Part shown: positions 1 through 64,000 of the stretch, one piece after another
Position numbering within the stretch: position 1 is the first letter of the stretch
Layout: every line of letters begins with the position of its first letter
Source: Proteus vulgaris
Lineage (GTDB): Bacteria; Pseudomonadota; Gammaproteobacteria; Enterobacterales; Enterobacteriaceae
Assembly (NCBI RefSeq): GCF_033708015.1
Contig: NZ_CP137921.1
Coordinates: 62,001 to 126,000, forward strand
Length of the DNA: 64,000 nucleotides
Direction of reading: 5' to 3'
Translations under genes and position numbers: made by a program
Notes under the pieces: model-generated
What the model was told of the DNA's origin: nothing
Seen by the model: the letters and a program-made list of their open reading frames with translations, nothing else
The model's database searches: none

Positions 1-78
1 GCGGCCACAACAGAGTGCGTTGCCCAGAGTATCGGTGGGCGCAATAACAGCGCCAGATGTTCAAACCATGTTTTATAG
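1..78 (+). CDS. 3' end of an upstream gene (partial, tentative)
   Basis: Frame 1 is open from the window edge to a TAG at 76-78 and would encode a 25-residue C-terminus ending SNHVL. It lies 24 bp upstream of the next ATG on the same strand, as expected for the tail of an operon partner. The fragment is too short to assign, and an open frame of this length can arise by chance. Confidence 0.35.
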   Translation, partial: AATTECVAQSIGGRNNSARCSNHVL

Positions 79-102
79 CAACACCTCTTTGGGGGCGGAA
101 TT

Positions 103-720
103 ATGTTTTTTGATAACAAAGTAGAATCTCACTCGCTCGTAATGGGAGCCAGCGGGAAGGGCAAATCGGTCTTGTCCGAACAAGTGCGGAAAAACGCGAG
201 GCTGCGCGGTGATCTGCTGGTGGATACTGAGATGTACCGTGAAGGTCGAGGGTTGAAACCATACGAGCATGAGTACGCTCGTCGCTTAGTTCTGGGGCTA
301 AGTGGACCGTTGCCGCGTGAACTGCGTGGGAAGCCGGTGACGGTTATCTCTGATGTGTCCAGACCAAAAAAGGTAAAGCGTCAGCCAAAGCAATTTGTTA
401 AGACCGTAAATGGCGTCACCCTTGAACGCCAATTGGTGGCAGATGCAAGAGACCAGTTGGAAATGCAAACAGGCGTCTGGCTCAAACAACCTCAGCTCAT
501 CGAGCTGATGGAAGAGTCGGGCATAGACGAAACTCTAGCCGATTTTGGTGAGGCTGAAACACAGATCCGAGAAATGCTGGCGGATGCGTTGGCGATGAAA
601 CTGGTAGGGCGCTCATGGCCCAAGTGTGGAGCCCTCTATAACGCGGCAGAAAAGTCCGACGTTAACTTTTCCTCCGAGCTTGATGCTGCGGCAAAAGAAG
701 CTGGATACATGGTTCGCTGA
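103..720 (+). CDS. small P-loop protein of unknown function
   Basis: The 205-residue product carries a Walker-A-like GASGKGKS near residues 16-23, right after a short N-terminal strand. I see no convincing Walker B or AAA+ core, and the middle is basic (RPKKVKRQPKQ). This suggests a nucleotide-binding helper, possibly a reduced ATPase that loads onto or packages something. A GGGGGCGGA stretch precedes the ATG. The stop at 718-720 is followed immediately by the next ATG at 721, so the two are probably co-translated. The function is not recognised. Confidence 0.7.
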   Translation: MFFDNKVESHSLVMGASGKGKSVLSEQVRKNARLRGDLLVDTEMYREGRGLKPYEHEYARRLVLGLSGPLPRELRGKPVTVISDVSRPKKVKRQPKQFVKTVNGVTLERQLVADARDQLEMQTGVWLKQPQLIELMEESGIDETLADFGEAETQIREMLADALAMKLVGRSWPKCGALYNAAEKSDVNFSSELDAAAKEAGYMVR

Positions 721-927
721 ATGGGATTTGGTGTGGACAAGATAGATCGGCAAAGTTGGCTCGTTAAATTCAGGCGAGCGAAGTGTCAGGACACTTTAGA
801 CACGATGCGGGATGCGGCCATTCGCAACTATGAAGGGAATATTCGTGTTATCGCGGATATTGTATTGGCCCATGAGGCGAGAGAGACAGAAATTGAAAAA
901 GGGATGTTTTGTCTAATAGTTAGATAG
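721..927 (+). CDS. small hypothetical protein
   Basis: The 68-residue product is mostly charged and helical. Its ATG abuts the stop of the P-loop gene with no gap, which suggests translational coupling. No motif is recognised. Confidence 0.5.
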   Translation: MGFGVDKIDRQSWLVKFRRAKCQDTLDTMRDAAIRNYEGNIRVIADIVLAHEARETEIEKGMFCLIVR

Positions 928-952
928 TCTGATGAGCTATCAGGTGGTGATT

Positions 953-1231
953 ATGAAAAAGAGAATACTTCATCTGCCCGTAAAAAAGATTTACTTCGAT
1001 CAGATCAAATCTGGAGAAAAACCAGATGAATATCGCCTCGTCACAGACTACTGGATAAAAAGACTAGAGGGGCGCGAGTATGATGAAGTCCATGTTAAGT
1101 GTGGCTACCCAAAGGCTGGAGATATGTCCAGGATAGAGATTCGTCCTTGGCGTGGCTTCTCAAGGAACGTCATAACGCACCCGCACTTTGGAGATTATCC
1201 GGTTGAAGTATTCGCCATCCATGTGAATTGA
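953..1231 (+). CDS. ASCH-like domain protein
   Basis: The 92-residue protein opens with an ASCH/PUA-like signature: a basic strand (RILHLPVKKIYFDQI), then KSGEKPDEYR, and later a strand-rich half. ASCH domains are small beta-barrels thought to bind RNA or modified nucleotides. The start at 953 is preferred over the in-frame ATG at 932 because AGGTGG lies 6 nt upstream of 953. A hairpin terminator follows at 1296-1313. The family call rests on the N-terminal pattern and overall length only. Confidence 0.6.
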   Translation: MKKRILHLPVKKIYFDQIKSGEKPDEYRLVTDYWIKRLEGREYDEVHVKCGYPKAGDMSRIEIRPWRGFSRNVITHPHFGDYPVEVFAIHVN

Positions 1232-1295
1232 TTTTGGTATTCTGATTTAAAACTATTGTAGCTCAGGTATCAAAAGAACTTGGGTAATTAAAGAT

Positions 1296-1320
1296 AAGGG
1301 GCCGACGGCCCCTTAATTGT
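1296..1320. terminator. bidirectional hairpin terminator
   Basis: AAGGGGCC-GAC-GGCCCCTT forms an 8-bp GC-rich stem at 1296-1313. It is flanked by TTAATTGTTTT on the plus side and A-rich sequence on the other. It lies between convergent genes ending at 1231 (+) and 1322 (-). Confidence 0.75.
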
Positions 1321-1321
1321 T

Positions 1322-1810
1322 TTAGTTTGTGAATATTGAACAATCGAGGTGGGATAGCGCTTGTTCGTAGCTACCTTTGTTGTTCGTCTTACGCAGTGCC
1401 ACCAGCTCAACAATCAATTGGCTTAAAGCCAGTGATTGAGGCTCCCAGACGCGCTTGCATTTGTCAGCCATGTTGGCATTTACGTCTGTAATGACGTAGA
1501 GGAAATCAGGGACGTCTTTCAAGGTCCCCAGGCCTTTTGCCATATCAACAGCCTCAGGGTTTTGATAGCTTCGAGTGGCGCTCAGGTCATCGTGGGAAAT
1601 ATAGCTGGCAGATGTCTCAGCGAAACCTAACACCATGCCTTTTCCTGCGCTTTTTGCAATGGCCGAGCCGATAGCTAGAGTTGGCATGATGGCCTGACCT
1701 ATTTGGCGGGTAGATGCAGTTGCCAAGCCTGAGGCGATGTTCTTCCCGGCATCTTCGGCAGTGGCAGAGCTGGTTGTGAGCATCGCAGTTAAAATGATTT
1801 TTCCAAACAT
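1322..1810 (-). CDS. exported protein of unknown function
   Basis: The 162-residue product begins MFGKIILTAMLTTSSATA, a classical signal peptide with an AxA-type cleavage site near residue 18. A glycine/alanine-rich amphipathic stretch follows at about residues 25-65. The start at 1810 is chosen because GAGGAATTAAGT precedes it; the longer reading from 1870 overlaps topB and lacks a signal. It lies 14 bp downstream of topB on the same strand. The family is not recognised. Confidence 0.7.
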   Translation of the reverse strand: MFGKIILTAMLTTSSATAEDAGKNIASGLATASTRQIGQAIMPTLAIGSAIAKSAGKGMVLGFAETSASYISHDDLSATRSYQNPEAVDMAKGLGTLKDVPDFLYVITDVNANMADKCKRVWEPQSLALSQLIVELVALRKTNNKGSYEQALSHLDCSIFTN

Positions 1811-1824
1811 ACTTAATTCCTCTA

Positions 1825-4017
1825 TCAATCCATAAAGTCCGACTTTTTGAAGGGCATAGTGCCTTTGCAATCGGGATACGCTGTGCAGCCCCAGAACTTA
1901 GAGGCTCGTTTCTTGCCAGGGGCTTTTCCTTTCCTGAGACGCATCGGGCTACCGCAATCTGGGCAGTCTGGACAATCCTCCGCCGCGATACGTTTCTCGG
2001 GTTTCCCTCGGTTGTCTGGGAACGTCTTCTTGCAAGCCTCGTTCTGGCAGCCCCAGAAAAAACCGTTCTTCCCTTTGATCCGGTGCATCTCTCCACCGCA
2101 GTTGAAGCATTCGTGTGAAGGAGGCTTCGCGCCCTCGAAGGCTTTAGCCATCGCGCCACCTTCTTTGGTCAGAACCGGTGCGGCCACTTTGAGCTGCTCA
2201 ACCATTTGGCAGATCCAGGTGGAAATCTGCTTCATGAAGACAGACATGTTCCCGGAGCCGGAGGCAACTTTCTCAAGCTCCTGCTCCCAAGCCGCAGTCA
2301 TGCCGGGTGATTTGATGGCTGGTGGAAGCACTGCTATAAGCGCATGAGCCTTATCAGTTGCAAGCAGTACCTTTTTCTGACGCTTGAAGTAGCCTTTATC
2401 AACAGCGCCCTGGATGATGCTTGCGCGTGTTGCTGGAGTGCCTAAACCGGCTGTGTCTTTGAGGATTTGTTTGAACTTCTCCTCAGTCACGAACCGGGCA
2501 ATGTTCTCCATCGCGGCAAGCAATGTGGCTTCGGTGAAGTGCGGTGCTGGCCGCGTCATTTTGTTTGCCAGCTCGGCCCCATTCAGCAAGGCAGGTTCGC
2601 CCTGGCTAACCCTGGGGAGCTTCTCTTGTTCAACCGGCGCGTCGGTGTCTTCCCCCTCGTCCTTGGGACTGCTTTCACTATCAGAAGCAAACAAAACCTT
2701 CCAGCCTTGTTTGGTAGGTGTCTTACCAGCGGACGCAAAGAGGTGACGCCCACACTGCACCTCGATGGAGGTTTTGGTGAACTCGAACTCGCTGTAGAAC
2801 TGCGCGATGTAGAAACGACGGATGGCGTCGTAAAGATTGAACTCGATCTCAGACATGGCACTGATGTCTGTTCTGGCCGGTGTTGGAATGATCGCGTGGT
2901 GCGCGGTCACTTTGGCGTCATTGAATACCCTGGCCTTGCGATGAGGATCTGCGCCAGCCACCAGCCCAGAGACGTTCTGATCGGACAAAATGAGCGCCTG
3001 GAGAATGTCCGGAATGTCTTCCTTTTGGCTCTCGGGTAGATAACGACTGTCAGTACGAGGGTAGGTGGTCGCTTTGTGCGTCTCGTACAGAGCTTGAGCT
3101 GCATCCAGTACCTGCTGAGCTGTGTATCCCCATCGTTTGCTCGCGTATTGTTGCAGCGACGTTAGATCGAAGGGGAGGGGGGCTGACTCTTTACCTGGTT
3201 TGGTTTCTGCTTTGCTGATAACAGCATTGGCACCATTGACCTGGGAGGCTACCTGCTCGGCATAGGCCTTATTGACGCACCGGCCTTGCTCGTCACTGCA
3301 CTCTTCTGGTGGTATCCATTGGGCGGCAAACTGTCCATTCTGTACGGACACGTTCACACCCAGAGTCCAGTATGGTGAGGGGGTGAAACCGGCGATCTCT
3401 CGGTCCCGTTGACAAACAAGAGCGACGGTTGGGGTGATAACCCTGCCAACGTGAAGAGTGTGGTTGAAGCCGACATCTCGGGCCAGCACTGTGTAGAGGC
3501 GGCTCACGTTCATGCCTACCAACCAGTCAGCGCGTTGCCGTGCCAATGCGGCGTAGTAGAGTGAGACCGTATCCTTGCCATCCTTTACGTTGTTCAGCGC
3601 TTTCTTGATGCTTGACTCATCGAGAGCCGTCAAACAAACTCGGCGAATAGGGCCAGAGTAGCGGAATCGATCCAGAAGCGAACGGGCGATAGCCTCACCT
3701 TCTCGGTCGTAGTCCGTTGAGATGTAGATGGTGCTCGCCTTTTTGACCAGTCCCTCAACAATTTTGTACTGTTTGAACGCACTCTTGCGAACGTTGTACC
3801 GCCATGACTCTGGTGCAATAGGGAGGGTCTCCAGTGACCATGACTTGTAGCGTTCGTCATAATCGTCTGGCATATACAATTCCAGCAGGTGGCCGAACGC
3901 CCACGTAATAACGCGGTTTCCTCCATCATGGAGAAATCCATCACCTCGTTGGGAGGCCTTCATTACGCCAGCCAAATCTTTTGCCTGAGAAGGCTTCTCG
4001 CAGATATAAAGGTCCAT
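1825..4017 (-). CDS. topB: DNA topoisomerase III (type IA)
   Basis: The 730-residue protein has the TopB layout. An N-terminal Toprim fold contains EKPSQAKDLA and the metal-binding TDYDREGEA at about residues 101-109. The active-site tyrosine is in TTYPRTDSRY near residue 319. The C-terminus has two Cys4 zinc ribbons (CFNCGG...CQNEAC and CPDCGS...CTAYPDC). Type IA enzymes pass single strands and decatenate replication or transfer intermediates. The gene overlaps the 77-codon upstream gene by 1 bp. The length is slightly above chromosomal TopB because of the added zinc ribbons. Confidence 0.95.
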   Translation of the reverse strand: MDLYICEKPSQAKDLAGVMKASQRGDGFLHDGGNRVITWAFGHLLELYMPDDYDERYKSWSLETLPIAPESWRYNVRKSAFKQYKIVEGLVKKASTIYISTDYDREGEAIARSLLDRFRYSGPIRRVCLTALDESSIKKALNNVKDGKDTVSLYYAALARQRADWLVGMNVSRLYTVLARDVGFNHTLHVGRVITPTVALVCQRDREIAGFTPSPYWTLGVNVSVQNGQFAAQWIPPEECSDEQGRCVNKAYAEQVASQVNGANAVISKAETKPGKESAPLPFDLTSLQQYASKRWGYTAQQVLDAAQALYETHKATTYPRTDSRYLPESQKEDIPDILQALILSDQNVSGLVAGADPHRKARVFNDAKVTAHHAIIPTPARTDISAMSEIEFNLYDAIRRFYIAQFYSEFEFTKTSIEVQCGRHLFASAGKTPTKQGWKVLFASDSESSPKDEGEDTDAPVEQEKLPRVSQGEPALLNGAELANKMTRPAPHFTEATLLAAMENIARFVTEEKFKQILKDTAGLGTPATRASIIQGAVDKGYFKRQKKVLLATDKAHALIAVLPPAIKSPGMTAAWEQELEKVASGSGNMSVFMKQISTWICQMVEQLKVAAPVLTKEGGAMAKAFEGAKPPSHECFNCGGEMHRIKGKNGFFWGCQNEACKKTFPDNRGKPEKRIAAEDCPDCPDCGSPMRLRKGKAPGKKRASKFWGCTAYPDCKGTMPFKKSDFMD

Positions 4018-4250
4018 TAAGCAGCTCCTCTCATCTTTGATTCCAGATTCGCCAGCTCAGTCCAGCTTTGAGCCAGACCTTTGACTTCGGGGTAGTCTCT
4101 GGAGAGGTTTTCGAGGACTCCAGAAATGACATAGGCCGCTTCGCTGGAATTACCCCTCGAACCGGCCTCCTGGAGCATGATTAATAAAGCGTCGAAGAGC
4201 TCAGCCTTACGGCCTAGCTCTGTCTGGTTTCTTATTTCAGAGCTTTGCAT
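4017..4250 (-). CDS. small hypothetical protein upstream of topB
   Basis: The 77-residue product is mainly helical and acidic. It overlaps the preceding lipoprotein gene by 19 bp and topB by 1 bp, so it is translated within this leftward operon. No motif is recognised. Confidence 0.6.
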   Translation of the reverse strand: MQSSEIRNQTELGRKAELFDALLIMLQEAGSRGNSSEAAYVISGVLENLSRDYPEVKGLAQSWTELANLESKMRGAA

Positions 4251-4849
4251 GGGTTCACCACTGAATAGGGACGCACGGACTCGCGCACAATGCGGCGATC
4301 TGCGTCAGTTACAGCCTGACTGGTGCAAAAGTGCGTCCAGGCATTCAGATAATCTTTATAGGTGTGGGTAGGTGGTATGCAGCCGGTTACAACGTCCTTG
4401 GGGATGTTTGTGGTTCCCTCGGCTTCCACAAAGCGCCAATCGTGCTCGTCCATACCTTTGCCACCATCGCAATAGCGTTCCCAGCGTGACAACTCGTACA
4501 GCGAGTAGCCTTTGCCTTTATTCATGGACTTGAAGGTATTGATGGCTTCGTTGACATCCCCGTGCTGTTTGATCCCTGCTGGAGTTTTATCTGAACCAGC
4601 GGAGTCATCTTTGACCTTGTTCATCGTTGCGCTGACATTACCGTCGCCCAGCACATGGATATAACCAGGTTGACGTAATGCAGCACCACCGCGCCCCATG
4701 TTGTCCCATGCCATCGACAGTTCCCGGCTAACTCGGGCAGGTTTGTCATTTTCGGCAGGGGCAGTCTGGGGCTGAGGCTTTTGCTCGGGGGCGTTAGAGG
4801 CACACCCGGCCAGAATTGCCACTCCCAGAATTGCTATCAGTTGTCTCAT
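4232..4849 (-). CDS. outer-membrane-type lipoprotein
   Basis: The 205-residue product begins with a lipoprotein signal ending in LAGCASN, so Cys14 would be lipidated. A proline-rich linker (PEQKPQPQ) follows, then a mature domain with several cysteines. GAGGAA lies 7 nt upstream of the ATG at 4849; the ATG at 4864 is the alternative. The gene starts the leftward operon lipoprotein-77aa-topB-exported protein. It diverges from traI, and the 167-bp gap holds the traI AcaCD box. Confidence 0.7.
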   Translation of the reverse strand: MRQLIAILGVAILAGCASNAPEQKPQPQTAPAENDKPARVSRELSMAWDNMGRGGAALRQPGYIHVLGDGNVSATMNKVKDDSAGSDKTPAGIKQHGDVNEAINTFKSMNKGKGYSLYELSRWERYCDGGKGMDEHDWRFVEAEGTTNIPKDVVTGCIPPTHTYKDYLNAWTHFCTSQAVTDADRRIVRESVRPYSVVNPCKALK

Positions 4850-4923
4850 CGTGTCGTTCCTCATAAAAAATTGTCGATGAGCCCATTCTAAAAGGGGGGG
4901 GATGGAAAGCTGGTTTCTCAAAC

Positions 4924-4938
4924 TGCCCAAATTGGACA
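4924..4938 (+). promoter_or_regulatory. AcaCD-type activator box upstream of traI
   Basis: TGCCCAAATTGGACA is an imperfect inverted repeat 79 bp before traI. It belongs to a family of nine such boxes in this window and resembles the operator I recall for the IncC master activator AcaCD. The acaC and acaD genes are not in the window. Confidence 0.65.
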
Positions 4939-5016
4939 GATAGGCGTGTGTGCGATCTAAAGGTGTTTTGAGAGCATGTAGCGACGAGAAATACGATAGG
5001 AATATGGTCAACCTAC

Positions 5017-7989
5017 ATGCTGAAAGCCCTTAACAAGTTATTTGGTGGGCGAAGTGGAGTGATCGAGACCGCGCCGAGCGTCAGAGTGTTGCCGCTTAAA
5101 GACGTGGAAGATGAAGAAATCCCTCGATACCCACCTTTTGCCAAGGGCCTGCCAGTGGCCCCACTAGACAAGATACTGGCAACCCAAGCTGAACTGATTG
5201 AGAAAGTGCGGAACTCTCTCGGTTTCACTGTGGACGACTTCAACCGGCTTGTTTTGCCGGTGATCCAGCGGTATGCCGCGTTTGTTCACCTGTTGCCAGC
5301 TTCCGAATCACACCACCACCGTGGCGCTGGTGGTCTGTTCCGACATGGGCTTGAAGTGGCCTTCTGGGCAGCTCAGGCATCTGAGTCAGTTATCTTTTCC
5401 ATCGAGGGGACGCCTCGTGAACGCCGTGACAATGAGCCGCGTTGGAGACTGGCGAGCTGTTTCTCCGGGCTGCTGCATGATGTGGGTAAACCGCTCTCGG
5501 ATGTGTCCATTACGGACAAAGACGGGTCAATCACATGGAACCCGTATTCGGAGTCACTTCATGACTGGGCACACCGTCACGAAATCGACCGTTACTTTAT
5601 CCGGTGGCGCGACAAGCGACACAAAAGACATGAGCAATTCTCGCTGCTGGCGGTGGATCGAATTATTCCGGCTGAGACTCGGGAGTTTCTGTCCAAGTCT
5701 GGCCCGTCCATCATGGAAGCGATGCTGGAAGCTATCTCAGGAACCAGCGTCAATCAGCCTGTGACCAAGCTGATGCTTCGCGCTGACCAAGAGAGCGTCT
5801 CACGGGACCTTCGCCAGAGTCGTCTCGATGTGGACGAGTTCTCCTATGGTGTGCCTGTCGAGCGGTACGTGTTCGATGCCATCCGCCGCCTGGTTAAAAC
5901 CGGAAAATGGAAGGTCAATGAGCCAGGCGCGAAAGTCTGGCACCTCAACCAAGGTGTATTCATTGCCTGGAAACAGCTTGGGGACCTTTATGACTTGATC
6001 AGCCACGACAAGATCCCCGGTATTCCACGAGACCCTGACACACTGGCCGACATTCTCATCGAACGTGGTTTTGCTGTACCAAACACGGTGCAGGAGAAGG
6101 GTGAACGTGCGTACTACCGCTACTGGGAAGTTTTGCCTGAGATGCTCCAGGAGGCGGCGGGATCGGTGAAGATCTTGATGCTCCGACTCGAATCAAACGA
6201 CCTGGTGTTTACGACTGAGCCTCCTGCGGCTGTTGCTGCGGAAGTTGTTGGTGATGTTGAGGACGCTGAGATTGAGTTCGTTGATCCTGAGGAAGTCGAT
6301 GACGACCAAGAGGAAGATGTGTCAGCTCTGAACGATGACATGTTGGCCGCAGAGCAGGAAGCAGAGAAAGCTCTAGCTGGTCTTGGCTTTGGTGATGCGA
6401 TGGAGATGCTGAAAAGCACCTCAGATGCTGTCGAGGAGAAACCAGAGCAAAAAGATGCTGGATCAACGGAATCATCTAAGCCTGACGCTGGCAAGAAGGG
6501 TAAGCCGCAGAGCAAACCGGGCAAAGCAAAACCGAAGAGTGATACAGAGAAACAACCCCACAAACCAGAGGCAAAAGAGGATTTGTCCCCTCAGGACATT
6601 GCCAAAAACGCACCACCTTTGGCAAACGACAATCCGTTACAAGCACTCAAGGATGTTGGGGGTGGACTGGGGGACATCGACTTTCCGTTTGACGCATTCA
6701 GCGCATCGGCAGAGACAGCCAGCACTGACGCAACAAACTCAGAAATCCCAGATGTGGCAATGCCCGGAAAGCAAGAGAAGCAGCCAAAACAGGACTTCGT
6801 TCCACAAGAACAAAACTCCCTGCAGGGCGATGACTTTCCAATGTTCGGTAGTTCTGATGAACCGCCATCATGGGCGATTGAGCCGCTCCCTATGCTGACT
6901 GACGCACCAGAACAAACAACACCAGCGCCAGCAATGCCACCTACGGACAAACCTAATCTGCATGAGAAAGACGCAAAGACCTTACTCGTTGAGATGTTAG
7001 CCGGGTACGGAGAAGCATCGGCGTTGCTTGAACAAGCGATCATGCCTGTTTTGGAAGGTAAAACGACGCTGGGCGAAGTCCTATGCCTGATGAAGGGTCA
7101 AGCCGTCATTTTGTACCCGGATGGCGCTCGGTCGCTGGGTGCGCCGTCAGAGGTTCTCTCGAAGCTGTCCCACGCCAACGCGATTGTTCCAGACCCGATT
7201 ATGCCAGGTCGCAAAGTTCGTGATTTCAGCGGAGTGAAGGCAATTGTACTGGCGGAGCAGCTTTCAGATGCAGTCGTAGCGGCCATTAAGGATGCCGAGG
7301 CGTCAATGGGGGGATACCAGGATGCCTTTGAGCTCGTCTCTCCCCCTGGCTTGGATGCAAGCAAGAATAAGTCTGCACCGAAACAACAAAGCCGAAAAAA
7401 GGCGCAGCAGCAGAAGCCTGAGGTTAACGCCGGTAAACCCTCGCCTGAACAAAAGGCGAAAGGTAAGGACTCCCAGCCACAGCAGAAGGAGAAGAAGGTC
7501 GATGTTACTTCTCCGGTTGAAGAGCCGCAGCGCCAGCCGGTCCAAGAAAAACAGAACGTGGCTCGCCTTCCTAAGCGGGAGGTTCAACCAGTGGCTCCTG
7601 AGCCCAAAGTTGAGCGTGAGAAGGAATTGGGACACGTCGAGGTGCGAGAAAGGGAAGAGCCAGAGGTTAGGGAGTTTGAGCCGCCTAAGGCGAAAACAAA
7701 CCCGAAAGACATCAACGCGGAAGATTTCTTGCCGTCTGGTGTTACGCCTCAGAAAGCACTCCAGATGCTCAAGGACATGATCCAAAAACGCTCGGGCAGA
7801 TGGCTCGTGACACCTGTCCTGGAAGAGGATGGCTGCTTAGTAACCAGTGACAAAGCCTTCGACATGATTGCCGGTGAAAACATCGGCATCAGCAAACACA
7901 TCCTCTGCGGGATGCTGAGCCGGGCACAGAGACGGCCTTTGCTCAAGAAACGTCAGGGAAAACTGTATTTAGAGGTAAATGAAACATGA
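5017..7989 (+). CDS. traI: MOBH-family conjugative relaxase TraI
   Basis: The 990-residue protein would nick oriT and pilot the transferred strand. The N-terminal TraI_2 domain carries the MOBH three-histidine motif (SESHHHRGAGG, about residues 97-107) and an HD motif (LLHDVGKP, about residues 152-159). The centre, roughly residues 430-900, is a low-complexity Glu/Pro/Lys/Gln linker. A small folded C-terminal domain (about 905-990) resembles the TraI_2 C-terminal domain. The stop overlaps traD by 4 bp, coupling relaxase and coupling protein. No strong Shine-Dalgarno is seen before 5017. Confidence 0.95.
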   Translation: MLKALNKLFGGRSGVIETAPSVRVLPLKDVEDEEIPRYPPFAKGLPVAPLDKILATQAELIEKVRNSLGFTVDDFNRLVLPVIQRYAAFVHLLPASESHHHRGAGGLFRHGLEVAFWAAQASESVIFSIEGTPRERRDNEPRWRLASCFSGLLHDVGKPLSDVSITDKDGSITWNPYSESLHDWAHRHEIDRYFIRWRDKRHKRHEQFSLLAVDRIIPAETREFLSKSGPSIMEAMLEAISGTSVNQPVTKLMLRADQESVSRDLRQSRLDVDEFSYGVPVERYVFDAIRRLVKTGKWKVNEPGAKVWHLNQGVFIAWKQLGDLYDLISHDKIPGIPRDPDTLADILIERGFAVPNTVQEKGERAYYRYWEVLPEMLQEAAGSVKILMLRLESNDLVFTTEPPAAVAAEVVGDVEDAEIEFVDPEEVDDDQEEDVSALNDDMLAAEQEAEKALAGLGFGDAMEMLKSTSDAVEEKPEQKDAGSTESSKPDAGKKGKPQSKPGKAKPKSDTEKQPHKPEAKEDLSPQDIAKNAPPLANDNPLQALKDVGGGLGDIDFPFDAFSASAETASTDATNSEIPDVAMPGKQEKQPKQDFVPQEQNSLQGDDFPMFGSSDEPPSWAIEPLPMLTDAPEQTTPAPAMPPTDKPNLHEKDAKTLLVEMLAGYGEASALLEQAIMPVLEGKTTLGEVLCLMKGQAVILYPDGARSLGAPSEVLSKLSHANAIVPDPIMPGRKVRDFSGVKAIVLAEQLSDAVVAAIKDAEASMGGYQDAFELVSPPGLDASKNKSAPKQQSRKKAQQQKPEVNAGKPSPEQKAKGKDSQPQQKEKKVDVTSPVEEPQRQPVQEKQNVARLPKREVQPVAPEPKVEREKELGHVEVREREEPEVREFEPPKAKTNPKDINAEDFLPSGVTPQKALQMLKDMIQKRSGRWLVTPVLEEDGCLVTSDKAFDMIAGENIGISKHILCGMLSRAQRRPLLKKRQGKLYLEVNET

Positions 7990-9851
7990 CAATGAGTTAT
8001 GACCCGCTCGCCTACGAGATGCCGTGGCGGCCCAACTATGAAAAAAATGCTGTAGCAGGCTGGCTTGCCGCCTCCGGCGCGGCTTTGGCCGTAGAGCAAG
8101 TCAGCACGATGCCTCCGGAGCCCTTCTATTGGATGACGGGGATCTGTGGCGTGATGGCGATGGCTCGTTTGCCAAAGGCTATCAAACTTCACCTGCTCCA
8201 AAAGCATTTGAAGGGGCGTGATCTGGAGTTTATTTCTATTGCGGAGCTCCAAAAGTACATCAAGGACACGCCGGACGATATGTGGCTTGGTAGTGGGTTC
8301 CTGTGGGAAAACCGCCATGCCCAGCGCGTGTTTGAGATCCTGAAACGCGACTGGACTTCCATCGTAGGGAGAGAGTCCACGGTCAAAAAGGTTGTCCGGA
8401 AGATACAGGGTAAGAAAAAGGAGCTGCCAATCGGCCAGCCCTGGATTCACGGGGTAGAACCCAAAGAAGAGAAGCTGATGCAGCCACTCAAGCACACTGA
8501 GGGGCATTCGCTGATCGTTGGGACCACCGGCTCGGGCAAGACCCGTATGTTCGACATCCTGATTTCACAGGCCATTCTGCGTGGGGAAGCCGTGATCATC
8601 ATAGACCCGAAAGGGGATAAGGAGATGCGGGACAATGCACGACGTGCCTGTGAAGCTATGGGGCAGCCGGAAAGATTCGTCTCATTTCATCCAGCATTCC
8701 CGGAAGAGTCGGTGCGTATCGACCCTCTGCGTAACTTCACCCGCGTGACTGAAATTGCAAGTCGTTTGGCAGCGTTGATCCCGTCCGAAGCAGGGGCCGA
8801 CCCGTTCAAATCATTTGGATGGCAGGCACTGAACAACATCGCTCAGGGCTTGGTCATCACTCATGATCGTCCCAACCTGACAAAGCTCCGCCGATTCCTT
8901 GAAGGTGGCGCTGCTGGCTTGGTCATCAAGGCCGTTCAGGCTTACTCAGAGCGAGTTATGCCCGACTGGGAGGCAGAAGCAGCGGCTTATTTGGAGAAAG
9001 TCAAAAACGGTTCGCGTGAGAAGATCGCTTTCGCGTTGATGAAGTTCTACTACGACATCATCCAACCTGAGCACCCAAACTCTGATCTGGAAGGCTTGCT
9101 GTCGATGTTCCAGCACGACCAAACCCACTTCTCCAAGATGGTGGCGAACCTCCTGCCGATCATGAATATGCTGACGTCCGGGGAGCTAGGCCCTCTGCTG
9201 TCTCCAGACTCATCTGATCTGAGCGACGAACGCCAGATCACTGATTCCGCAAAAATCATCAACAACGCTCAAGTTGCTTATCTGGGGCTCGACTCCCTGA
9301 CCGACAACATGGTTGGTAGTGCTATGGGGTCCATCTTCCTGTCAGACCTGACAGCGGTTGCCGGTGACAGATACAACTACGGCGTCAACAACAGACCCGT
9401 AAATATCTTTGTTGATGAGGCTGCTGAGGTGATCAACGACCCGTTCATCCAGCTCCTGAACAAAGGTCGCGGTGCGAAACTTCGTCTTTTCGTTGCAACT
9501 CAGACTTTTGCTGACTTCGCAGCTCGACTGGGTAGCAAAGACAAAGCGCTCCAAGTGTTGGGGAACATCAACAACACGTTTGCTCTGCGTATCGTCGATG
9601 GTGAAACACAGGAGTATATCGCAGATAACTTGCCGAAGACCCGGCTCAAGTACGTCATGCGGACTCAAGGCCAGAACTCGGATGGCAAGGAGCCCATTAT
9701 GCACGGAGGCAACCAAGGCGAGCGTTTGATGGAGGAGGAAGCTGATCTGTTCCCAGCCCAGTTATTGGGAATGCTTCCGAACCTGGAATACATAGCCAAA
9801 ATTTCAGGCGGAACAATCGTAAAAGGCCGTCTGCCCATATTGACCCAGTAA
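7986..9851 (+). CDS. traD: type IV coupling protein TraD
   Basis: This is a 621-residue VirD4/TraD-type ATPase that connects the relaxosome to the secretion channel. Two hydrophobic segments lie near residues 22-60. The Walker A GTTGSGKT is near residue 178 and the Walker B NIFVDEAAE near residue 472. An FtsK-like core lies between them. AGAGG precedes the ATG; a second ATG at 7992 is possible. It overlaps traI by 4 bp. Confidence 0.95.
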   Translation: MTMSYDPLAYEMPWRPNYEKNAVAGWLAASGAALAVEQVSTMPPEPFYWMTGICGVMAMARLPKAIKLHLLQKHLKGRDLEFISIAELQKYIKDTPDDMWLGSGFLWENRHAQRVFEILKRDWTSIVGRESTVKKVVRKIQGKKKELPIGQPWIHGVEPKEEKLMQPLKHTEGHSLIVGTTGSGKTRMFDILISQAILRGEAVIIIDPKGDKEMRDNARRACEAMGQPERFVSFHPAFPEESVRIDPLRNFTRVTEIASRLAALIPSEAGADPFKSFGWQALNNIAQGLVITHDRPNLTKLRRFLEGGAAGLVIKAVQAYSERVMPDWEAEAAAYLEKVKNGSREKIAFALMKFYYDIIQPEHPNSDLEGLLSMFQHDQTHFSKMVANLLPIMNMLTSGELGPLLSPDSSDLSDERQITDSAKIINNAQVAYLGLDSLTDNMVGSAMGSIFLSDLTAVAGDRYNYGVNNRPVNIFVDEAAEVINDPFIQLLNKGRGAKLRLFVATQTFADFAARLGSKDKALQVLGNINNTFALRIVDGETQEYIADNLPKTRLKYVMRTQGQNSDGKEPIMHGGNQGERLMEEEADLFPAQLLGMLPNLEYIAKISGGTIVKGRLPILTQ

Positions 9852-9900
9852 GAGCAGAGCTATGTGTGACAAGAAGTATAGAAATTACGAGGTAGCCATC

Positions 9901-10446
9901 ATGGTCGATGTGAACCCTTTCGACAGGGTTATGAATGAATTGAAAAGTCGTGGCCGCAAGAACGCTCACATCCTGAGCATCCTCCAATTCGACTGGCCTG
10001 CATCGGAGGCCATCATCGAGAAGCTGAGCTGCTACATCACAGACGGGATTAAGGCTAATCAGGAGCCTGTGATTTACCCGATCATTGAAGAAGCTCTGCA
10101 TCGCTACAGCCAGCTCGTGTTTCATGAGCAGAGAGAGAAATATGAAGACCCGGCCAGAATTGGGGCATTTCTGGAAACCCTGATCACCGAAACCTGCCGG
10201 GCGTTGGAAGTGCAAATTGTCGATAGTGGCGGTGATTCATGGTCTGTCGATTCAGGAGAGTCGTTCTCACTGTGGCTTTCTTCCCATCCAGGAGAACTAT
10301 CCATTAACCCGCAGCCCCATGAGGATGAGACCTCTTTGCGTGGCTTGCTGTATGAGCTCATCACCTGTGAGAGCGTGAAAACTGTTTTAAGGAGAACCGA
10401 CTATGAAGAAGCCGTGGTTGCTGGTCGCATGGCTGCTGGTTATTGA
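9901..10446 (+). CDS. conjugation-locus protein of unknown function
   Basis: The 181-residue product is soluble and acidic and sits between traD and the TraJ-like membrane protein, a position occupied in SXT/IncC loci by a conserved accessory gene. The start at 9901 is preferred because GAGGTAGCC precedes it; the in-frame ATG at 9862 would add 13 residues. The 3' end overlaps the next gene by 44 bp. No catalytic motif is visible. Confidence 0.7.
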   Translation: MVDVNPFDRVMNELKSRGRKNAHILSILQFDWPASEAIIEKLSCYITDGIKANQEPVIYPIIEEALHRYSQLVFHEQREKYEDPARIGAFLETLITETCRALEVQIVDSGGDSWSVDSGESFSLWLSSHPGELSINPQPHEDETSLRGLLYELITCESVKTVLRRTDYEEAVVAGRMAAGY

Positions 10447-11032
10447 GTTGCTGGCAATATTGCTGCTGATCCCTGGCGACTGGACAGACAGAGCCATCAA
10501 AAGGGAATCCGAGCTGGTGGAACAGAGTCTTGGTGTCGAAGCAAGAGACTGGATACAGAACAAAGCATCTACCTGGTTCAGGTCGAGCGTTATTGATTCA
10601 GGATTCTATGAGGGGATGTACCAAACGCTGATCCCATCAGAAGAGGAGCGCCAGAAGTCCAAGGGGATGCAGGACATGGGCAAGGGCTGGTTTGTGTGGG
10701 TCAAAGGCCGCATGGAAGCCTTTGTCAACGTCATTTACCAGTTCTACACAAGGTTGGCACTGTTAGCCGCGTGGGCTCCCTATATGCTGATCCTGTTCGT
10801 ACCTGCGGTATATGACGGGATGATGACATGGCGAATTAAGCGGACCAACTTCGATTATGCGAGTCCGGTTCTCCATCGTTACAGCGTTCGCGGAACGATG
10901 TACCTGATGGCCGGATTGTTCATCGCGTTCTTCATCCCCATAGCGCTCGATCCGGTTGTCATCCCGATGACAATGATGACGTGCTGTGTCCTGGTTGGCC
11001 TGACGTTCGGCAACCTCCAGAAACGGGTATAG
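10403..11032 (+). CDS. traJ: TraJ-like DUF4400 integral membrane protein
   Basis: The 209-residue protein has a hydrophobic N-terminus (residues 4-25), a central segment near residues 112-135 and two C-terminal segments after about residue 165. The C-terminal pattern (VRGTMYLMAGLFIAFF) matches DUF4400 proteins found next to traD in SXT/IncC-type elements. They are inner-membrane proteins presumed to help the coupling protein or channel. AAGGAG precedes the ATG. The symbol follows SXT-style naming and is less certain than the family. Confidence 0.75.
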   Translation: MKKPWLLVAWLLVIELLAILLLIPGDWTDRAIKRESELVEQSLGVEARDWIQNKASTWFRSSVIDSGFYEGMYQTLIPSEEERQKSKGMQDMGKGWFVWVKGRMEAFVNVIYQFYTRLALLAAWAPYMLILFVPAVYDGMMTWRIKRTNFDYASPVLHRYSVRGTMYLMAGLFIAFFIPIALDPVVIPMTMMTCCVLVGLTFGNLQKRV

Positions 11033-11041
11033 GGAGGGAGG

Positions 11042-11488
11042 ATGAGCTACTCCGTTATAAATCAAGATGGGGTGCATCTGTGCGACATCCCATTGAACGT
11101 CTACCAGGTGATACGTCGCCAATCCTTGTCTGCGTTGTGGCTTTACTGGGCGCAGAGCTTGAATTTGGTGAAGGTGCTCATTGCTTGCGTCGGAAAGATG
11201 ATCTTTGTGATGCCGGTAATGTGGTTCTGGGTGCTGGTGGTGTGCCGCTTGGTTGAACCAGAACGTATCTCAGACGTGTCAGGACTTATCTCTCCGGACG
11301 TGATCGGGTGGGCCGCTGGTGCGGCCATCACCCTCATTATCTTTTCCGTATTTACACGCCCAGCGTTGTACGGATACCACAACTTTTTCAAGCAGCATAT
11401 TTGCTCAAGAGTAAAGCAAGTAACGCCGGAACTCAGAACAGTCACTGGGCCACTGTTCTTTTACCGAAACGAAATTGGAACGATATAG
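11042..11488 (+). CDS. inner-membrane protein of the traD operon
   Basis: The 148-residue protein has two clear membrane helices, about residues 40-66 and 84-108, with a basic C-terminal tail. It follows traJ by 9 bp after GGGAGGAGG. No family is recognised; the context suggests a transfer accessory. Confidence 0.7.
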   Translation: MSYSVINQDGVHLCDIPLNVYQVIRRQSLSALWLYWAQSLNLVKVLIACVGKMIFVMPVMWFWVLVVCRLVEPERISDVSGLISPDVIGWAAGAAITLIIFSVFTRPALYGYHNFFKQHICSRVKQVTPELRTVTGPLFFYRNEIGTI

Positions 11489-11497
11489 AGAGGAACC

Positions 11498-11875
11498 ATG
11501 AAAGTAACTAATAGACTCCAACTGCTGGCACTGGGGCTGTGTATAGCCGGTACTGCCATCGCGGCTCCTGATGTGCTCAATGACGACGCAAAGCTCAAGA
11601 ACCTTGAGAAGGTGTGTCCCGACTGTCAGATGGTGGCAAAAGATGTACTCAATCTGCGGGTTGAAAACTGCCAGCTCAAAGACACTTCCAGTGCAATGAT
11701 GATTGGCACCATGCAAAATGACCCTATGTTTTCGTTTATGCTGGCTGTACACACAGCGGCAGGCTCGGAGGCATACAAAACGGTAGTTGGTGCCGCTGGC
11801 AACCATGTTGACTGTGAAAACCCGTTGAACTGGATCAAGCTGACCCAGCAAGCGATTAAAGGTGGCAAAGTCTAA
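11498..11875 (+). CDS. periplasmic protein with cysteine pairs
   Basis: The 125-residue product starts with a signal peptide (MKVTNRLQLLALGLCIAGTA, cleaved after AIA). The mature part contains CPDC, then two further cysteines, the kind of disulfide-rich protein that would depend on the plasmid DsbC. AGAGGAACC precedes the ATG. Its TAA stop overlaps the next ATG (TAATG at 11873-11877). Confidence 0.7.
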   Translation: MKVTNRLQLLALGLCIAGTAIAAPDVLNDDAKLKNLEKVCPDCQMVAKDVLNLRVENCQLKDTSSAMMIGTMQNDPMFSFMLAVHTAAGSEAYKTVVGAAGNHVDCENPLNWIKLTQQAIKGGKV

Positions 11876-12537
11876 TGCGTAAGAGAGATTTCTTTTTTGG
11901 AGAGGTGTATGAGGGGAGTGGAGGAGCCACTCTACGACTGAGTGATATGGAACCATTGGCAAGAAAAGTGTCGGCAGAGTTCTTCACTGCACAACTGAAC
12001 CGTATACTGAAAGAGCATGACGGTCAGTTGACGCTCAGCGATGGAACGTCGTACCCCAGCTTTTGGAGCTTCATCGACAAGGTTGATCCAGAGCAGGTTG
12101 GTTTCGTGGAGATCTACGCTCGGCAGGATGTTAACGATAATGTTGAAGCGACACTGGCGTGTGACATCGTTTTGGTAAATGGTGTGATCACCGTTAAACC
12201 TCACTGGTGTGCTTACAAAGACATCAGGGCTGACGAAGTGATTTCCACCTTACTGGTGCCTTTGCATTTGAAGGCTCTCCAGGGTAAGGCTTACATTCGC
12301 TGGGATGATGGTGAAACCGAACCTCTGTTACAAAACGACGACTATCAGGCTGAACTTGAAAATGTGTTTAGTGTTTCCAAGTACCCATCAGCCATGAGCT
12401 GGGGCGATACAGCAGACCAGAAGGTTAAGCAGTACAAGATGGACCTTGAGTGCGCCACAGATGTTGGTCGTCGAGGTGTCTCATCAGAGCAAGCATGGGA
12501 TGCTTATCGAGAACTCCGTTACAATAGAACAGTGTGA
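11875..12537 (+). CDS. hypothetical protein, end of the traI operon
   Basis: The 220-residue product is cytoplasmic and of mixed strand and helix. No motif is recognised. It is coupled to the periplasmic protein by a TAATG overlap. A hairpin and a palindrome with a T-run follow, marking the end of the traI block. Confidence 0.65.
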   Translation: MRKRDFFFGEVYEGSGGATLRLSDMEPLARKVSAEFFTAQLNRILKEHDGQLTLSDGTSYPSFWSFIDKVDPEQVGFVEIYARQDVNDNVEATLACDIVLVNGVITVKPHWCAYKDIRADEVISTLLVPLHLKALQGKAYIRWDDGETEPLLQNDDYQAELENVFSVSKYPSAMSWGDTADQKVKQYKMDLECATDVGRRGVSSEQAWDAYRELRYNRTV

Positions 12538-12540
12538 AAC

Positions 12541-12586
12541 AAGCGGCCATCGGCCGCTTTGAACTTTCACATGTGAAAGTTTTTCG
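12541..12586 (+). terminator. tandem hairpins ending the traI operon
   Basis: AAGCGGCC-AT-CGGCCGCTT at 12541-12559 is followed by the palindrome at 12562-12581 and a T-run. Either hairpin could terminate transcription before the next AcaCD box. Confidence 0.65.
12562..12581. repeat. palindrome CTTTCACATGTGAAAG, copy 1
   Basis: AACTTTCACATGTGAAAGTT is a perfect 20-bp inverted repeat. The 16-bp core recurs at 33623 and 49020. It could be a regulator or ParB-type binding site; its half-sites resemble chromosomal parS but with two extra central bases. Confidence 0.7.
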
Positions 12587-12627
12587 CCTCCCGCTCTTAT
12601 CATCTCCTCGAATAAACCTCCATAAAG

Positions 12628-12642
12628 TGCCCAAAATGGGCC
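12628..12642 (+). promoter_or_regulatory. AcaCD-type box
   Basis: TGCCCAAAATGGGCC is followed by GTAACAG and a possible -10 (TAGATT). It lies 75 bp before the small membrane gene at 12718. Confidence 0.65.
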
Positions 12643-12717
12643 GTAACAGCACTGTTCCTAGATTGATCAATTAAGAGACGATTACTCCGTGATGACGACA
12701 AGTTATTTGGAGGGTCT

Positions 12718-12861
12718 ATGTCCGCACAAGCTCACGTCAGAGAAAGCGAAAGCTCATCTGGTTCATTCATCTCCTGGCAGTTCCTTGTCTGGCAGGTGAT
12801 GTTCGTTATAGGTGTTGTTGCAGGGATGAACCTGGAACACGCATTCAATTTTCTAGGTTAA
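12718..12861 (+). CDS. 47-residue single-span membrane peptide
   Basis: This ORF encodes a polar N-terminus followed by one membrane helix (about residues 20-38, WQFLVWQVMFVIGVVAG). TTGGAGGGTCT precedes the ATG. It is the first gene after an AcaCD box, and its TAA overlaps the next ATG. The short length lowers certainty, but the ribosome site and coupling support it. Confidence 0.6.
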   Translation: MSAQAHVRESESSSGSFISWQFLVWQVMFVIGVVAGMNLEHAFNFLG

Positions 12862-13238
12862 TGGGAGGAAGTGTGAACCTTAATAAACAATTTTTCTGGT
12901 TTTTGATGAACGCGGTGCTGATGTGCATCTTCATCGTTCCAGTGGCCGTCGCGTTTTGGCTGTCTGCTTTTGCGGCAGGTTTTGACTGGAGTCAGTGGGT
13001 TAAGTTGGCTGCTGATACGGCCAACAGAGCTGCAAGTGACCCGGCCAAGGCTCTGGGCACGGTTCAGACCTACTGGGGCATTCTCAGCTTCTTCCTGCTG
13101 GCGGCGTACAGTCTGATGTTCAAGTTTAAAGCCAATGCTAACAAGGAAGTGAAAACTCTGGAGGTGGCCCGACCAGCCAATGAAGTTAGCGTTGCGGCTT
13201 CGGAAAAACATTCGGAAGCGGTTCCTCAAAATCAATAA
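12861..13238 (+). CDS. two-span membrane protein
   Basis: The 125-residue product has membrane helices near residues 12-36 and 70-88 and a polar C-terminal tail. The ATG at 12861 overlaps the previous stop. A GTG at 12873 after GGGAGGAAGT is an alternative start. A strong terminator follows, so this and the 47-residue gene form a short AcaCD-driven unit. The function is unknown. Confidence 0.65.
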   Translation: MGGSVNLNKQFFWFLMNAVLMCIFIVPVAVAFWLSAFAAGFDWSQWVKLAADTANRAASDPAKALGTVQTYWGILSFFLLAAYSLMFKFKANANKEVKTLEVARPANEVSVAASEKHSEAVPQNQ

Positions 13239-13258
13239 CCGATCCAGTAAACGCAAAA

Positions 13259-13284
13259 AAGGCGGCTTAGGCCGCCTTTTTTTA
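13259..13284 (+). terminator. Rho-independent terminator
   Basis: AAGGCGGC-TTAG-GCCGCCTT is followed by a run of seven Ts. It separates the small membrane-protein unit from traL. Confidence 0.9.
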
Positions 13285-13298
13285 TTTGTCGCTGGAAG

Positions 13299-13313
13299 TG
13301 CCCGAAAAGGGCG
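13299..13313 (+). promoter_or_regulatory. AcaCD-type box upstream of traL
   Basis: TGCCCGAAAAGGGCG lies 70 bp upstream of traL, with a possible -10 GAATACA around 13350. Confidence 0.65.
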
Positions 13314-13382
13314 CGAAGCCGTGGCAGAAAATCAGTGACCCTGAATGAGAATACAGGCCACTAGGAAAAGAAGAGGGTTGCT

Positions 13383-13664
13383 ATGAAGCCTGTAAAGATA
13401 CCGCGCCGGGTCGATGAGCCCCCGCATCTGCTGTTGTGGAGCGCAGATGAGTTGGCCCCGATGCTTTTGGGGCTAACGATAGGGGTCATCATCGGTAAGG
13501 CTCTGATCTGCTTTCTGGGGGGGTTACTTGTAACCAACCTTTATCGCCGATTCAGGGATAACCATCCGGATGGATACCTGCTCCACATGATCTACTGGGC
13601 CGGGTTCATCATGACCAAGGCCAAATCTCTCAAGAACCCGTTTGTCCGGAGGTATTTGCCTTGA
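13383..13664 (+). CDS. traL: pilus assembly protein TraL
   Basis: The 93-residue F-type TraL has the typical start (IPRRVDEPP) and one or two hydrophobic segments (about residues 27-52). TraL is a small inner-membrane component of the mating channel (VirB3-like). It opens the traLEKBVA block, and its stop overlaps the TTG start of traE. Confidence 0.9.
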   Translation: MKPVKIPRRVDEPPHLLLWSADELAPMLLGLTIGVIIGKALICFLGGLLVTNLYRRFRDNHPDGYLLHMIYWAGFIMTKAKSLKNPFVRRYLP

Positions 13665-14287
13665 ACCTGAAAAAGTATCTCAAGACCTGGGAAGGGACCC
13701 AAACAGAAAATAAGTGGGGGCGAATCTTCCAGGGTGGTCTTATTGCTATCGTTTTCCTGCTGGTGGTCCAAGTATTCAGCAAGGAAACCATCGTCACTAT
13801 CCAGCCTTTCACGCTCACGGAAGAAGCCTGGGTGACGAAAAGTAACGCCTCTCAGTCCTATAAAGAGGCTTGGGGTTTCGCTTTTGCTCAGCTCCTTGGC
13901 AATGTGACGCCAGGAACCGTTGACTTTGTGAAAGAACGGATCACCCCGCTTCTCTCCCCGAGCATCTATCAGGACGTGATTGATGCCATCGAAATTCAAG
14001 CTCAACAGATCAAGAACGACCGCGTAACCATGCGGTTTGAGCCGCGTTTTGTTGAGTACGAGCCCAAGAGCGACAAGGTGTTTGTCTACGGATATTCCTA
14101 CGTCAAAGGGGCTTCTTCTAACGAAGAGCGTAGCGAACGCTCCTACGAGTTCGCCATCAAGATTTCAAACTACGCGCCCGTGCTGGACTACATCGACACC
14201 TATGTAGGAAAGCCACGCACCAAAACTGTTTTGGAGCAACTCCAGCGCAAAGAAGAAAACCGGAGAAAGCATGAAGAACAACGCTAA
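13661..14287 (+). CDS. traE: TraE, VirB8-like channel component
   Basis: The 208-residue protein has a short cytoplasmic N-terminus, one membrane span near residues 24-40 and a periplasmic VirB8/TraE fold. The TTG start at 13661 overlaps the traL stop by 4 bp; it is preceded by CGGAGG. Confidence 0.9.
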   Translation: MNLKKYLKTWEGTQTENKWGRIFQGGLIAIVFLLVVQVFSKETIVTIQPFTLTEEAWVTKSNASQSYKEAWGFAFAQLLGNVTPGTVDFVKERITPLLSPSIYQDVIDAIEIQAQQIKNDRVTMRFEPRFVEYEPKSDKVFVYGYSYVKGASSNEERSERSYEFAIKISNYAPVLDYIDTYVGKPRTKTVLEQLQRKEENRRKHEEQR

Positions 14288-15188
14288 ACTTTCGCTCCTG
14301 GCGCTGTCCTTGGCGCTTGGAACTTCAATGGCCTATGCCTCGGATGACATTCCTGTTGTCCCGGCCAGTGTTATGAAAAAGGATGTTCCTGCCCCTGTGA
14401 CGTCAGGACAAAGCTCCCATGAGGTTGTGGGCAGCATGAATGAAAACCCCTTACTGACGATGAAGCCGGGGGTTAACCAGATCATCCCGATAGCCGTTGG
14501 TCATCCGAACCGAATCGTCACGCCTTTCAGCAATCCTGAGATCGTTTCAACATCTCTGACCGGGGCGACGGATAACGGCCAGTGTGGTGAGGTCTGCATC
14601 AAAGAGAATGTGGTCTATGTCGCCACGGATAAGCAGTATCCGGTGACTATGTTCATTACTGAAAAAGGCTCGGAAGCCCAAGCTCTCAGCCTGACGATGG
14701 TTCCCCGTCGTATTCCGCCCAGAGAAGTCTTTCTCAAGCTCGATGGTGGTGTAGGTATCACTGGTGCTTTTGCCAATACCAAGGCTGAGACCTGGGAACA
14801 GAGCCAGCCTTATGTCGAAACCATCCGGTCGGTATTCCGCAAGATTGCTCTTGGTGAAGTCCCTCAAGGTTACACGTTGAACCGCATCCCTGCTGGTGCT
14901 GCGGTGCCGAGCTGCGCTCATCCTGGGGTAAAGGTGGATTTCAGCAAGGGGCAATACATGATGGGCCACCACCTTAACGTGTTCATCGGTGTCGCCCTGA
15001 ACGTCTCTGATCAGCCTATTGAGTTCAAAGAGGCGTTGTGTGGGAGCTGGGATGTGGCTGCGGTGACTACGTGGCCGCTTAACGTGCTTGAGCCCGGCCA
15101 GAAGACGGAGATCTATGTGGCGAAGAAGCAGAAGCGTGGTCTCGCACCAACGTCTAAGCGTCCATCGCTGCTGGGAGGTGCCCAATGA
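14271..15188 (+). CDS. traK: TraK, VirB9-like secretin-associated protein
   Basis: The 305-residue protein has an N-terminal signal peptide (cleaved after MAYA, about residue 23) and a secretin-like beta domain. TraK forms the outer-membrane core complex with TraB and TraV. It overlaps traE by 17 bp and traB by 4 bp. Confidence 0.9.
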   Translation: MKNNAKLSLLALSLALGTSMAYASDDIPVVPASVMKKDVPAPVTSGQSSHEVVGSMNENPLLTMKPGVNQIIPIAVGHPNRIVTPFSNPEIVSTSLTGATDNGQCGEVCIKENVVYVATDKQYPVTMFITEKGSEAQALSLTMVPRRIPPREVFLKLDGGVGITGAFANTKAETWEQSQPYVETIRSVFRKIALGEVPQGYTLNRIPAGAAVPSCAHPGVKVDFSKGQYMMGHHLNVFIGVALNVSDQPIEFKEALCGSWDVAAVTTWPLNVLEPGQKTEIYVAKKQKRGLAPTSKRPSLLGGAQ

Positions 15189-16501
15189 TTAAGCGATTTT
15201 GGACACAGTTAGACCCCAACAAGAAGCGTTGGGTGTCTATCGCTGGCGGCGTCTTCGTTCTTTTTGCGGTCGTGACAATGTTCTCTGGTGAACCCAAGAA
15301 AGAAGAGAAGCGCGGTCGCCAAGAAACCATCAAGCACGTTCTCACAGACAAAAACACCCGTGAGATCGGGATAGATTCGTTGTCTGCCGATGTGAAGATG
15401 GTGTCTCGTGAAAACTCCGACCTGAAAAAGGAGCTGGAACGAGTCAAGAAAGAGCTGGAGGAAACCAAAACCACTGCCGGGAAATCCAGTGATGTTGGCC
15501 GTGAGATGACCCGCCTTCGTCAAGATTTGGACCGCCTGACCCAGAAGAACATGGAATTGGCTAAGAAAGTCGAAACCGGCGCTGCTGGTGGAAAAACATC
15601 CTCTTCATCAGAGGATGCCAGAGCCGATGTTAATGGTGCATCTGGTGGTGATGGTCAGTTCATGGAGAAAAAGCTCGACTACAAAGATCCTGCATCCTTT
15701 TTTCGGGACGCACCGCTTCCTGACTCGAAGGGTGGGGCTCCTGCAACTGGCAAGGGAGACGGTCGTGATGCAACTAAACCAGGCATCCAAATAGTGAGCT
15801 ACTCGCAGAAAGCGCCAGAAGTTGAAGAGAAGGACAACAAGGATGATGAGTCTATCTACCTACCTTCTGGCTCCATCCTGACAGGGGTGCTCATCAACGG
15901 TATGGACGCACCAACATCTCAAGGTGCTCGTCGAGATCCGTTCCCTTCGACCCTCAGGATTCAGAAAGAGGCTATTTTGCCTAACCGCTTCCGTGCGGAT
16001 GTTCGTGAGTGCTTCCTGATTGTTTCAGGCTATGGAGATCTCAGTTCAGAGCGAGCGTACCTGCGTGGCGAGACCTTCTCGTGCGTTCGGGATGATGGGG
16101 GTGTCATAGAAGCGAAGCTGGATTCCTATGCAGTGGGTGAAGACGGTAAGGCCGGTGTCCGTGGTCGCGTCGTATCGAAGCAGGGGCAAATCATCGCCAA
16201 GAGCTTGATGGCAGGCTTCCTTGGTGGCGTTTCCGAAGCCTTTGACGTCAATCCTGTGCCGGTCGTTAGCACTAACCCTGGCTCAAATACCCAGTACCAG
16301 TCTGTGTTCTCCGACCAGATGTTGCAGGGAGCAGCAGTGAAGGGGGCCAGTAAGGCGCTAGATCGCATCGCTCAGTTCTATATCGACATGGCCGAAGGCA
16401 TCTTCCCTGTTATCGAGGTCGATGCTGGCCGTCAGGTAGACATCATCGTGACCAAAGGAACCAAGCTACAAATTCGTTCCACCGGGGGAACCAAGAAATG
16501 A
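15185..16501 (+). CDS. traB: TraB, VirB10-like scaffold
   Basis: The 438-residue protein has one N-terminal membrane span (about residues 16-34), a long coiled coil with a linker (about 70-130) and a C-terminal VirB10/TrbI beta-barrel that begins near LPSGSILTGVLINGMDAP. It bridges the inner and outer membranes. Four-base overlaps join it to traK and traV. Confidence 0.92.
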   Translation: MIKRFWTQLDPNKKRWVSIAGGVFVLFAVVTMFSGEPKKEEKRGRQETIKHVLTDKNTREIGIDSLSADVKMVSRENSDLKKELERVKKELEETKTTAGKSSDVGREMTRLRQDLDRLTQKNMELAKKVETGAAGGKTSSSSEDARADVNGASGGDGQFMEKKLDYKDPASFFRDAPLPDSKGGAPATGKGDGRDATKPGIQIVSYSQKAPEVEEKDNKDDESIYLPSGSILTGVLINGMDAPTSQGARRDPFPSTLRIQKEAILPNRFRADVRECFLIVSGYGDLSSERAYLRGETFSCVRDDGGVIEAKLDSYAVGEDGKAGVRGRVVSKQGQIIAKSLMAGFLGGVSEAFDVNPVPVVSTNPGSNTQYQSVFSDQMLQGAAVKGASKALDRIAQFYIDMAEGIFPVIEVDAGRQVDIIVTKGTKLQIRSTGGTKK

Positions 16502-17076
16502 AAAATTTGAACATTTTGACCAGAAAGGGCAGTTCCAGAGGCGAGGCTCAAAAGGAACAGGCAGTAAGATCCGCAAAGATGTTGGGGGTGGGTGCAGCGC
16601 TACTTATTTTGTCGGGCTGTTCGACGTTCAACATCGGCAAGGATGAGTATAGCTGTCCGGGAATGCCGAATGGTGTTCAGTGTATGTCAGCGCGAGACGT
16701 TTACGCCGCAACCAATGACGGAAATGTCCCGCGTCCAATGAAACCAGAGGAAGTCGAGGCCAAAGCGGAAGCGGATGGCGAAGGTTCCTCAAACGTTTCA
16801 GCGAACTCATCTAGCTCCGGAGACCCGGTGATTGACAACTATGTCGCACCGCGTCTTCCGGATCGCCCGATTCCAATTCGTACACCAGCACAGGTTATGC
16901 GGATTTGGGTAGCTCCCTGGGAGGACACCAATGGTGATCTCATCGTGACAGGGTATGTCTATACCGAAATCGAACCGCGCAGGTGGGTGATTGGGGATGG
17001 CACACCGCAAAGTGAGCCAGTTTTGAGACCGCTGCAAACGGTACAACACGAACCGAAGTCTGAAACAACCAAATAG
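16498..17076 (+). CDS. traV: TraV, VirB7-like lipoprotein
   Basis: The 192-residue product has a lipobox ILSGCS with the lipidated cysteine at about residue 41. The N-terminus ahead of the signal is unusually long, so an internal ATG at 16579 may be used. Two further cysteines (YSCPG, VQCMS) are typical of TraV. It completes the TraK/TraB/TraV outer-membrane core. Confidence 0.88.
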   Translation: MKNLNILTRKGSSRGEAQKEQAVRSAKMLGVGAALLILSGCSTFNIGKDEYSCPGMPNGVQCMSARDVYAATNDGNVPRPMKPEEVEAKAEADGEGSSNVSANSSSSGDPVIDNYVAPRLPDRPIPIRTPAQVMRIWVAPWEDTNGDLIVTGYVYTEIEPRRWVIGDGTPQSEPVLRPLQTVQHEPKSETTK

Positions 17077-17088
17077 GAGATGTTCTTG

Positions 17089-17472
17089 ATGAACGCAAAT
17101 CAGTTGGCGAATGCCTCAAGTAAAAACAACGCACTCTTCCTCTTCCTGGGGTTGATGGTGGTAGCCTTCCTGCTCGTGCCGGATCAGGCCCACGCTGGTA
17201 CTGGTGGTACAGCGTTTGACGACGTATGGGTAACTCTCAAGGATTGGACCCAAGGTACTTTGGGTCGAATCGTTGCGGGTGCGATGATCCTGGTCGGTGT
17301 TGTTGGTGGTATCGCTCGCCAGAGCCTCATGGCTTTCGCTATGGGTATCGGTGGCGGTATGGGCCTGTACAACTCCCCGACCGTAGTGGAATCCATCATG
17401 TCTGCTACTCTGGAACATGCAGAGAAGGTCATCCCGGCTGTTGTGCAACTCAGCAATGGCCTGGGGGTGTAA
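17089..17472 (+). CDS. traA: TraA pilin precursor
   Basis: The 127-residue prepilin has a long leader (about residues 1-36, cleaved after AHA). The mature part has two hydrophobic helices (GRIVAGAMILVGVVGGIA and a second after residue 80) separated by a short loop, as in F-type pilins. The start at 17089 is used because AGGAG lies 9 nt upstream; the ATG at 17080 overlaps that ribosome site. A strong terminator follows. Confidence 0.88.
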   Translation: MNANQLANASSKNNALFLFLGLMVVAFLLVPDQAHAGTGGTAFDDVWVTLKDWTQGTLGRIVAGAMILVGVVGGIARQSLMAFAMGIGGGMGLYNSPTVVESIMSATLEHAEKVIPAVVQLSNGLGV

Positions 17473-17504
17473 AAGACACCTTGCCGTTAATCAACGGGTG
17501 ATAG

Positions 17505-17533
17505 GGGCAGCCTAAAAGCTGCCCTTATTTTTT
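17505..17533 (+). terminator. terminator after traA
   Basis: GGGCAGC-ctaaaa-GCTGCCC is followed by TTATTTTTT. Confidence 0.9.
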
Positions 17534-17576
17534 GGCAAAAAGTCCAGTCATAACAAATTCCAACTATTTCCTTATT

Positions 17577-17591
17577 TGCTCAAAAAGGGCA
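17577..17591 (+). promoter_or_regulatory. AcaCD-type box upstream of the giant surface gene
   Basis: TGCTCAAAAAGGGCA is followed by CTTCCACAG and a possible -10 GTTTATG. It gives the giant gene its own activator-dependent promoter after the traA terminator. Confidence 0.6.
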
Positions 17592-17672
17592 CTTCCACAG
17601 CCCATGTTTATGCACTCCCTCCCGTAACCTCCAGCATTGGGTTCTTGTAACTCAAAACGAATGGAGAATGCG

Positions 17673-20600
17673 ATGATCAATTTCAAGCCTAAAATTCCGG
17701 CGATGCTTGGGGCTCTGGCGGTTCTTACCGCTGGTGCTGCTCATGCAGAGCTGCTGGAATACACCTTTAAGGCTCCAGATGGTACGCAACGGTCTCTGAC
17801 TCCGAATGCCAACTATGCCAACCCAACGGGCAATATCTCGTTTGCCTTGAGTGCCGGTATCGACCGAAAGGTAAAGATTTCGGTGCTTCGGTCGGATGGA
17901 ACAGTGGTTTCGACAGCGACCAGCCACCTTCTTGGGGCTACTGATCGCATCACAGTGGGTGGAAAATCCTACTATGGTGCGGAACTTCAACTACCAGCTC
18001 CAGTTGGTGGGGCATACACTATCAGGGCGGAAATTCTTGCCTCTGATGGTTCTACAGTACAGACGGATGAATACCCTCTTACTGTCGATGTGACGCCGCC
18101 AACCTACTCTTCGCTTGCCCCGGTTTATAGTAACTATGGGCAGGTTACTAGCGGTGATGTTTGGAAACTGGGTCTAGGTGGCTCTGAGGATAATGCCTTT
18201 TTGCTGTCAGGAATCTCTGATGAGTCACCCATCAAAGGCGTCAAAGCAAAGCTGTATCGTCAAGACGGTTCACTCTACAAAGATGTATCCGTGAACTACG
18301 ATGACGCTAACGGACAAGCTAGACAGTCTTTCCAATCTGGCTTTTTCCCAGCCTCTGACTTGGATGAAGTGTTTACACTTCAGTTTGAGATAAGCGATAG
18401 CGCTGGAAATAGCTATCTTTCACCTCGTCAAAAAGTGATGTTTGATAGCATAACCAATGCTCCGTCTGCACCTTTTGGTGTTTATGACCCTTCAAGTACA
18501 AACAACTTAGGCCCTGGATTAACCGGATTTGTTGCTTACACTGAGGGCATGACAGTTAAAACTAACCCAATCAAGTTAGCTTGGCGTGTTCCGCGTGATA
18601 ACTGGCATGAGTATAGAGAAGGTGGGATAAATATGACCAATGCCTTGGGAGAGATGTCCAAGGTAGGAGAAGATGCCAGCTATGTTTATCTCGTCACAAC
18701 CGCACCTTATGGCAATACCGACGGCAATTATTGGCGTTGGGTGAACTTCGGCCAGTGGGGGGGAGGCGGTATTGCTTATAACCTCACACTCTCTCCATCA
18801 GCGCCTAAAAGTCCCAGACTTTTGGGTGTGGACTACAATTACAGTGATATAGGATGGTCTAGTTTTTACCGCTACTGGGTGAACAATTCTGTTCTTCCTG
18901 TCACTGTTAGTAGTATCCGTGTCAAAGTTGAACCAAGGCCTTACGTTCAAACTGCCGTTCACAGGGGAAGCTGTGAAATTCCTGTTGGTCAAGATAGCTG
19001 CGTGATTGCAAATAGCTTCACAATGGCTAAAGGCACAACAGGGTACGTCCACGATAATGCGACAGTTTTCAATCCGGATAAATCTCTTCGCTCGAATCCT
19101 CTTTGGGCAGAGGTTAACTGGAACGATCAGCACTACCCTCAGCTAAGTCAGCAGTTCGATCAAAATAGCAAGGTATTTACCTTATTCGTTAACCAGCCAG
19201 GACGAGGCGCTTACTTTGATAGGCTGCGTCTGCGAAGTGCATGGATTGAAGATAGCAAAGGCAACAAGCTGTCTCCAACTGGTGGGTTAATAGCCAACAA
19301 CTGGGAGAACTACACTTACCAGTGGGATCTTAAAACTCTCCCTGAGGGGCAATACAGTCTTGTTGCCGCAGCAGAGGAGATGCACGGGCCTTTAACGCGA
19401 CAACCAATGTTCCAGATAACGTCTGATAGAACGCCACCAACCATGACACTCAGTGTGGCAGATGGAGCAGCTATCCAGACTCTAGATGATGTTGTTATTA
19501 CCTTGGCTGATGCTATCGACCCTTCACCTAAATTGACCTCTATTGCCCTTGTAGGGGGGCCTGCCAATGACAAGGTGCAGTTGTCTTGGCGTGAGGAGTC
19601 GAAAGGTCGATTCCGCCTTGAGTACCCGGTAATGTTCCCTTCTTTGAAGGAAGGGGAATCTTACACGCTGACTGTTTCCGGTGAGGATGCACAAGGCAAT
19701 GCGGTTCAAAAGGCTGTTGGCTTCGAGTACAAACCTCGTCAGGTAATGCTGGCGGATGGGATGGATGGCAAGGTCATGGTCCCCGCTGTCACTCATGAAT
19801 TTGTTCATGCAGATGGCAAACGGATCATCGAAACCAAGCCGCTGACGCTCAGTGATGGTGCTGTCGTGACAGGTTCATACGACGTGTTTGCGACCCTACG
19901 TTCTGATGCGAAAGTACCGCTGGTGGTTAATGGGGTGCGTATCGAGCCAGGCCAGACAATGGGGATCATGAGCCAACATGATTTCGGTGCGTCAGGTGGT
20001 CGTTTGAGCATTCCGGTTAAACCTGCTGTTCCTGATGTGGTCGGCTCTTCCAGCCTTCTTGTCATGACCTCCGCGCCGAACTCACCCATCTTGGTTGTGG
20101 ACATCAATACCTGGAAAGGGACGGCTAAGCTCTCTGCTGAATCATGGACAATTCGCCAGGTCATTGACCCAGTGAAAATCTATGCCCTGCCAGAGTCGGG
20201 TGTGCCTTGCCGGTTCACCACGAAAGAGGATGTGGCTATGGCCGCAGACCCAATTCGTGACCCGGTGTGTTTGCTCCAGTGGGACAGAACTCCAGATGAG
20301 GCTGAACAAACTACGCAGGACAACAACGGGATGAAAGTTGCTGGGCTGGTGGGGCAGGCTGTGAGCATTGGTGAACAACCTGTCGAATACAGCCTGTACC
20401 TGTTCAGTGGTGACGGTTCCAAGGTAAAAGTTGGGTCTGGCTCTCAGAACCTGACGGTAACTACTGCCTATGGCTCTGTTGGCTACACCCCGATTGATGA
20501 CATTGCTCAGGTGAATCGCGTCATTGAAGATTTTGATGTGAACTTCAAGCAGAGCAAGGGGCCAGACTGTTCTATAACCCTCAGCGCAGACCGTGCGAAA

Positions 20601-23159
20601 AAAGAGGCCGCGAACAAGGCTGTTGGTAGTGCAAGCCGTGCCTGTCTGTTCGAGTGGCAGCAGATCCCCGATGGATTGGTCCAAGACCCGTTATCGGAAT
20701 CACCTTCGCTCTCTGGTTCATTGGCCTCCAACGGCGTTCATCCACTGGGGTGGCGGGTAAGTATTTTCACCCGTAACGGCACTAGGGTGACGTTGAACGA
20801 CGAGACTTTCAATGTCGAAGCGGTTGACCCACCAGCTCCGACCGTTGAACTAGCCTCCGACTACAACTTCAAAGACAACATCTACTTGGTGCCGATGACA
20901 GGTAACTACCTGGGTGATGCCATTATCAACTCTGAACGAGCTGATCTGGATATTGCCATATCGCGCAACTCGGATGTTCTTGAGTCTGAGACCTTCACTC
21001 CGGGATGGGGTGCCACCAATAAGGTGTATCGCCGCATCAATACCGATGAGCGAGCGTTGTGGGAGGAGACCACCTACAAGGTGAACGCGGCCTACAACAA
21101 GGTGCCTGATGTGAAGACTGAGGTTGTCTACCGGGCTATCTCTGCACCTTCTGACAGTATCCGTCCTATCGTTGAAGTTAAAGGTGATACCGCGATTGAC
21201 ACCCAGGCATTGCCGGTTAGGGTTCTCATCCGTGATCAGTACAAACCTGATGGTGACTATGACGCTAACACGATGGGGGTGTGGAAAGTACGCCTGATCC
21301 AGCAAAAGGCCTACAACGAGACGGTTGCGCTCACTGATTATGCGGAAGCATCGAACGGTGAAGCTCAGTTCTCAGTAGACCTGTCTGGTGTGGATACTTC
21401 CTCCGTCCGTATCGCTGCTGAGGCTGTTCTGGAAAGCCCTGTTGAGGGTTACAACCGCACAGAGTTGTCTATCAGACCTGCCTTCTTGACAGTGCTTCGC
21501 GGTGGTGCCATCGGTGCTGGCGTGGAGGCTCGCAAGTTGTCTGGTGAAGCTCCGTTCACTGCTGTGTTCAAGCTATCTTTGGACGACCGTCAGGATCTCC
21601 GGGCTACCGGCCAGGTTGTGTGGGAAACCAGTAAGGACGACGGTAAAACCTGGGAGCAGTTCATCCCAGAAGATCGATACAAGTATCAGCTTGTGAAGAC
21701 CTTCGACAAGGGGGAGTACCAGGTTCGGGCCAAGGTGGTGAACGTCAACTCAGGTGCGGAAAAGTACACCGAAGCGGTCAGTGTTGTCGCTTACGACAAA
21801 CCTGATATTGCTGTTATCGGCCCGACCACGTTGTTTGTCGGAAGTGAAGGCAAGTACACAGCGAACCTGACGTTGAACGATGAGCCAATCTCCGGTGGCA
21901 ATGCCATTGTTGAGTGGTCTACTGACGGTGGCAAAACCTACGCGCAGACAGGGGATAGCATCACGCTTTCGAGCGATGAAGAAACCCGATACCGCCTGTG
22001 GGCTCGTGTGCGCTCTGCCACGGCACCGGCTGATGACGGCTATGCCTATGAAGTTGCGAAAACGGCGGTTGACTTCCGAGCAGTGAAGGCACCTCGTCCT
22101 TACGTGACAGGGCCGCGAGTTATTGAGACCGGTAAGAAGTATGTGTTCAAAGCCGAAACCAGCCTGCCTTACCGTGGGATGGACGTGAAGCTGAACGGGT
22201 TCTTCACGCTGCCTGATGGCTCGATTGTGCAGGGTGATACTGCTGAGTACGAACCCTCTGACACTGACCTCAATCAGGCTACTGTAGAAACGAAGTACAC
22301 CACCTGGATCGAAGGATACCGAGATCAGGGTGCAGAGGCTTCGCATAGCCTACGCTCCCGCGTTTGGCAGTATGTATGGCCGAGCTTCGGAATGCAGGTT
22401 AGGAAGAACGCAGACGTGGCTCCTGCGACGATCACCGCGTCAGTGCGGCCAATTGCCTTCAACGGCAAGCTGGAAGAGCCGACCTACGAGTGGGAGTTGC
22501 CGGAAGGCGCTGTGATTCAGGATCAGCGGCAGGATATTGTCCGGTCCTTTGTGATCAATGAGCCGGGTGATTACAACATCAAGGTCACTGTCCGTGATGC
22601 TCGCGGCCATGAGACCGTGATCGAGCAACCGCTCAAGATCGGCCAGGCAGCGCCCTATGCCATTGACCTGCAATACTCTGGCTCGAACAAATACGAGCGT
22701 GAGCCTCTGGATGTGCTGTTGCGACCGTACATTTCTGGCGGCCACCCACGCGACCGTATTTCGACTCGTGTTTATTCGGTAGATGGTACACCGTTGGAAA
22801 GCAGTGGTTACTACGGCAGAGCAACTCTGGGCGCTGGTGAGCACAGCATCAAGCTGAAAATAACCTCAGAAATGGGGCATGAAGCTGAGGGCGAGGTGAA
22901 CATCAATGTTGCAGAGAACAAGTTGCCTGCATGTAGCCTGAGCTCACGAGAGACCGTTGGGTCGTGGATCGTCTATGCGAACTGCGAAGATACCGATGGC
23001 CGCATGAAGTCCTACGAATGGACCATTGCCGGTGAGTTGCAGAGCATCAGCTCTGATCGAGTGACTATCAGCAAGGGCACCTATGAAACGATGCCGACCA
23101 TCTCTCTGGTTGGGGTCGATGACTCTGGGGGCAAATCCGAAGCTGTTACCATGAACTAA
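17673..23159 (+). CDS. giant exported Ig-like/PKD-repeat surface protein (orf1832 type)
   Basis: The product is about 1828 residues. It has a signal peptide (cleaved after GAAHA) and a long chain of beta-sandwich repeats of bacterial Ig/PKD type; recurring patterns include YTLTVSGEDAQGN, VEWSTDGGKTYAQ and TVRDARGHE. No catalytic motif or C-terminal anchor is visible. GGAG precedes the ATG at 17673; using the ATG at 17661 gives 1832 residues, the size I recall for the marker of type 1 IncC plasmids. It has its own AcaCD box and terminator inside the tra region, which suggests an extracellular role in mating-pair contact or adhesion. Roughly 18.1-19.4 kb looks more AT-rich than the rest. Confidence 0.85.
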   Translation: MINFKPKIPAMLGALAVLTAGAAHAELLEYTFKAPDGTQRSLTPNANYANPTGNISFALSAGIDRKVKISVLRSDGTVVSTATSHLLGATDRITVGGKSYYGAELQLPAPVGGAYTIRAEILASDGSTVQTDEYPLTVDVTPPTYSSLAPVYSNYGQVTSGDVWKLGLGGSEDNAFLLSGISDESPIKGVKAKLYRQDGSLYKDVSVNYDDANGQARQSFQSGFFPASDLDEVFTLQFEISDSAGNSYLSPRQKVMFDSITNAPSAPFGVYDPSSTNNLGPGLTGFVAYTEGMTVKTNPIKLAWRVPRDNWHEYREGGINMTNALGEMSKVGEDASYVYLVTTAPYGNTDGNYWRWVNFGQWGGGGIAYNLTLSPSAPKSPRLLGVDYNYSDIGWSSFYRYWVNNSVLPVTVSSIRVKVEPRPYVQTAVHRGSCEIPVGQDSCVIANSFTMAKGTTGYVHDNATVFNPDKSLRSNPLWAEVNWNDQHYPQLSQQFDQNSKVFTLFVNQPGRGAYFDRLRLRSAWIEDSKGNKLSPTGGLIANNWENYTYQWDLKTLPEGQYSLVAAAEEMHGPLTRQPMFQITSDRTPPTMTLSVADGAAIQTLDDVVITLADAIDPSPKLTSIALVGGPANDKVQLSWREESKGRFRLEYPVMFPSLKEGESYTLTVSGEDAQGNAVQKAVGFEYKPRQVMLADGMDGKVMVPAVTHEFVHADGKRIIETKPLTLSDGAVVTGSYDVFATLRSDAKVPLVVNGVRIEPGQTMGIMSQHDFGASGGRLSIPVKPAVPDVVGSSSLLVMTSAPNSPILVVDINTWKGTAKLSAESWTIRQVIDPVKIYALPESGVPCRFTTKEDVAMAADPIRDPVCLLQWDRTPDEAEQTTQDNNGMKVAGLVGQAVSIGEQPVEYSLYLFSGDGSKVKVGSGSQNLTVTTAYGSVGYTPIDDIAQVNRVIEDFDVNFKQSKGPDCSITLSADRAKKEAANKAVGSASRACLFEWQQIPDGLVQDPLSESPSLSGSLASNGVHPLGWRVSIFTRNGTRVTLNDETFNVEAVDPPAPTVELASDYNFKDNIYLVPMTGNYLGDAIINSERADLDIAISRNSDVLESETFTPGWGATNKVYRRINTDERALWEETTYKVNAAYNKVPDVKTEVVYRAISAPSDSIRPIVEVKGDTAIDTQALPVRVLIRDQYKPDGDYDANTMGVWKVRLIQQKAYNETVALTDYAEASNGEAQFSVDLSGVDTSSVRIAAEAVLESPVEGYNRTELSIRPAFLTVLRGGAIGAGVEARKLSGEAPFTAVFKLSLDDRQDLRATGQVVWETSKDDGKTWEQFIPEDRYKYQLVKTFDKGEYQVRAKVVNVNSGAEKYTEAVSVVAYDKPDIAVIGPTTLFVGSEGKYTANLTLNDEPISGGNAIVEWSTDGGKTYAQTGDSITLSSDEETRYRLWARVRSATAPADDGYAYEVAKTAVDFRAVKAPRPYVTGPRVIETGKKYVFKAETSLPYRGMDVKLNGFFTLPDGSIVQGDTAEYEPSDTDLNQATVETKYTTWIEGYRDQGAEASHSLRSRVWQYVWPSFGMQVRKNADVAPATITASVRPIAFNGKLEEPTYEWELPEGAVIQDQRQDIVRSFVINEPGDYNIKVTVRDARGHETVIEQPLKIGQAAPYAIDLQYSGSNKYEREPLDVLLRPYISGGHPRDRISTRVYSVDGTPLESSGYYGRATLGAGEHSIKLKITSEMGHEAEGEVNINVAENKLPACSLSSRETVGSWIVYANCEDTDGRMKSYEWTIAGELQSISSDRVTISKGTYETMPTISLVGVDDSGGKSEAVTMN

Positions 23160-23174
23160 GGTTCATTCCTCTCA

Positions 23175-23204
23175 AAGCCCGGTTCAGACCGGGCTTTTTT
23201 TTGT
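23175..23204 (+). terminator. terminator after the giant gene
   Basis: AAGCCCGGT-TCAG-ACCGGGCTT is followed by a run of Ts. Confidence 0.92.
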
Positions 23205-23217
23205 ATCGCGCTGGAAT

Positions 23218-23232
23218 TGTCCAAATTGGGCT
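23218..23232 (+). promoter_or_regulatory. AcaCD-type box upstream of dsbC
   Basis: TGTCCAAATTGGGCT is followed by ATTACAG and a possible -10 (TCTATTT). It lies 76 bp before dsbC. Confidence 0.65.
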
Positions 23233-23307
23233 ATTACAGAGGCGAGTCTATTTCCATCCCCCGGATACACTGCCCAGCATCCAGTAATCCAATCTTAGGG
23301 GATAGAC

Positions 23308-24015
23308 ATGCGGACAAAATTACTTGGGGCGCTGATGGTGTTCGGGATTATTACCGGCACGGCTCATGCGTCATCGAAATTGGAAATCACCGATCCCAGA
23401 GCGGCGAAGATAGAGGACATTGTAGAGCTACCCATCAAAGGGGTTCGAGCCGTCCAAAGTGATGGGCAGATCATGTTCCTCTCTGAAAACGGACGATTTG
23501 TTATTTCAGGACAAATCTACGACCTGTGGAGCAAGAAGCCCCTCAACACGATGTCCCAAATGAGGGATGTAGCGGAGCGTATCCACTTCAAGAGCATGGG
23601 CATGGATGTGGACACGCTGAACACTGTGTCGATGGGGCGTGGTGACAAAGAGGTGGTGGTCTTTGTTGATCCTAGGTGCGCGGTTTGCCATCAGCTCATG
23701 GGTGATGCCAAATCGCTGGTGGATGATTACACCTTTAAATTTATCGTGATTCCAGCTCTGGGTGCTGAGTCCAACCGCCTGGCAAAAAACTTGTACTGCG
23801 CGAAAGACAAAACCCACGCGCTTGATGCGCTGATGAACAACACCCTGGGTTCCCTTCCTTCAAAAGAAACCTGCGACCCCGGCCAATACGACCAAACGCT
23901 GCTGACAGCTCATTTCATTGGGATTGAGGGCGTTCCGTTCGTTGTTGCTCCGGATGGTCGTGTCAGCAAAGGACGTCCGAAGAACCTGAAATCATGGTTG
24001 GAGAGTGCTGAATGA
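23308..24015 (+). CDS. dsbC: DsbC-like periplasmic thiol:disulfide isomerase
   Basis: The 235-residue protein has a signal peptide (cleaved after GTAHA), an N-terminal dimerisation-like part and a thioredoxin fold with the active site VDPRCAVCHQL near residues 115-125. The cis-proline is in GVPFVV. It would isomerise disulfides in cysteine-rich transfer proteins such as TraU and TraN. It overlaps traC by 4 bp. Confidence 0.9.
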   Translation: MRTKLLGALMVFGIITGTAHASSKLEITDPRAAKIEDIVELPIKGVRAVQSDGQIMFLSENGRFVISGQIYDLWSKKPLNTMSQMRDVAERIHFKSMGMDVDTLNTVSMGRGDKEVVVFVDPRCAVCHQLMGDAKSLVDDYTFKFIVIPALGAESNRLAKNLYCAKDKTHALDALMNNTLGSLPSKETCDPGQYDQTLLTAHFIGIEGVPFVVAPDGRVSKGRPKNLKSWLESAE

Positions 24016-26459
24016 TCGTAACCATCAAAAAGAAACTCGAAGAAACGTTGATCCCGGAGCACTTGCGAGCTGCCGGGATTATTCCTGTCCTGGCCTATGA
24101 CGAAGACGATCATGTCTTCCTTATGGATGATCACAGTGCAGGCTTTGGTTTCATGTGTGAGCCCCTGTGTGGTGCCGATGAAAAAGTTCAGGAGCGAATG
24201 AACGGTTTCCTGAATCAGGAGTTCCCGTCGAAGACTACGCTCCAGTTTGTCCTGTTCCGCTCCCCGGACATCAATCAGGAGATGTACCGGATGATGGGTT
24301 TGCGTGATGGCTTCCGTCACGAGCTGCTGACATCTGTTATCAAGGAACGGATTAACTTCCTCCAGCACCACACGACAGATCGCATATTTGCCAAGACCAA
24401 CAAAGGTATCTACGACAATGGCTTGATCCAAGACCTCAAGCTGTTCGTTACGTGCAAAGTCCCCATCAAGAACAATAACCCGACTGAAAGCGAACTCCAG
24501 CAGCTCGCACAGCTTCGCACGAAGGTCGAATCATCGCTTCAAACCGTTGGTCTGCGTCCTCGCACAATGACGGCGGTGAACTACATCCGGATCATGAGCA
24601 CCATCCTGAATTGGGGGCCAGATGCTTCATGGCGACATGACTCTGTGGATTGGGAGATGGATAAGCCCATCTGCGAGCAAATCTTCGATTACGGCACCGA
24701 CGTGGAAGTCAGCAAGAATGGCATCAGGCTGGGTGACTACCACGCGAAAGTCATGTCAGCGAAAAAGCTGCCTGACGTTTTCTACTTTGGTGATGCGTTG
24801 ACCTATGCCGGGGATCTCAGCGGCGGCAATTCCAGCATCAAAGAAAACTACATGGTCGTGACCAATGTTTTTTTCCCTGAGGCAGAAAGCACGAAAAACA
24901 CTCTGGAGCGCAAACGCCAGTTCACTGTAAACCAAGCCTACGGGCCGATGCTCAAATTCGTGCCGGTGCTGGCGGACAAGAAGGAGAGCTTCGACACTCT
25001 CTATGAGTCCATGAAAGAGGGGGCTAAGCCAGTCAAGATCACCTACTCGGTGGTTTTATTTGCTCCAACCAAAGAACGTGTTGAAGCGGCGGCGATGGCC
25101 GCACGAAACATCTGGCGTGAATCTCGGTTCGAGCTGATGGAGGACAAGTTCGTTGCTCTGCCGATGTTCCTCAACTGCCTGCCATTCTGTACCGACCGGG
25201 ATGCAGTGCGAGACCTATTCCGCTACAAGACCATGACAACCGAGCAGGCTGCTGTGGTCCTGCCGGTGTTTGGGGAATGGAAGGGGACCGGGACCTATCA
25301 TGCAGCGCTGATTTCCCGCAACGGCCAGCTCATGAGTCTGTCTCTTCACGACAGTAATACCAACAAGAACCTGGTGATCGCAGCCGAATCCGGCTCGGGT
25401 AAATCGTTCCTTACCAACGAACTGATTTTTTCCTACTTGTCCGAGGGGGCTCAGGTCTGGGTTATTGATGCCGGTAAGTCCTACCAGAAGTTGTCGGAAA
25501 TGCTCAATGGCGACTTCGTTCACTTTGAAGAAGGAACGCACGTCTGCCTCAACCCGTTTGAGCTCATACAGAACTACGAGGACGAAGAAGACGCGATAGT
25601 CAGCCTCGTTTGTGCGATGGCTTCGGCTAAGGGCTTGCTGGATGAATGGCAAATCTCTGCGTTGAAACAGGTCCTTTCTCGCCTGTGGGAAGAGAAAGGT
25701 AAAGAGATGAAGGTTGACGACATCGCTGAGCGCTGCCTGGAAGAAGAAAATGACCAGCGCCTCAAGGATATTGGTCAGCAGCTCTACGCCTTTACGTCGC
25801 AGGGCAGCTACGGGAAATACTTCTCTCGCAAGAACAACGTCAGCTTCCAGAACCAGTTCACTGTACTGGAGCTCGATGAACTGCAAGGGCGTAAGCACTT
25901 GCGTCAGGTTGTACTACTCCAGCTTATTTACCAGATCCAGCAAGAAGTATTCCTGGGTGAACGTAACCGCAAGAAAGTCGTCATCGTGGATGAGGCCTGG
26001 GACCTGCTCAAAGAGGGCGAGGTCTCGGTCTTCATGGAACATGCCTACCGCAAATTCCGTAAGTACGGTGGCTCCGTTGTCATTGCAACGCAGTCCATCA
26101 ACGACCTCTATGAGAACGCAGTGGGCCGCGCCATCGCGGAGAACTCGGCCAGCATGTACTTGCTCGGCCAAACCGAAGAAACCGTGGAATCTGTTAAACG
26201 TAGCGGTCGTCTGACCCTTTCAGAGGGCGGGTTCCACACCCTCAAAACGGTACACACCATCCAAGGCGTGTACTCAGAAATCTTTATCAAATCGAAGAGC
26301 GGTATGGGCGTCGGTCGCTTGATAGTGGGCGACTTCCAGAAGCTACTTTATTCGACCGATCCGGTGGACGTTAACGCCATCGACCAGTTTGTGAAACAAG
26401 GCATGAGCATACCTGAGGCAATCAAGGCCGTAATGCGAAGCCGTCGGCAGGCTGCATAA
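24012..26459 (+). CDS. traC: TraC, VirB4-like ATPase
   Basis: The 815-residue pilus-assembly ATPase has an N-terminal TraC_F_IV-type half. The Walker A ESGSGKSF is near residue 459 and the Walker B VVIVDEAWDLL near residue 656. It energises pilus assembly and substrate transfer from the inner-membrane face. Confidence 0.95.
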   Translation: MIVTIKKKLEETLIPEHLRAAGIIPVLAYDEDDHVFLMDDHSAGFGFMCEPLCGADEKVQERMNGFLNQEFPSKTTLQFVLFRSPDINQEMYRMMGLRDGFRHELLTSVIKERINFLQHHTTDRIFAKTNKGIYDNGLIQDLKLFVTCKVPIKNNNPTESELQQLAQLRTKVESSLQTVGLRPRTMTAVNYIRIMSTILNWGPDASWRHDSVDWEMDKPICEQIFDYGTDVEVSKNGIRLGDYHAKVMSAKKLPDVFYFGDALTYAGDLSGGNSSIKENYMVVTNVFFPEAESTKNTLERKRQFTVNQAYGPMLKFVPVLADKKESFDTLYESMKEGAKPVKITYSVVLFAPTKERVEAAAMAARNIWRESRFELMEDKFVALPMFLNCLPFCTDRDAVRDLFRYKTMTTEQAAVVLPVFGEWKGTGTYHAALISRNGQLMSLSLHDSNTNKNLVIAAESGSGKSFLTNELIFSYLSEGAQVWVIDAGKSYQKLSEMLNGDFVHFEEGTHVCLNPFELIQNYEDEEDAIVSLVCAMASAKGLLDEWQISALKQVLSRLWEEKGKEMKVDDIAERCLEEENDQRLKDIGQQLYAFTSQGSYGKYFSRKNNVSFQNQFTVLELDELQGRKHLRQVVLLQLIYQIQQEVFLGERNRKKVVIVDEAWDLLKEGEVSVFMEHAYRKFRKYGGSVVIATQSINDLYENAVGRAIAENSASMYLLGQTEETVESVKRSGRLTLSEGGFHTLKTVHTIQGVYSEIFIKSKSGMGVGRLIVGDFQKLLYSTDPVDVNAIDQFVKQGMSIPEAIKAVMRSRRQAA

Positions 26460-26473
26460 CCAGGGAGACAGTA

Positions 26474-26791
26474 ATGGACATTAAATCAATCGCAATCGCC
26501 GCCATTCTCGGTGCCGCTGGTGGCTTCGGCGGTAGCTACTACGTGATGAGCGAACAAACGGCAAGCATCCATCAGCGTTTGAATCAAACCCCGCCAGTGG
26601 TCGTGGTTGACTTCGCTAAAGTGGCGTCGGCGTATCCCGCTGGTGCCTCTCAGGAGGAAGTTGAAAGGCTGATGGTCAAGACCAATGACGCAATTTTGAA
26701 GTTGAAAGACGCAGGTTATTTGGTCCTTGACGCAAGTGCTGTCGTCGGGGCTCCAAGTGACGTGTACCTCCCTGATGAGGTGCTGAAATGA
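26474..26791 (+). CDS. TrbI-like F-type transfer protein
   Basis: The 105-residue protein has an N-terminal membrane helix (residues 5-25) and a short periplasmic domain (VVVVDFAKVASAYP). Its position after traC and before the TrhF peptidase matches F-type trbI. Similarity to TrbI is inferred from layout and the VVVVDF pattern. It overlaps the next gene by 4 bp. Confidence 0.6.
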   Translation: MDIKSIAIAAILGAAGGFGGSYYVMSEQTASIHQRLNQTPPVVVVDFAKVASAYPAGASQEEVERLMVKTNDAILKLKDAGYLVLDASAVVGAPSDVYLPDEVLK

Positions 26792-27318
26792 ATTTTCCAC
26801 TCAAGAAGTATTTCGTCAAAAAGGAATCCTGGAAGCGCTTCGGGGTTAAGGCAGGTGTGACACTAGTGGTTCTTTGGGCTGCTGGTGCGGCCTTTGCCAG
26901 CCGCTACCGTATTGGCATTGATCCACAACAGGAGAAGTGCCTGCCGGGTTACACCTTCTTCCTCATTGATCTGAACGACCAAACTCTGGAGAGGGGAGCG
27001 GTTTACGCCTTCCAAGCCAAGAACATGCAGCCTTTCTACAAGGACGGGACTCGCATGGTCAAAATCCTCACCGGTATGCCGGGGGATAAAGTCGAGATCA
27101 ACGATAAGTGGAAGATCACCGTCAATGGTGATGTCGTCGGAGAGGGGCTCCAGCTCGCAGGGAAACTACATCTGCCAGAGAGCCACTTTTACGGCAAGAC
27201 CACGCTGAAAGAGAACAACTACTGGTTTATGGGCAAAAGCCCATTCAGCTTCGACTCACGTTACTGGGGGACTGTGAAAAATGATCAGATCATTGGCCGC
27301 GCATATCCCCTGTTCTAA
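26788..27318 (+). CDS. trhF: S26-family conjugative signal peptidase TrhF
   Basis: The 176-residue protein has an N-terminal membrane span (about 22-38), the CLPGYTFFLI region where the nucleophilic residue normally lies, and DGTRMVKILTGMPGDKV with the lysine general base. This S26 group processes or cyclises pilin in H-type systems. The expected Ser position here reads PGYTFF rather than PGS/C, so the nucleophile deserves a check. It overlaps traW by 38 bp. Confidence 0.82.
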   Translation: MNFPLKKYFVKKESWKRFGVKAGVTLVVLWAAGAAFASRYRIGIDPQQEKCLPGYTFFLIDLNDQTLERGAVYAFQAKNMQPFYKDGTRMVKILTGMPGDKVEINDKWKITVNGDVVGEGLQLAGKLHLPESHFYGKTTLKENNYWFMGKSPFSFDSRYWGTVKNDQIIGRAYPLF

Positions 27319-28546
27319 GAGCGTTCTGGTGGCGTTGATGTTCTCTGTGGCTGGCGGGGCATACGCTCAAGAGTCTCCGCTCACAGAGCAGGATAAGGCG
27401 CTTATTGAGCAAGGAAAGCAAATTGCCCAAAAGGCCCAGAAGATGGAAATGCCATCTCTGTTGCAAAACCAACACATGGACGAGGCTCAGGCCGAAGCCA
27501 AGGCATTTTTCAAGCAGCTCCAAACTACTAACCCAACGCTCAAGGAGATGCACCGGAAACAGGCTGAAAAGGGTATCTACTCTGACCATCGGATACTGGT
27601 TTTCGCCTCGTTGTCTCTTGGCGAACAGGGGTTAGATGACGTCCTAACGGCGGTGTCAGGCCAGCCTGATTCTGTAATTGTGTTCCGTGGCATCCCGGAA
27701 GGAATGAACTTGGGGCAGGGAGTTAAAGCTATTCAGGCGCTCGCGGCCAAAAAAGACCCAGTGCCGAACATCATCATCAACCCTACGTTGTTCAAAACGT
27801 ACAACATCACAGCCGTTCCCACGATTGTGATGCTGGAGGATGAGCCGCTGCCTGGCGAACAACCAAACGTCGTCGCCCAGGTCTCCGGGTTGTCCGACCC
27901 GGTATGGTTGGCTCGGGAAGTGGATAACGGAGAAAAAGGCGATCTCGGCGTTAAGGGGCCGGTGGAGAAAATCAGTGAGCCAGACCTTATTGATGTTGCC
28001 AAGAAACGCCTTGCCAATATCGACTGGGAAGAGAAGAAGAAACAGGCTATAGAGCGCTTCTGGACCAAGCAGAATTTCAATGAGCTGCCAAGAGCGCCAA
28101 AATCTCGAACACGAGAAATTGACCCTAGCGTCATGATCACCAGTGACATCAGCACTCCGGATGGCACTGTGTTCGCTCACGCGGGTGACGTGATCAACCC
28201 ATTGTGCGATCCGAAGGAAGTTTGCAAGCCTGGAACGCGGCCATTTACCCAAGCGGTCGTAGTTTTCGACCCGCTGGACAAAAAGCAAATGGAACTACTC
28301 GCCAAGAAGCTGCCTGAAATCAAGCTGGAGCCTGGCGTACAACGGATCACCTATATCGCCACAGAGTTCGACAAAGACAAAGGCTGGGATTCCTACAAGA
28401 GTGTCACCGACAACTTTGACGCGCCGGTATATCTGCTGACGCCAGATCTGATTACCCGGTTCGAGCTGGAGCACACACCGAGCGTCATTACTGCCAGAGG
28501 CAAGAAGTTTGTTGTCCGCGAACTTGCTGAGGAGGGCGGTGAATGA
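27281..28546 (+). CDS. traW: TrbC-TraW fusion pilus assembly protein
   Basis: The 421-residue protein has a signal peptide (cleaved after GGAYA) and a charged helical linker. A TrbC_Ftype thioredoxin-like domain follows (ILVFASLSLGEQGL through NITAVPTIVML, about residues 105-190). The TraW domain begins near RTREIDPSVMI (about residue 275) and includes AHAGDVINPL. In F these are two proteins needed for pilus assembly. It overlaps the EAL gene by 4 bp. Confidence 0.88.
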   Translation: MIRSLAAHIPCSKSVLVALMFSVAGGAYAQESPLTEQDKALIEQGKQIAQKAQKMEMPSLLQNQHMDEAQAEAKAFFKQLQTTNPTLKEMHRKQAEKGIYSDHRILVFASLSLGEQGLDDVLTAVSGQPDSVIVFRGIPEGMNLGQGVKAIQALAAKKDPVPNIIINPTLFKTYNITAVPTIVMLEDEPLPGEQPNVVAQVSGLSDPVWLAREVDNGEKGDLGVKGPVEKISEPDLIDVAKKRLANIDWEEKKKQAIERFWTKQNFNELPRAPKSRTREIDPSVMITSDISTPDGTVFAHAGDVINPLCDPKEVCKPGTRPFTQAVVVFDPLDKKQMELLAKKLPEIKLEPGVQRITYIATEFDKDKGWDSYKSVTDNFDAPVYLLTPDLITRFELEHTPSVITARGKKFVVRELAEEGGE

Positions 28547-29214
28547 TTTTTGCCCCGGCTTTCCAACCAATTAAAGACGTCGGCACAGGTTCGTTTGTCG
28601 CTGCTGAGGTACTGGCTCGTTGGTACGACGAAGGCCGGGTTCTTACACCATCCTCTCTGTCATCTCCTCCTTATTGGGGACTGGTGGATATGGAGATGGC
28701 ACGGTTCATTCAGGACAACCTTCATTATTGCTTGGATCTGTACCCGGCTCTCTTTCTGAATGTCTCCGAACAAACTTTGCAATCAGACGTCATCTTCAAG
28801 GCGTGGTGTAGGGTTGTCCGCGACATTGCTAAAAATCACTCATCACGGCTTGTCATCGAGATTACAGAGGGCATTCAGGACGCCTCTCTCGCATCGAGAT
28901 GGGAGGCTCTGACCGAAATAGGGGTTGAGCTGGCGCTGGATGACTATGGAGACAAAAACTCTTCTCTGGATCGCCTGAGCCGTTATGACTGGCACTATTG
29001 CAAGTTTGACGCGAGAAGACTGCGGTCGCTTGAAGACTACCCGGCCATCCTCCACTGCCGCCGAAAAGGCATACAGCTCATTGCTGAGCAGGTGGAGAGC
29101 TTCCCATTGGGGGAGAGCGCCAAATTACTTGGACTGTCATGGCAACAAGGTTTCTATCACGGGAAGCCTGCTGTCATGGAGAAAAATTTGAATTACGTAA
29201 AGGCCTTACCATGA
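28543..29214 (+). CDS. EAL-domain cyclic-di-GMP phosphodiesterase-like protein
   Basis: The 223-residue single-domain protein keeps the EAL signature in order: AEVLARW (EVL for EAL), LNVSEQ, VIEITEG, LALDDYG (DDFG-like), CKFDARR, AEQVES and QGFYHGKP. The metal- and catalysis-related E, N, E, D, D, K, E and Q residues appear to be present, so c-di-GMP hydrolysis is plausible. It starts on the traW stop (ATGA) and its stop overlaps the traU ATG, so it is translated with the pilus genes. No signal peptide or membrane span is seen. Confidence 0.88.
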   Translation: MIFAPAFQPIKDVGTGSFVAAEVLARWYDEGRVLTPSSLSSPPYWGLVDMEMARFIQDNLHYCLDLYPALFLNVSEQTLQSDVIFKAWCRVVRDIAKNHSSRLVIEITEGIQDASLASRWEALTEIGVELALDDYGDKNSSLDRLSRYDWHYCKFDARRLRSLEDYPAILHCRRKGIQLIAEQVESFPLGESAKLLGLSWQQGFYHGKPAVMEKNLNYVKALP

Positions 29215-30218
29215 TGCAAAAAATTCTACGGATCATGGCCGTTAGCGCGGTCTTTTGGGTTGGTTCGGTATCGGCTGACCCTGGGTGCCAGAATGCGGAA
29301 GTGATCGGCGGAAAACTGATTACTGACATCTGCTGGAGCTGTATTTTCCCTATCAAAGTAGCAGGGGTTCCTATAAGTGGTGGAGGCGGATCATTCCCGA
29401 GTGAAGCCGTAAGCAACCCTCTGTGTATGTGCGAGGATAATCTAGGGGTCCCTCGGCCTGGAGTCACCACTTCTATGTGGGAGCCAGCACGGCTCGTTGA
29501 ATTTCAGAGAGTGCCTGGCTGCTCATCAGTCTTGAATGGTGTCAGGTTCCCGTTTGATAGGACTAACCAAGGGCATCATGGCATGGGAGACATGGATGGT
29601 GGTGATGGTTCTTTTATGCACTATCACTACTATGCGTTTCCTCTGTTGGTGATGCTCGATTTATTTATTAAGCAGACCTGTAATGCTGATGGGTATATGG
29701 ATCTCGACATCATGTACATGTCGGAGCTCGACCCGACCTGGAACAATGATGAGCTCGCTTTTTTTACCAATCCAGAGGCGGCGGCAGTAGCAAACCCAAT
29801 TGCGGCGGCTGCGTGTACTGCTGATGCTGTCTCATCAACCGCTGGAAAACCTTTAAAACAGCTTTTCTGGTGTGCTGGTTCATGGGGCACCCTGTATCCA
29901 TTTAGTGGCAACCAGAATGGTGGAAAAGGTGTTATCCGCGATAGCAGTCTTCTTAGCACAAGGGTTCTGGCTGCTTTGCATCGCCGGGGGTTAGCGTGGA
30001 AGACAATGGGTTCTGAGGCTATGTGTAGAGGCGTTATTAGCCCAACACTACCCAAAACGCAGTACAAATTCACGCTATTGCATCCGGTTCCAGAGACAAA
30101 CTCATCTCACGTAATTGGCGAATCCACTCTTACGTGGGGTCTGGCGCGAACTATACCGGCAATTGGGCAAGACCCTATTTACACCATCTGGCGATGGAAT
30201 GATTGCTGTAACAATTGA
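29211..30218 (+). CDS. traU: TraU, mating-pair/DNA-transfer protein
   Basis: The 335-residue exported protein has a signal peptide (cleaved after VSA), many cysteines (CWSCIFP, CMCEDN, CTADA) and the family pattern ending in WNDCCNN. TraU is periplasmic and disulfide-rich, fitting the nearby dsbC. The start at 29211 overlaps the EAL stop. Confidence 0.92.
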   Translation: MMQKILRIMAVSAVFWVGSVSADPGCQNAEVIGGKLITDICWSCIFPIKVAGVPISGGGGSFPSEAVSNPLCMCEDNLGVPRPGVTTSMWEPARLVEFQRVPGCSSVLNGVRFPFDRTNQGHHGMGDMDGGDGSFMHYHYYAFPLLVMLDLFIKQTCNADGYMDLDIMYMSELDPTWNNDELAFFTNPEAAAVANPIAAAACTADAVSSTAGKPLKQLFWCAGSWGTLYPFSGNQNGGKGVIRDSSLLSTRVLAALHRRGLAWKTMGSEAMCRGVISPTLPKTQYKFTLLHPVPETNSSHVIGESTLTWGLARTIPAIGQDPIYTIWRWNDCCNN

Positions 30219-30255
30219 GCAGACCCTAACGAATTTGCACGGGCATTTTAGATTA

Positions 30256-30270
30256 TGCCCCAAAAGGGCC
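30256..30270 (+). promoter_or_regulatory. AcaCD-type box upstream of traN
   Basis: TGCCCCAAAAGGGCC is followed by ACTACACG and a possible -10 (CAGATAG). It lies 64 bp before traN. Confidence 0.65.
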
Positions 30271-30333
30271 ACTACACGTACAGGTGGCCCTTGTCTTCTC
30301 AGATAGCATGGGAAGGTTGAAATGGAGAACACA

Positions 30334-33129
30334 ATGCGAAGTCATAATTACTTTATGAAAGCTGTGGCCTCGCTGTTGACAGTAACCATGTCTGCGCTGC
30401 CGATACATTCCTACGCTAACGGTAGCCAAGACCAGGACATCACAGCGGTGGGTAAAGAGGCCCAGGCTTTCGGACAAAACCTCTCAAACTCATTCAAGTC
30501 GAGCTCGGGGACTGTGCAAGATGGCACAATCTCTATGCCGACGTTGAAAGACGGTCAATTCCAAATGAACGGGGGGAGTCAGATTAATGTCAATGATCTA
30601 TTCCCCGGAACGAGCGGGACCAACAATAAACCTGATAGTTATTACTTCCCTGATGCCAATAAACCTGATGTGGGCGGTCTGCAAGGCATTTACGACTCTG
30701 GCGATGACATGGACAGCGTGGGGAATAATGCAAAAGGGTCGCTGTGGAGTGATGCCAATAGTGCTAATCCATCAATCTCTGGTGCGGCATACAAGGTTCT
30801 TCTCGATGCCTCTAATCGATCACGCCCTGATTTCAGTAATGACCCGGTACTAAATCTAAGCAAAAAGACCTATGAGGATATGGACCTCATCGCAGGTGGC
30901 TTTGGGGATTGTTCTGCCGAAACAACCATCAATCAGAATACTATCAACGCCCACATTCCAGAGTATGAACGGTGTCAGCGTGTTGTAGATCAAAGCGCGG
31001 ACTGTGAGGTTGTCCATGACTACGACGCCTCTGTGGTGAAGCACTATGATGGTCCATATAACCTCAAATCTTGTGGAGAAGGCTGTACTGAGTTGTGGAT
31101 TGGTCGAGTGGGGGACAACTACTGGAGTGGTAACTGCAAGATTTATGAGGAGTACACGCGGGTCCAAGTCAGCAATCCAGATGCCATAGTGTCTGCAACG
31201 CTTGAATACGCCAAGTGGGATGACTACATGCAAGTGTGGGTCGGTAAGTCCGGCCAAGAGACTAAAGTGTGGTCTGGCCCAGATGGCAACTTCCCTCCAG
31301 AAACAGCCGGTAGATGTGAGCTCTCCACGAGTTGGGAGCGAAACCCTAATGTTGATGTCACTCCCTATTTTAAGAACGTGAAAGATGGTGATGTTGTTAC
31401 GTTTAAGATCCGCGTTTCAGTAAGTGGCGAAGGTGAGGGTTTTGGCCGCATAAAACTCCGCTATGACCCATCGAAAGCCATTACCAAGGATGAGTGGGCT
31501 CCACAGAGCTGCATGGATTCAGCCAAAGGGGTGGTAGATGGTTTTGCGGAAGGCGAGATCACATGTATAGATGACCCGACTGATGCTACTGGCTGCACAG
31601 TCATCAATGGGATCAAAGTTTGCGAATCTCAACTCAAGCCGTCACCTTTGCCTGGTATTCCAAAACTATGCAAAAAGGTTCGAGTTAAAGCTGACTATGA
31701 CTTCTATAAGGGGCAAATGGACTGCTGGACAGACCCTCAAGGTGAAACGCACTGTCCGGTAAACACGGGCGGGAATCTCGATAGCTGTCAGAAATATGAA
31801 GAAAACCCTCAGTGCGGCTTCATCAGTTCCAAATGTGTTGATGGTGCTCAGGGAAGTTCTGGTACGTGCTACGTCCACGAGGATACTTATGACTGTGGTA
31901 CAGATGTTTCTGTTCCGACCTTGGAAAAGGAAACTGAGTACCAGTGCGGTGGGCCTATACGCTGCATGGGAGATGACTGCCTTGATTTGACCAAAACACA
32001 AAGCACTGATTTTGCTCGCGCTACTGCGTTGCTCAATGCAGCCCAATTCATGACGCAGGATATGAGCTGCACAGGCCAAGATGGGGATGACAATCCTACC
32101 GGGGATGAAAACGTTATTTGCTCTGCTTTTGCAGGGGAAGCTGGCGAATGCAAGATAGCTGTTGGGGGAGTTTCTGATTGCTGTGAAAAGCCAACCAATA
32201 TATCTCTTGCCGATTATCTGAACCTAATAATGGCCGTTCCAAAGCTCGATGGCGCAGTGATGGGGCTGACTGATGGTAATGCGCTTAAAGGTGCTTATCA
32301 GGTACTTAGGGAACCTGCCCTTCAAGGGTGGACAGAAGTCACAAAACCGTTCACAAGTTATATAGAGAACGTTTCAGGTGCTGTTGATTCGTTCTTCCAG
32401 CCTGTAGAGCAGTTTGTTGATCAACTCATTGACCAGCTCAAAGAGCAAGTCAAAGAAGTGATGATGGATGTCATGAAATCAGCAGGCCAAGATGCAGCAA
32501 CAGAGCAGGCGGCTGCCGCAGCATCTGAACAAGCTGCCGAAGCAATGATGGAGACTGCGACAACATGGCTTAGCACTGCCATGACGATATATACCGTCTA
32601 TGTCGTTGCGATGGTGATGATCCAGATGATTTATAAGTGCGAGGAAGAAGAGTTCACTATGAACGCAAAAAGAGCGCTCAAGAATTGCACCTATGTAGGC
32701 TCTTATTGTAAATCTAAGGTGTTGGGCGCTTGTATTGAAAAAAGAGAAGCGTATTGCTGCTTCAATTCTCCGCTCTCTCGTATTATACAAGAACAGGTTC
32801 GCCCTCAATTGGGGCAGAACTTTGGAGACCCCAAAAATCCTCAGTGTGAAGGGATTCCACTAGATAAAATTGCCGAAATTGATTGGAGCAAAATTAATTT
32901 GGATGAGTGGCTTGGGATATTACAGCAGAACGGTAAATTCCCTGATCCGGCCTCAATAAATCTCGACTCGCTGACTGGAGCAGGGAATGACTTCAATATT
33001 GACGGGACGCGGAAGAATGCTCAGGAAAGGGCGTTGGAGCGGTTGGAAGGGATTGATATTGACGCGAAGCGAAAAGAGGCGACAAACAGCATAGACCCTC
33101 AAACAGGCGCGCCAACTGGTGGTGGATAA
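30334..33129 (+). CDS. traN: TraN, outer-membrane mating-pair stabilisation adhesin
   Basis: The 931-residue protein has a signal peptide (about residues 1-29), a large cysteine-rich middle (paired CxxC-type groups from about residue 195 to 640) and an alanine-rich amphipathic segment near residues 710-760. TraN recognises recipient outer-membrane proteins in F-like systems. The start at 30334 has GGAG upstream; 30322 is the alternative. The gene has its own AcaCD box and a terminator. Confidence 0.92.
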   Translation: MRSHNYFMKAVASLLTVTMSALPIHSYANGSQDQDITAVGKEAQAFGQNLSNSFKSSSGTVQDGTISMPTLKDGQFQMNGGSQINVNDLFPGTSGTNNKPDSYYFPDANKPDVGGLQGIYDSGDDMDSVGNNAKGSLWSDANSANPSISGAAYKVLLDASNRSRPDFSNDPVLNLSKKTYEDMDLIAGGFGDCSAETTINQNTINAHIPEYERCQRVVDQSADCEVVHDYDASVVKHYDGPYNLKSCGEGCTELWIGRVGDNYWSGNCKIYEEYTRVQVSNPDAIVSATLEYAKWDDYMQVWVGKSGQETKVWSGPDGNFPPETAGRCELSTSWERNPNVDVTPYFKNVKDGDVVTFKIRVSVSGEGEGFGRIKLRYDPSKAITKDEWAPQSCMDSAKGVVDGFAEGEITCIDDPTDATGCTVINGIKVCESQLKPSPLPGIPKLCKKVRVKADYDFYKGQMDCWTDPQGETHCPVNTGGNLDSCQKYEENPQCGFISSKCVDGAQGSSGTCYVHEDTYDCGTDVSVPTLEKETEYQCGGPIRCMGDDCLDLTKTQSTDFARATALLNAAQFMTQDMSCTGQDGDDNPTGDENVICSAFAGEAGECKIAVGGVSDCCEKPTNISLADYLNLIMAVPKLDGAVMGLTDGNALKGAYQVLREPALQGWTEVTKPFTSYIENVSGAVDSFFQPVEQFVDQLIDQLKEQVKEVMMDVMKSAGQDAATEQAAAAASEQAAEAMMETATTWLSTAMTIYTVYVVAMVMIQMIYKCEEEEFTMNAKRALKNCTYVGSYCKSKVLGACIEKREAYCCFNSPLSRIIQEQVRPQLGQNFGDPKNPQCEGIPLDKIAEIDWSKINLDEWLGILQQNGKFPDPASINLDSLTGAGNDFNIDGTRKNAQERALERLEGIDIDAKRKEATNSIDPQTGAPTGGG

Positions 33130-33134
33130 AAAAA

Positions 33135-33155
33135 GGGGCCTTTCGGCCCCTTTCT
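33135..33155 (+). terminator. terminator between convergent traN and lipoprotein gene
   Basis: GGGGCC-TTTC-GGCCCC is followed by TTTCTC and preceded by an A-run, so it can act in both directions. Confidence 0.8.
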
Positions 33156-33167
33156 CATGTAGATTGA

Positions 33168-34028
33168 TTACGCTTCTGGGTAAACAAATAACTCTGCTTT
33201 TCCCTGATCAAGAAGGTAAGGGAAAGCAACTTTTTCGCCATTATCCAGCTCAACCGATTTTGGAGCAAGGTAGAGGTAGGCCCAAGCTGGTAGCTGTTTG
33301 CTAATAGCTGCGTAGATCGCTTGCTGAGGAGCATGGCTTGCTGCCCCATTACCGACATTCACAAAGTTGTATGCGGTCTCATGGCCTGATGTGAAGGCAT
33401 ACGCTGTACCTTGAACGCCAGAGACAAAATTAGGAGCTGACCCTAGGCGAGGCTCCACGATTTTCACCTTAACGGAACACATGTCAGCTACCTTACTTTG
33501 TCCGTTCACCCACGTCGGGCAACCCCATTCATTCTTGTAGAACTGATAGGTTAGGCGACCGTCTTTGTCATACAGAAGCGTGAAATTGGCACCCAAATCA
33601 GTCAGCGCTGACTCAATGGAAACTTTCACATGTGAAAGAAATTTGGCCTGAGCGTCTGCCGGTGAAACTGCTTCGTTAGCAGGCATCCAAGCGATCAAGC
33701 TATTGCGAGCGCCATGCTGTTTGGGGCCGATAGCCCAGTTCGCAAGGTTGACCAAGCCACCTTGCCAGTCGGTCATTCCGAGCTGAGGGGACATGTAGCC
33801 AGACAGCACGTAGGCTGCCCCAAACGTTTTGGTGTCGGTCAGACGCTCCAGCTTGTCACGCGGAACAGAAGCGTCTTGGATGCCTGTTACCAGGCCACCG
33901 GCCTCCGCGATGTTGTAAGCGCGACTGTGATTGGTTTTGTACGCTGTGGGTTCGTAACTGCTGGTGGATGCACAGCCAGATAGAGCTGCTACAGCCAGAG
34001 CCACGGTGGTGATTAAAGCCTTTTTCAT
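33168..34028 (-). CDS. lipoprotein of unknown function
   Basis: The 286-residue product starts with a lipoprotein signal and lipobox ALSGCAS (Cys at about residue 19). The mature domain has two cysteines (GCPTW, MCSVKV), and the C-terminus ends FVYPEA. AACGGAGAACAAC precedes the ATG. It points against traN, so it is regulated separately. The family is not recognised. A copy of the CTTTCACATGTGAAAG palindrome lies inside its coding sequence. Confidence 0.72.
   Translation of the reverse strand: MKKALITTVALAVAALSGCASTSSYEPTAYKTNHSRAYNIAEAGGLVTGIQDASVPRDKLERLTDTKTFGAAYVLSGYMSPQLGMTDWQGGLVNLANWAIGPKQHGARNSLIAWMPANEAVSPADAQAKFLSHVKVSIESALTDLGANFTLLYDKDGRLTYQFYKNEWGCPTWVNGQSKVADMCSVKVKIVEPRLGSAPNFVSGVQGTAYAFTSGHETAYNFVNVGNGAASHAPQQAIYAAISKQLPAWAYLYLAPKSVELDNGEKVAFPYLLDQGKAELFVYPEA
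33623..33638. repeat. palindrome CTTTCACATGTGAAAG, copy 2
   Basis: A perfect 16-bp inverted repeat inside the lipoprotein gene, identical to copies at 12564 and 49019. Confidence 0.7.
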
Positions 34029-34105
34029 GTTGTTCTCCGTTCTTACCTGAGTTGAATCTGATTTACTTCGATAATATCACAGCATCAAAAAATGCAACCA
34101 TAAAA

Positions 34106-34134
34106 GACAAAAAAAAGCCCCTCGGGCGAGGGGC
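34106..34134 (-). terminator. terminator of the DUF1845-like gene
   Basis: On the minus strand GCCCCTCG-CC-CGAGGGGC is followed by a run of Ts. It ends the gene at 34151. Confidence 0.88.
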
Positions 34135-34150
34135 AAAGGTTTGGGCTGGG

Positions 34151-34792
34151 TTATGCTGCTTTTGTTTTCTCGGCTTCGTCTGCGATTTCCTTGTCGCCGG
34201 TTGCAGATTCCGGAGCGGCTTCGGCCACTTCACCTTCTTTGCCTTTGCTGTGGGCGGAAATGCGAGCCCGTTTCTCGATGCCGATGATTCGACCGGCCAG
34301 CTTGATGAGGCGTTGCTGCCATTGGTAAGTGGCGTCGGTGCGCTGCTTGCTGGTCAGTACGGTGTTCAGCCAGAGAGTGTCAACGATCCCCATCAGGGTA
34401 TCCAGTTTGCGGATCAGGTGTGCAAACTGAGCAACCTGAGGAGAGTTGATCTCGATGGTGTATTCATTCGGGTTGGTGTAGCCGGGCATCATGTCGATGC
34501 CGTTGTCTTCCATCAGCTTGTTGAGCTGGGCGGTAGCTTTGTCCAGGTCTTCGGAGACCTTGGAAATGTGTTCCAGGATGACGGTTTCAACCTGGTCGAT
34601 TTCGTCCTGCTCACCGATGATGCGAAGGATCACGTCGATGGAGAACAGGGAGTTGGAAACTCGCTCAAAGCTGCGTTCCATGACGCGCTGAGCTTGGAGG
34701 CTGTTTACTTTCAGAACTTGCTTGAAAACAGGGCGAGAGTAGTGGTTGCTGCGGTCGTTGTTTGTGTCCAGTGCTACTTGTGCTTCTGCCAT
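34151..34792 (-). CDS. DUF1845-like conjugative-element protein
   Basis: The 213-residue product is soluble and helical. The central NPNEYTIEINSPQVAQFAHL and LDTLMGIVDTLWLN patterns resemble DUF1845/TIGR03761 proteins of integrating conjugative elements; the C-terminal tail is Ala/Glu-rich. AGGAGTATCTCTA precedes the ATG at 34792. It diverges from the accessory operon. An IncC transcriptional activator, AcaB, has been described; I cannot tell from sequence alone whether this gene is it. Confidence 0.72.
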   Translation of the reverse strand: MAEAQVALDTNNDRSNHYSRPVFKQVLKVNSLQAQRVMERSFERVSNSLFSIDVILRIIGEQDEIDQVETVILEHISKVSEDLDKATAQLNKLMEDNGIDMMPGYTNPNEYTIEINSPQVAQFAHLIRKLDTLMGIVDTLWLNTVLTSKQRTDATYQWQQRLIKLAGRIIGIEKRARISAHSKGKEGEVAEAAPESATGDKEIADEAEKTKAA

Positions 34793-34874
34793 TAGAGATA
34801 CTCCTAAATTTGAGGTACAGATAAACGCACTGGAAAGGATAAATGCGGTCAATCTGTAACCTGACCTCTCGAAG

Positions 34875-34889
34875 TGCCCAAAATGGACA
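34875..34889 (+). promoter_or_regulatory. AcaCD-type box heading the accessory operon
   Basis: TGCCCAAAATGGACA is followed by GTTACAGCG and a possible -10 (GTTTAG near 34905). The first twin-hairpin element starts 49 bp after the box. Confidence 0.68.
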
Positions 34890-34937
34890 GTTACAGCGTT
34901 TTCTGTTTAGCAAAGGTGAGCTATATTTGAATCATCT

Positions 34938-34989
34938 TAGTCGCTCTGCGGCTATAGGTGAGATAGCTGGTCTCCGAAAACAAACAGCA
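34938..34989 (+). ncRNA. twin-hairpin RNA element, copy 1
   Basis: Hairpin 1 pairs TAGTCGC with GCGGCTA around TCT. Hairpin 2 pairs GAGA with TCTC around TAGCTGG. An A-rich tail ending ACAAACAGCA follows. It begins 49 bp after the AcaCD box, so it should lie at the 5' end of the transcript. Seven further copies keep the fold with different stem bases. Confidence 0.72.
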
Positions 34990-35016
34990 TCTAGTCTTAT
35001 GCCGTATGGCATTACT

Positions 35017-35086
35017 TAACCCCAAGCCGGGGGCTTCTCCCGGTTTTCGGGTGTTGCCCCTGTTTTTTTTACATAGGAGCAACACC
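35017..35086 (+). promoter_or_regulatory. three-arm leader of gene 35087
   Basis: Arm B GGTGTTGC (35050-35057) pairs perfectly with arm C GCAACACC (35079-35086), which abuts the ATG and contains the end of the GGAG ribosome site. An upstream GGGGGC can compete for the same B arm. Confidence 0.65.
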
Positions 35087-35407
35087 ATGCACATCATCAC
35101 TTTCATTGTAGTTCTGCTTGCATCTCTGGGCGCACTGTACGTAGGCGCGAAGGCATTTGCTTTTTCCTTCATCGTTCTCGCTAAAGTGTTCCAGCGTATC
35201 GGTTTGTTCCTTTGGAACAAATTCGCAGTTCCTGCAATGCGGTCTGTACAGGCCGTCATCAAAGAACGTGCTGCCAAGGCTGAACAAGCCAAAGCAGTCG
35301 TTGAACCTGAGGTAACTCAAGTTCAAGAAGTCGCTAAACAAGAACCTGACTGGGATTATCTCGAAATCCCGACTTACCTTCGTAAGGGCAAGGAACTTGT
35401 TTGGTAA
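35087..35407 (+). CDS. small membrane-anchored protein
   Basis: The 106-residue product has an N-terminal membrane segment (residues 3-35), a basic stretch and an acidic Val/Gln-rich tail. It is the first gene of the AcaCD-driven accessory operon and is preceded by a three-arm leader. The function is unknown. Confidence 0.65.
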   Translation: MHIITFIVVLLASLGALYVGAKAFAFSFIVLAKVFQRIGLFLWNKFAVPAMRSVQAVIKERAAKAEQAKAVVEPEVTQVQEVAKQEPDWDYLEIPTYLRKGKELVW

Positions 35408-35428
35408 TAACTGTCGCTGAGTAATCTT

Positions 35429-35501
35429 CGACACTTTCAAACCCATCGGGGCAACCATACCCCGACGGGGATGTTGCCCCTTTTTGCTTAGGAGCAACAT
35501 C
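35429..35501 (+). promoter_or_regulatory. three-arm leader of gene 35502
   Basis: A GGGGCAAC (35448-35455) pairs perfectly with B GTTGCCCC (35473-35480). The overlapping GATGTTGC (35470-35477) pairs perfectly with C GCAACATC (35494-35501), next to the GGAG and the ATG. The two pairings exclude each other. Confidence 0.7.
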
Positions 35502-35594
35502 ATGGAAATCGCTATCATCGCTTTGTGTATCCCTGCTGGTTGGGCAATCTCTCGTCCTTTCGTGAGAATCGCTGAATCGTTCGGTTACTGCTGA
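35502..35594 (+). CDS. 30-residue membrane micropeptide
   Basis: A short ORF (MEIAIIALCIPAGW...) has GGAG 7 nt upstream and a full three-arm leader of the kind that precedes real genes here. It is mainly hydrophobic with a basic end. The leader is the main support. Confidence 0.5.
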   Translation: MEIAIIALCIPAGWAISRPFVRIAESFGYC

Positions 35595-35710
35595 TAGTCA
35601 ACGCAAAGGGAGGGGGCAACCCCTCTCTTTCTGGTCAAGCCTCTGTGGCTTGTCCTCAAAGTCTTCTGGTGTCAGTTGGCTTTGACGACAAGCTACAGGG
35701 GGAATGTCGA
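35595..35710 (+). promoter_or_regulatory. variant leader of gene 35711
   Basis: GCTTGTC (35648-35654) can pair with GACAAGC (35687-35693) shortly before AGGGGGAATGTCGAATG. The layout resembles the other leaders but with a longer spacing. Confidence 0.4.
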
Positions 35711-35896
35711 ATGCAACAGAATCTTCATGTTTACGACGATCACGCAGGCATCATCTATCTGGCTGATGGACGCGAGGTGAAATTTGATCCGAAACTGTAT
35801 TCCAGCTCCTACCAGGCGCACAGTGAAGCAGTGAAGTGGGCCAAAGAAACCGGGGTCATTGGTCAAAACGACGATGTGGTGATGTTCGTCCATTGA
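35711..35896 (+). CDS. small hypothetical protein
   Basis: The 61-residue product is soluble and starts MQQNLHVYDDHAG after AGGGGGA; the longer reading from 35645 runs through the leader. No family is recognised. Confidence 0.6.
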   Translation: MQQNLHVYDDHAGIIYLADGREVKFDPKLYSSSYQAHSEAVKWAKETGVIGQNDDVVMFVH

Positions 35897-35931
35897 GGGA
35901 GTAGCCTCCAGGAGAGGCTACTCTCCTCGCT
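35897..35931 (+). other. strong hairpin between operon segments
   Basis: GAGTAGCCTC pairs with GAGGCTACTC around CAGGA, just after the stop of gene 35711. It lies upstream of twin-hairpin copy 2. Similar stems precede copies 3, 4, 5, 6 and 8. Confidence 0.6.
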
Positions 35932-35937
35932 CCTTAA

Positions 35938-36049
35938 AAGTCTTCTTACTCATGGTGAATACCATCAGTAAGCAGATTTTGTTCTCTTCGGAGAGCGAAA
36001 AGTGCGATAGCTGGTCGCCAAAAACAAACAGCAAATTAACGTTAATTTA
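35938..36049 (+). repeat. 112-bp direct repeat, copy 1
   Basis: This stretch is identical to 59058-59169. It contains an interrupted palindrome CTTACTcATGGT-gaat-ACCATcAGTAAG (35945-35972), the twin hairpins and the 16-bp palindrome AAATTAACGTTAATTT. It is a likely recombination substrate. Confidence 0.85.
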
Positions 36050-36094
36050 CTAGCCCAACCGGGCGCATCCGCCCGGTTCGGGACGTGGTGCGCC
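35974..36094 (+). repeat. 121-bp direct repeat, copy 1
   Basis: This stretch is identical to 40809-40929 and covers the twin hairpins plus arms A and B of the following leader. Identity stops between arms B and C. Confidence 0.85.
35981..36033 (+). ncRNA. twin-hairpin RNA element, copy 2
   Basis: Hairpin 1 is GTTCTC-TTCG-GAGAGC, hairpin 2 is GCGA-TAGCTGG-TCGC, then AAAAACAAACAGCA. Confidence 0.72.
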
Positions 36095-36115
36095 TGTCAC
36101 AATAGGAGCGCACCT
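36053..36115 (+). promoter_or_regulatory. three-arm leader of the cobS-like gene
   Basis: A GGCGCATC (36062-36069) pairs with B GGTGCGCC (36087-36094). B's GGTGCGC also pairs perfectly with C GCGCACC (36108-36114), which overlaps the AGGAG and ends next to the ATG. Confidence 0.7.
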
Positions 36116-37084
36116 ATGTCTCAATACTCTCAATTCTCAGTAAGCAAGGTTTTCGGTATGCCCAGCATTCCGGAGAAGGTAACGGCCATCGGCTACGCTG
36201 ACGGTTCAAACCCTTTCATCCCTGCCACTGATACCAACTACGTTTTCCGCAAAGAGTTTCTGCGAGAGGTCTTGGCCTATCTCAAAGAGCCTGGCGGTGA
36301 CGCATTGTTCGTAACCGGCCCTACCGGGTCTGGCAAAACCTCAGGTATCACCGAGATCGCTGGTCGTCTCAACTGGCCTGTTCAGCAAATCACTGCCCAC
36401 GGGCGGATGGAGCTGACAGATCTGATTGGACATCACGCTCTGGTCGCGGAAAAGCCTGGTCAACCACCTGTCATGAAGTTCATGTATGGACCTCTGGCAG
36501 TCGCTATGCGTGAAGGTCATCTGCTCCTCATCAACGAGGTGGATTTGGCCGACCCTGCCGAGCTGGCTGGTCTCAACGATGTCCTTGAAGGGCGTCCCCT
36601 TGTGATCGCTCAGAATGGCGGGGAAATCATCAAGCCGCACCCGATGTTTCGTGTGGTCGTTACTGGTAACTCTACGGGGTCCGGTGATGCTTCTGGTTTG
36701 TACCAGGGGGTGATGATGCAGAACCTCGCAGCTATGGATCGCTATCGTTTCACCAAAGTAGGGTATGCGGATGAGGAAGCTGAACTCAGCATTCTTGGCC
36801 GTGCTACTCCGAAACTTCCGGAAAATGTGCGGAAGGGAATGGTTCGGATTGCTAATCAGGTCCGCAAACTGTTTCTTGGCGAAAACGGTGAAGATGGTCA
36901 GATCAGCGTCACCATGTCCACTCGGACGTTGGTGCGTTGGGCGAAACTGTCTCTAGCGTTCCGTGGTGCCCCAAATGCTCTTGAATACGCCTTGGATCAA
37001 GCTCTGCTTATCCGTGCGGCCAAAGAGGAGCGTGAAGCCATCCTGCGTGTTGCGAAGGATGTGTTCGGGGACCAATGGCGCTAA
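36116..37084 (+). CDS. cobS: CobS-like AAA+ ATPase
   Basis: The 322-residue MoxR/CobS-type ATPase has Walker A GPTGSGKTSG near residue 69, Walker B LLLINEVDLADP near residue 137 and a sensor VVVTGNSTG near residue 180. CobS and CobT in cobalt chelatase form a chaperone-like pair of AAA+ and VWA proteins. Here no cobalamin genes are present, so a remodelling role for some other target is more likely. The partner VWA gene is at 42313. Confidence 0.88.
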   Translation: MSQYSQFSVSKVFGMPSIPEKVTAIGYADGSNPFIPATDTNYVFRKEFLREVLAYLKEPGGDALFVTGPTGSGKTSGITEIAGRLNWPVQQITAHGRMELTDLIGHHALVAEKPGQPPVMKFMYGPLAVAMREGHLLLINEVDLADPAELAGLNDVLEGRPLVIAQNGGEIIKPHPMFRVVVTGNSTGSGDASGLYQGVMMQNLAAMDRYRFTKVGYADEEAELSILGRATPKLPENVRKGMVRIANQVRKLFLGENGEDGQISVTMSTRTLVRWAKLSLAFRGAPNALEYALDQALLIRAAKEEREAILRVAKDVFGDQWR

Positions 37085-37094
37085 GAGGTGACGC

Positions 37095-38003
37095 ATGAAG
37101 AAAAATGACTGTTTGTGCCGTCGTTACACTGCTAAAGAGTGGGGCAATGACGAAACCACAATAGAAGTCTTCATTGGCTACAAGTTGCTCCGGGAGCCCA
37201 GCTCCTCGGAGCCAGGCCAATTCACGATGGTCGAGCTACGCCGAACCGTCACTGATGGGAAAGCTGAAAATTGGTCTGAGACAAAGCTCGAAGGACCTTT
37301 TGAAGCTAACGGCCCAGACACGATCCCAATGTCCTACAAGGACAAAGAAAGCCAGTATGTGTCACAGTTTCTCAGCCAGGGGTACACCTTTCTGGATGAG
37401 GTGCTGGTAAACGCAGAGACACAGACGGTGCTGGAAGGGGGGAATGTTTCAGCCGGACAAACAGCCAGCTTGGGATCTCTCAACTGGCTGTTATCTCCGC
37501 CCTCTGAGTTACCTCCAGGTGACATAAACCTCTTCAAAGGTTTTGTTGCTGGGGTTTTTGCCAAAGGAGCCGGTTTAATCGGCTTTGAGGTTGCTCGGAG
37601 CGAAGGCTCAAATGACTTGCTACCCAGTGTGCTGATGCGTACTGACAGCGGTTATGAGCTTGGGGTTAGCACTGGACTAGGCGAAAACACTATCCATCCA
37701 GCTACGCTGGAAGGCGCTGGTGAACTCCGCCCGGAACATGGTCACAAACCCCTGCTGATGTTGGTTTACCTGCAACAGCGTTTCGCGGATGACTTTTCAA
37801 ACGTAGAGAAGCCGCTGGTGGCATTCTGTGATGAACAGGGTGATACCTTCGACTACGAGCGTTTTGATTCACTAAAACCCCTCATTGAACGGTTTGGTTT
37901 CAGCTACGACGAAGTAAGAGCAGATGCAGAAAGGCTTGGCCTTGTATCTGAGCTGATTCGCCTGGCAGAGATCGACGCCGAACAAGAGGATCACTTTTTT
38001 TAA
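37095..38003 (+). CDS. hypothetical protein following the AAA+ gene
   Basis: The 302-residue product is soluble and acidic and ends AEQEDHFF. It follows the cobS-like gene by 10 bp with AAGAGGTGACGC before the ATG and has no leader of its own, so it probably shares regulation with it. No motif is recognised. Confidence 0.7.
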   Translation: MKKNDCLCRRYTAKEWGNDETTIEVFIGYKLLREPSSSEPGQFTMVELRRTVTDGKAENWSETKLEGPFEANGPDTIPMSYKDKESQYVSQFLSQGYTFLDEVLVNAETQTVLEGGNVSAGQTASLGSLNWLLSPPSELPPGDINLFKGFVAGVFAKGAGLIGFEVARSEGSNDLLPSVLMRTDSGYELGVSTGLGENTIHPATLEGAGELRPEHGHKPLLMLVYLQQRFADDFSNVEKPLVAFCDEQGDTFDYERFDSLKPLIERFGFSYDEVRADAERLGLVSELIRLAEIDAEQEDHFF

Positions 38004-38066
38004 CCCTTACGGGGGCTTGCTCCCCGAAAGGGGCGTTGGCCCTCTCCAAATAACTTGGAGGTCATG
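38004..38066 (+). promoter_or_regulatory. leader of ssb
   Basis: A GGGG/CCCC hairpin is followed by TCCAA-ataac-TTGGA, which covers the GGAGG ribosome site. The three-arm pattern is weaker here than elsewhere. Confidence 0.45.
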
Positions 38067-38594
38067 ATGTCTAAAGGCGTCAACAAAGTAATTCTGGTCG
38101 GTAATCTCGGTTCTGACCCGGAAATTCGCTACATGCCAAGCGGCACTGCCGTTGCCAACTTCAACGTTGCAACAACGGATACGTGGCGCGATAAGCAGTC
38201 TGGCGAGCAAAGAGAGCATACTGAGTGGCACCGTATTGTGCTTAAAGGTCGTTTGGCGGAAGTCGCTGGTGAGTACCTGAAAAAGGGCTCCCAAGTCTAT
38301 CTCGAAGGGAGCAACCGCACCCGGAAGTGGACTGACAGCCAACAAATCGAGCGCTACACCACCGAAGTACACTGCGTTGAAATGCAGATGCTTGGTGGTC
38401 GTGGAAATGCACCTCAGGACAACTCTCAACGTGCAGCGCCCCAAAAAGGGCAACGTACAGGAGCCGGTACGCAATCTGCTCCTGTGCAGCAATCAGCACC
38501 GCAAGGTGGTATGGGCGGAGGCTATGGTCCCGCTCCTGATGGCTGGGATGATGACATCCCGTTCATGCGGCTGCACCACTTGGCTGGCGGGTAA
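38067..38594 (+). CDS. ssb: single-stranded DNA-binding protein
   Basis: The 175-residue SSB has the OB-fold start [19 protein letters not shown] and the HTEWHRIV motif. A Gln/Gly/Pro-rich linker follows, and the end reads DDIPF, as in the SSB interaction tail but extended by [14 protein letters not shown] lies 5 nt before the ATG at 38067. It groups with bet and exo. Confidence 0.95.
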
Positions 38595-38611
38595 CACCGC
38601 CAACTCTTACT

Positions 38612-38688
38612 AAACCCCACGGGGGCACTCATGCCCCGAGGGGGTCATGGTGTCCTCAAACCGTTCATTCGTGAATTGGAGAAACACC
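38612..38688 (+). promoter_or_regulatory. three-arm leader of bet
   Basis: B CATGGTGT (38646-38653) pairs perfectly with C ACACCATG (38684-38691), which contains the start codon. A GGGGGCACTCATG can pair with B through one bulge. Confidence 0.68.
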
Positions 38689-39678
38689 ATGTCTGATAAC
38701 AAATCTCTTGTAACCCGTATCGCAAGCCGGTTTGGCGTGGACACCCGAAAGTTCTATGAAACTTTGAAGGCGACCGCATTCAAGCAGCGAGATGGAAGTG
38801 CCCCGACCGATGAGCAGATGATGACGCTCCTGATCGTGGCTGAACAGTACGGTTTGAACCCTTTCACTCGGGAAATCTATGCGTTTCCTGACAAGCAAAA
38901 TGGGATCATTCCGGTAGTAGGTGTTGATGGTTGGAGCCGCATCATCAACGAGCATCCCCAGTATGATGGCGTCGAGTTCGTGTATTCGGACAAGATGGTC
39001 AGAATGCAGGGGGCGAAAGTTGACTGCCCTGAGTGGATTGAATGCGTGATTTACCGTAAGGACAGATCTCGCCCTATCCGCATCAAGGAGTTCATTGATG
39101 AGGTGTACCGTGAACCGTTTCAGGGTCAAGGTCGCAATGGTGCTTACACTGTTGATGGCCCCTGGCAAACGCACACCAAGCGTCAACTCCGGCACAAGTC
39201 GCTGATCCAGTGTTCTCGTGTCGCATTTGGTTTCTCTGGTATTTATGACCAGGATGAAGCTGAACGCATCCGTGAAATGGAGCAGGCATCGGCCATTAAC
39301 CCGGCTATTGCCAATCTCCCTTCACCATCTCAAGTTCAAAGCCAAGAGCCTTTGGCTATTGAGCACAAAGAGCTTGACCCGATCCTAACCAAACTCGCAA
39401 ATCGCGCCATTGCTGAAAACGCATGGTCTGCGGCGCATGAGTATGTGAAGGGACGGTATGAAGGTTCGGAACTGCAATATGCGACTCAATTCCTTCGTGA
39501 CAAGGAGATGGATCAAATGGAGCCTCCGAAACCTGACTACCAGGAAGCGCACGAGCAAGAGTCCGCCGCTGGTGGTTCTGCAAATGCTGAACCTGGTGCC
39601 GAAGAAATGCCGCCTTTGAGTGACGAGGACATGATCCCTGTTACAGAAGAGGAGGGCGCGGAAGGCAGTTACTACTAA
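38689..39678 (+). CDS. bet: Bet/RecT-family single-strand annealing recombinase
   Basis: The 329-residue protein carries the RecT/Bet core (PTDEQMMTLLIVAEQYGLNP, GIIPVVGVDGW, later WPWQTHTKRQLRHKSLIQ-like region) and an acidic C-terminal tail. With Exo it forms a lambda-Red-like pair, as known in SXT/IncC elements, for annealing exonuclease-generated single strands. ACACC and a GGAG lie before the ATG at 38689. Confidence 0.93.
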   Translation: MSDNKSLVTRIASRFGVDTRKFYETLKATAFKQRDGSAPTDEQMMTLLIVAEQYGLNPFTREIYAFPDKQNGIIPVVGVDGWSRIINEHPQYDGVEFVYSDKMVRMQGAKVDCPEWIECVIYRKDRSRPIRIKEFIDEVYREPFQGQGRNGAYTVDGPWQTHTKRQLRHKSLIQCSRVAFGFSGIYDQDEAERIREMEQASAINPAIANLPSPSQVQSQEPLAIEHKELDPILTKLANRAIAENAWSAAHEYVKGRYEGSELQYATQFLRDKEMDQMEPPKPDYQEAHEQESAAGGSANAEPGAEEMPPLSDEDMIPVTEEEGAEGSYY

Positions 39679-39740
39679 CCCCAACGGGGGGGACTCCCCC
39701 GCTGGGGGAGATCTCCCTCCTAACCATTGGAGAGAGGTCC
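39679..39740 (+). promoter_or_regulatory. leader of exo
   Basis: A GGGGGGACTCCCCC hairpin is followed by GGGAGATCTCCCTCC, which can pair with the downstream GGAGAGAGGTCC that includes the ribosome site. Confidence 0.5.
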
Positions 39741-40751
39741 ATGAAAATAGTCAACCTATCGCAACGCGAGGAAGATTGGCTTGATTGGCGGCGTCAAGGT
39801 GTAACAGCCACTGACGCCGCTATCCTGCTCAATCGGTCTCCGTACAAAACACGATGGAGACTGTGGGCCGAGAAGACTGGGTATGCGCGTGAAGTCGATC
39901 TGAGTCTTAATCCGCTGGTTCGCCGGGGGATAGAAAACGAAGATGCTGCAAGACGCGCTTTCGAGGAGAAGTATGATGACATGCTGCTCCCCGCCTGTGT
40001 CGAATCGGTTCAATACCCGCTCATGAGGGCCTCCCTGGATGGCCTGAGAGATAACGGGGAGCCCGTCGAGCTGAAAAGCCCGAGTGCGACTGTCTGGGAA
40101 GATGTTTGTGCTGAGAAAGCAAACAGCAAGGCATACCAGCTTTATTACCCGCAGGTGCAACACCAGCTCCTGGTAACGGGGGCCAAGCAAGGCTGGTTAG
40201 TCTTCTACTTTGAAGGTCAGATTCAGGAGTTTCCAATACTCCGAGACGAAGCCATGATTCAAGAAATCTTGGCCGAGGCTAAAAAGTTCTGGCAACAGGT
40301 AGTAGACAAGAAGGAGCCCGACAAAGATCCAGAGAGAGACCTGTACATACCGCAAGGTGAAGAGGTCAACCGTTGGATTGCTGCTGCTGAGGAATACCGC
40401 CTCTATGATGCAGAGATTCAGGAGCTGAAACAGCGACTGTCTGAGCTTCAAGAAAGGCAAAAGCCTCATCTCGACACCATGAAGTCCCTCATGGGGGAAT
40501 ACTTCCATGCCGACTACTGCGGTGTGATGGTAACGAGATACAAAGCGGCTGGCCGGGTAGACTACAAAAAGCTGTTGGCTGATAAGGCGTCAGGCGTGAA
40601 GCCTGAGGATGTTGACCAGTACAGAGAGAAGTCATCAGAGCGGTGCCGTGTAACGGTTACTGGCTCTGTGAAGCCACGGTACATTGTTGATGAGGACGTG
40701 CTTGCTCCTCTTGATGATTTGCCGGAAGAAGTAGAGACGTTCTACTGGTGA
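39741..40751 (+). CDS. exo: lambda-type exonuclease (YqaJ fold)
   Basis: The 336-residue protein has the YqaJ-type nuclease pattern: WLDWRRQGVTATDAA, RRGIENEDAAR, ASLDGL (metal Asp) and VELKSPS (E-x-K). A C-terminal helical region follows. It would resect double-strand ends for Bet. AGAGAGG precedes the ATG. Confidence 0.92.
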   Translation: MKIVNLSQREEDWLDWRRQGVTATDAAILLNRSPYKTRWRLWAEKTGYAREVDLSLNPLVRRGIENEDAARRAFEEKYDDMLLPACVESVQYPLMRASLDGLRDNGEPVELKSPSATVWEDVCAEKANSKAYQLYYPQVQHQLLVTGAKQGWLVFYFEGQIQEFPILRDEAMIQEILAEAKKFWQQVVDKKEPDKDPERDLYIPQGEEVNRWIAAAEEYRLYDAEIQELKQRLSELQERQKPHLDTMKSLMGEYFHADYCGVMVTRYKAAGRVDYKKLLADKASGVKPEDVDQYREKSSERCRVTVTGSVKPRYIVDEDVLAPLDDLPEEVETFYW

Positions 40752-40774
40752 GTGGGGGATTTTCCCCCGCTTTC
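40751..40774 (+). other. intra-operon hairpin with CTTTCCC tail
   Basis: GGGGG-ATTTT-CCCCC is followed by GCTTTCCC. It stands between exo and twin-hairpin copy 3. The T-run is short, so it may be a weak terminator. Confidence 0.6.
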
Positions 40775-40808
40775 CCTTGGGGATTCTGGGAGTCTCCAAC
40801 GGAAAGCA

Positions 40809-40929
40809 AGATTTTGTTCTCTTCGGAGAGCGAAAAGTGCGATAGCTGGTCGCCAAAAACAAACAGCAAATTAACGTTAATTTACTAGCCCAACCGGGCG
40901 CATCCGCCCGGTTCGGGACGTGGTGCGCC
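40809..40929 (+). repeat. 121-bp direct repeat, copy 2
   Basis: Identical to 35974-36094. Confidence 0.85.
40816..40868 (+). ncRNA. twin-hairpin RNA element, copy 3
   Basis: Same sequence as copy 2, lying between exo and the DUF3150 gene. Confidence 0.72.
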
Positions 40930-40950
40930 CCCAACTTTTTGGAGTGCATC
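40890..40950 (+). promoter_or_regulatory. three-arm leader of the DUF3150 gene
   Basis: Arms A and B equal those of the cobS leader. C is GTGCATC (40944-40950), pairing with GGTGCGC (40922-40928) through two G-U pairs and abutting the ATG. C changes here while pairing is kept. Confidence 0.68.
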
Positions 40951-42228
40951 ATGACTAAAGTGAACCATCTACAAAGCCTCTGTGTTATCCACGTAGACTT
41001 TGACATCTGGAGTGGACAAACCCGTTTGTCTGCATCTGATCTCAAGCTGGGCGAGGGTGGTGAAATTCCACCTGAGAAAGTAGCTCAACTGGGAAGTAAG
41101 AAGATCTGTGATCCGGCTAAGCTGAAAGGCTTTCATCGCCTGAAAACAGAAACTCGTCGCCTCCTGCTGAAATTCGGTATGCCGTTCATGAACGGATTTG
41201 CCGTACCCGTCAGCAAGACCGATGAAATCTGTAACAAGCTGAATGACATCAACTTTCAGTTTAACCAACTGAAACAGGATTTCATCAAAGGTTACAACAA
41301 AGCCGTGGATGAATGGTGTCAGGAGAACCCTGAGTATGAACGAGCTATCCGTGCCGGAGCCCTTCCAAAGGAAACGGTCGAGGAGCGGATTGGCTTTGAG
41401 TACCAGGTGTTCATGATCCAGCCTGTGAACGAAGATGAGGCCAACGCCAAACGCCTTAACCGCAAGGTTGAGCGCCTGGGTGACGATCTCATCTCCGAAG
41501 TGGTTCAGGAAGCGAATAAGTTCTATATGGAACGTTTGGCCGGTCGAGACCAATGTGCGGTCACTACTCGGCAGACACTCCGTAACATCCGCGACAAGGT
41601 GGATGGGCTTAGCTTCCTGAACAGCGCTTTTAACCCTCTGGTCAAGCTGCTCGACCAAACCCTCCGGGGATACGAGCAACATGCCGATGGCCGAAACATC
41701 GTTGCGCCTTTCTTTTATCAGGTCGTGGCCGCAGTGCTGATCATGAGCGAGAGGGACCGCATCGAGCAGTATGCCAATGGCTCGATTACTGTAGAGGGCA
41801 TGGCTAATGACATTGGCGGTTCGGGAGCCCAGATGGGGGACCGTTCTAAAGATGAAAAGGCCGAACAGAAAAGCGATAAAGCCGGTGAGCTTATCCCTGC
41901 AACAGAGGGTGGCGAAACCAAGCAGCAACAGGTAGGTGGTACTGAATCTGTTCAATCAGAACAGACTAACAGCGGTGGTAACTCTGTTGACCTGGATGAA
42001 GACATCGACAACTTCTTCAAGAGTTTTGCAGAACGAGGCGAGGGTGAATCGGAAGATGAATCCAATGCCGGTGATGTGGTTCGAGAAGAGCGTGTTGATG
42101 TTGAGGATGAGCTGGTTTTGCCTGAGGAAACTCCGGTAGAGCAAGAGCCTGTCCAAGAGGAGACGACAGAGGAGCCTCTCAACCAGGAGCTGCCTAAAAC
42201 TGACGACGATGGCGACTATTTCTTCTAA
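40951..42228 (+). CDS. DUF3150-like partner of the CobS/CobT pair
   Basis: The 425-residue protein is helical through about residue 290, then has a long acidic low-complexity tail (Glu/Asp/Gln-rich) ending DDGDYFF. The length, the early KTETRRLLLKFGMPF region and the position next to a CobT-like gene fit DUF3150, which recurs beside MoxR/VWA pairs on large plasmids. The start at 40951 follows TTGGAG. Confidence 0.75.
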   Translation: MTKVNHLQSLCVIHVDFDIWSGQTRLSASDLKLGEGGEIPPEKVAQLGSKKICDPAKLKGFHRLKTETRRLLLKFGMPFMNGFAVPVSKTDEICNKLNDINFQFNQLKQDFIKGYNKAVDEWCQENPEYERAIRAGALPKETVEERIGFEYQVFMIQPVNEDEANAKRLNRKVERLGDDLISEVVQEANKFYMERLAGRDQCAVTTRQTLRNIRDKVDGLSFLNSAFNPLVKLLDQTLRGYEQHADGRNIVAPFFYQVVAAVLIMSERDRIEQYANGSITVEGMANDIGGSGAQMGDRSKDEKAEQKSDKAGELIPATEGGETKQQQVGGTESVQSEQTNSGGNSVDLDEDIDNFFKSFAERGEGESEDESNAGDVVREERVDVEDELVLPEETPVEQEPVQEETTEEPLNQELPKTDDDGDYFF

Positions 42229-42235
42229 TAGTCAC

Positions 42236-42312
42236 TTCAACTAAACCGACCCGGAGGGGATAGCCATTCCCTCCAGGGGTGGACTATCTCCTTCCCTACC
42301 AGGAGAAAAGAT
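42236..42312 (+). promoter_or_regulatory. leader of the cobT-like gene
   Basis: GGGGATAG pairs with CTATCTCC around an inner CCCTCC/GGAGGG hairpin. CTCC is then free to meet the downstream AGGAG. Confidence 0.5.
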
Positions 42313-44109
42313 ATGTCCAAAAAACGCACCATTTACAGCGCTCTACCAATCGTGGCCGCAGCCTATGGTGAAAAACTCGGTGTCAAAGTCGCCATCGGTA
42401 ACGATGACGCATACACCGATGGTAAGACCATCGTGGTTCCGAATATCCCCGACGACTATCCTCACATGGATGCTGTCTGGGGGTATTTGGCCCATGAAGC
42501 AGCCCATGTCCGGTTTACGGACTTTGGTGTTGAGCGCCGCAGAGGTCTTCATGCTGAGTTGTCCAACGTTTTGGAGGACTGCCGCATAGAACGGGCCATG
42601 ATGGAACTCTTCCCCGGTACGTCGCAGACCCTGAATGAGGTTGCTCGCTATATGGCTCAAGCTGGTCATTACGAGCACGTCACAGACAAAGAGGCCCCTG
42701 CCTCCATTCTGACAGGGTTTTGTTTGTACTGGTTGCAAACCAAGGCTGTAGGGCAATCCGTCCTTCAACCCTATCTCGATTCGGCTACCCCCGTATTCGA
42801 GCGCGTGTTCCCTCAGGGTGTTGTTGTTCGGCTGAACGCTTTACTGCGTAAGGCTGTGAACACTAAGTCAACCGCAGAGGTGACATCCTTGGCCGACCAA
42901 ATCATCAAGATGATCGAGGAGGAAAAGGAGAAAGAAGAGCAAAAGCCCCAGAATGGTCAGGATGGTAACAACCAGCAGAATGCTGGTGGCAACCAACCTC
43001 AGAACAGTCAGGGCGGAAGTGGTAACGATCAAAACCAAGGGCCTGATGCCAATGGTGGTGATCAGCAAGGTAAAGACCAGAAGCAAGACGATGCTAACGG
43101 GAAATCTGATCCGAAAGGACAGGGCGACCAAGGCAAGTCGGATACTGATGGTGGCAGCAAGGCAGGACAAAGCCAGGCTGGTGGCAATTCTGACGCGGCG
43201 AAACAAGACGCGGCCAAAATGCTCCAGCAGGTTCTGAATGCCGGTGCCGGTGATTTGCGTGGTGACGCGCATGATGCACTTAAAGCCGAGCTCAACCGGG
43301 TGGCTCAAGATAAGGGGGACAGTAGCTATATGACTGTTCGCTCTGCTGTGAACACCCAGGACAACCCTGCTGTTGGCAAAAGCCTGGTAGGGGATGTGAA
43401 GAGCACCACTTCAAAGATAAGAACGCAGCTCTACGGATTGGTCCAGGCCAGCCAGCGAGTTGCTCACCGTAACCAACGATCAGGGAAGCGTGTGGATGCT
43501 CGGAAACTACATCGTGTAGTGACGGGTGATACCCGCGTATTCCTCAAGCCAGAAGCCAAGAAACGCCCTAATACGGCGGTTCACATCCTGGTTGATATGA
43601 GCTCCTCGATGGCCTACAAGGCCGCCAATGGAAAGGAGCGTCAAGACATTGCGCGGGAAGCGTCCTTGGCTATTTCGATGGCTCTGGAAGCAATACCCGG
43701 CGTAAACCCGGCAGTCACCTTTTTTGGTGGCAACCGGAACCAGCCAGTGTTCAGTGTCGTGAAGCATGGAGATACGGTTCAGAATCGGGCCGGTCGGTTT
43801 GGGTTCAAAGCAACTGGCGGTACGCCTATGGCGGAAGCTATGTGGTATGCAGCTTTTGAACTCACCAAGACCCGTGAAGAGCGAAAAATGTTGATCGTAG
43901 TGACTGACGGGCAGCCTCAAAGCGCCCCGGCATGTCGCTCAGTGATTGACCTCTGTGAACGAAGCGATGTTGAGGTGATCGGCATAGGGGTAGAGACTAC
44001 CGCAGTGTCAGGACTGTTCCAAAAGAACATTGTCATTGATGATGCGGCAGCTCTGCAACGCACACTGTTTAAGTTGATGGAGCGGTCATTGACTGCTTTT
44101 GCAGCTTAA
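42313..44109 (+). CDS. cobT: CobT-like VWA-domain protein
   Basis: The 598-residue protein starts with a metallopeptidase-like helical part (AHEAAHVRFTDFG near residues 58-70). A Gln/Asn/Gly/Asp low-complexity linker spans about residues 200-300. A C-terminal VWA domain has a MIDAS-like DMSSSM near residue 428 and a TGGTPMAEA motif near 502. It probably works with the CobS-like ATPase as a MoxR-VWA pair. HEAAH is an HExxH zinc motif, so a peptidase role for the N-terminal part is possible. Confidence 0.88.
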   Translation: MSKKRTIYSALPIVAAAYGEKLGVKVAIGNDDAYTDGKTIVVPNIPDDYPHMDAVWGYLAHEAAHVRFTDFGVERRRGLHAELSNVLEDCRIERAMMELFPGTSQTLNEVARYMAQAGHYEHVTDKEAPASILTGFCLYWLQTKAVGQSVLQPYLDSATPVFERVFPQGVVVRLNALLRKAVNTKSTAEVTSLADQIIKMIEEEKEKEEQKPQNGQDGNNQQNAGGNQPQNSQGGSGNDQNQGPDANGGDQQGKDQKQDDANGKSDPKGQGDQGKSDTDGGSKAGQSQAGGNSDAAKQDAAKMLQQVLNAGAGDLRGDAHDALKAELNRVAQDKGDSSYMTVRSAVNTQDNPAVGKSLVGDVKSTTSKIRTQLYGLVQASQRVAHRNQRSGKRVDARKLHRVVTGDTRVFLKPEAKKRPNTAVHILVDMSSSMAYKAANGKERQDIAREASLAISMALEAIPGVNPAVTFFGGNRNQPVFSVVKHGDTVQNRAGRFGFKATGGTPMAEAMWYAAFELTKTREERKMLIVVTDGQPQSAPACRSVIDLCERSDVEVIGIGVETTAVSGLFQKNIVIDDAAALQRTLFKLMERSLTAFAA

Positions 44110-44126
44110 CAGGAAGTGAAACGACA

Positions 44127-44160
44127 AACGGCTATCCCTTCGGGGGTGGCCGTTTTTATT
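44127..44160 (+). terminator. terminator after the cobT-like gene
   Basis: AACGGC-tatccc-ttc-gggggt-GGCCGTT is followed by TTTTATTT. It lies just before the gene at 44171, so it may also serve as that gene's leader. Confidence 0.7.
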
Positions 44161-44170
44161 TGGAGAGTCT

Positions 44171-44506
44171 ATGAACCAATTCCATTCATCTTTGGATTTG
44201 TATCATCGGAACAAAGGTAGAAGGGCTACAGTGCCGGAGACGCCTTTTTTACTGCTTGCTAAGCGCATTCCTCCGATGTACTGGAGACTGTTCCAGGGTG
44301 TTACTTTGGATAGTCGTATGGGATACACAGGCAGGCGGCAGTTCCACCGTCTTGGGCAAGCAATCGACTGGGCAAAGTCATCAGTTGGCGATTCCTGGTC
44401 AAATAAGCGCTTTCACAAGCCGGTAGGCCTCGATGTATTGCTGGCCTGTACTGCGAGTAAGGTGCCTGAACATCTGGTCGAAGAACTGAAAAGACGGGGC
44501 AGTTGA
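44171..44506 (+). CDS. basic hypothetical protein
   Basis: The 111-residue product is rich in Arg and Lys (KGRRATVPETP, KRIPPMYWRLF). TTTGGAGAG precedes the ATG. A nucleic-acid-binding role would fit its charge but nothing specific is recognised. Confidence 0.6.
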   Translation: MNQFHSSLDLYHRNKGRRATVPETPFLLLAKRIPPMYWRLFQGVTLDSRMGYTGRRQFHRLGQAIDWAKSSVGDSWSNKRFHKPVGLDVLLACTASKVPEHLVEELKRRGS

Positions 44507-44523
44507 TGCGTCTTTGAGCTTTG

Positions 44524-44538
44524 CACCCGAAAAGGGCA
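44524..44538 (+). promoter_or_regulatory. AcaCD-type box, internal to the accessory region
   Basis: CACCCGAAAAGGGCA is followed by GTTTGAGCG. It deviates from the others at the first two bases. Twin-hairpin copy 4 begins 111 bp downstream. Confidence 0.55.
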
Positions 44539-44580
44539 GTTTGAGCGTTCCTGTTCACACAGCTCTCGTGGAACAATCAA

Positions 44581-44607
44581 AGTGAGGAGGGAATACCCTC
44601 CCACTTT
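44581..44607 (+). other. intra-operon hairpin
   Basis: GTGAGGAGGG-aata-CCCTCCCAC is followed by TTTCTC, upstream of twin-hairpin copy 4. Confidence 0.55.
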
Positions 44608-44648
44608 CTCAGAGGCCTTCATTGAGGGTTGCTGAGAAAGTGAATTTT

Positions 44649-44700
44649 GTCCTCTCTGAGGGCGAAACGTGCGATAGCTGGTCGCCAAAAACAAACAGCA
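44649..44700 (+). ncRNA. twin-hairpin RNA element, copy 4
   Basis: Hairpin 1 is GTCCTC-TCT-GAGGGC, hairpin 2 is GCGA-TAGCTGG-TCGC, then AAAAACAAACAGCA. Hairpin 1 differs from copy 2 at both sides of the stem. Confidence 0.72.
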
Positions 44701-44701
44701 T

Positions 44702-44770
44702 TCAACCTCAGCCTAAGGGCGCACTGCGCCTGACAGGCTCTGTGTGCCCAAGTTACTTTAAGGAGCACAC
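44702..44770 (+). promoter_or_regulatory. three-arm leader of gene 44771
   Basis: A GGGCGCACTG (44717-44726) pairs with B CTGTGTGCCC (44740-44749) with one mismatch and one wobble. B's TGTGTGC pairs perfectly with C GCACACA (44765-44771), reaching the A of the ATG. Confidence 0.68.
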
Positions 44771-45310
44771 ATGTCTCATCTGAACAATCTCAAATCCGTA
44801 ATGATCTCTCTCGCCGCCGAACATAAGCTGCCTGAAATCTACCAGGATGACATCACTACCGATGTGGAGTCTCTGGATCGATTCGATGGTTTACGTCTGG
44901 TCTGGCTGTTGCGGTCTTGCGGCAGCGTATTGGTGCCAGCGGAAGTTGGCGTTAATCCGATCTATATCACCCATTGGTTGTGGTCTAACCACGGTCAACA
45001 GGTGGTTCCATTCTCTGTGGATACCCGCACGGGGTTGATTGAAAAAATCGACTTCGAGCAAGCTGAAAAGCTGATCATGCAGATGCCTTGCAACCTCTCT
45101 TCATTGCAGAACAAGGAATACTTGGTTGACCAGGTAAACCGAGTATTGCAACGAGGTTGTGAAATGCGTATCTGGGGTATCTTCGAGTCTCCAAGCTCGG
45201 TGGAATCCGTTGGTGGTTGGAAAGAGTGGCAGAGCTATTTCAGCTCTACTGGGAATCGACTGATGGCCGATTTCGTTGGTAAAGCCATTCGATTCACCAA
45301 CCCTCGATAA
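44771..45310 (+). CDS. hypothetical protein
   Basis: The 179-residue product is soluble with mixed secondary structure. AAGGAG precedes the ATG. No motif is recognised. Confidence 0.65.
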   Translation: MSHLNNLKSVMISLAAEHKLPEIYQDDITTDVESLDRFDGLRLVWLLRSCGSVLVPAEVGVNPIYITHWLWSNHGQQVVPFSVDTRTGLIEKIDFEQAEKLIMQMPCNLSSLQNKEYLVDQVNRVLQRGCEMRIWGIFESPSSVESVGGWKEWQSYFSSTGNRLMADFVGKAIRFTNPR

Positions 45311-45331
45311 ATCGCCGTTCAACCATTAACC

Positions 45332-45400
45332 CTAATTAACCCTATGGGGCTCCGATAGCCCTGAGGGGACGGGGCTCCGCAATCGCAATAAGGAGTCCCT
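45332..45400 (+). promoter_or_regulatory. three-arm leader of gene 45401
   Basis: A GGGGCTCCG (45346-45354) pairs with B CGGGGCTCC (45370-45378) with two wobbles. B's GGGGCTCC pairs with C GGAGTCCC (45392-45399) with one wobble, which buries the whole GGAG ribosome site. Confidence 0.72.
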
Positions 45401-45901
45401 ATGAAAAACCTATCAGCTTTGGAAGCAGTTCTTGACTACGACAAACCTTCTCGACGTTTTCTTGATGAGCTCAACGAAAACCAGATGAAGGATTTGTCCG
45501 GGGAAATCTTCGCCAAGCTCTACTGGAGCAAGCGTAATCCCCAGTGGTACGAGAAAGACACCAATCGGCTGTTTGCACGACTTCGTTGGGTTCAGCGCAT
45601 CATCAAGAAGCGCTTGAAAACCGGCAAGGTTAAACCTGAACTGACAGAAAATGGTTCAGTGATGGAGCGCTTCAACTTCCCTTATGGTGACACTCTCGAT
45701 TTCTTCCATCGGTACTTGCGACATCCCAAATGGGAGGTTGTGTATCAAGAATCGGGGTGCAGTGCCTTTTGGAAAAATGAAGCAACGCTTGAGCTATGCA
45801 CCTACTGCGAAGGTGATGTGGTCATGATGAAGGCTCCTGATGAAGCAACCTTCTTTCGTGATTGCAATCGCCTTAGCTGGTGGTATGCAGATAACGCTTG
45901 A
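45401..45901 (+). CDS. hypothetical protein
   Basis: The 166-residue product is basic in its middle (QRIIKKRLKTGK). The C-terminal half has two cysteines (LCTYC). AAGGAG precedes the ATG. The function is unknown. Confidence 0.65.
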   Translation: MKNLSALEAVLDYDKPSRRFLDELNENQMKDLSGEIFAKLYWSKRNPQWYEKDTNRLFARLRWVQRIIKKRLKTGKVKPELTENGSVMERFNFPYGDTLDFFHRYLRHPKWEVVYQESGCSAFWKNEATLELCTYCEGDVVMMKAPDEATFFRDCNRLSWWYADNA

Positions 45902-45903
45902 TC

Positions 45904-45974
45904 TTAATCCCTAACCAGGGGCGAACCGGCCCCTGATGGGAGCATGGTGCGCCCCATCTATGATGGAGGACGCC
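45904..45974 (+). promoter_or_regulatory. leader of the methyltransferase-like gene
   Basis: A GGGGCGAACC pairs with B GGTGCGCCCC (one mismatch) around an inner CCGGCCCC hairpin. B overlaps a GGTG that can meet the GCCATG at the start codon. Confidence 0.55.
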
Positions 45975-46859
45975 ATGTTCAAATCATCAGTATGCTCCTA
46001 CGAAAACAGGGGGCCTTACGGAAACAACAAGTACCGAGGCAACTGCTCGGGCTTTATCGTTAAAGACTTCATTGAGTCTTACATGAGAAAGCCGAACGGG
46101 CTGGTGGCAGACCCAAGTGTTGGGGGTGGCTCTAGCATCGACGTTGCCAATGAACTTGGTGTCCGTTTCAAAGGGACAGACTTGCATCAGGGGTTCAACC
46201 TGTTGCGGGATGACTTCCTTTCGTTCCTCGGAGAGCCTGCACACCTGATCTGGTGGCACCCTCCTTACTGGGACATGATCCAGTATTCAGGTAAGCAGTG
46301 GGGCGAGCCCAACAAATGGGATATGAGCCGCATGAATTTGCCTGAGTTCGTTGAAGCCCTTGAGCTGGCCGTTATGAATATTCATGACGCCTGTGAGCGA
46401 GGAGGGCATTACGGAATCCTCATGGGAAACCTGAGGCGCGATGGGGATTATTTCAACCTGTCCAGCCTTGTGGAACGTATCGCACCTGGGAAGCTGGTGG
46501 ATGAGATCATCAAAACACAGCACAACTGTGTGAGTGACCGAACTCAGTATTCCGGGAAGCTGGTGCGTATCGCCCATGAAAAGCTGTTGGTGTTTCGTCG
46601 TAACGACGTTGCCTCATCGCTCTGTCTTCTTGCTGCCGTACACCGTCGAGCAACCAATATGGTTTCGACTACGTGGAAAGCTGCAATACGCCGAACCCTA
46701 CAGGGGAAAACGTTGAAGCTGGAGCAGATTTACAAAGAGATTGAACCCTACGCAAAGCATCGAGAGAACAACCACTGGCAAGCAAAGGTCAGGCAAGTTC
46801 TTCAAGATGCCAGGTTCTTTATTCGCATCGAGGTAGGTGTCTATGCACTTGCTGAGTAG
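45975..46859 (+). CDS. DNA N-methyltransferase-like protein (HPPY motif)
   Basis: The 294-residue protein has an AdoMet-site-like ADPSVGGGSSIDVA (about residues 42-55) followed by GVRFKGTDL. The catalytic-type motif is WWHPPYWD near residue 94, in place of the usual (D/N)PPY. The order motif I then IV fits beta- or gamma-class amino-methyltransferases. A short C-terminal winged-helix-like region (AIRRTLQGKTLKLEQIYKEI) follows. GGAGGAC precedes the ATG at 45975. Confidence 0.75.
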   Translation: MFKSSVCSYENRGPYGNNKYRGNCSGFIVKDFIESYMRKPNGLVADPSVGGGSSIDVANELGVRFKGTDLHQGFNLLRDDFLSFLGEPAHLIWWHPPYWDMIQYSGKQWGEPNKWDMSRMNLPEFVEALELAVMNIHDACERGGHYGILMGNLRRDGDYFNLSSLVERIAPGKLVDEIIKTQHNCVSDRTQYSGKLVRIAHEKLLVFRRNDVASSLCLLAAVHRRATNMVSTTWKAAIRRTLQGKTLKLEQIYKEIEPYAKHRENNHWQAKVRQVLQDARFFIRIEVGVYALAE

Positions 46860-46924
46860 CCCAACCGGGGCGTGACATCCCGGAGGGGATTGGTCGCGCT
46901 CATCAACAACAAAGGAGCGTGACC
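46860..46924 (+). promoter_or_regulatory. three-arm leader of the ferredoxin gene
   Basis: A GGGCGTGAC (46868-46876) pairs with B. B TGGTCGCGCTC (46891-46901) pairs with C GAGCGTGACCA (46915-46925) over 11 bp with one wobble, covering part of the GGAG and the A of the ATG. This is one of the longest B:C stems. Confidence 0.74.
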
Positions 46925-47149
46925 ATGAACGTACAACTTCAAGCCAGCAACAATGTGCTGTTGGCGCAAATCGAAAGCAAAGGCCTCACTGTTGAAACGC
47001 ATTGTCGCAGTGGCTTTTGTGGCATGTGCCGGGTTCGTCTACTCGAAGGTCAAGTGGCTTATGACGAGACGCCCATCGCATTTGTCAAAGAAGGGGAAGT
47101 GTTGGTTTGCTGCGCTAAAGCAAAAACCGATGTGACCTTGGAAATTTAA
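46925..47149 (+). CDS. small 2Fe-2S ferredoxin
   Basis: The 74-residue protein has the plant-type cluster motif CRSGFCGMC (C-x5-C-x2-C form) with a distal VCC. It is smaller than housekeeping ferredoxins and closest in layout to YfaE-type ferredoxins that serve class I ribonucleotide reductase. The ATG at 46925 follows AAGGAGCGTGACC; a GTG at 46919 is less likely. Confidence 0.85.
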   Translation: MNVQLQASNNVLLAQIESKGLTVETHCRSGFCGMCRVRLLEGQVAYDETPIAFVKEGEVLVCCAKAKTDVTLEI

Positions 47150-47210
47150 CCCATCCGGAGGAGCCTTTCCTGCGGGTGGGGCTCCTCTATCCATTACGAG
47201 GAGAAACACT
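47150..47210 (+). promoter_or_regulatory. three-arm leader of gene 47211
   Basis: A GAGGAGCC (47158-47165) pairs perfectly with B GGCTCCTC (47180-47187). B's CTCCTC also pairs perfectly with C GAGGAG (47198-47203), the ribosome site itself. Confidence 0.72.
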
Positions 47211-47600
47211 ATGTCTATCAATACCAAAGTTGAACAAATCGCATACGGTCATGCTACCGCTCTAGTGCTCAGTGAACTGGGCCAACAAGAGAATTGGTGC
47301 AAGGCTTATGAGTATTTGTCTGAGTGTGTAGAACGGGGAGACGAACCTGAGGATCTGGTCGTTTGGCAACCGTTTGAGCACTGGGAATGGAAAGACATTC
47401 TGGAGCAGATCGAGAGCGAAGCCGAGTCTCTGCTTTCGACTATTAAGTCGGTTTTAGGCTTGGCCCACAAAGGCATCATTCAGTCAGCAATTGACTGCTC
47501 TCTGGATTCGGACATGACCCAGCTTGACCTGATTGGAATGGTCGAGCTCGGAAGTGAAATCGAAGATGGGGAGTGTGCTGGAGGTGGCTATGCAGCTTAA
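47211..47600 (+). CDS. acidic hypothetical protein
   Basis: The 129-residue product is strongly acidic and helical. It overlaps the next gene by 11 bp. GAGGAG precedes the ATG. The acidity would suit a DNA mimic, but no family is recognised. Confidence 0.62.
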   Translation: MSINTKVEQIAYGHATALVLSELGQQENWCKAYEYLSECVERGDEPEDLVVWQPFEHWEWKDILEQIESEAESLLSTIKSVLGLAHKGIIQSAIDCSLDSDMTQLDLIGMVELGSEIEDGECAGGGYAA

Positions 47601-48042
47601 CCGATACACGGCCAGGGAGTCTGACAAAAGTCGGATACTTCGGACCATAGGCTGGTGCAAGCGCAACCACCTTACACTTGCCGGTCTTCCATACGAGGAC
47701 AATCTTGCAGGAAGTGATGGGATCAGCATAGAGATCATCACTCCTCCTGGTATGTCGCGGGAAATGTTGGAGCAAGCCGTCAGAGAGGGGTATTCAGAGC
47801 GAGATGTCGTAAGGCATCGCATTCTGGAGTGCCCTGTCGGTTGGTTCATGGAAGCTGATGGCAAGGCATTTGATCATGAAGTGTTCCACGATTACGTGGT
47901 GGCTCATGGTTATGGCGAACCTTCCAGCGAAGCCTATGAGCTGGCGGAGCGGTGGTTCTGGCAGGGCAACGATTATGCGTTGATAGCTGCGGAAATAGTT
48001 GCTCGTGATCTTTGTGTTCGTGATGACGAAGATGAGGACTGA
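47590..48042 (+). CDS. hypothetical protein
   Basis: The 150-residue product starts at 47590, where GGAGGTGGCT precedes the ATG, within the end of the upstream gene. It is acidic toward the C-terminus (RDDEDED). No motif is recognised. Confidence 0.62.
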   Translation: MQLNRYTARESDKSRILRTIGWCKRNHLTLAGLPYEDNLAGSDGISIEIITPPGMSREMLEQAVREGYSERDVVRHRILECPVGWFMEADGKAFDHEVFHDYVVAHGYGEPSSEAYELAERWFWQGNDYALIAAEIVARDLCVRDDEDED

Positions 48043-48046
48043 TCCT

Positions 48047-48322
48047 ATGGATGCTGTAGCGCATATAGCAGCAGATAACCTTGTACCGGCATGTGGAGGT
48101 GCAGAGAAGCCGTTTACCGTTAGTGGTAGACAGTGGCTTTACTGCTATCACCCAGCCAGTGGGAGGCACTGCTACTTAGACCTCGATAATGACCGTCCAG
48201 TCTGGCATCGAGGATTTCATCCTGCTTTTCATCCTGAGCTTGAGTTCGCTGATGAAGCTGAGTTGCTTCGACCAGTTGAGCGAAAGCCTGACCATGAAGA
48301 GCTGGAGGATTTTTACTTTTAA
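48047..48322 (+). CDS. hypothetical protein
   Basis: The 91-residue product has an aromatic middle (WLYCYHPASGRHCYLDLDN) and an acidic tail. GAGGACTGATCCT precedes the ATG, 4 bp after the previous stop. No family is recognised. Confidence 0.58.
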   Translation: MDAVAHIAADNLVPACGGAEKPFTVSGRQWLYCYHPASGRHCYLDLDNDRPVWHRGFHPAFHPELEFADEAELLRPVERKPDHEELEDFYF

Positions 48323-48379
48323 CCCACGGGGCCGCTCTTCCTGATGGGAGACGGTCCTCCATTCTCAAAGGAGAAGACC
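48323..48379 (+). promoter_or_regulatory. leader of gene 48380
   Basis: GGGCCG pairs with CGGTCC. GGTCCTCC can then pair with GGAGaaGACC at the ribosome site through a 2-nt bulge. Confidence 0.55.
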
Positions 48380-48571
48380 ATGAAAGATCACAGTCAAACG
48401 ATTGTGTTCCCTGGGAACAATGTTGAATCACTTGCTGAGGCTAACGCCATGTTGAGCGCTGTGTCGGAAGATGCACGTAAAGCCAGCAATACGGAAGACA
48501 AACGTGACCTTGAATCGCTTCAAGGCTGGCTGGAAGAGAACATCAATTCTCAACTGGCAGGCGTGAAGTAA
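48380..48571 (+). CDS. small hypothetical protein
   Basis: The 63-residue product is helical. AAAGGAGAAGACC precedes the ATG. It carries a leader of the family, which supports expression. Confidence 0.58.
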   Translation: MKDHSQTIVFPGNNVESLAEANAMLSAVSEDARKASNTEDKRDLESLQGWLEENINSQLAGVK

Positions 48572-48576
48572 CTATG

Positions 48577-48639
48577 ACTGTAACCCCACTGGGGGCTTCA
48601 TGCCCCTGTGGGGGCATGGTGCCCGTAAAAGGAGTCACC
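48577..48639 (+). promoter_or_regulatory. three-arm leader of gene 48640
   Basis: B CATGGTG (48615-48621) pairs perfectly with C CACCATG (48636-48642), which includes the start codon; GGAG sits in the loop. Arm A GGGGGCTTCATG can pair with B. Confidence 0.68.
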
Positions 48640-48993
48640 ATGAATGCAGTGAAGATGATCCAGAAGGAAAACCAGCTTGAGCTGCCGCTTTTCTTCCTGG
48701 ATGAAGAGCCGAAGACCGCAGAAGTCATTCCATTTGAGCCAAAGCCTGAATGGACTGATGATGAGGTAAGGCAGTTACGTGATGGGCTTTTATGGCATAG
48801 CCTTAGAGTCCTTGCTGATGGTCGAGCTGGAAGTGAAATCAAGCAGGAAACGATGGCTTGGGTGATGTCCGATGAGGTACATCCATTCTCATTTGTGGTC
48901 TGCTGCGATGAAGCAGGTTACGATCCATCTGGAGTAAGGGAAGGCGTGAAGTCTATCCTAAACCGCTTAGCGCGGGTTAAAGCGGGGGGTTAA
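48640..48993 (+). CDS. hypothetical protein
   Basis: The 117-residue product has a Pro/Glu-rich N-terminus and a helical C-terminal half with CCDEAGYDP. AAAGGAG precedes the ATG. No family is recognised. Confidence 0.6.
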   Translation: MNAVKMIQKENQLELPLFFLDEEPKTAEVIPFEPKPEWTDDEVRQLRDGLLWHSLRVLADGRAGSEIKQETMAWVMSDEVHPFSFVVCCDEAGYDPSGVREGVKSILNRLARVKAGG

Positions 48994-49004
48994 CCCCCTG
49001 CTTT
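48980..49004 (+). other. intra-operon hairpin with CTTTCCC tail
   Basis: AGCGGGGGGTT-AACCCCCTGCT is followed by TTCCC. It overlaps the end of gene 48640 and precedes twin-hairpin copy 5. Confidence 0.58.
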
Positions 49005-49017
49005 CCCAGTGGCATCG

Positions 49018-49035
49018 ACTTTCACATGTGAAAGT
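49018..49035. repeat. palindrome CTTTCACATGTGAAAG, copy 3
   Basis: ACTTTCACATGTGAAAGT is a perfect 18-bp inverted repeat in the gap between operon segments, next to twin-hairpin copy 5. Confidence 0.7.
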
Positions 49036-49061
49036 TTGTGCCCCTCGGAAAGCAAGATTTT

Positions 49062-49114
49062 GCTCTCTGTCGAGAGTGAATAGTGAGGTAGCTGGCCTCC
49101 CCAAACAAACAGCA
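49062..49114 (+). ncRNA. twin-hairpin RNA element, copy 5
   Basis: Hairpin 1 is GCTCTC-TGTC-GAGAGT, hairpin 2 is GAGG-TAGCTGG-CCTC, then CCCAAACAAACAGCA. The hairpin 2 stem differs from copies 1 and 2 at paired positions. Confidence 0.74.
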
Positions 49115-49118
49115 TTCT

Positions 49119-49184
49119 ACATAACCCTTGGGGGATCACTGCCCCTCGGGCTGGTGGTTCCCTGACAAACATGGAGCCACAACT
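49119..49184 (+). promoter_or_regulatory. three-arm leader of gene 49185
   Basis: B GTGGTTCC (49154-49161) pairs with C GGAGCCAC (49173-49180) with one wobble, burying the GGAG. A GGGGATCAC can pair with B. Confidence 0.68.
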
Positions 49185-49529
49185 ATGACTACTCTTGCCA
49201 GCTTTGCGAATCCGATTTCTGTTATTCAACGCTCACCAACCAGTGGGGTGTTTGGCACAAATCAGTTCGTAGGAGACAAAGAGGGATTTGTACAAAAGGT
49301 GCTCGGAAAGTGGTACTGCAATCCAGGGAATACCATTCCCGTTGAGAGCATGTCCCACCTTGAGCAGGCGGAGAAACTGTATGACTTCTATGTCAAGTAT
49401 CTCCAAGTGAAAGAAAAGATCTCTGTGAACCTTGGCCGGGTGCTGCATAAGCTGTACAGCACTGGTTCTATCAAGGAAGCAGAGATCGTGCTTGAAGCAA
49501 TAAAGGCTCAGGCTGGCGTAACAGCTTGA
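49185..49529 (+). CDS. hypothetical protein
   Basis: The 114-residue product has a helical C-terminal half (LYDFYVKYLQVKEKI). GGAG lies 9 nt before the ATG. No family is recognised. Confidence 0.6.
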   Translation: MTTLASFANPISVIQRSPTSGVFGTNQFVGDKEGFVQKVLGKWYCNPGNTIPVESMSHLEQAEKLYDFYVKYLQVKEKISVNLGRVLHKLYSTGSIKEAEIVLEAIKAQAGVTA

Positions 49530-49541
49530 GCAATCTACTAA

Positions 49542-49606
49542 CCCTAAACCGGGTGCATCCGCCCGGTTCGGGACGTGGTGCGCCCCCAAACTATTTGGAG
49601 TGCATC
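49542..49606 (+). promoter_or_regulatory. three-arm leader of gene 49607
   Basis: The A and B arms match those of the leaders at 36053 and 40890. B GGTGCGC (49577-49583) pairs with C GTGCATC (49600-49606), abutting the ATG. Confidence 0.68.
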
Positions 49607-49909
49607 ATGGAAAAACATAACCTCAAATCCGGATTCAGCATCTATTTCGCTGACGTCCATTTCGAGAAACAAGTCTACGCATTCGGCTCAGGACTTGGCT
49701 TCACCTCTGTGATTTACGCCTACTCGCTGGGCCGAGATCCGGAAGAAGCTGAGAAGCTGGCGCTTGAAAAGTACGACTCTGACGAAACGAAGGTGAAGAA
49801 GGTGCATGTCAATCTGGCTCGCAGCCAGGACATCAACCGCTACACCTTCCCTGAACAAATGGCTGGCTTTGCTAATGCCATTCAGTCTCACGGCATCGCT
49901 GTGAACTGA
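49607..49909 (+). CDS. hypothetical protein
   Basis: The 100-residue product is soluble with a strand-rich N-terminus. TTGGAG precedes the ATG. No motif is recognised. Confidence 0.6.
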   Translation: MEKHNLKSGFSIYFADVHFEKQVYAFGSGLGFTSVIYAYSLGRDPEEAEKLALEKYDSDETKVKKVHVNLARSQDINRYTFPEQMAGFANAIQSHGIAVN

Positions 49910-49917
49910 GAACCACT

Positions 49918-49986
49918 TTAAACCCATCGGGGCCATTACTTCCCGATTGGGACGGTAGTGGCCTCTCAACCGAAAGGAGAGAGCTC
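49918..49986 (+). promoter_or_regulatory. three-arm leader of the C5-methyltransferase gene
   Basis: A GGGGCCATTAC (49929-49939) pairs with B GTAGTGGCCTC (49955-49965) over 11 bp with two wobbles. CTCTC at the end of B can also meet GAGAG at the ribosome site. Confidence 0.68.
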
Positions 49987-51612
49987 ATGGCTACTATCGT
50001 AAACACCAAGTTAGGAGAACATCGAGGCAAGAAGCGCGTCTGGCTGGAAGGCCAAAAGCTACTGCGTGAAGGTTACTATCCTGGCATGAAGTATGATCTG
50101 GAGCTGAAAGATTCCCAGGTTGTGCTTCGCGTCAAAGAGGAGGGTAAGTTCACCATCAGTAAGCGTGAGCGCAATGGCCGGGTGTCTCCAATCATCGATC
50201 TGACCGTGCAGGAGCTTGCTACCGTTTTTGACGGTGTAGAGATGCTCCGCGTGTTCATCCGTAACGGCGCAATTGTGATCTCTGCTCACCATCAACAAGA
50301 GCGAGTGATCGAGCGCGTCAACCGGCTTATCAGTAAGCTGGAGAATGGAGAATCGCTTTCGGTATGCAGCCTCTTTCATGGGGGTGGTGTGCTTGATAAA
50401 GCGATTCACGCCGGTTTTCACAAGGCGGGAATTGCCAGTGCCATATCTGTGGCCGTGGAGATGGAAGGGAAATATCTCGATTCGTCTTTGGCAAATAACC
50501 CGGAGCTTTGGAACGAAGATTCTATTGTTATCGAATCGCCAATCCAGGCTGTGAATCTCAGCAAACGCCCACCACAGGTGGATGTTTTGATGGGGGGCAT
50601 ACCGTGTACCGGCGCGTCAAAGTCAGGTCGCAGTAAGAACAAGTTGGAGTTTGCCGAATCGCATGAGGCGGCAGGTGCCATGTTCTTCAACTTCCTGCAA
50701 TTCGTAGAAGCGCTAAACCCAGCCGTTGTGCTGATTGAGAACGTGCCTGAGTACCAGAACACCGCTTCGATGGAAGTGATTCGTTCGGTGCTCTCTTCGT
50801 TGGGTTACTCCCTACAAGAGCGCATTCTCGACGGCAATGAGTTTGGGGTTATTGAGCGCCGCAAGCGTCTTTGTGTTGTTGCGCTTTCCCACGGGATCGA
50901 CGGGTTTGAACTTGAGAAGGTTCAGCCTGTTCGCACCAAGGAAAGTCGCATACAGGACATCCTGGAGCCAGTTCCGCTCGATTCTGAACGTTGGAAGTCA
51001 TTTGACTATCTGGCTGAGAAGGAGTTGAGAGACAAAGCTGCTGGCAAGGGGTTCTCTCGCCAGCTTCTGACTGGCGACGATGAGTTTTGCGGCACCATAG
51101 GTAAGGACTATGCAAAATGCAGAAGTACCGAACCTTTCATTGTTCATCCAGAACAGCCGGAGTTGTCTCGCATCTTTACACCGACAGAACATTGTCGAGT
51201 GAAAGGGATACCAGAGGAACTCATCCAAGGTCTGTCGGACACTATTGCCCACCAGATTCTCGGGCAATCGGTAGTCTTTCCCGCGTTCGAGGCTTTAGCC
51301 CTCGCATTAGGGAACAGCCTGTGGAGCTGGGTTGGAATGATGCCAATCATGGTCGAAGTCGTGGATGAATCACAGCCGGTGATCGGTGGTGAAGACTTCC
51401 ATTGGGCAACGGCATTGGTTGACGCAAAGGGCACTCTCAAGCTGTCACCGGCAGCGAAAAAACAGGGGATGCCCTTCAACATTATGGATGGTCAATTGGC
51501 TGTCTATTCACCTAACGGAACTAAAAAGAGCTGCGGCCATGAGCCTTGCGAATATCTCCCGGTAATGATGTCCGGAGACGCAATCATGGTCACTTCATCT
51601 TTGGTTCATTAG
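49987..51612 (+). CDS. dcm: DNA (cytosine-5) methyltransferase
   Basis: The 541-residue C5-methyltransferase has an extra N-terminal domain of about 120 residues. The catalytic cores are SLFHGGGVLDKAI (motif I region, about residue 127), GGIPCTGASKSGRS (motif IV, catalytic Cys near residue 206), VLIENVPEY (motif VI) and ERRKRLCVVA (motif VIII). No restriction gene lies next to it, so it is probably an orphan, anti-restriction or epigenetic enzyme. AAAGGAGAGAG precedes the ATG. Confidence 0.9.
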   Translation: MATIVNTKLGEHRGKKRVWLEGQKLLREGYYPGMKYDLELKDSQVVLRVKEEGKFTISKRERNGRVSPIIDLTVQELATVFDGVEMLRVFIRNGAIVISAHHQQERVIERVNRLISKLENGESLSVCSLFHGGGVLDKAIHAGFHKAGIASAISVAVEMEGKYLDSSLANNPELWNEDSIVIESPIQAVNLSKRPPQVDVLMGGIPCTGASKSGRSKNKLEFAESHEAAGAMFFNFLQFVEALNPAVVLIENVPEYQNTASMEVIRSVLSSLGYSLQERILDGNEFGVIERRKRLCVVALSHGIDGFELEKVQPVRTKESRIQDILEPVPLDSERWKSFDYLAEKELRDKAAGKGFSRQLLTGDDEFCGTIGKDYAKCRSTEPFIVHPEQPELSRIFTPTEHCRVKGIPEELIQGLSDTIAHQILGQSVVFPAFEALALALGNSLWSWVGMMPIMVEVVDESQPVIGGEDFHWATALVDAKGTLKLSPAAKKQGMPFNIMDGQLAVYSPNGTKKSCGHEPCEYLPVMMSGDAIMVTSSLVH

Positions 51613-51672
51613 TAACTCACCGGGGCAATGCCGAAAGGCCTTTGCTCCGGCCTATCCGAAAGGAGAGTAATC
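51613..51672 (+). promoter_or_regulatory. three-arm leader of gene 51673
   Basis: CCGGGGCAA pairs with TTGCTCCGG (one wobble) around the inner hairpin GCCGAAAGGC. CTCC can alternatively meet GGAG. Confidence 0.6.
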
Positions 51673-52104
51673 ATGAAAATCGAAACTGTTGTGCCTTTAC
51701 CTCCCGAGGATTCAGGCCTTCAACACTGCATTGCCAGGTTCCATAACCGCAACATGGATTCCAAGCGAAAAGACAAGACCCGTTTTTTCAGGAGGGAGCC
51801 GGTTATGATCGTAAACCCAGAGACCAAAGCAAAGGTTCTCCGGTATGCGATGGGCAACCCTGGGAATTTATCCATCACAAAGCTGGCGGTCGCGCTGGAT
51901 TACGATGCGGTAGATGCTCTGGGTGTTCGTTTTAAAGACACTGTAAATCTTGAGGTTCGCAGAGCCAGGCGCTGGGAAGTCTGGCAGTGGTTCTGGAACC
52001 ATCCGGATCAAAGTGTCCAACTGTCAATCAAATTGGGCGTGGTTGGCGCTGTGTTGGGAGTCATGGGCTTCCTGACTGGCGTAGCTCCGTACCTCTTGGG
52101 ATAA
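51673..52104 (+). CDS. hypothetical protein with C-terminal membrane helix
   Basis: The 143-residue product has a basic N-terminal half, a region that could be a helix-turn-helix (LSITKLAVALDYDAVDALG) and a C-terminal membrane helix (LGVVGAVLGVMGFLTGVA). AAAGGAGAGTAATC precedes the ATG. A membrane-tethered DNA binder is possible but unproven. Confidence 0.6.
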   Translation: MKIETVVPLPPEDSGLQHCIARFHNRNMDSKRKDKTRFFRREPVMIVNPETKAKVLRYAMGNPGNLSITKLAVALDYDAVDALGVRFKDTVNLEVRRARRWEVWQWFWNHPDQSVQLSIKLGVVGAVLGVMGFLTGVAPYLLG

Positions 52105-52107
52105 ACC

Positions 52108-52177
52108 AATAAAGCCGTTAACGGGCAATGTAAGTCCGGAGACGGCTTGCATTGCTCTCTCGAAAGTGGAGAGTCAA
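52108..52177 (+). promoter_or_regulatory. three-arm leader of gene 52178
   Basis: A GGGCAATGTAAG (52123-52134) pairs with B CTTGCATTGCTC (52146-52157) over 12 bp with two wobbles. CTCTC next to B can pair with GAGAG at 52169-52173. Confidence 0.7.
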
Positions 52178-52732
52178 ATGAACACATTAGAACAACTTGT
52201 AAATCAGAGAGTGCTTGAGGAAGGTCTGAAAAAGGCGAAGCCATTGGCCGCGCAAATGGGGCTTGAATCTGTACCTGATGAGATGCTTGAAATGATCTGC
52301 CCAAACTTGAACTACTCTGGGCAGTTTACGCCAGCTCTGTACGCGAGATTTCAAAGCGTAAAGCGATTACTGAAAGAGTTGTCGGAACAAACCTCACCTA
52401 AGCACGGGCATATTGTGAAGTTTACCAACCAATATGGGAGCTACGATGAGTCAGCTTTGCTGTTCAAAGAAGGCGACGTCAGAAACCAGAACTTGGTTGC
52501 TTGTGTGGGCGGGAAGACGATAAATCTCGGAGAGCTAGAGCTTCGAGATTATGGGCTCAATATGCACATCGGTTGCGGTGGACCATTTGAGCCGATCTCA
52601 GAAGCGCAGATTCAGTCCTTGTCTGAGTTTGACTTCTATGAGACGACCTACAGATTCTGGGGCCAGAATCCATGTGGAAACGGGATGATAGACATCACCG
52701 TCCCTATGAAACGTTGGTTCTTGACTGTGTAG
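52178..52732 (+). CDS. hypothetical protein
   Basis: The 184-residue product is soluble; the middle has CVGGKTINLGELEL. GTGGAGAGTCAA precedes the ATG. No family is recognised. Confidence 0.63.
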   Translation: MNTLEQLVNQRVLEEGLKKAKPLAAQMGLESVPDEMLEMICPNLNYSGQFTPALYARFQSVKRLLKELSEQTSPKHGHIVKFTNQYGSYDESALLFKEGDVRNQNLVACVGGKTINLGELELRDYGLNMHIGCGGPFEPISEAQIQSLSEFDFYETTYRFWGQNPCGNGMIDITVPMKRWFLTV

Positions 52733-52787
52733 CTTCAACCTGAGTGCGCCGAGAAATCGGCGTACCGGCCCCTTAAAAAGGGTAATC

Positions 52788-52813
52788 AGCGCAGGGGGAA
52801 ACCCCGCGCTTTC
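52788..52813 (+). other. intra-operon hairpin with CTTTCCC tail
   Basis: AGCGCAGGGG-GAAA-CCCCGCGCT is followed by TTCCC, upstream of twin-hairpin copy 6. Confidence 0.6.
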
Positions 52814-52846
52814 CCAAGCATCTCGGTTTCCCAGGGTGCTTCGGAA

Positions 52847-52896
52847 AGTGCCTTAGGCGCTCAAGTGCGGTAGCTGGCTGCCAAAAACAAACAGCA
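52847..52896 (+). ncRNA. twin-hairpin RNA element, copy 6
   Basis: Hairpin 1 is AGTGCC-TTA-GGCGCT, hairpin 2 is GCGG-TAGCTGG-CTGC, then CAAAAACAAACAGCA. Both stems carry compensatory changes relative to copies 2 and 5. Confidence 0.74.
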
Positions 52897-52902
52897 AATT
52901 AT

Positions 52903-52964
52903 CAACCCTGACGGGAGCACCTCCTGTTAGGGGGGCTCCGTCATAAACTGAACGGAGATATAGC
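52903..52964 (+). promoter_or_regulatory. three-arm leader of gene 52965
   Basis: B CTCCGT (52936-52941) pairs perfectly with C ACGGAG (52952-52957), the ribosome site. A GACGGGAGC pairs with GCTCCGTC through one bulge. Confidence 0.68.
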
Positions 52965-53351
52965 ATGTCTAAAAACGTCAACGATGTTTTTTCAAACCGA
53001 ACTTCTTTGGAATGTACTGTGAATGCAGCGCTGGATCGTCGTATCGGTCTGCGTGTCGGGTTCCCTCATTACAGAGAAGGAGCAAACGGTGTGGTTTGTG
53101 AGATCGAAGCAGAGTACCCATTGCTCAACACTCATTCGAGTGTTGCATGGCCCCTGCTCGATGAACTCAACAGTTACACCATCCAAAAAAACCAATCGCT
53201 CATTGATCACATTGATAATGCGGTCGCTGAACTGTTGAAACACAAGGCTCGTCTACAGCTTGATATTCAAAAGCTGCAAGACGGTGACATTGATCTGGTG
53301 AAACAGGCCAAGCAGCAATACGAAGACAACCAGATGTCGAGTAGCAGCTAG
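52965..53351 (+). CDS. hypothetical protein with coiled-coil end
   Basis: The 128-residue product has a strand-rich start and a helical C-terminal half (about residues 70-125, Leu/Lys/Gln-rich) likely to form a coiled coil. ACGGAGATAT precedes the ATG. No family is recognised. Confidence 0.62.
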   Translation: MSKNVNDVFSNRTSLECTVNAALDRRIGLRVGFPHYREGANGVVCEIEAEYPLLNTHSSVAWPLLDELNSYTIQKNQSLIDHIDNAVAELLKHKARLQLDIQKLQDGDIDLVKQAKQQYEDNQMSSSS

Positions 53352-53378
53352 TTCAGGTCTGATAGCCAGGATTCAATT

Positions 53379-53438
53379 TTAACCCTACCGGGGTGCTTTC
53401 CCGGAAGGGATGGGCACCCTGCTAATCCAGGAGGCCCT
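53379..53438 (+). promoter_or_regulatory. leader of the DndC-like gene
   Basis: A GGGTGC pairs with B GCACCC around an inner CCCGG hairpin. B's GGGC can pair with GCCC directly after the AGGAG. Confidence 0.5.
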
Positions 53439-55892
53439 ATGCAACAAACATTAAACTTTGATCTATCAGAACAACCCATCCCAGTGCTTTTGCGTGGGGA
53501 TAAGTGGGATTCTGTTTGGTCAGAACTGACTGATAACGAGGATTTGAACTTCGTTGATGCCAGTAGAGGAACCAGTCTGTCATCGTTGATCACGTCATCG
53601 GTTGAGTCCATTCACACGGCCTTAATTGATGGGTGGACCATGATGATCGGCTATTCCAGTGGTAAAGATTCTGAAACGGTCTTGCACCTGTTCCTGATGG
53701 CCCTGATCCGGGCTGTAAGGAGTGGGGCGACCATCAGCCAGCACCACTTCATCTTGCACACTGACACACTGATCGAAAGCCCAGAGGTAAGGTGGCTGGC
53801 GGATCAGAAACTGGCCGAGCTGGAGCGTTTCATTGCGAAGGAAAACCTTCCTCTGACCATCGTTCTAGCAAAGCCTGGGATCTCGCAGAGTTGGACGGGC
53901 CGAATCCTTACTGGGAGGGGGTTGCCTACGTTTTCCAACTCCACGGCCCGCCAGTGTAGCCAGGATTTAAAAATCACCTCTGCCAAAAGAGCGAAGGCAG
54001 CTTATATGCGAGAGCTTCCCAAAGAGGTTCGACAGAAAGTCTGCCTTTTGCTGGGCAGTCGTGATGCTGAAAGCACTATTCGTGCGGCCAACATTGCAAA
54101 ACAGCGAGGAAGCTCAGATCGCGTCATTAAGACGAAAGATGGGGGTGAGCTGTATGTGGTGAAAAACTGGTTGGCGAGTGATGTCTGGGAGTTCTTACTA
54201 TCCGCTGGCATGGGCTCAGCATATCCTCTGCCAAGTTACTTGGAGAGCAATGTCACTACGGCAGAGCTTTACAAGGCGGCAACAGGGGAGTGCGTGTGGT
54301 CGGCAACAGAGAAGAAGGCCAGTGACGCCTGTGGCGCTCGCTTCGGTTGCTGGGCTTGCCAGGCTGTTGGGTTGGATAAGTCAATGGAGACGTTGCTTGC
54401 CACGGACCCTGAAAGGCATGGCTATATGTCGGGGCTGAACCGCATCCAGCGCTACTTGGCAAAACGCCGGTACGCATGGGAAGACCGCCATCCCGTAGGT
54501 CGAACGATTTACGAGGGCGGATACATCAAAATACAGCCGGACGTTTACAGTCCTGTTTTCCTAGAACGATTGCTTCATGTCTGTTGCAGCATGGACTACA
54601 TGGAGCAAAAGAGAGCTGATGAGCTGGCATACAAGCTGGCTACTGGTCAAGCAGAGGATAACGACTGGAACCGTCGAATGGCAGAGCCACAATTCCGGAT
54701 CATATCGGAAGAGGCTTTAGTCCATATCGACTTCATGTGGGCCTTCCATCATTTCAATGATAAGCCTTTCCATGCCCTGGAGATTTACCACAGGGTTTGG
54801 TCGATGGGTGATCTGGACTTGCTGGAAGACGAGCCGCAGTGTGAAACCGTTCCTCAGTCACCAATTCCGAAGCCATTGTGGTTGAAGGTTGGTCGCTGGG
54901 GCGATGGTTCGCTTTCTGATGGCTTGGCCGATCCGTTAGCGGAAATGGCTTACTTTGACGGCGGGGATGACCCGTTGGCAGCGCAAGTGATCAATACCGC
55001 AGACGGAAAGAGAAGGGTGGTTTGCTTCGCAGAAGATGATGAAGTGAAAGTCGATCCCGACTCCGCTGCGTTCATCATCTGGAACGAATACCCGCGACTA
55101 AGGGAGTCTGTACTAAAGGGACATTATACGCCCGGTAGTGCAGCGCAGTTCTACCTTCGGTTCGGAGCAATCCAGCTTGCGAAAGGAAAAGGCGCTTTGT
55201 ATCACCGTATGATGCAAAGAGGTCAAACCTACCACCAGATGGGCCTTACAGGGCTACAGACGATGGAAGGAATCCAACAGCGCAAGGATGTCAAAGTGCT
55301 TAGCGATGCTAAGTACAAAGATCTGGTGAAGCGAAAAATCAAGGGAAGACTGGCAACGGTACGCTGGTGGGTCAACTTGCACTTAACGTTCAAGTACCAT
55401 CTGCACCACCGTACTCCGACGGGGTTGTTCATCGAGAAGCAACTTGACCAGGAAGCAATGGAAGAACAGAAACGGCATCAGGAGCGATGGTTTAACTACG
55501 TGACTGACGCGATGCTTTGTTACTCCAGCGCATTCTGTATGAGCGTCATGGAAGGGCGAGAGGGGAGCGGAAACGCCAACATTCGTCGTTACATGGCCGC
55601 GACCAGAAGGAAGGCTTATACGGCCCTCTGCGAGCTCTTGGACAATACTGACGCCCAGTGGATGAATGATGTGGTCCAGAGTGCCGTAGGGCAGTATGAG
55701 GCGATACAGGCAGCCCTAACCGAAGGTTCCGCGCTTGCTATCTATCTCGACTGGATCAACCTACTGTCAAAACGCCATCCAGCCTCTTTGGAGCGACATG
55801 TCAGAACGATGATCAAGGCGGTTCAACGCTTACATCGCCGCGACGACACAGAGTTGCAAAGAGGACAGCAAGGCTTGTCCTTGGCCGCATAA
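53439..55892 (+). CDS. large PAPS-reductase/DndC-like PP-loop protein
   Basis: The 817-residue protein has a PP-loop (YSSGKDSETVL, about residues 71-80). Then come HTDTLIESPEV, RQCSQDLK, an LLGSRDAEST-type motif and a cysteine cluster (CGARFGCWACQ, about residues 295-305), like the Fe-S cysteines of DndC. DndC activates sulfur for phosphorothioate DNA modification. Here the protein is much longer than DndC and the rest of dnd is absent from the window. The C-terminal 400 residues are helical and unassigned. A terminator follows. Confidence 0.85.
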   Translation: MQQTLNFDLSEQPIPVLLRGDKWDSVWSELTDNEDLNFVDASRGTSLSSLITSSVESIHTALIDGWTMMIGYSSGKDSETVLHLFLMALIRAVRSGATISQHHFILHTDTLIESPEVRWLADQKLAELERFIAKENLPLTIVLAKPGISQSWTGRILTGRGLPTFSNSTARQCSQDLKITSAKRAKAAYMRELPKEVRQKVCLLLGSRDAESTIRAANIAKQRGSSDRVIKTKDGGELYVVKNWLASDVWEFLLSAGMGSAYPLPSYLESNVTTAELYKAATGECVWSATEKKASDACGARFGCWACQAVGLDKSMETLLATDPERHGYMSGLNRIQRYLAKRRYAWEDRHPVGRTIYEGGYIKIQPDVYSPVFLERLLHVCCSMDYMEQKRADELAYKLATGQAEDNDWNRRMAEPQFRIISEEALVHIDFMWAFHHFNDKPFHALEIYHRVWSMGDLDLLEDEPQCETVPQSPIPKPLWLKVGRWGDGSLSDGLADPLAEMAYFDGGDDPLAAQVINTADGKRRVVCFAEDDEVKVDPDSAAFIIWNEYPRLRESVLKGHYTPGSAAQFYLRFGAIQLAKGKGALYHRMMQRGQTYHQMGLTGLQTMEGIQQRKDVKVLSDAKYKDLVKRKIKGRLATVRWWVNLHLTFKYHLHHRTPTGLFIEKQLDQEAMEEQKRHQERWFNYVTDAMLCYSSAFCMSVMEGREGSGNANIRRYMAATRRKAYTALCELLDNTDAQWMNDVVQSAVGQYEAIQAALTEGSALAIYLDWINLLSKRHPASLERHVRTMIKAVQRLHRRDDTELQRGQQGLSLAA

Positions 55893-55920
55893 AAAGCCCT
55901 CCTTCGGGAGGGCTTTTTCT
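55891..55920 (+). terminator. terminator after the DndC-like gene
   Basis: AAAAAGCCCTCC-TTCG-GGAGGGCTTTTT is a strong, near-symmetrical hairpin. Confidence 0.93.
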
Positions 55921-55924
55921 TTTG

Positions 55925-55939
55925 CACCCCAAAAGGGCA
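55925..55939 (+). promoter_or_regulatory. AcaCD-type box before the HD-nucleotidase segment
   Basis: CACCCCAAAAGGGCA is followed by ATTACAGCG and a possible -10 (CTTTTAGG). Twin-hairpin copy 7 begins 49 bp after the box, the same distance as at 34889. Confidence 0.66.
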
Positions 55940-55987
55940 ATTACAGCGTTTTACCCTTTTAGGTGGCTGTCATACTCTTTGTTCATT

Positions 55988-56030
55988 GTCAGCGCTTGCT
56001 GGCTATAACGGTAGCTGGCCCAAAACAGCA
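55988..56030 (+). ncRNA. twin-hairpin RNA element, copy 7 (divergent)
   Basis: Hairpin 1 is GTCAGC-GCTT-GCTGGC. Hairpin 2 keeps the TAGCTGG loop but its stem is only GG/CC, and the tail is shortened to CAAAACAGCA. Confidence 0.62.
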
Positions 56031-56036
56031 ATAACC

Positions 56037-56093
56037 TAACCCCTCGGGAGGAAACCCCTCCTGGGTTCTCTCCCACAAACAAAGGAGAGAAGC
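56037..56093 (+). promoter_or_regulatory. three-arm leader of gene 56094
   Basis: B TTCTCTCC (56066-56073) pairs perfectly with C GGAGAGAA (56084-56091), the whole ribosome site. A GGGAGGAAACCC pairs with GGGTTCTCTCCC with one mismatch. Confidence 0.72.
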
Positions 56094-56297
56094 ATGAGCC
56101 TAGACAAGTTAAGTCGGCTGGTGGACCAACAACGAAAGATCCAGGATGAAATCGACAATGAAATCATTCTGGCCGTCAAAGAGGTGTTGGCTACAAACTC
56201 AGTCGGTTTAGCCCGTGAGCTTGTTGGGGGTGTCCCGCAAGATCATCCATTCCATCCGTTTTTACTCGCTATAGCTAAGCAGCTTGACCCGAGATAA
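56094..56297 (+). CDS. small hypothetical protein
   Basis: The 67-residue product is helical (LVDQQRKIQDEIDNEI). AAGGAGAGAAGC precedes the ATG. It is the first gene of an AcaCD-box segment. Confidence 0.6.
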   Translation: MSLDKLSRLVDQQRKIQDEIDNEIILAVKEVLATNSVGLARELVGGVPQDHPFHPFLLAIAKQLDPR

Positions 56298-56298
56298 C

Positions 56299-56368
56299 TA
56301 AGTAACCCAACCGGGTACACCAAGGCCCGGTCGGCTTTGGTGTACCTCCAACCAATTTTGGAGGCACT
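56299..56368 (+). promoter_or_regulatory. three-arm leader of the HD-nucleotidase gene
   Basis: A GGTACACCAA (56314-56323) pairs perfectly with B TTGGTGTACC (56337-56346), 10 bp. The alternative CCTCCAA (56345-56351) with TTGGAGG (56358-56364) closes over the ribosome site. Confidence 0.75.
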
Positions 56369-56974
56369 ATGTCTAATTCAAATTTCGGCTTTCTAGCTCT
56401 GGCCTTGCGCCAACGCCTGATCAAACGCTGGTCACTGATGCACTCTGTTCAACCGGAGTCTGTGTTGGAACACAGCGCTGTTGTTACCCTGCTTTCCTAC
56501 CTGGCTGGCAATATTGCCATTCAGCAAGGGAAGTCGGTGGATCTGGCAGTCATGCTTGCTCATGCTTCGTTGCATGATGCAGCCGAGGTTCTCTGTTCGG
56601 ATGTTGTAACACCGGTCAAGAAAGCAAACGCTGTTTTGCAGCGTGAGTTTGAACGACTGGAAAAGGCCGCAGAGGACAAACTCATCCAGACTCTTCCCGA
56701 AGAACTCCAGGATGCAGTCGCCATAGCCTTCGCTCCCGGTGGCTATGAACAATCACTGGTTAAGGCCTGTGATACCTACTCCGCTTACATCAAGTGCAAA
56801 CTTGAGGTGGCCGCAGGTAATGGCCTTGAGTTCCAGGATGCTCTCAGCAAAATGGAACGTGTTGTTGCTCAGGTGAAATCGGACTTCCCGGAAATCGACG
56901 CTCTGGACAAATGGTTTGGTAACGGACTCGGCCATTCAGTAGATAAACTGCTGGCAGGGGGTAACGATGACTAA
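56369..56974 (+). CDS. YfbR-like HD-domain 5'-nucleotidase
   Basis: The 201-residue protein matches the YfbR pattern: RLIKRWSLM, then VLEHSA (first His), HASLHDAAEVL (HD) and VVTPVKKAN. YfbR-type enzymes dephosphorylate deoxyribonucleoside monophosphates. On a plasmid it could adjust nucleotide pools for replication after transfer or act in anti-defence. TTGGAGG precedes the ATG. It overlaps the next gene by 8 bp. Confidence 0.85.
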   Translation: MSNSNFGFLALALRQRLIKRWSLMHSVQPESVLEHSAVVTLLSYLAGNIAIQQGKSVDLAVMLAHASLHDAAEVLCSDVVTPVKKANAVLQREFERLEKAAEDKLIQTLPEELQDAVAIAFAPGGYEQSLVKACDTYSAYIKCKLEVAAGNGLEFQDALSKMERVVAQVKSDFPEIDALDKWFGNGLGHSVDKLLAGGNDD

Positions 56975-57236
56975 TCCAATCCCTGGCGACATCAAGATTA
57001 AGGACTTTGGCCGCGACCGGAAATTCCGTTCGGTTGATGAGCTTCAAAGCACTTTGTCAGAACAGTACAAAGGTCAGCATGTCAGCATCGTTTACCCTGC
57101 AAAGCCCAGCGGTTTACTCCGCACGGTTTTTGTCAGTGTCGATGATGCTGGTGGCGTGAATCGAACCTATGGGGACCAGTCTCCTGTCGATTTTTCTGCC
57201 ATCAAAGATGACCTGTATGTACCAAGTGACCTGTAG
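56967..57236 (+). CDS. small hypothetical protein
   Basis: The 89-residue product is soluble and overlaps the nucleotidase gene by 8 bp with no leader of its own. No motif is recognised. Confidence 0.6.
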   Translation: MTNPIPGDIKIKDFGRDRKFRSVDELQSTLSEQYKGQHVSIVYPAKPSGLLRTVFVSVDDAGGVNRTYGDQSPVDFSAIKDDLYVPSDL

Positions 57237-57249
57237 GAGAGCACTAGCT

Positions 57250-57468
57250 ATGGTGGTGATCATCGTAAACACAGGACACTATGAGTTTATCGGCCTTGGT
57301 GAGACCCACGGACAAGCCACAGAAGGGCTTTTGAAACGCTGGGACGAACACTGCGAACGTAATCCGGATGCTGAGTCTGGTTACATGCAGGAGCTGATAG
57401 AAGAAGGAAGCGCACAAGTTGTCGAGATGGAGCCCGGCTCCGCCGTAATTTACGGACTTGACGGCTAA
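57250..57468 (+). CDS. small hypothetical protein
   Basis: The 72-residue product starts MVVIIVNTGHYEF after TAGGAGAGCACTAGCT. It is acidic in the C-terminal part. The family is not recognised. Confidence 0.6.
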   Translation: MVVIIVNTGHYEFIGLGETHGQATEGLLKRWDEHCERNPDAESGYMQELIEEGSAQVVEMEPGSAVIYGLDG

Positions 57469-57477
57469 GCCTTCTCA

Positions 57478-57541
57478 ACTAACCCACTCGGGCGCATCAT
57501 CCCGAGAGGGTGTGGTGCGTCCTAACCAAAAGGAATGCACT
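57478..57541 (+). promoter_or_regulatory. three-arm leader of gene 57542
   Basis: A GGGCGCATC pairs with B GGTGCGTCC (two wobbles) around CCCGAGAGGG. GTGC in B can pair with GCAC just before the ATG. Confidence 0.62.
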
Positions 57542-58099
57542 ATGTCTAACTTTGAACAAGCTCTGGAGCGTACTGACGGTAAAACACTGATTCTCAGCAA
57601 TGGGAGTAAGTGGGCAGGCCAAGACCCGGACAGTATTCAGACTTTACTGGATGTCCTGGGTGACAACGTTCTTGACCCGATGTTTGAGCAGTATCACTGT
57701 TATCGCCCATACCCGTTTGAACCAATGGTGAGGACGGGGCGAAATGGCGAAATGTTCCAGCCTTGGCTTGGGGCAGCCTGCTTCTTTGGGAACTTCCTGA
57801 CTGTCTCTCATGTTTTCAACATCATCACGAAAGATGACGGTGTTGTTGAGGCCTTAACAGAGGCGATCCGGAAGAATATGGCGACTGAACAGTACCAGCA
57901 GAATGCCTATGAGCGTTATGCCGGTTGGTTCTACGCTGAAACCAGCGAAGGGTTAAGGCTAGTCTCTCCAAGTGAGGCTGCCGACATCCGAGCTGGCGCA
58001 GTTTCAAAGCTGCGTTACCCAAGAAACTTCGAGGTTATGAAAACTGCGGTTCTCAAAGGTCCTCGATTTGATACTGAATTAAGCCGCAAGGCTTCTTAA
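57542..58099 (+). CDS. hypothetical protein
   Basis: The 185-residue product is soluble and mixed in structure. AAAGGAATGCACT precedes the ATG. No motif is recognised. Confidence 0.62.
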   Translation: MSNFEQALERTDGKTLILSNGSKWAGQDPDSIQTLLDVLGDNVLDPMFEQYHCYRPYPFEPMVRTGRNGEMFQPWLGAACFFGNFLTVSHVFNIITKDDGVVEALTEAIRKNMATEQYQQNAYERYAGWFYAETSEGLRLVSPSEAADIRAGAVSKLRYPRNFEVMKTAVLKGPRFDTELSRKAS

Positions 58100-58105
58100 C
58101 CCAAA

Positions 58106-58173
58106 CATTAACCCCACGGGGGACATCGGTCCCTGAGGGGATGGTGTCTCCCTCTGAAATTAAGGAGATACCA
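58106..58173 (+). promoter_or_regulatory. three-arm leader of gene 58174
   Basis: B GGTGTCTCC (58143-58151) pairs with C GGAGATACC (58164-58172) over 9 bp with one wobble, burying the ribosome site. A GGGGGACATC can pair with GATGGTGTC. Confidence 0.74.
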
Positions 58174-59025
58174 ATGATTAAACAGCATTTTCAAAACGAA
58201 CTGGTTAAGTGTGGATACCCGGATGATCTGACGATTGAGTACAGTCTCGGATACTGCCAGGGGGATGGCGTAGCCTTCTACGGGGATTTGAGCGTTGATG
58301 ACGTCAAAGCTCTCATGAATCGCCTATTCAGCACTGAGCCCGGCCAAGTGGATGCTGTCAGCCGCGTGAAGAACCTGATGGCACAGAAAGACATTGAGAA
58401 TATGCTTTCTGTCCTCCGCGAATATGGTTCCTGTGACCTGTCCATTACTCGGAATAGTCACGGGCATCACTACAGCCATTGGAACTGCATGAACATCGAC
58501 GACAACGTGGACTTCACAGGGATCTTCCCTGATGATGATTCCATGATTGGCACCGGCATTGAAGGGATTAACCAGGATATGGTCGAGCGCTGGCAAGACC
58601 TCTGGGAACGCTTTGTGCTGGAGCTGGCGGATGATGTAAAAAGTCTTTCCAAGAAGCTCGAAGCGGACGGGTACTCGCTGATCGAGGCCTCTCCATGCGA
58701 AGATGAAGTGGTTTGGGAACGGGCCACTGAAAACTACCTGGTGCGTGTTACTGAACTCCCTGAGCGGGATTTCGATATGGGCCACTGGGATGACGAAGTA
58801 AGAGACCAAACAATTTGTTCTATCCTGGAAGGGAAAGAGCGAGTGCTTGGCCTACGTGTTGAGGTACTCTCTCGTGAAAACGAGATTGTCCTGGGTGAAG
58901 AGAGTCTGCACGGCTTGACCGTTGCCAGTGATGACAAGAGCTACGCTGGCTACAGACGAGAACTTCTCCGGGGAGCTATCCAGCAAACCAGGGACTTTTT
59001 CTCTCGCCACCTCAAAGCGGCATAA
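58174..59025 (+). CDS. hypothetical protein
   Basis: The 283-residue product is acidic with several tryptophans. HGHHYSHWNCMNIDDNVDF is a His-rich patch near residue 100. AAGGAG precedes the ATG. No family is recognised. Confidence 0.65.
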   Translation: MIKQHFQNELVKCGYPDDLTIEYSLGYCQGDGVAFYGDLSVDDVKALMNRLFSTEPGQVDAVSRVKNLMAQKDIENMLSVLREYGSCDLSITRNSHGHHYSHWNCMNIDDNVDFTGIFPDDDSMIGTGIEGINQDMVERWQDLWERFVLELADDVKSLSKKLEADGYSLIEASPCEDEVVWERATENYLVRVTELPERDFDMGHWDDEVRDQTICSILEGKERVLGLRVEVLSRENEIVLGEESLHGLTVASDDKSYAGYRRELLRGAIQQTRDFFSRHLKAA

Positions 59026-59029
59026 CAAG

Positions 59030-59051
59030 GCAGGGGGAAACCCCTGCTTTA
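59030..59051 (+). other. intra-operon hairpin
   Basis: GCAGGGG-GAAA-CCCCTGC is followed by TTTACTTCCC, upstream of twin-hairpin copy 8. Confidence 0.6.
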
Positions 59052-59057
59052 CTTCCC

Positions 59058-59169
59058 AAGTCTTCTTACTCATGGTGAATACCATCAGTAAGCAGATTTT
59101 GTTCTCTTCGGAGAGCGAAAAGTGCGATAGCTGGTCGCCAAAAACAAACAGCAAATTAACGTTAATTTA
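59058..59169 (+). repeat. 112-bp direct repeat, copy 2
   Basis: Identical to 35938-36049. Confidence 0.85.
59101..59153 (+). ncRNA. twin-hairpin RNA element, copy 8
   Basis: Same sequence as copies 2 and 3. Confidence 0.72.
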
Positions 59170-59170
59170 T

Positions 59171-59230
59171 TAATCCCTGCGGGAGTCTATCTCCTGCTGG
59201 AGATACCTCCCGTTATTTCTGGAGGTATCC
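59171..59230 (+). promoter_or_regulatory. three-arm leader of gene 59231
   Basis: B GATACCTCC (59202-59210) pairs perfectly with C GGAGGTATC (59221-59229), 9 bp over the ribosome site. A GGGAGTCTATCTCC pairs with GGAGATACCTCCC through a bulge. Confidence 0.74.
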
Positions 59231-59377
59231 ATGAACAAATTCCAAGACTTTAAGTTGGTTTATCGTCAAGGTGGTCGTCGCTTAGAGCGTGTCTTTACGG
59301 ACACTCTTTACGCGAATGTGAAGCGTGTCGCTGACTCGTTTCCTCCGACCGTTCTTTGGCGCATTCAGCCAGCGTAA
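59231..59377 (+). CDS. 48-residue basic peptide
   Basis: The ORF MNKFQDFKLVYRQGGRRLER... has GGAGG 6 nt upstream and a full three-arm leader. It is basic and soluble. Support comes mainly from the leader and ribosome site. Confidence 0.55.
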   Translation: MNKFQDFKLVYRQGGRRLERVFTDTLYANVKRVADSFPPTVLWRIQPA

Positions 59378-59417
59378 AACTCGGAACCTTAAAGCTCGGC
59401 TTTGGCCGTGACCTTTC

Positions 59418-59483
59418 AATAACCCATGCGGGTACACTTCCCCGCACGGGGTAGGTGTACCCATTAACTTTGGAGTACACCTT
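59418..59483 (+). promoter_or_regulatory. three-arm leader of gene 59484
   Basis: A GGGTACAC (59430-59437) pairs perfectly with B GTGTACCC (59455-59462). B's GGTGTAC (59454-59460) pairs perfectly with C GTACACC (59475-59481). This is a clean example of the switchable layout. Confidence 0.76.
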
Positions 59484-59870
59484 ATGAACCAAGTAGCTAA
59501 ATTGGACCTCGCCCAAATCCGTCAACAAGCCATCAATGATGGTCTGCTGGTGGACCAATCTTCCATCGGTAAACAAGCTGGTTTCCTGACCAATGTGGCA
59601 GTGACCCCGGCAATTGTCGATGGAGTATTTGGTGCAGATGGTAAGCACTCGGTAGAAGACTTCCTTTTCATGTTTTTGCAGCTTTGTGTTGCTCAAACAA
59701 AGGTCGCTTTTACCGACAACAAGAATTGGGGAAAGATTCGTCTTTATTACCCCATGCCCACTGTAGATGGCTTTTTCAAACCCACTGAGGTTGTGATTAA
59801 GTCAGATCCTGTAACCGCAGATGTCACAATCATGATGGCCTCGGAAGAGGGCGCTCATTTGTGCTTGTGA
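59484..59870 (+). CDS. hypothetical protein
   Basis: The 128-residue product is soluble with a helical start. TTGGAG precedes the ATG. A terminator-like hairpin follows. No family is recognised. Confidence 0.62.
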   Translation: MNQVAKLDLAQIRQQAINDGLLVDQSSIGKQAGFLTNVAVTPAIVDGVFGADGKHSVEDFLFMFLQLCVAQTKVAFTDNKNWGKIRLYYPMPTVDGFFKPTEVVIKSDPVTADVTIMMASEEGAHLCL

Positions 59871-59882
59871 TATTCACAAAAT

Positions 59883-59910
59883 TCGCCTCCGTTTCGGGGG
59901 CGACCTTTTT
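59883..59910 (+). terminator. hairpin terminator before the primase leader
   Basis: TCGCC-tccgtttcggg-GGCGA is followed by CCTTTTT. Confidence 0.7.
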
Positions 59911-60047
59911 AAACCCCTCGCCGGGGAGAACTCCCCGGCTGGGGAGCCTCCTTGGCACATTCTCCCGGTGTCGGGGTTTCCTTAAAACCCTGGCGACGGG
60001 GGTTTAAGGAAGCCTCGATGCTGGGGTTCACGCTAAGGAGAAAACCT
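59911..60047 (+). promoter_or_regulatory. long structured leader of the primase gene
   Basis: This is about twice the usual leader length. It contains GCCGGGGAG-AA-CTCCCCGGC, a strong hairpin, then further complementary runs (GGGTTTCCTTAAAACCC, GGTTTAAGGAAGCC). TAAGGAG precedes the ATG at 60048. Confidence 0.5.
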
Positions 60048-61775
60048 ATGTCTTACTACAAAGCTGACACCGTTCGTGAAGCTGCAAACGGAAACTGGCT
60101 ATTCATCCTGGCGGCCCTAGCGCCCCATCTTGAACCAGCTCTCCGTAAACCTGGTCGTCATGTTTCTTGTCCTATCCACGGCGGGAAAGATGGCTTCCGA
60201 CTGTTCAAGGATGCCCACCTGACTGGTGGCGGCGTATGCAATACATGCGGTGCCAATCATGATGGTTTTGAGCTGCTGATGTGGCTCAATAACTGGGACT
60301 TTAAACAGTGCCTGAGCGAGGTTGGTGATTATCTGGGCGTTGAGAAAGAGCAACCCCAGTATCAACAAGCCGCTGCACCGACACGAGCTCCTGTCCAGGC
60401 CAAAGCGCCTGTTCAGCAAGAGCCTATGAAGGTGAATAACAAGGTTCTCGATTCCAAGAATCGTAAAAAATCCATTGCCGGTACTCTGATTGCCCACGGT
60501 AAAGCTCCTTATGAGCATAACGAAGACAACGAGCTCAGCTACTTTGCCTTCATCCGTGACAAGAGCGGTTTGGAACGCACCATCTGGGGCGTGGATCTTG
60601 AAAGAGCCATTGGTGAAAGTGAAGCCAAGTATGGGGATGAGATCGTCATGACAAACCTCGGGCGCGAGCCTGTAACTGTCGTCGTTGAAGTTAAGGACGA
60701 GCAGGGGAATGTTGTGAGAGAACAACCTATGCAAACGCATCGCAACACCTGGCTGGTGGAACGTCGCGGCGCTACGGTAACGCAGTTCCGCGCTCGCTCG
60801 AACGGTGGTGTTGAGCCGGTGAGTCACCATGTTGAGTCGGCCCCTGTGGTCAACCGCAAGGTAGAAACTCCGGCACCGCAAGTACAACCTGCGGCCACAC
60901 AACCGGAAGAGCAAAGCAGCGAAAATAAGCCGAAAGTTGTTCCGATGTTTCGTGAACAACCTAAGCCTTGGTTGCTTGAGCTCCAAGAAGAAATGGAGAA
61001 GAGAATGGAGCGCGAACGCGCTTACAGTGCTCGTCTCCGTGAGAAAATCGAGAAGGTATGGAACGAGTGTTTGCCGTTCTCCAGTCATGTGACTGAGCCA
61101 ATGCGTCTGTACTTCAAAAACCGCGAGCTGCTGTTCAAAGTTGATGAAGTAGAAAAAACAGACTGTCTGCGGTTCAATCCGGCTATGGCCTACTACGACG
61201 AAGATGGCAATGAAGTTGGGAAATTCCCGGCTATCGTCTGCGCTATCCGAGATGTGGAAGGCAACCTGGTAACGCTCCACCGCACCTATCTCACCCAAAA
61301 CGGTAAAAAAGCCAAGGTCGGCAACGCCAAAAAGATGATGCCCATTCCTGACGGTTTGGATGTCAATGGCGCGGCCATCCGCCTCGGTGAACCGACTGAG
61401 GGTATCCTGGGTGTTGCAGAAGGGCTGGAAACAGCTCTGTCAGCTTATCGAGTCACTCAAATCCCGGTTTGGTCAACGGTCAATGCCACCCTAATGGAGT
61501 CCTTCGAGGTTCCAGAAGGTGTTCACACCGTACTGATCTGGGCTGACAAAGATAAGTCTGTGACTGGGGAGAAGTCAGCGAACGTGCTGAAAGCCAAGCT
61601 GGAGAAGCGCGGCATTCGTGTGTACGTCCTGCTGCCTAAGCTCCCGATCCCGCCCAGAGCGAAAGGGATTGACTGGAACGATGTCCTGATGAGTCAGGGA
61701 AGCCTCGGTTTCCCGAATGCTCGCTACCTGCGCGATTTCATTGCGAGAAGGAGAGCTGAGTATGGCCGTCATTGA
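60048..61775 (+). CDS. DNA primase with zinc-binding and Toprim domains
   Basis: The 575-residue protein has an N-terminal zinc-binding motif (CPIHGGKDGFR, then CNTCGANHDG, about residues 41-70). A Pro/Gln-rich middle follows. The C-terminal Toprim-type domain contains GVAEGLETALSA near residue 458 and LIWADKDKSVTGEK near 490. This matches phage/plasmid primases that prime the transferred strand in the recipient. The ATG at 60048 after TAAGGAG is chosen over 59952. It overlaps the next gene by 14 bp. Confidence 0.88.
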   Translation: MSYYKADTVREAANGNWLFILAALAPHLEPALRKPGRHVSCPIHGGKDGFRLFKDAHLTGGGVCNTCGANHDGFELLMWLNNWDFKQCLSEVGDYLGVEKEQPQYQQAAAPTRAPVQAKAPVQQEPMKVNNKVLDSKNRKKSIAGTLIAHGKAPYEHNEDNELSYFAFIRDKSGLERTIWGVDLERAIGESEAKYGDEIVMTNLGREPVTVVVEVKDEQGNVVREQPMQTHRNTWLVERRGATVTQFRARSNGGVEPVSHHVESAPVVNRKVETPAPQVQPAATQPEEQSSENKPKVVPMFREQPKPWLLELQEEMEKRMERERAYSARLREKIEKVWNECLPFSSHVTEPMRLYFKNRELLFKVDEVEKTDCLRFNPAMAYYDEDGNEVGKFPAIVCAIRDVEGNLVTLHRTYLTQNGKKAKVGNAKKMMPIPDGLDVNGAAIRLGEPTEGILGVAEGLETALSAYRVTQIPVWSTVNATLMESFEVPEGVHTVLIWADKDKSVTGEKSANVLKAKLEKRGIRVYVLLPKLPIPPRAKGIDWNDVLMSQGSLGFPNARYLRDFIARRRAEYGRH

Positions 61776-62040
61776 TGTCTCGAAGGTTGATACAACGCCT
61801 GGTAACGACGCGGTGTGCCCCTTCTCTCCCCCTGAGGGGTGGGAGGGGGACTCTGCGGCCTACGTTGAGCTTATGCGGTCTCGGTATCGTCATCTGATGC
61901 ACGGCCAGAGAATGATGGTGACAGCCTCCTTCGCAAGAAGGGAGCCTATCCAAGTTACTGGCCCGTTTGCTGATGAAGCGACGAAGATCATTAACTCAAT
62001 GAAGATGAACAAGGCGAAGCCAACAGCTTTGTCTGCCTAA
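61762..62040 (+). CDS. small hypothetical protein after the primase
   Basis: The 92-residue product overlaps the primase end by 14 bp, with AAGGAGAGCTGAGT before the ATG. It has a basic C-terminal half. The family is not recognised. Confidence 0.6.
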   Translation: MAVIDVSKVDTTPGNDAVCPFSPPEGWEGDSAAYVELMRSRYRHLMHGQRMMVTASFARREPIQVTGPFADEATKIINSMKMNKAKPTALSA

Positions 62041-62044
62041 AACT

Positions 62045-62112
62045 TTAACCCTGAGGGGGTGTTCATGCCCTCTCAGGCATGATTCGCCTCCTCTTCAACT
62101 ATGGAGGTAATC
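62045..62112 (+). promoter_or_regulatory. three-arm leader of the interrupted gene
   Basis: CATGATT-cg-CCTCC (62078-62091) pairs with GGAGG-t-AATCATG (62103-62115): 12 bp with a small internal loop, covering the ribosome site and start codon. Confidence 0.7.
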
Positions 62113-62238
62113 ATGAAAAAGTTTTTGCGTATTAAGACGTGGTTTGTGCGTCTTTTCTCTCCTGACAAGAAGACTCTGGGAGCTATCGGTGAAGACCTGC
62201 GTAAGGTCGCCGTAACAGCCATCGGTGTCGGTATTGTA
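62113..62238 (+). pseudogene. small membrane-protein gene cut by transposon insertion
   Basis: The first 42 codons (MKKFLRIKTWFVRLFSPDKK... ending in a hydrophobic VAVTAIGVGIVG) are intact. The Tn21-type terminal repeat starts at 62239, so the remaining frame to 62334 is transposon and IS sequence. The plasmid gene is therefore truncated and its 3' part should lie beyond the resistance island. Confidence 0.7.
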
Positions 62239-62260
62239 GGGGTCGTCTCAGAAAACGGAA
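62239..62260 (+). repeat. outer part of the interrupted terminal inverted repeat
   Basis: The first 22 bases of the Tn21-type 38-bp repeat lie to the left of the IS. Confidence 0.88.
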
Positions 62261-63587
62261 TCTATGGTCACTCCCGTTTTTGCAACACCGATTTTGACGA
62301 CAAGTTGGCTTGCTTGAATCTATCCGGCGTCTGAATGGGATTTTATTCCCGCGCCTTGATGAGTTCCGCGCCTGATGAACCTCCAGAAAATATACGGCTT
62401 CAATGAGCCTTTCCGTTTTACAGGTTCCTCAACAGGCCGGTGGGCCGTTAGTATCATCAATATCAGTATTCGCAAAACCAGATCAGTAATTCTTTAAACC
62501 GGTGTATTTCTGCCGTTATGCTACATAAGTTTGCTGTCGTGCCGTTAGGGCCCAGGCTATTCTGGCCAGCTTGTTTGCCAGAGCACAAGTGACGACAAAG
62601 TTGCTTTTCCGGCACAGTAAATCCCTGACCCAATCGGCCAATTTGCCAGACTGGTGTTCCAGTTTTTGTATGAATACCCTGGCACATTGAACCAACAAAG
62701 TTCGGATCTTTTTATTACCTCGCTTACTAATTCCCAGCAATGTCGTCCTACCTCCCGTGCTGTACTGCCGAGGTACAAGCCCTGTTGCCGCCGCAAAGTC
62801 ACGGCTGCTGGCGTACTGCTTCCCGTCGCCAATCTCAGTTGAAATAGTACTCGCTGTCAGTGTTCCGACGCAGGGAATGCTCAGCAAGCGCTGTCCAACC
62901 TCATCTTCGTCCAACTTTCGTTTCAACTGGGATTCCAAATCTTTAATCTGCTCAACAAGATAGTGATAATGCTGTTGTAATTTCAGCAATAACTGGCTGA
63001 GGTAAAGAGGCAAACTATTATCCTCAAGAATGGTACTCAGTCGGCTAATAACGGCAGCTCCTCGGGGAACGCTAATGCCAAATTCCAGCAGAAAAGCATG
63101 CATTTGATTGGTTGTTTTTACCTTATCCTGAACCAGGGATTCACGGACACGATGCAGAGCCCGCATTGCCTGCTGAGATTCCGTTCTGGGCTGCACAAAA
63201 CGCATAGACGGACGCGATGCAGCTTCACAAATAGCTTCGGCGTCGACAAAGTCGTTTTTATTGCTTTTAACGAACGGGCGGACAAATTGTGGTGATATCA
63301 GCTTTGGGGAATGCCCCAACTCTTCCAACTTGCGTGCCATAAAGTGAGAACCGCCACAGGCTTCCATTGCGATGGTTGTAGCGGGGCATGTCGCCAAAAA
63401 TTCGATCAACTTTGGCCGGGTAAATTTTTTACGGTAAACAGCCTTCCCGCGACGATCCTGGCAATGAATATGGAAAGAGTTTTTACCCAGATCGATACCA
63501 ATGAGCGCAATGTTTTCCATGATAGTTCTCCGAATGAAAGCCTGTCCTCAGCATAGTACCGGGAAGGAGGGAGTGACCATCTCATTA
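62261..63587 (-). mobile_element. IS110-family (IS1111 group) IS4321/IS5075-like element
   Basis: The element spans 1327 bp between the two halves of the terminal repeat; the ends are uncertain by about 1 bp. It has the subterminal inverted repeats typical of the IS1111 group (GGTCACTCCC at 62266-62275, GGGAGTGACC at 63569-63578) and one transposase gene. IS4321/IS5075 are known to target Tn21-family terminal repeats at this position. Bases 62261-62515 carry no gene. Confidence 0.9.
62516..63520 (-). CDS. tnpA: IS110/IS1111-type DEDD transposase
   Basis: The 334-residue protein has the N-terminal DEDD (RuvC-like) domain: IGIDLGKNSF (D), AMEACGGSHF (E), NDFVDAEAI (D, D). The C-terminal Transposase_20 region has the family serine near LLGISKRGNKKIR. 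It appears intact. Confidence 0.92.
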   Translation of the reverse strand: MENIALIGIDLGKNSFHIHCQDRRGKAVYRKKFTRPKLIEFLATCPATTIAMEACGGSHFMARKLEELGHSPKLISPQFVRPFVKSNKNDFVDAEAICEAASRPSMRFVQPRTESQQAMRALHRVRESLVQDKVKTTNQMHAFLLEFGISVPRGAAVISRLSTILEDNSLPLYLSQLLLKLQQHYHYLVEQIKDLESQLKRKLDEDEVGQRLLSIPCVGTLTASTISTEIGDGKQYASSRDFAAATGLVPRQYSTGGRTTLLGISKRGNKKIRTLLVQCARVFIQKLEHQSGKLADWVRDLLCRKSNFVVTCALANKLARIAWALTARQQTYVA

Positions 63588-63603
63588 AATAAAGCACGCT
63601 AAG
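63588..63603 (+). repeat. inner part of the interrupted terminal inverted repeat
   Basis: AATAAAGCACGCTAAG completes the 38-bp repeat. The merR stop codon lies inside it. Confidence 0.88.
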
Positions 63604-64000
63604 GCATAGCTGACCTTGCCAGGCCTGCTTCGCCCTGTAGTGACGCGATCAACGGGCAGGAAACATTCCCCTTTCGTGCATGGCAGGCGCACACGAGTTC
63701 AGACAGCACGGTTTCCATGCGCGCCAAGTCGGCCATCTTCTCGCGCACGTCCTTGAGCTTGTGTTCGGCCAGGCTGCTGGCCTCCTCGCAGTGGGTGCCA
63801 TCGTCGAGCCGCAACAGCTCGGCAATCTCGTCCAGACTGAACCCCAGCCGCTGTGCCGATTTCACGAATTTCACCCGAACCACGTCCGCCTCCCCATAGC
63901 GGCGGATGCTGCCGTAAGGCTTGTCCGGTTCCCGCAACAGGCCCTTGCGCTGATAGAAGCGGATTGTCTCCACGTTGACCCCGGCCGCCTTGGCAAAAAC
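63599..64000 (-). CDS. merR: mercury-responsive regulator MerR (5' end outside window)
   Basis: The visible 133 residues have the MerR winged-helix start ([12 protein letters not shown]), the dimerisation helix and the Hg(II)-binding cysteines: one in [10 protein letters not shown] and two in [13 protein letters not shown]. The reading frame continues to the window edge, so about 11 N-terminal residues are missing. MerR represses and, with Hg(II), activates the divergent mer operon. Several residues ([14 protein letters not shown]) look more like the Tn21 than the Tn501 form, from memory. Confidence 0.95.

Follow-up and report, generated by a model that had tools for sequence, protein, structure and literature searches.

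A repeated RNA element with a predicted pseudoknot in operons of IncC plasmids and related mobile elements, and its possible role in antitermination

An intergenic element present eight times in the window, the 64,000-nucleotide stretch of Proteus vulgaris DNA analyzed here, is best described as a cis-acting transcribed RNA. The initial annotation had noted its position near transcript 5' ends and its repetition within a hairpin-rich operon, and the present analysis supports both features. Judged from sequence, the core of the element is predicted to adopt an H-type pseudoknot. We tentatively favor, at somewhat below an even chance, a role as a cis-acting antitermination or anti-polarity RNA that would work like the put RNA of phage HK022 or conAn2 of plasmid pLS20.

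Copies in the window and their predicted fold

All eight copies lie where the initial annotation had placed them, on the + strand throughout (Table 1), and are intergenic in 8/8 cases relative to annotated genes or chosen ORFs. The loop motif TAGCTGG is common by itself, with 13 occurrences in the window against 5.27 expected. The pattern TAGCTGG-N{5,14}-AAACAGCA occurs 7 times in the window against 0.00 expected, and TAGCTGG-N{2,12}-AAACAGCA recovers exactly the eight copies from the whole 4.37-Mb genome, every one forward. On the reverse strand of that genome the latter pattern had no match, and a reversed control pattern also returned none. The core spans about 20-29 nt and is joined by a hairpin 1 that may be absent; copies 3 and 8 are identical to copy 2 over the core and 25 upstream bases. 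The tail, described earlier as constant, is exact in five of the eight copies; copy 1 departs from it at one base and copy 5 at two, and copy 7 has a form 7 nt shorter (CCCAAAACAGCA), with a 2-bp stem 1 and a 5-nt loop 3. To the hairpin 1 stems given previously, GCTCTC/GAGAGT of copy 5 is to be added, which had been omitted.

Table 1. Coordinates of the element copies and associated features in the window
Feature	Position	Strand	Hairpin 1	Pseudoknot (predicted)	Remarks
AcaCD-like box core	34875..34889	+			box start 89 bp from copy 1 loop
Copy 1	34938..34989	+	34938-34954	34960-34988	promoter-proximal; stem GAGA/TCTC, loop TAGCTGG, tail CAGC
First-gene leader	34990..35086	+			after copy 1; GC-rich hairpin and SD-covering hairpin (by eye)
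First operon gene	35087..35407	+			106-aa predicted membrane protein, FtsZ-tail-like C-terminus
Copy 2	35977..36033	+	35977-36000	36004-36032	internal
bet hairpin leader	38595..38688	+			AACCC..GGGG hairpin and SD hairpin
Copy 3	40812..40868	+	40812-40835	40839-40867	internal
AcaCD-like box core	44524..44538	+			starts 151 bp before copy 4 loop
Copy 4	44645..44700	+	44645-44667	44671-44699	AcaCD-like box upstream
Copy 5	49059..49114	+	49059-49080	49085-49113	internal
Copy 6	52847..52896	+	52847-52861	52867-52895	internal
AcaCD-like box core	55925..55939	+			box start 87 bp from copy 7 loop
Copy 7	55988..56030	+	55988-56003	56010-56029 (short form)	promoter-proximal
Copy 8	59097..59153	+	59097-59120	59124-59152	internal

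The two-hairpin plan first proposed for the element holds in part. The plan overlooked pairing between loop GCUG and tail CAGC, which makes hairpin 2 one part of a predicted H-type pseudoknot formed with the A-rich tail, with a variable stem 1 and the loop-tail pairing as stem 2. Among 74 distinct sequences, window copies included, stem 2 is able to pair in every one (GCTG/CAGC in 69, GCTG/CAGT in 3, GCTG/TAGC in 1, ACTG/CAGT in 1). Overall, 97.6% of pairing cells are paired, with two-sided changes in 67 against 17.1 in shuffles. Across 29 selected diverse rows, stem 2 is paired in 100% of cells and shows compensatory changes at 2/4 pairs, although these changes are few in number and the search model itself favors the consensus. 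In stem 1, both strands vary at 4/4 pairs, and each of the two stems includes some G-U pairs. ACTG/CAGT (ACUG:CAGU) represents a compensatory change in stem 2, as does a GCTA/TAGC (GCUA:UAGC) version. The latter is found in the SXT-type operon and at the corresponding position in two SGI1-like islands, whose copies were located by position rather than via the element model and have one mismatch in stem 1. Loop 3 of the long form is 72% A (610 letters). The marks of an H-type pseudoknot, namely a stem-1 loop that pairs with the 3' tail and covariation in both stems, are seen in the predicted fold except in the short forms L161:2364 and L133:18900. With 2 and 0 nt available to loop 3, these could form a pseudoknot only with stem 1 opened. 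A Spearman correlation between stem-1 and loop-3 lengths was dropped, since in the long form these lengths depend on each other by construction.

Promoters, hairpin leaders and the SGI1 precursor

In a search for AcaCD-like boxes of the type in Table 1 of PMC4207636 that tolerated up to 3 mismatches, 23 copies were examined, and 12 of them, all promoter-side, are 87-93 bp away from where a box core begins. The reported distance of 49 bp between an AcaCD box and copies 1 and 7 is reproduced when measured from the end of the 15-bp core (34938-34889; 55988-55939). Boxes had been assigned to these two copies only; copy 4 has an AcaCD-like box too.

Strong hairpin leaders precede most genes of the element-bearing operons, whereas the tra genes of the window have neither such leaders nor the element. 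Median leader folding energy is -28.3 for 34 element-operon genes versus -15.7 for 24 tra genes (p=1.2e-7), and z relative to dinucleotide shuffles is -2.72 versus -0.23 (p=3.4e-7). Comparable differences in z appear in pAQU2 (-2.9 vs -0.39; 31 vs 8 genes; p=0.003) and pRA1 (-3.72 vs -0.24; 30 vs 6 genes; p=0.009). The tra genes nearly abut, with a median gap of 1 nt versus 73.5 nt; among genes with gaps of at least 40 nt, AACCC..GGG leaders occur at 0/6 tra and 16/25 element-operon genes. Leaders are weaker in pPGC22 (z -1.62 for 11 genes; -16.7 and -16.1) and intermediate in two CobS-type operons that have no element (-22.9 and -20.8). In SGI1, the values are -26.4 and -27.1 for the two genes headed by the element and range from -9.0 to -21.5 for five others. 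Within the IncC operon, leader strength is no different between genes directly behind a copy and the remaining genes (p=0.12).

The bet leader of the window is probably the counterpart of the translational attenuator of SXT bet (Garriss et al. 2013, cited in PMC4542580). Passages of PMC4542580 describe bet and exo as highly transcribed and bet as translationally attenuated. That attenuator belongs to the same operon, and the leaders that combine an AACCC..GGGG hairpin with an SD hairpin resemble its generalization. It is a module separate from the pseudoknot element, which those passages do not mention. As a side observation, an FtsZ-tail-like motif is present in the small protein encoded by the first gene after the element; a PDB sequence search using this tail gave no FtsZ match, and Pfam assigned no family to ten operon proteins.

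A further copy coincides with a characterized transcript. Sections of PMC9299015 place the start of the SGI1 sgm-sRNA precursor at a mapped promoter and the end of most of it 70-80 nt further along, near a 26-bp terminator-like repeat to which the stop is attributed. The same sections report that the majority of P5 transcripts go no further than the first hairpin, that sgm-sRNA is matured by cleavage (5' ends located 56-58 nt and 98-103 nt from the TSS), and that Pcat did not fully rescue 5' deletions. Matched via the published promoter, one element copy constitutes approximately the first 28 nt of this precursor, just before its stop hairpin, and by our own arithmetic its pseudoknot starts within ~10 nt of the TSS mapped there. 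The 26-bp repeat matches, in our comparison, the AACCC..GGGG leader hairpin. The element itself is not described in those sections. The element heads the P5 transcripts, yet the majority of them go no further than the first hairpin, so it is not efficient in that SGI1 strain.

Relatives and comparison with known systems

Rfam and the IncC and SXT genomes had been named as places to look for relatives. Rfam gave no match at gathering score in the window, and none of 5 weaker matches at E<=5 between 34.5 and 60 kb overlaps a copy. Relatives occur in IncC and SXT-type elements, as well as in IncA, pAQU2, a Photobacterium plasmid, SGI1, and betaproteobacterial genomes. There are 9 matches in pPGC22; in the SXT-type operon only one match in 26 kb exceeds 10 bits, and it lies ahead of the first gene. 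A loose DNA pattern over genome contigs yielded at least 119 stretches, 80 of which were model-scored alongside L161-L163; among those scored, only L067 (39.2 bits) stood out besides those three, and it is real, while L019 reached 25.0 bits. Two patterns over viral contigs returned 22 loci, with L146 at 48 bits and the remaining 21 at 23.7 bits or less.

The likeness to put suggested by the initial annotation survives as an analogy, and fails in anatomy and in similarity to HK022. Both are RNAs near an operon start in a mobile genome, and cis action on polymerase is proposed for the element. The put RNA suppresses pausing and termination by way of the zinc-binding domain of the RNA polymerase beta' subunit. 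As portrayed in parts of PMC9378689, put is ~70 nt long, has two stem-loops, and acts persistently without a dedicated protein. The element differs from this size and from two long stem-loops in its short pseudoknot core, optional hairpin 1, and many copies per operon, and its model gave nothing convincing against HK022 (best 9.8 bits, E=2.2). In the conAn system of pLS20, as summarized in parts of PMC8955417, protein ConAn1 and RNA conAn2 counter more than 20 terminators. The element likewise provides an RNA part heading a long conjugative-element operon with many internal hairpins; copies 1 and 7 and those of the SXT-type operon and SGI1 occupy an operon head, and further copies are internal. 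Compared by description alone, it departs from conAn in having no clear excess of U-tract terminators and no partner found.

Terminator-like sites on both strands numbered 22 versus 18.7 in shuffles (sd 4.0), and 17 versus 11.0 (sd 3.0), with two strong sites on the + strand at 44126 and 59883. Intrinsic terminators within the operon thus show no clear excess and are weakly enriched at most. Neither pRA1 nor pAQU2 keeps the U8 tract that follows copy 1. In one betaproteobacterial genome (L191), a hairpin with a U tract lies between the element and the first gene. The ops consensus requires GGTAG, whereas 5/8 copies read GATAG, and no NusG-family protein was found on the plasmid (contig C2) at E<=0.001, both matches lying on contig C1; an RfaH/ops system was rejected on these grounds. 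The only candidate partners that tblastn found in common with betaproteobacterial loci were three proteins, namely SSB, a toprim protein, and one of 92 aa, and none of the three is in the 20-kb SGI1 record.

Possible functions and implications

In the antitermination reading, the element RNA would act on transcribing RNA polymerase, directly or via a partner protein, and prevent it from halting prematurely along extended operons whose hairpins are predicted to block translation. Polymerase may become resistant to Rho-dependent polarity and/or hairpin stops, internal copies may renew this modified state along the operon, and islands such as SGI1 may use the same signal. A helper-encoded factor is possibly needed, which would explain why SGI1 transcripts mostly stop in a strain with no named helper plasmid. 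Antitermination is the best single reading, helped by the SGI1 element at the mapped precursor 5' end and the SXT copy before the bet/exo operon. As terminators are weakly enriched at most and most leaders are attenuator-like, a role against Rho-dependent polarity is a better fit than passage through numerous U-tract terminators. For a processive antiterminator, however, eight copies should be unneeded.

Protection or processing of RNA 5' ends is an unlikely alternative, in which hairpin and pseudoknot would shield ends from pyrophosphohydrolase or RNase E and internal copies would mark new ends left where a long stem immediately upstream is cleaved. The structures begin a few nt from the mapped SGI1 TSS and predicted TSSs, several internal copies follow an apparent long stem ending GGAAAG (by eye; betaproteobacteria included), and the maturation of sgm-sRNA by cleavage is consistent with it. 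Nevertheless, it requires cleavage at each internal copy, leaves the near-invariant UAGCUGG/CAGC letters unexplained, as any stem would protect, and accounts for the SXT-type operon-head copy no better than antitermination does. About as unlikely is translational control, in which an RNA-binding protein encoded by the mobile element would recognize the pseudoknot and thereby switch the attenuator and SD hairpins that follow it. The T4 gene 32 pseudoknot offers a comparison for such a protein-bound structure. SD-covering hairpins in leaders after the element (by eye), ssb directly after two copies in one betaproteobacterial genome, and the published SXT bet attenuator speak for it. Against it, operon genes that have no copy close by likewise carry attenuator-like leaders, the element is followed on its own strand by a tRNA-Asp gene at ~290-300 nt in two betaproteobacterial genomes (3/13 loci scanned), the element-to-ORF distance varies from ~60 to ~300 nt, and tblastn revealed no common partner across the compared loci.

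Two further readings have little to recommend them. The preQ1-I riboswitch aptamer is a compact H-type pseudoknot with an A-rich third loop, and the element resembles it in topology, with a short stem whose loop pairs to a tail behind an A-rich stretch. A small-molecule riboswitch of this kind is nonetheless very improbable given that Rfam has no match over a copy and that eight copies within one region are unlike riboswitches. Hardly credible is a DNA-level signal for recombination, replication, or single-strand functions that is incidentally transcribed: the element sits beside recombination genes in mobile elements, but copies in the window are always on the operon sense strand, G-U pairs in both stems favor RNA, and the distance to AcaCD-like boxes is narrow.

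A wider proposal, which we regard as doubtful, is that a new pseudoknot class of antitermination RNA lets polymerase cross long operons kept translationally muted gene by gene, is shared by IncC/IncA, SXT-type, and betaproteobacterial elements and by parasitic islands, and yields full-length SGI1 mobilization RNA only with a helper-encoded factor. As carriers of resistance genes, IncC plasmids, SXT ICEs, and SGI1 are important. If antitermination holds, a shared cis RNA heading their recombination and maintenance operons would add a control layer beyond AcaCD/SetCD and would explain end-to-end transcription of a translationally muted operon. The production of sgm-sRNA, which combines a strong promoter with a mostly stopped transcript, would become a directly testable question, and the element would represent an RNA antiterminator family covering gamma- and betaproteobacterial hosts.

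Anatomy of the predicted pseudoknot

The eight repeat copies described by the initial annotation were confirmed in the window (34938 to 59153), all intergenic (8/8) and all on the plus strand of a contig that is an IncC-type plasmid, with 10 kb identical (100%) to a record typed IncC. The combined loop and tail pattern occurred seven times against 0.00 expected, and its whole-genome scan recovered all eight copies on a single strand only. The loop-tail element itself stands, but the constancy claimed for the tail was overstated; it varies among copies, and a short form is seen in copy 7.

Because the loop GCUG is complementary to the tail CAGC, an H-type pseudoknot is predicted, ordered as stem 1, a UA loop, stem 2 (four pairs), one G and an A-rich loop 3. 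The sequence set comprised 103 matches (E<=0.2) from 54 loci, with 74 distinct sequences when 25 upstream bases are counted and 63 by the core alone. Stem 1 has 4-6 pairs in 62/63 long forms; loop 3 spans 9-10 nt in 59/63 and is 72% A. Two short forms (L161:2364 and L133:18900) leave loop 3 room of only 2 and 0 nt, which counts against the pseudoknot. Hairpin 1 is common, not universal. Scored in 73 of the 74 sequences (one lacked its flank), it reaches at least six contiguous stem pairs in 66% against 29% of shuffles, with a mean folding-energy z of -1.9.

All four stem-2 pairs are possible in each of the 74 distinct sequences, and pairing-preserving variants occur (ACUG:CAGU in plasmid pPGC22, GCUG:CAGU three times, GCUG:UAGC once). 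In the model-made alignment 97.6% of cells were paired and shuffles reached 83.4%; two-sided changes numbered 67, versus 17.1 after shuffling. When 29 selected diverse rows were aligned with MAFFT (one, L133:15318, came out misaligned in the tail), the figures were 97.0% versus 79.5% and 36 versus 8.2, and two of the four stem-2 pairs showed two-sided changes. Since the search model is biased towards consensus letters, the best covariation cases are copies located by position. At the 5' end of the sgm-RNA, two SGI1-like islands (L248, L254) have such copies with GCUA:UAGC; their stem 1 shows a single mismatch by eye. GCUA:UAGC is also present in the SXT-type copy, which scored 23.5 bits with the model.

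Distribution and neighbourhood of the copies

Rfam returned no match to the element, and its description was not found among the literature listed on IncC/ICE RNAs, sgm-sRNA and antitermination, in which subscription journals are thinly covered. Genome scans with the core model R1 and strict filters were positive in 4/394 genomes of the same order (E<=0.001), including the source genome, and in 1/369 of the class, the source genome alone. The order to which a Rhodocyclaceae genome belongs gave 7/300 positives (E<=0.005), counting that genome itself, and the family containing a Vibrio genome gave 10/296. These counts are lower bounds, because the Vibrio-family scan missed two SXT-type genomes. 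One copy used as a BLAST query (E<=1) matched 868 plasmid records and 106 of 5426 E. coli genomes. At E<=0.05, matches per record were 11 in plasmid pAQU2, nine in pPGC22 (Photobacterium ganghwense), eight in the IncA plasmid pRA1, nine in the Rhodocyclaceae genome and two in a 20-kb Salmonella record that is SGI1 by its genes. An E. coli SXT/R391-type ICE, named from its gene order (recombination genes, then TraH), gave one clear match.

Of the 23 copies examined, 12 have an AcaCD-like box upstream whose core, with up to three mismatches accepted, starts 87-93 bp away (IncC 2, IncA 2, pAQU2 1, SGI1 S018 1, island-type loci 6); the S018 box appears in Table 1 of PMC4207636. Copy 4 has a box at 151 bp and the SGI1 P5 copy one at 204 bp, judged unrelated; nine of the 23 have none. 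AcaCD-like matches also occur in the window's tra part, none with a copy within 300 bp. In SXT, the strongest SetCD peak falls between s063 and s089 (PMC4344509), and s089 opens the recombination operon; the SXT-type copy sits at the corresponding place, between a divergent gene pair.

Several further features accompany the element (see table). Behind the promoter-proximal element, the first gene codes for a small protein whose N-terminus is hydrophobic and whose tail, ..EPDWDYLEIPTYLRKGKELVW, closely resembles that of the host FtsZ, ..KEPDYLDIPAFLRKQAD. Counterparts of this first gene carry the motif in IncA, pAQU2, pPGC22, the SXT-type ICE and one betaproteobacterial locus; three more loci have it in a later gene, and it is absent from the SGI1 record. 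The protein may act as a mimic of the FtsZ C-terminal peptide that binds partners of FtsZ, of which FtsA and ZipA are examples. A recurrent GGAAAG stands shortly before hairpin 1 of internal copies and, by eye, can pair with a CTTTCC further upstream, alike in gamma- and betaproteobacterial loci. A perfect palindrome, ACTTTCACATGTGAAAGT, is found in the leader of copy 5, close to the element at other loci, and also in the window's tra part, apart from any copy; it could be either an RNA hairpin or a DNA operator.

At one betaproteobacterial locus a distant MpsA homologue (29%) follows the element by about 700 nt, which may correspond to the sgm-sRNA/mpsA arrangement of SGI1. In three SGI1-like islands (L162, L163, L220) the element lies behind mpsB (seen for L162), has its own AcaCD-like box and points towards the 3' end of an opposite-strand gene; in L162 a long perfect hairpin follows. 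There it may head a non-coding transcript.

Features near the element (window positions, or locus:positions in relatives)
Feature	Location	Strand
FtsZ-tail-like gene in window	35087-35407	+
Loci listed for FtsZ-tail-like motif	L131, L133, L135, L191, L266, L267, L270; also L190, L242, L243	
GGAAAG	just upstream of copies 3, 5, 6; GAGAAAG at copy 4; also L190, L191, L204, L205	
Palindrome ACTTTCACATGTGAAAGT	49018-49035, 12563-12580; L161, L219; variants in L162, L163	
tRNA-Asp (GTC) genes	L198:593-666, L205:2255-2328	same strand as element
Element before MpsA homologue	L245:4821-5564	

Readings of function

SGI1 offers the best functional hint. In PMC9299015 the sgm-sRNA precursor is mapped to a start behind promoter P5 (ttgacg-16-taatat), which directly precedes one copy in L136, the SGI1 locus; by arithmetic from the paper's distances, the start lies about 9 nt before the element loop. 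The pseudoknot is retained at this site in 6/6 further islands inspected (L248, L251, L253-L256). Most P5 transcripts stop after 70-80 nt, close to a 26-bp repeat that lies 66 bp from the start (PMC9299015); the repeat was matched here to CCCTCAGGGGGACTGTCCCCTAGGGG, a leader hairpin of the type seen in the plasmid operon. RNA of 650-700 nt is still produced, and a foreign promoter rescued 5' deletions incompletely (PMC9299015); both fit an element that raises readthrough. The same results show poor readthrough in the strain studied, for which no helper is named, and the authors of PMC9299015 also considered RNase cleavage at the repeat.

An antitermination or anti-polarity RNA acting in cis is the reading we rate highest, though tentatively. 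If it is right, the element would work like HK022 put, as the initial annotation proposed, and like conAn2 of pLS20, though it lacks the put marks tested. Protection or processing of the 5' end, ranked second, appears rather unlikely. Translational control through a bound protein comes third and is unlikely as well, with smaller rivals behind it. A tRNA-Asp (GTC) gene lies about 290-300 nt downstream of the promoter-proximal element in two betaproteobacterial genomes (association in 3/13 loci scanned), and in a third (L191) a U-tract hairpin stands between element and first gene; these speak for a transcriptional role in those betaproteobacteria. For antitermination in the window operon, terminator-like sites show at most a weak excess, and no NusG-family protein was found on the plasmid.

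Structured leaders of element-bearing operons

Leaders (75 nt upstream of the start codon, compared with dinucleotide shuffles) are far more structured in element-bearing operons than before tra genes. Median IncC energies were -28.3 (z -2.72, n=34) versus -15.7 (z -0.23, n=24; p=3.4e-7 for z). The corresponding values were -25.2 (z -2.9, n=31) versus -13.8 (z -0.39, n=8; p=0.003) in pAQU2 and -31.8 (z -3.72, n=30) versus -17.8 (z -0.24, n=6; p=0.009) in pRA1. With IncC gaps of at least 40 nt only, computed with uncorrected gene starts, they were -30.2 (n=25) versus -15.8 (n=6; p=2.1e-4). An AACCC..GGG pattern marks 16/25 operon leaders versus 0/6 tra leaders (background 7.9%), and many operon leaders also show, by eye, a hairpin over the Shine-Dalgarno sequence. 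Leader energies in SGI1 were -26.4 and -27.1 for the two genes headed by an element and -9.0 to -21.5 for five other starts; in the record examined an insertion sequence stands in front of the traN leader. Exceptions are pPGC22, with weaker leaders (z -1.62, n=11; energies -16.7, -16.1), and two related operons that lack the element and have intermediate ones (-22.9, -20.8). Within the IncC operon, genes directly behind a copy did not differ in leader energy (p=0.12).

From 35.0 to 62.0 kb, an AACCC..GGGG hairpin followed by a hairpin over the Shine-Dalgarno (by eye) precedes most gapped genes, and the same module occurs in the SXT-type ICE operon. It looks like a generalised version of the translational attenuator published for bet. 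In SXT, bet and exo are reported to be transcribed at a high level although bet is translationally attenuated (PMC4542580).

Given these structured leaders, the element-bearing operons seem to be translationally muted gene by gene, yet still transcribed. Muted but transcribed operons would need protection from polarity, whereas the tightly packed tra genes would need none.
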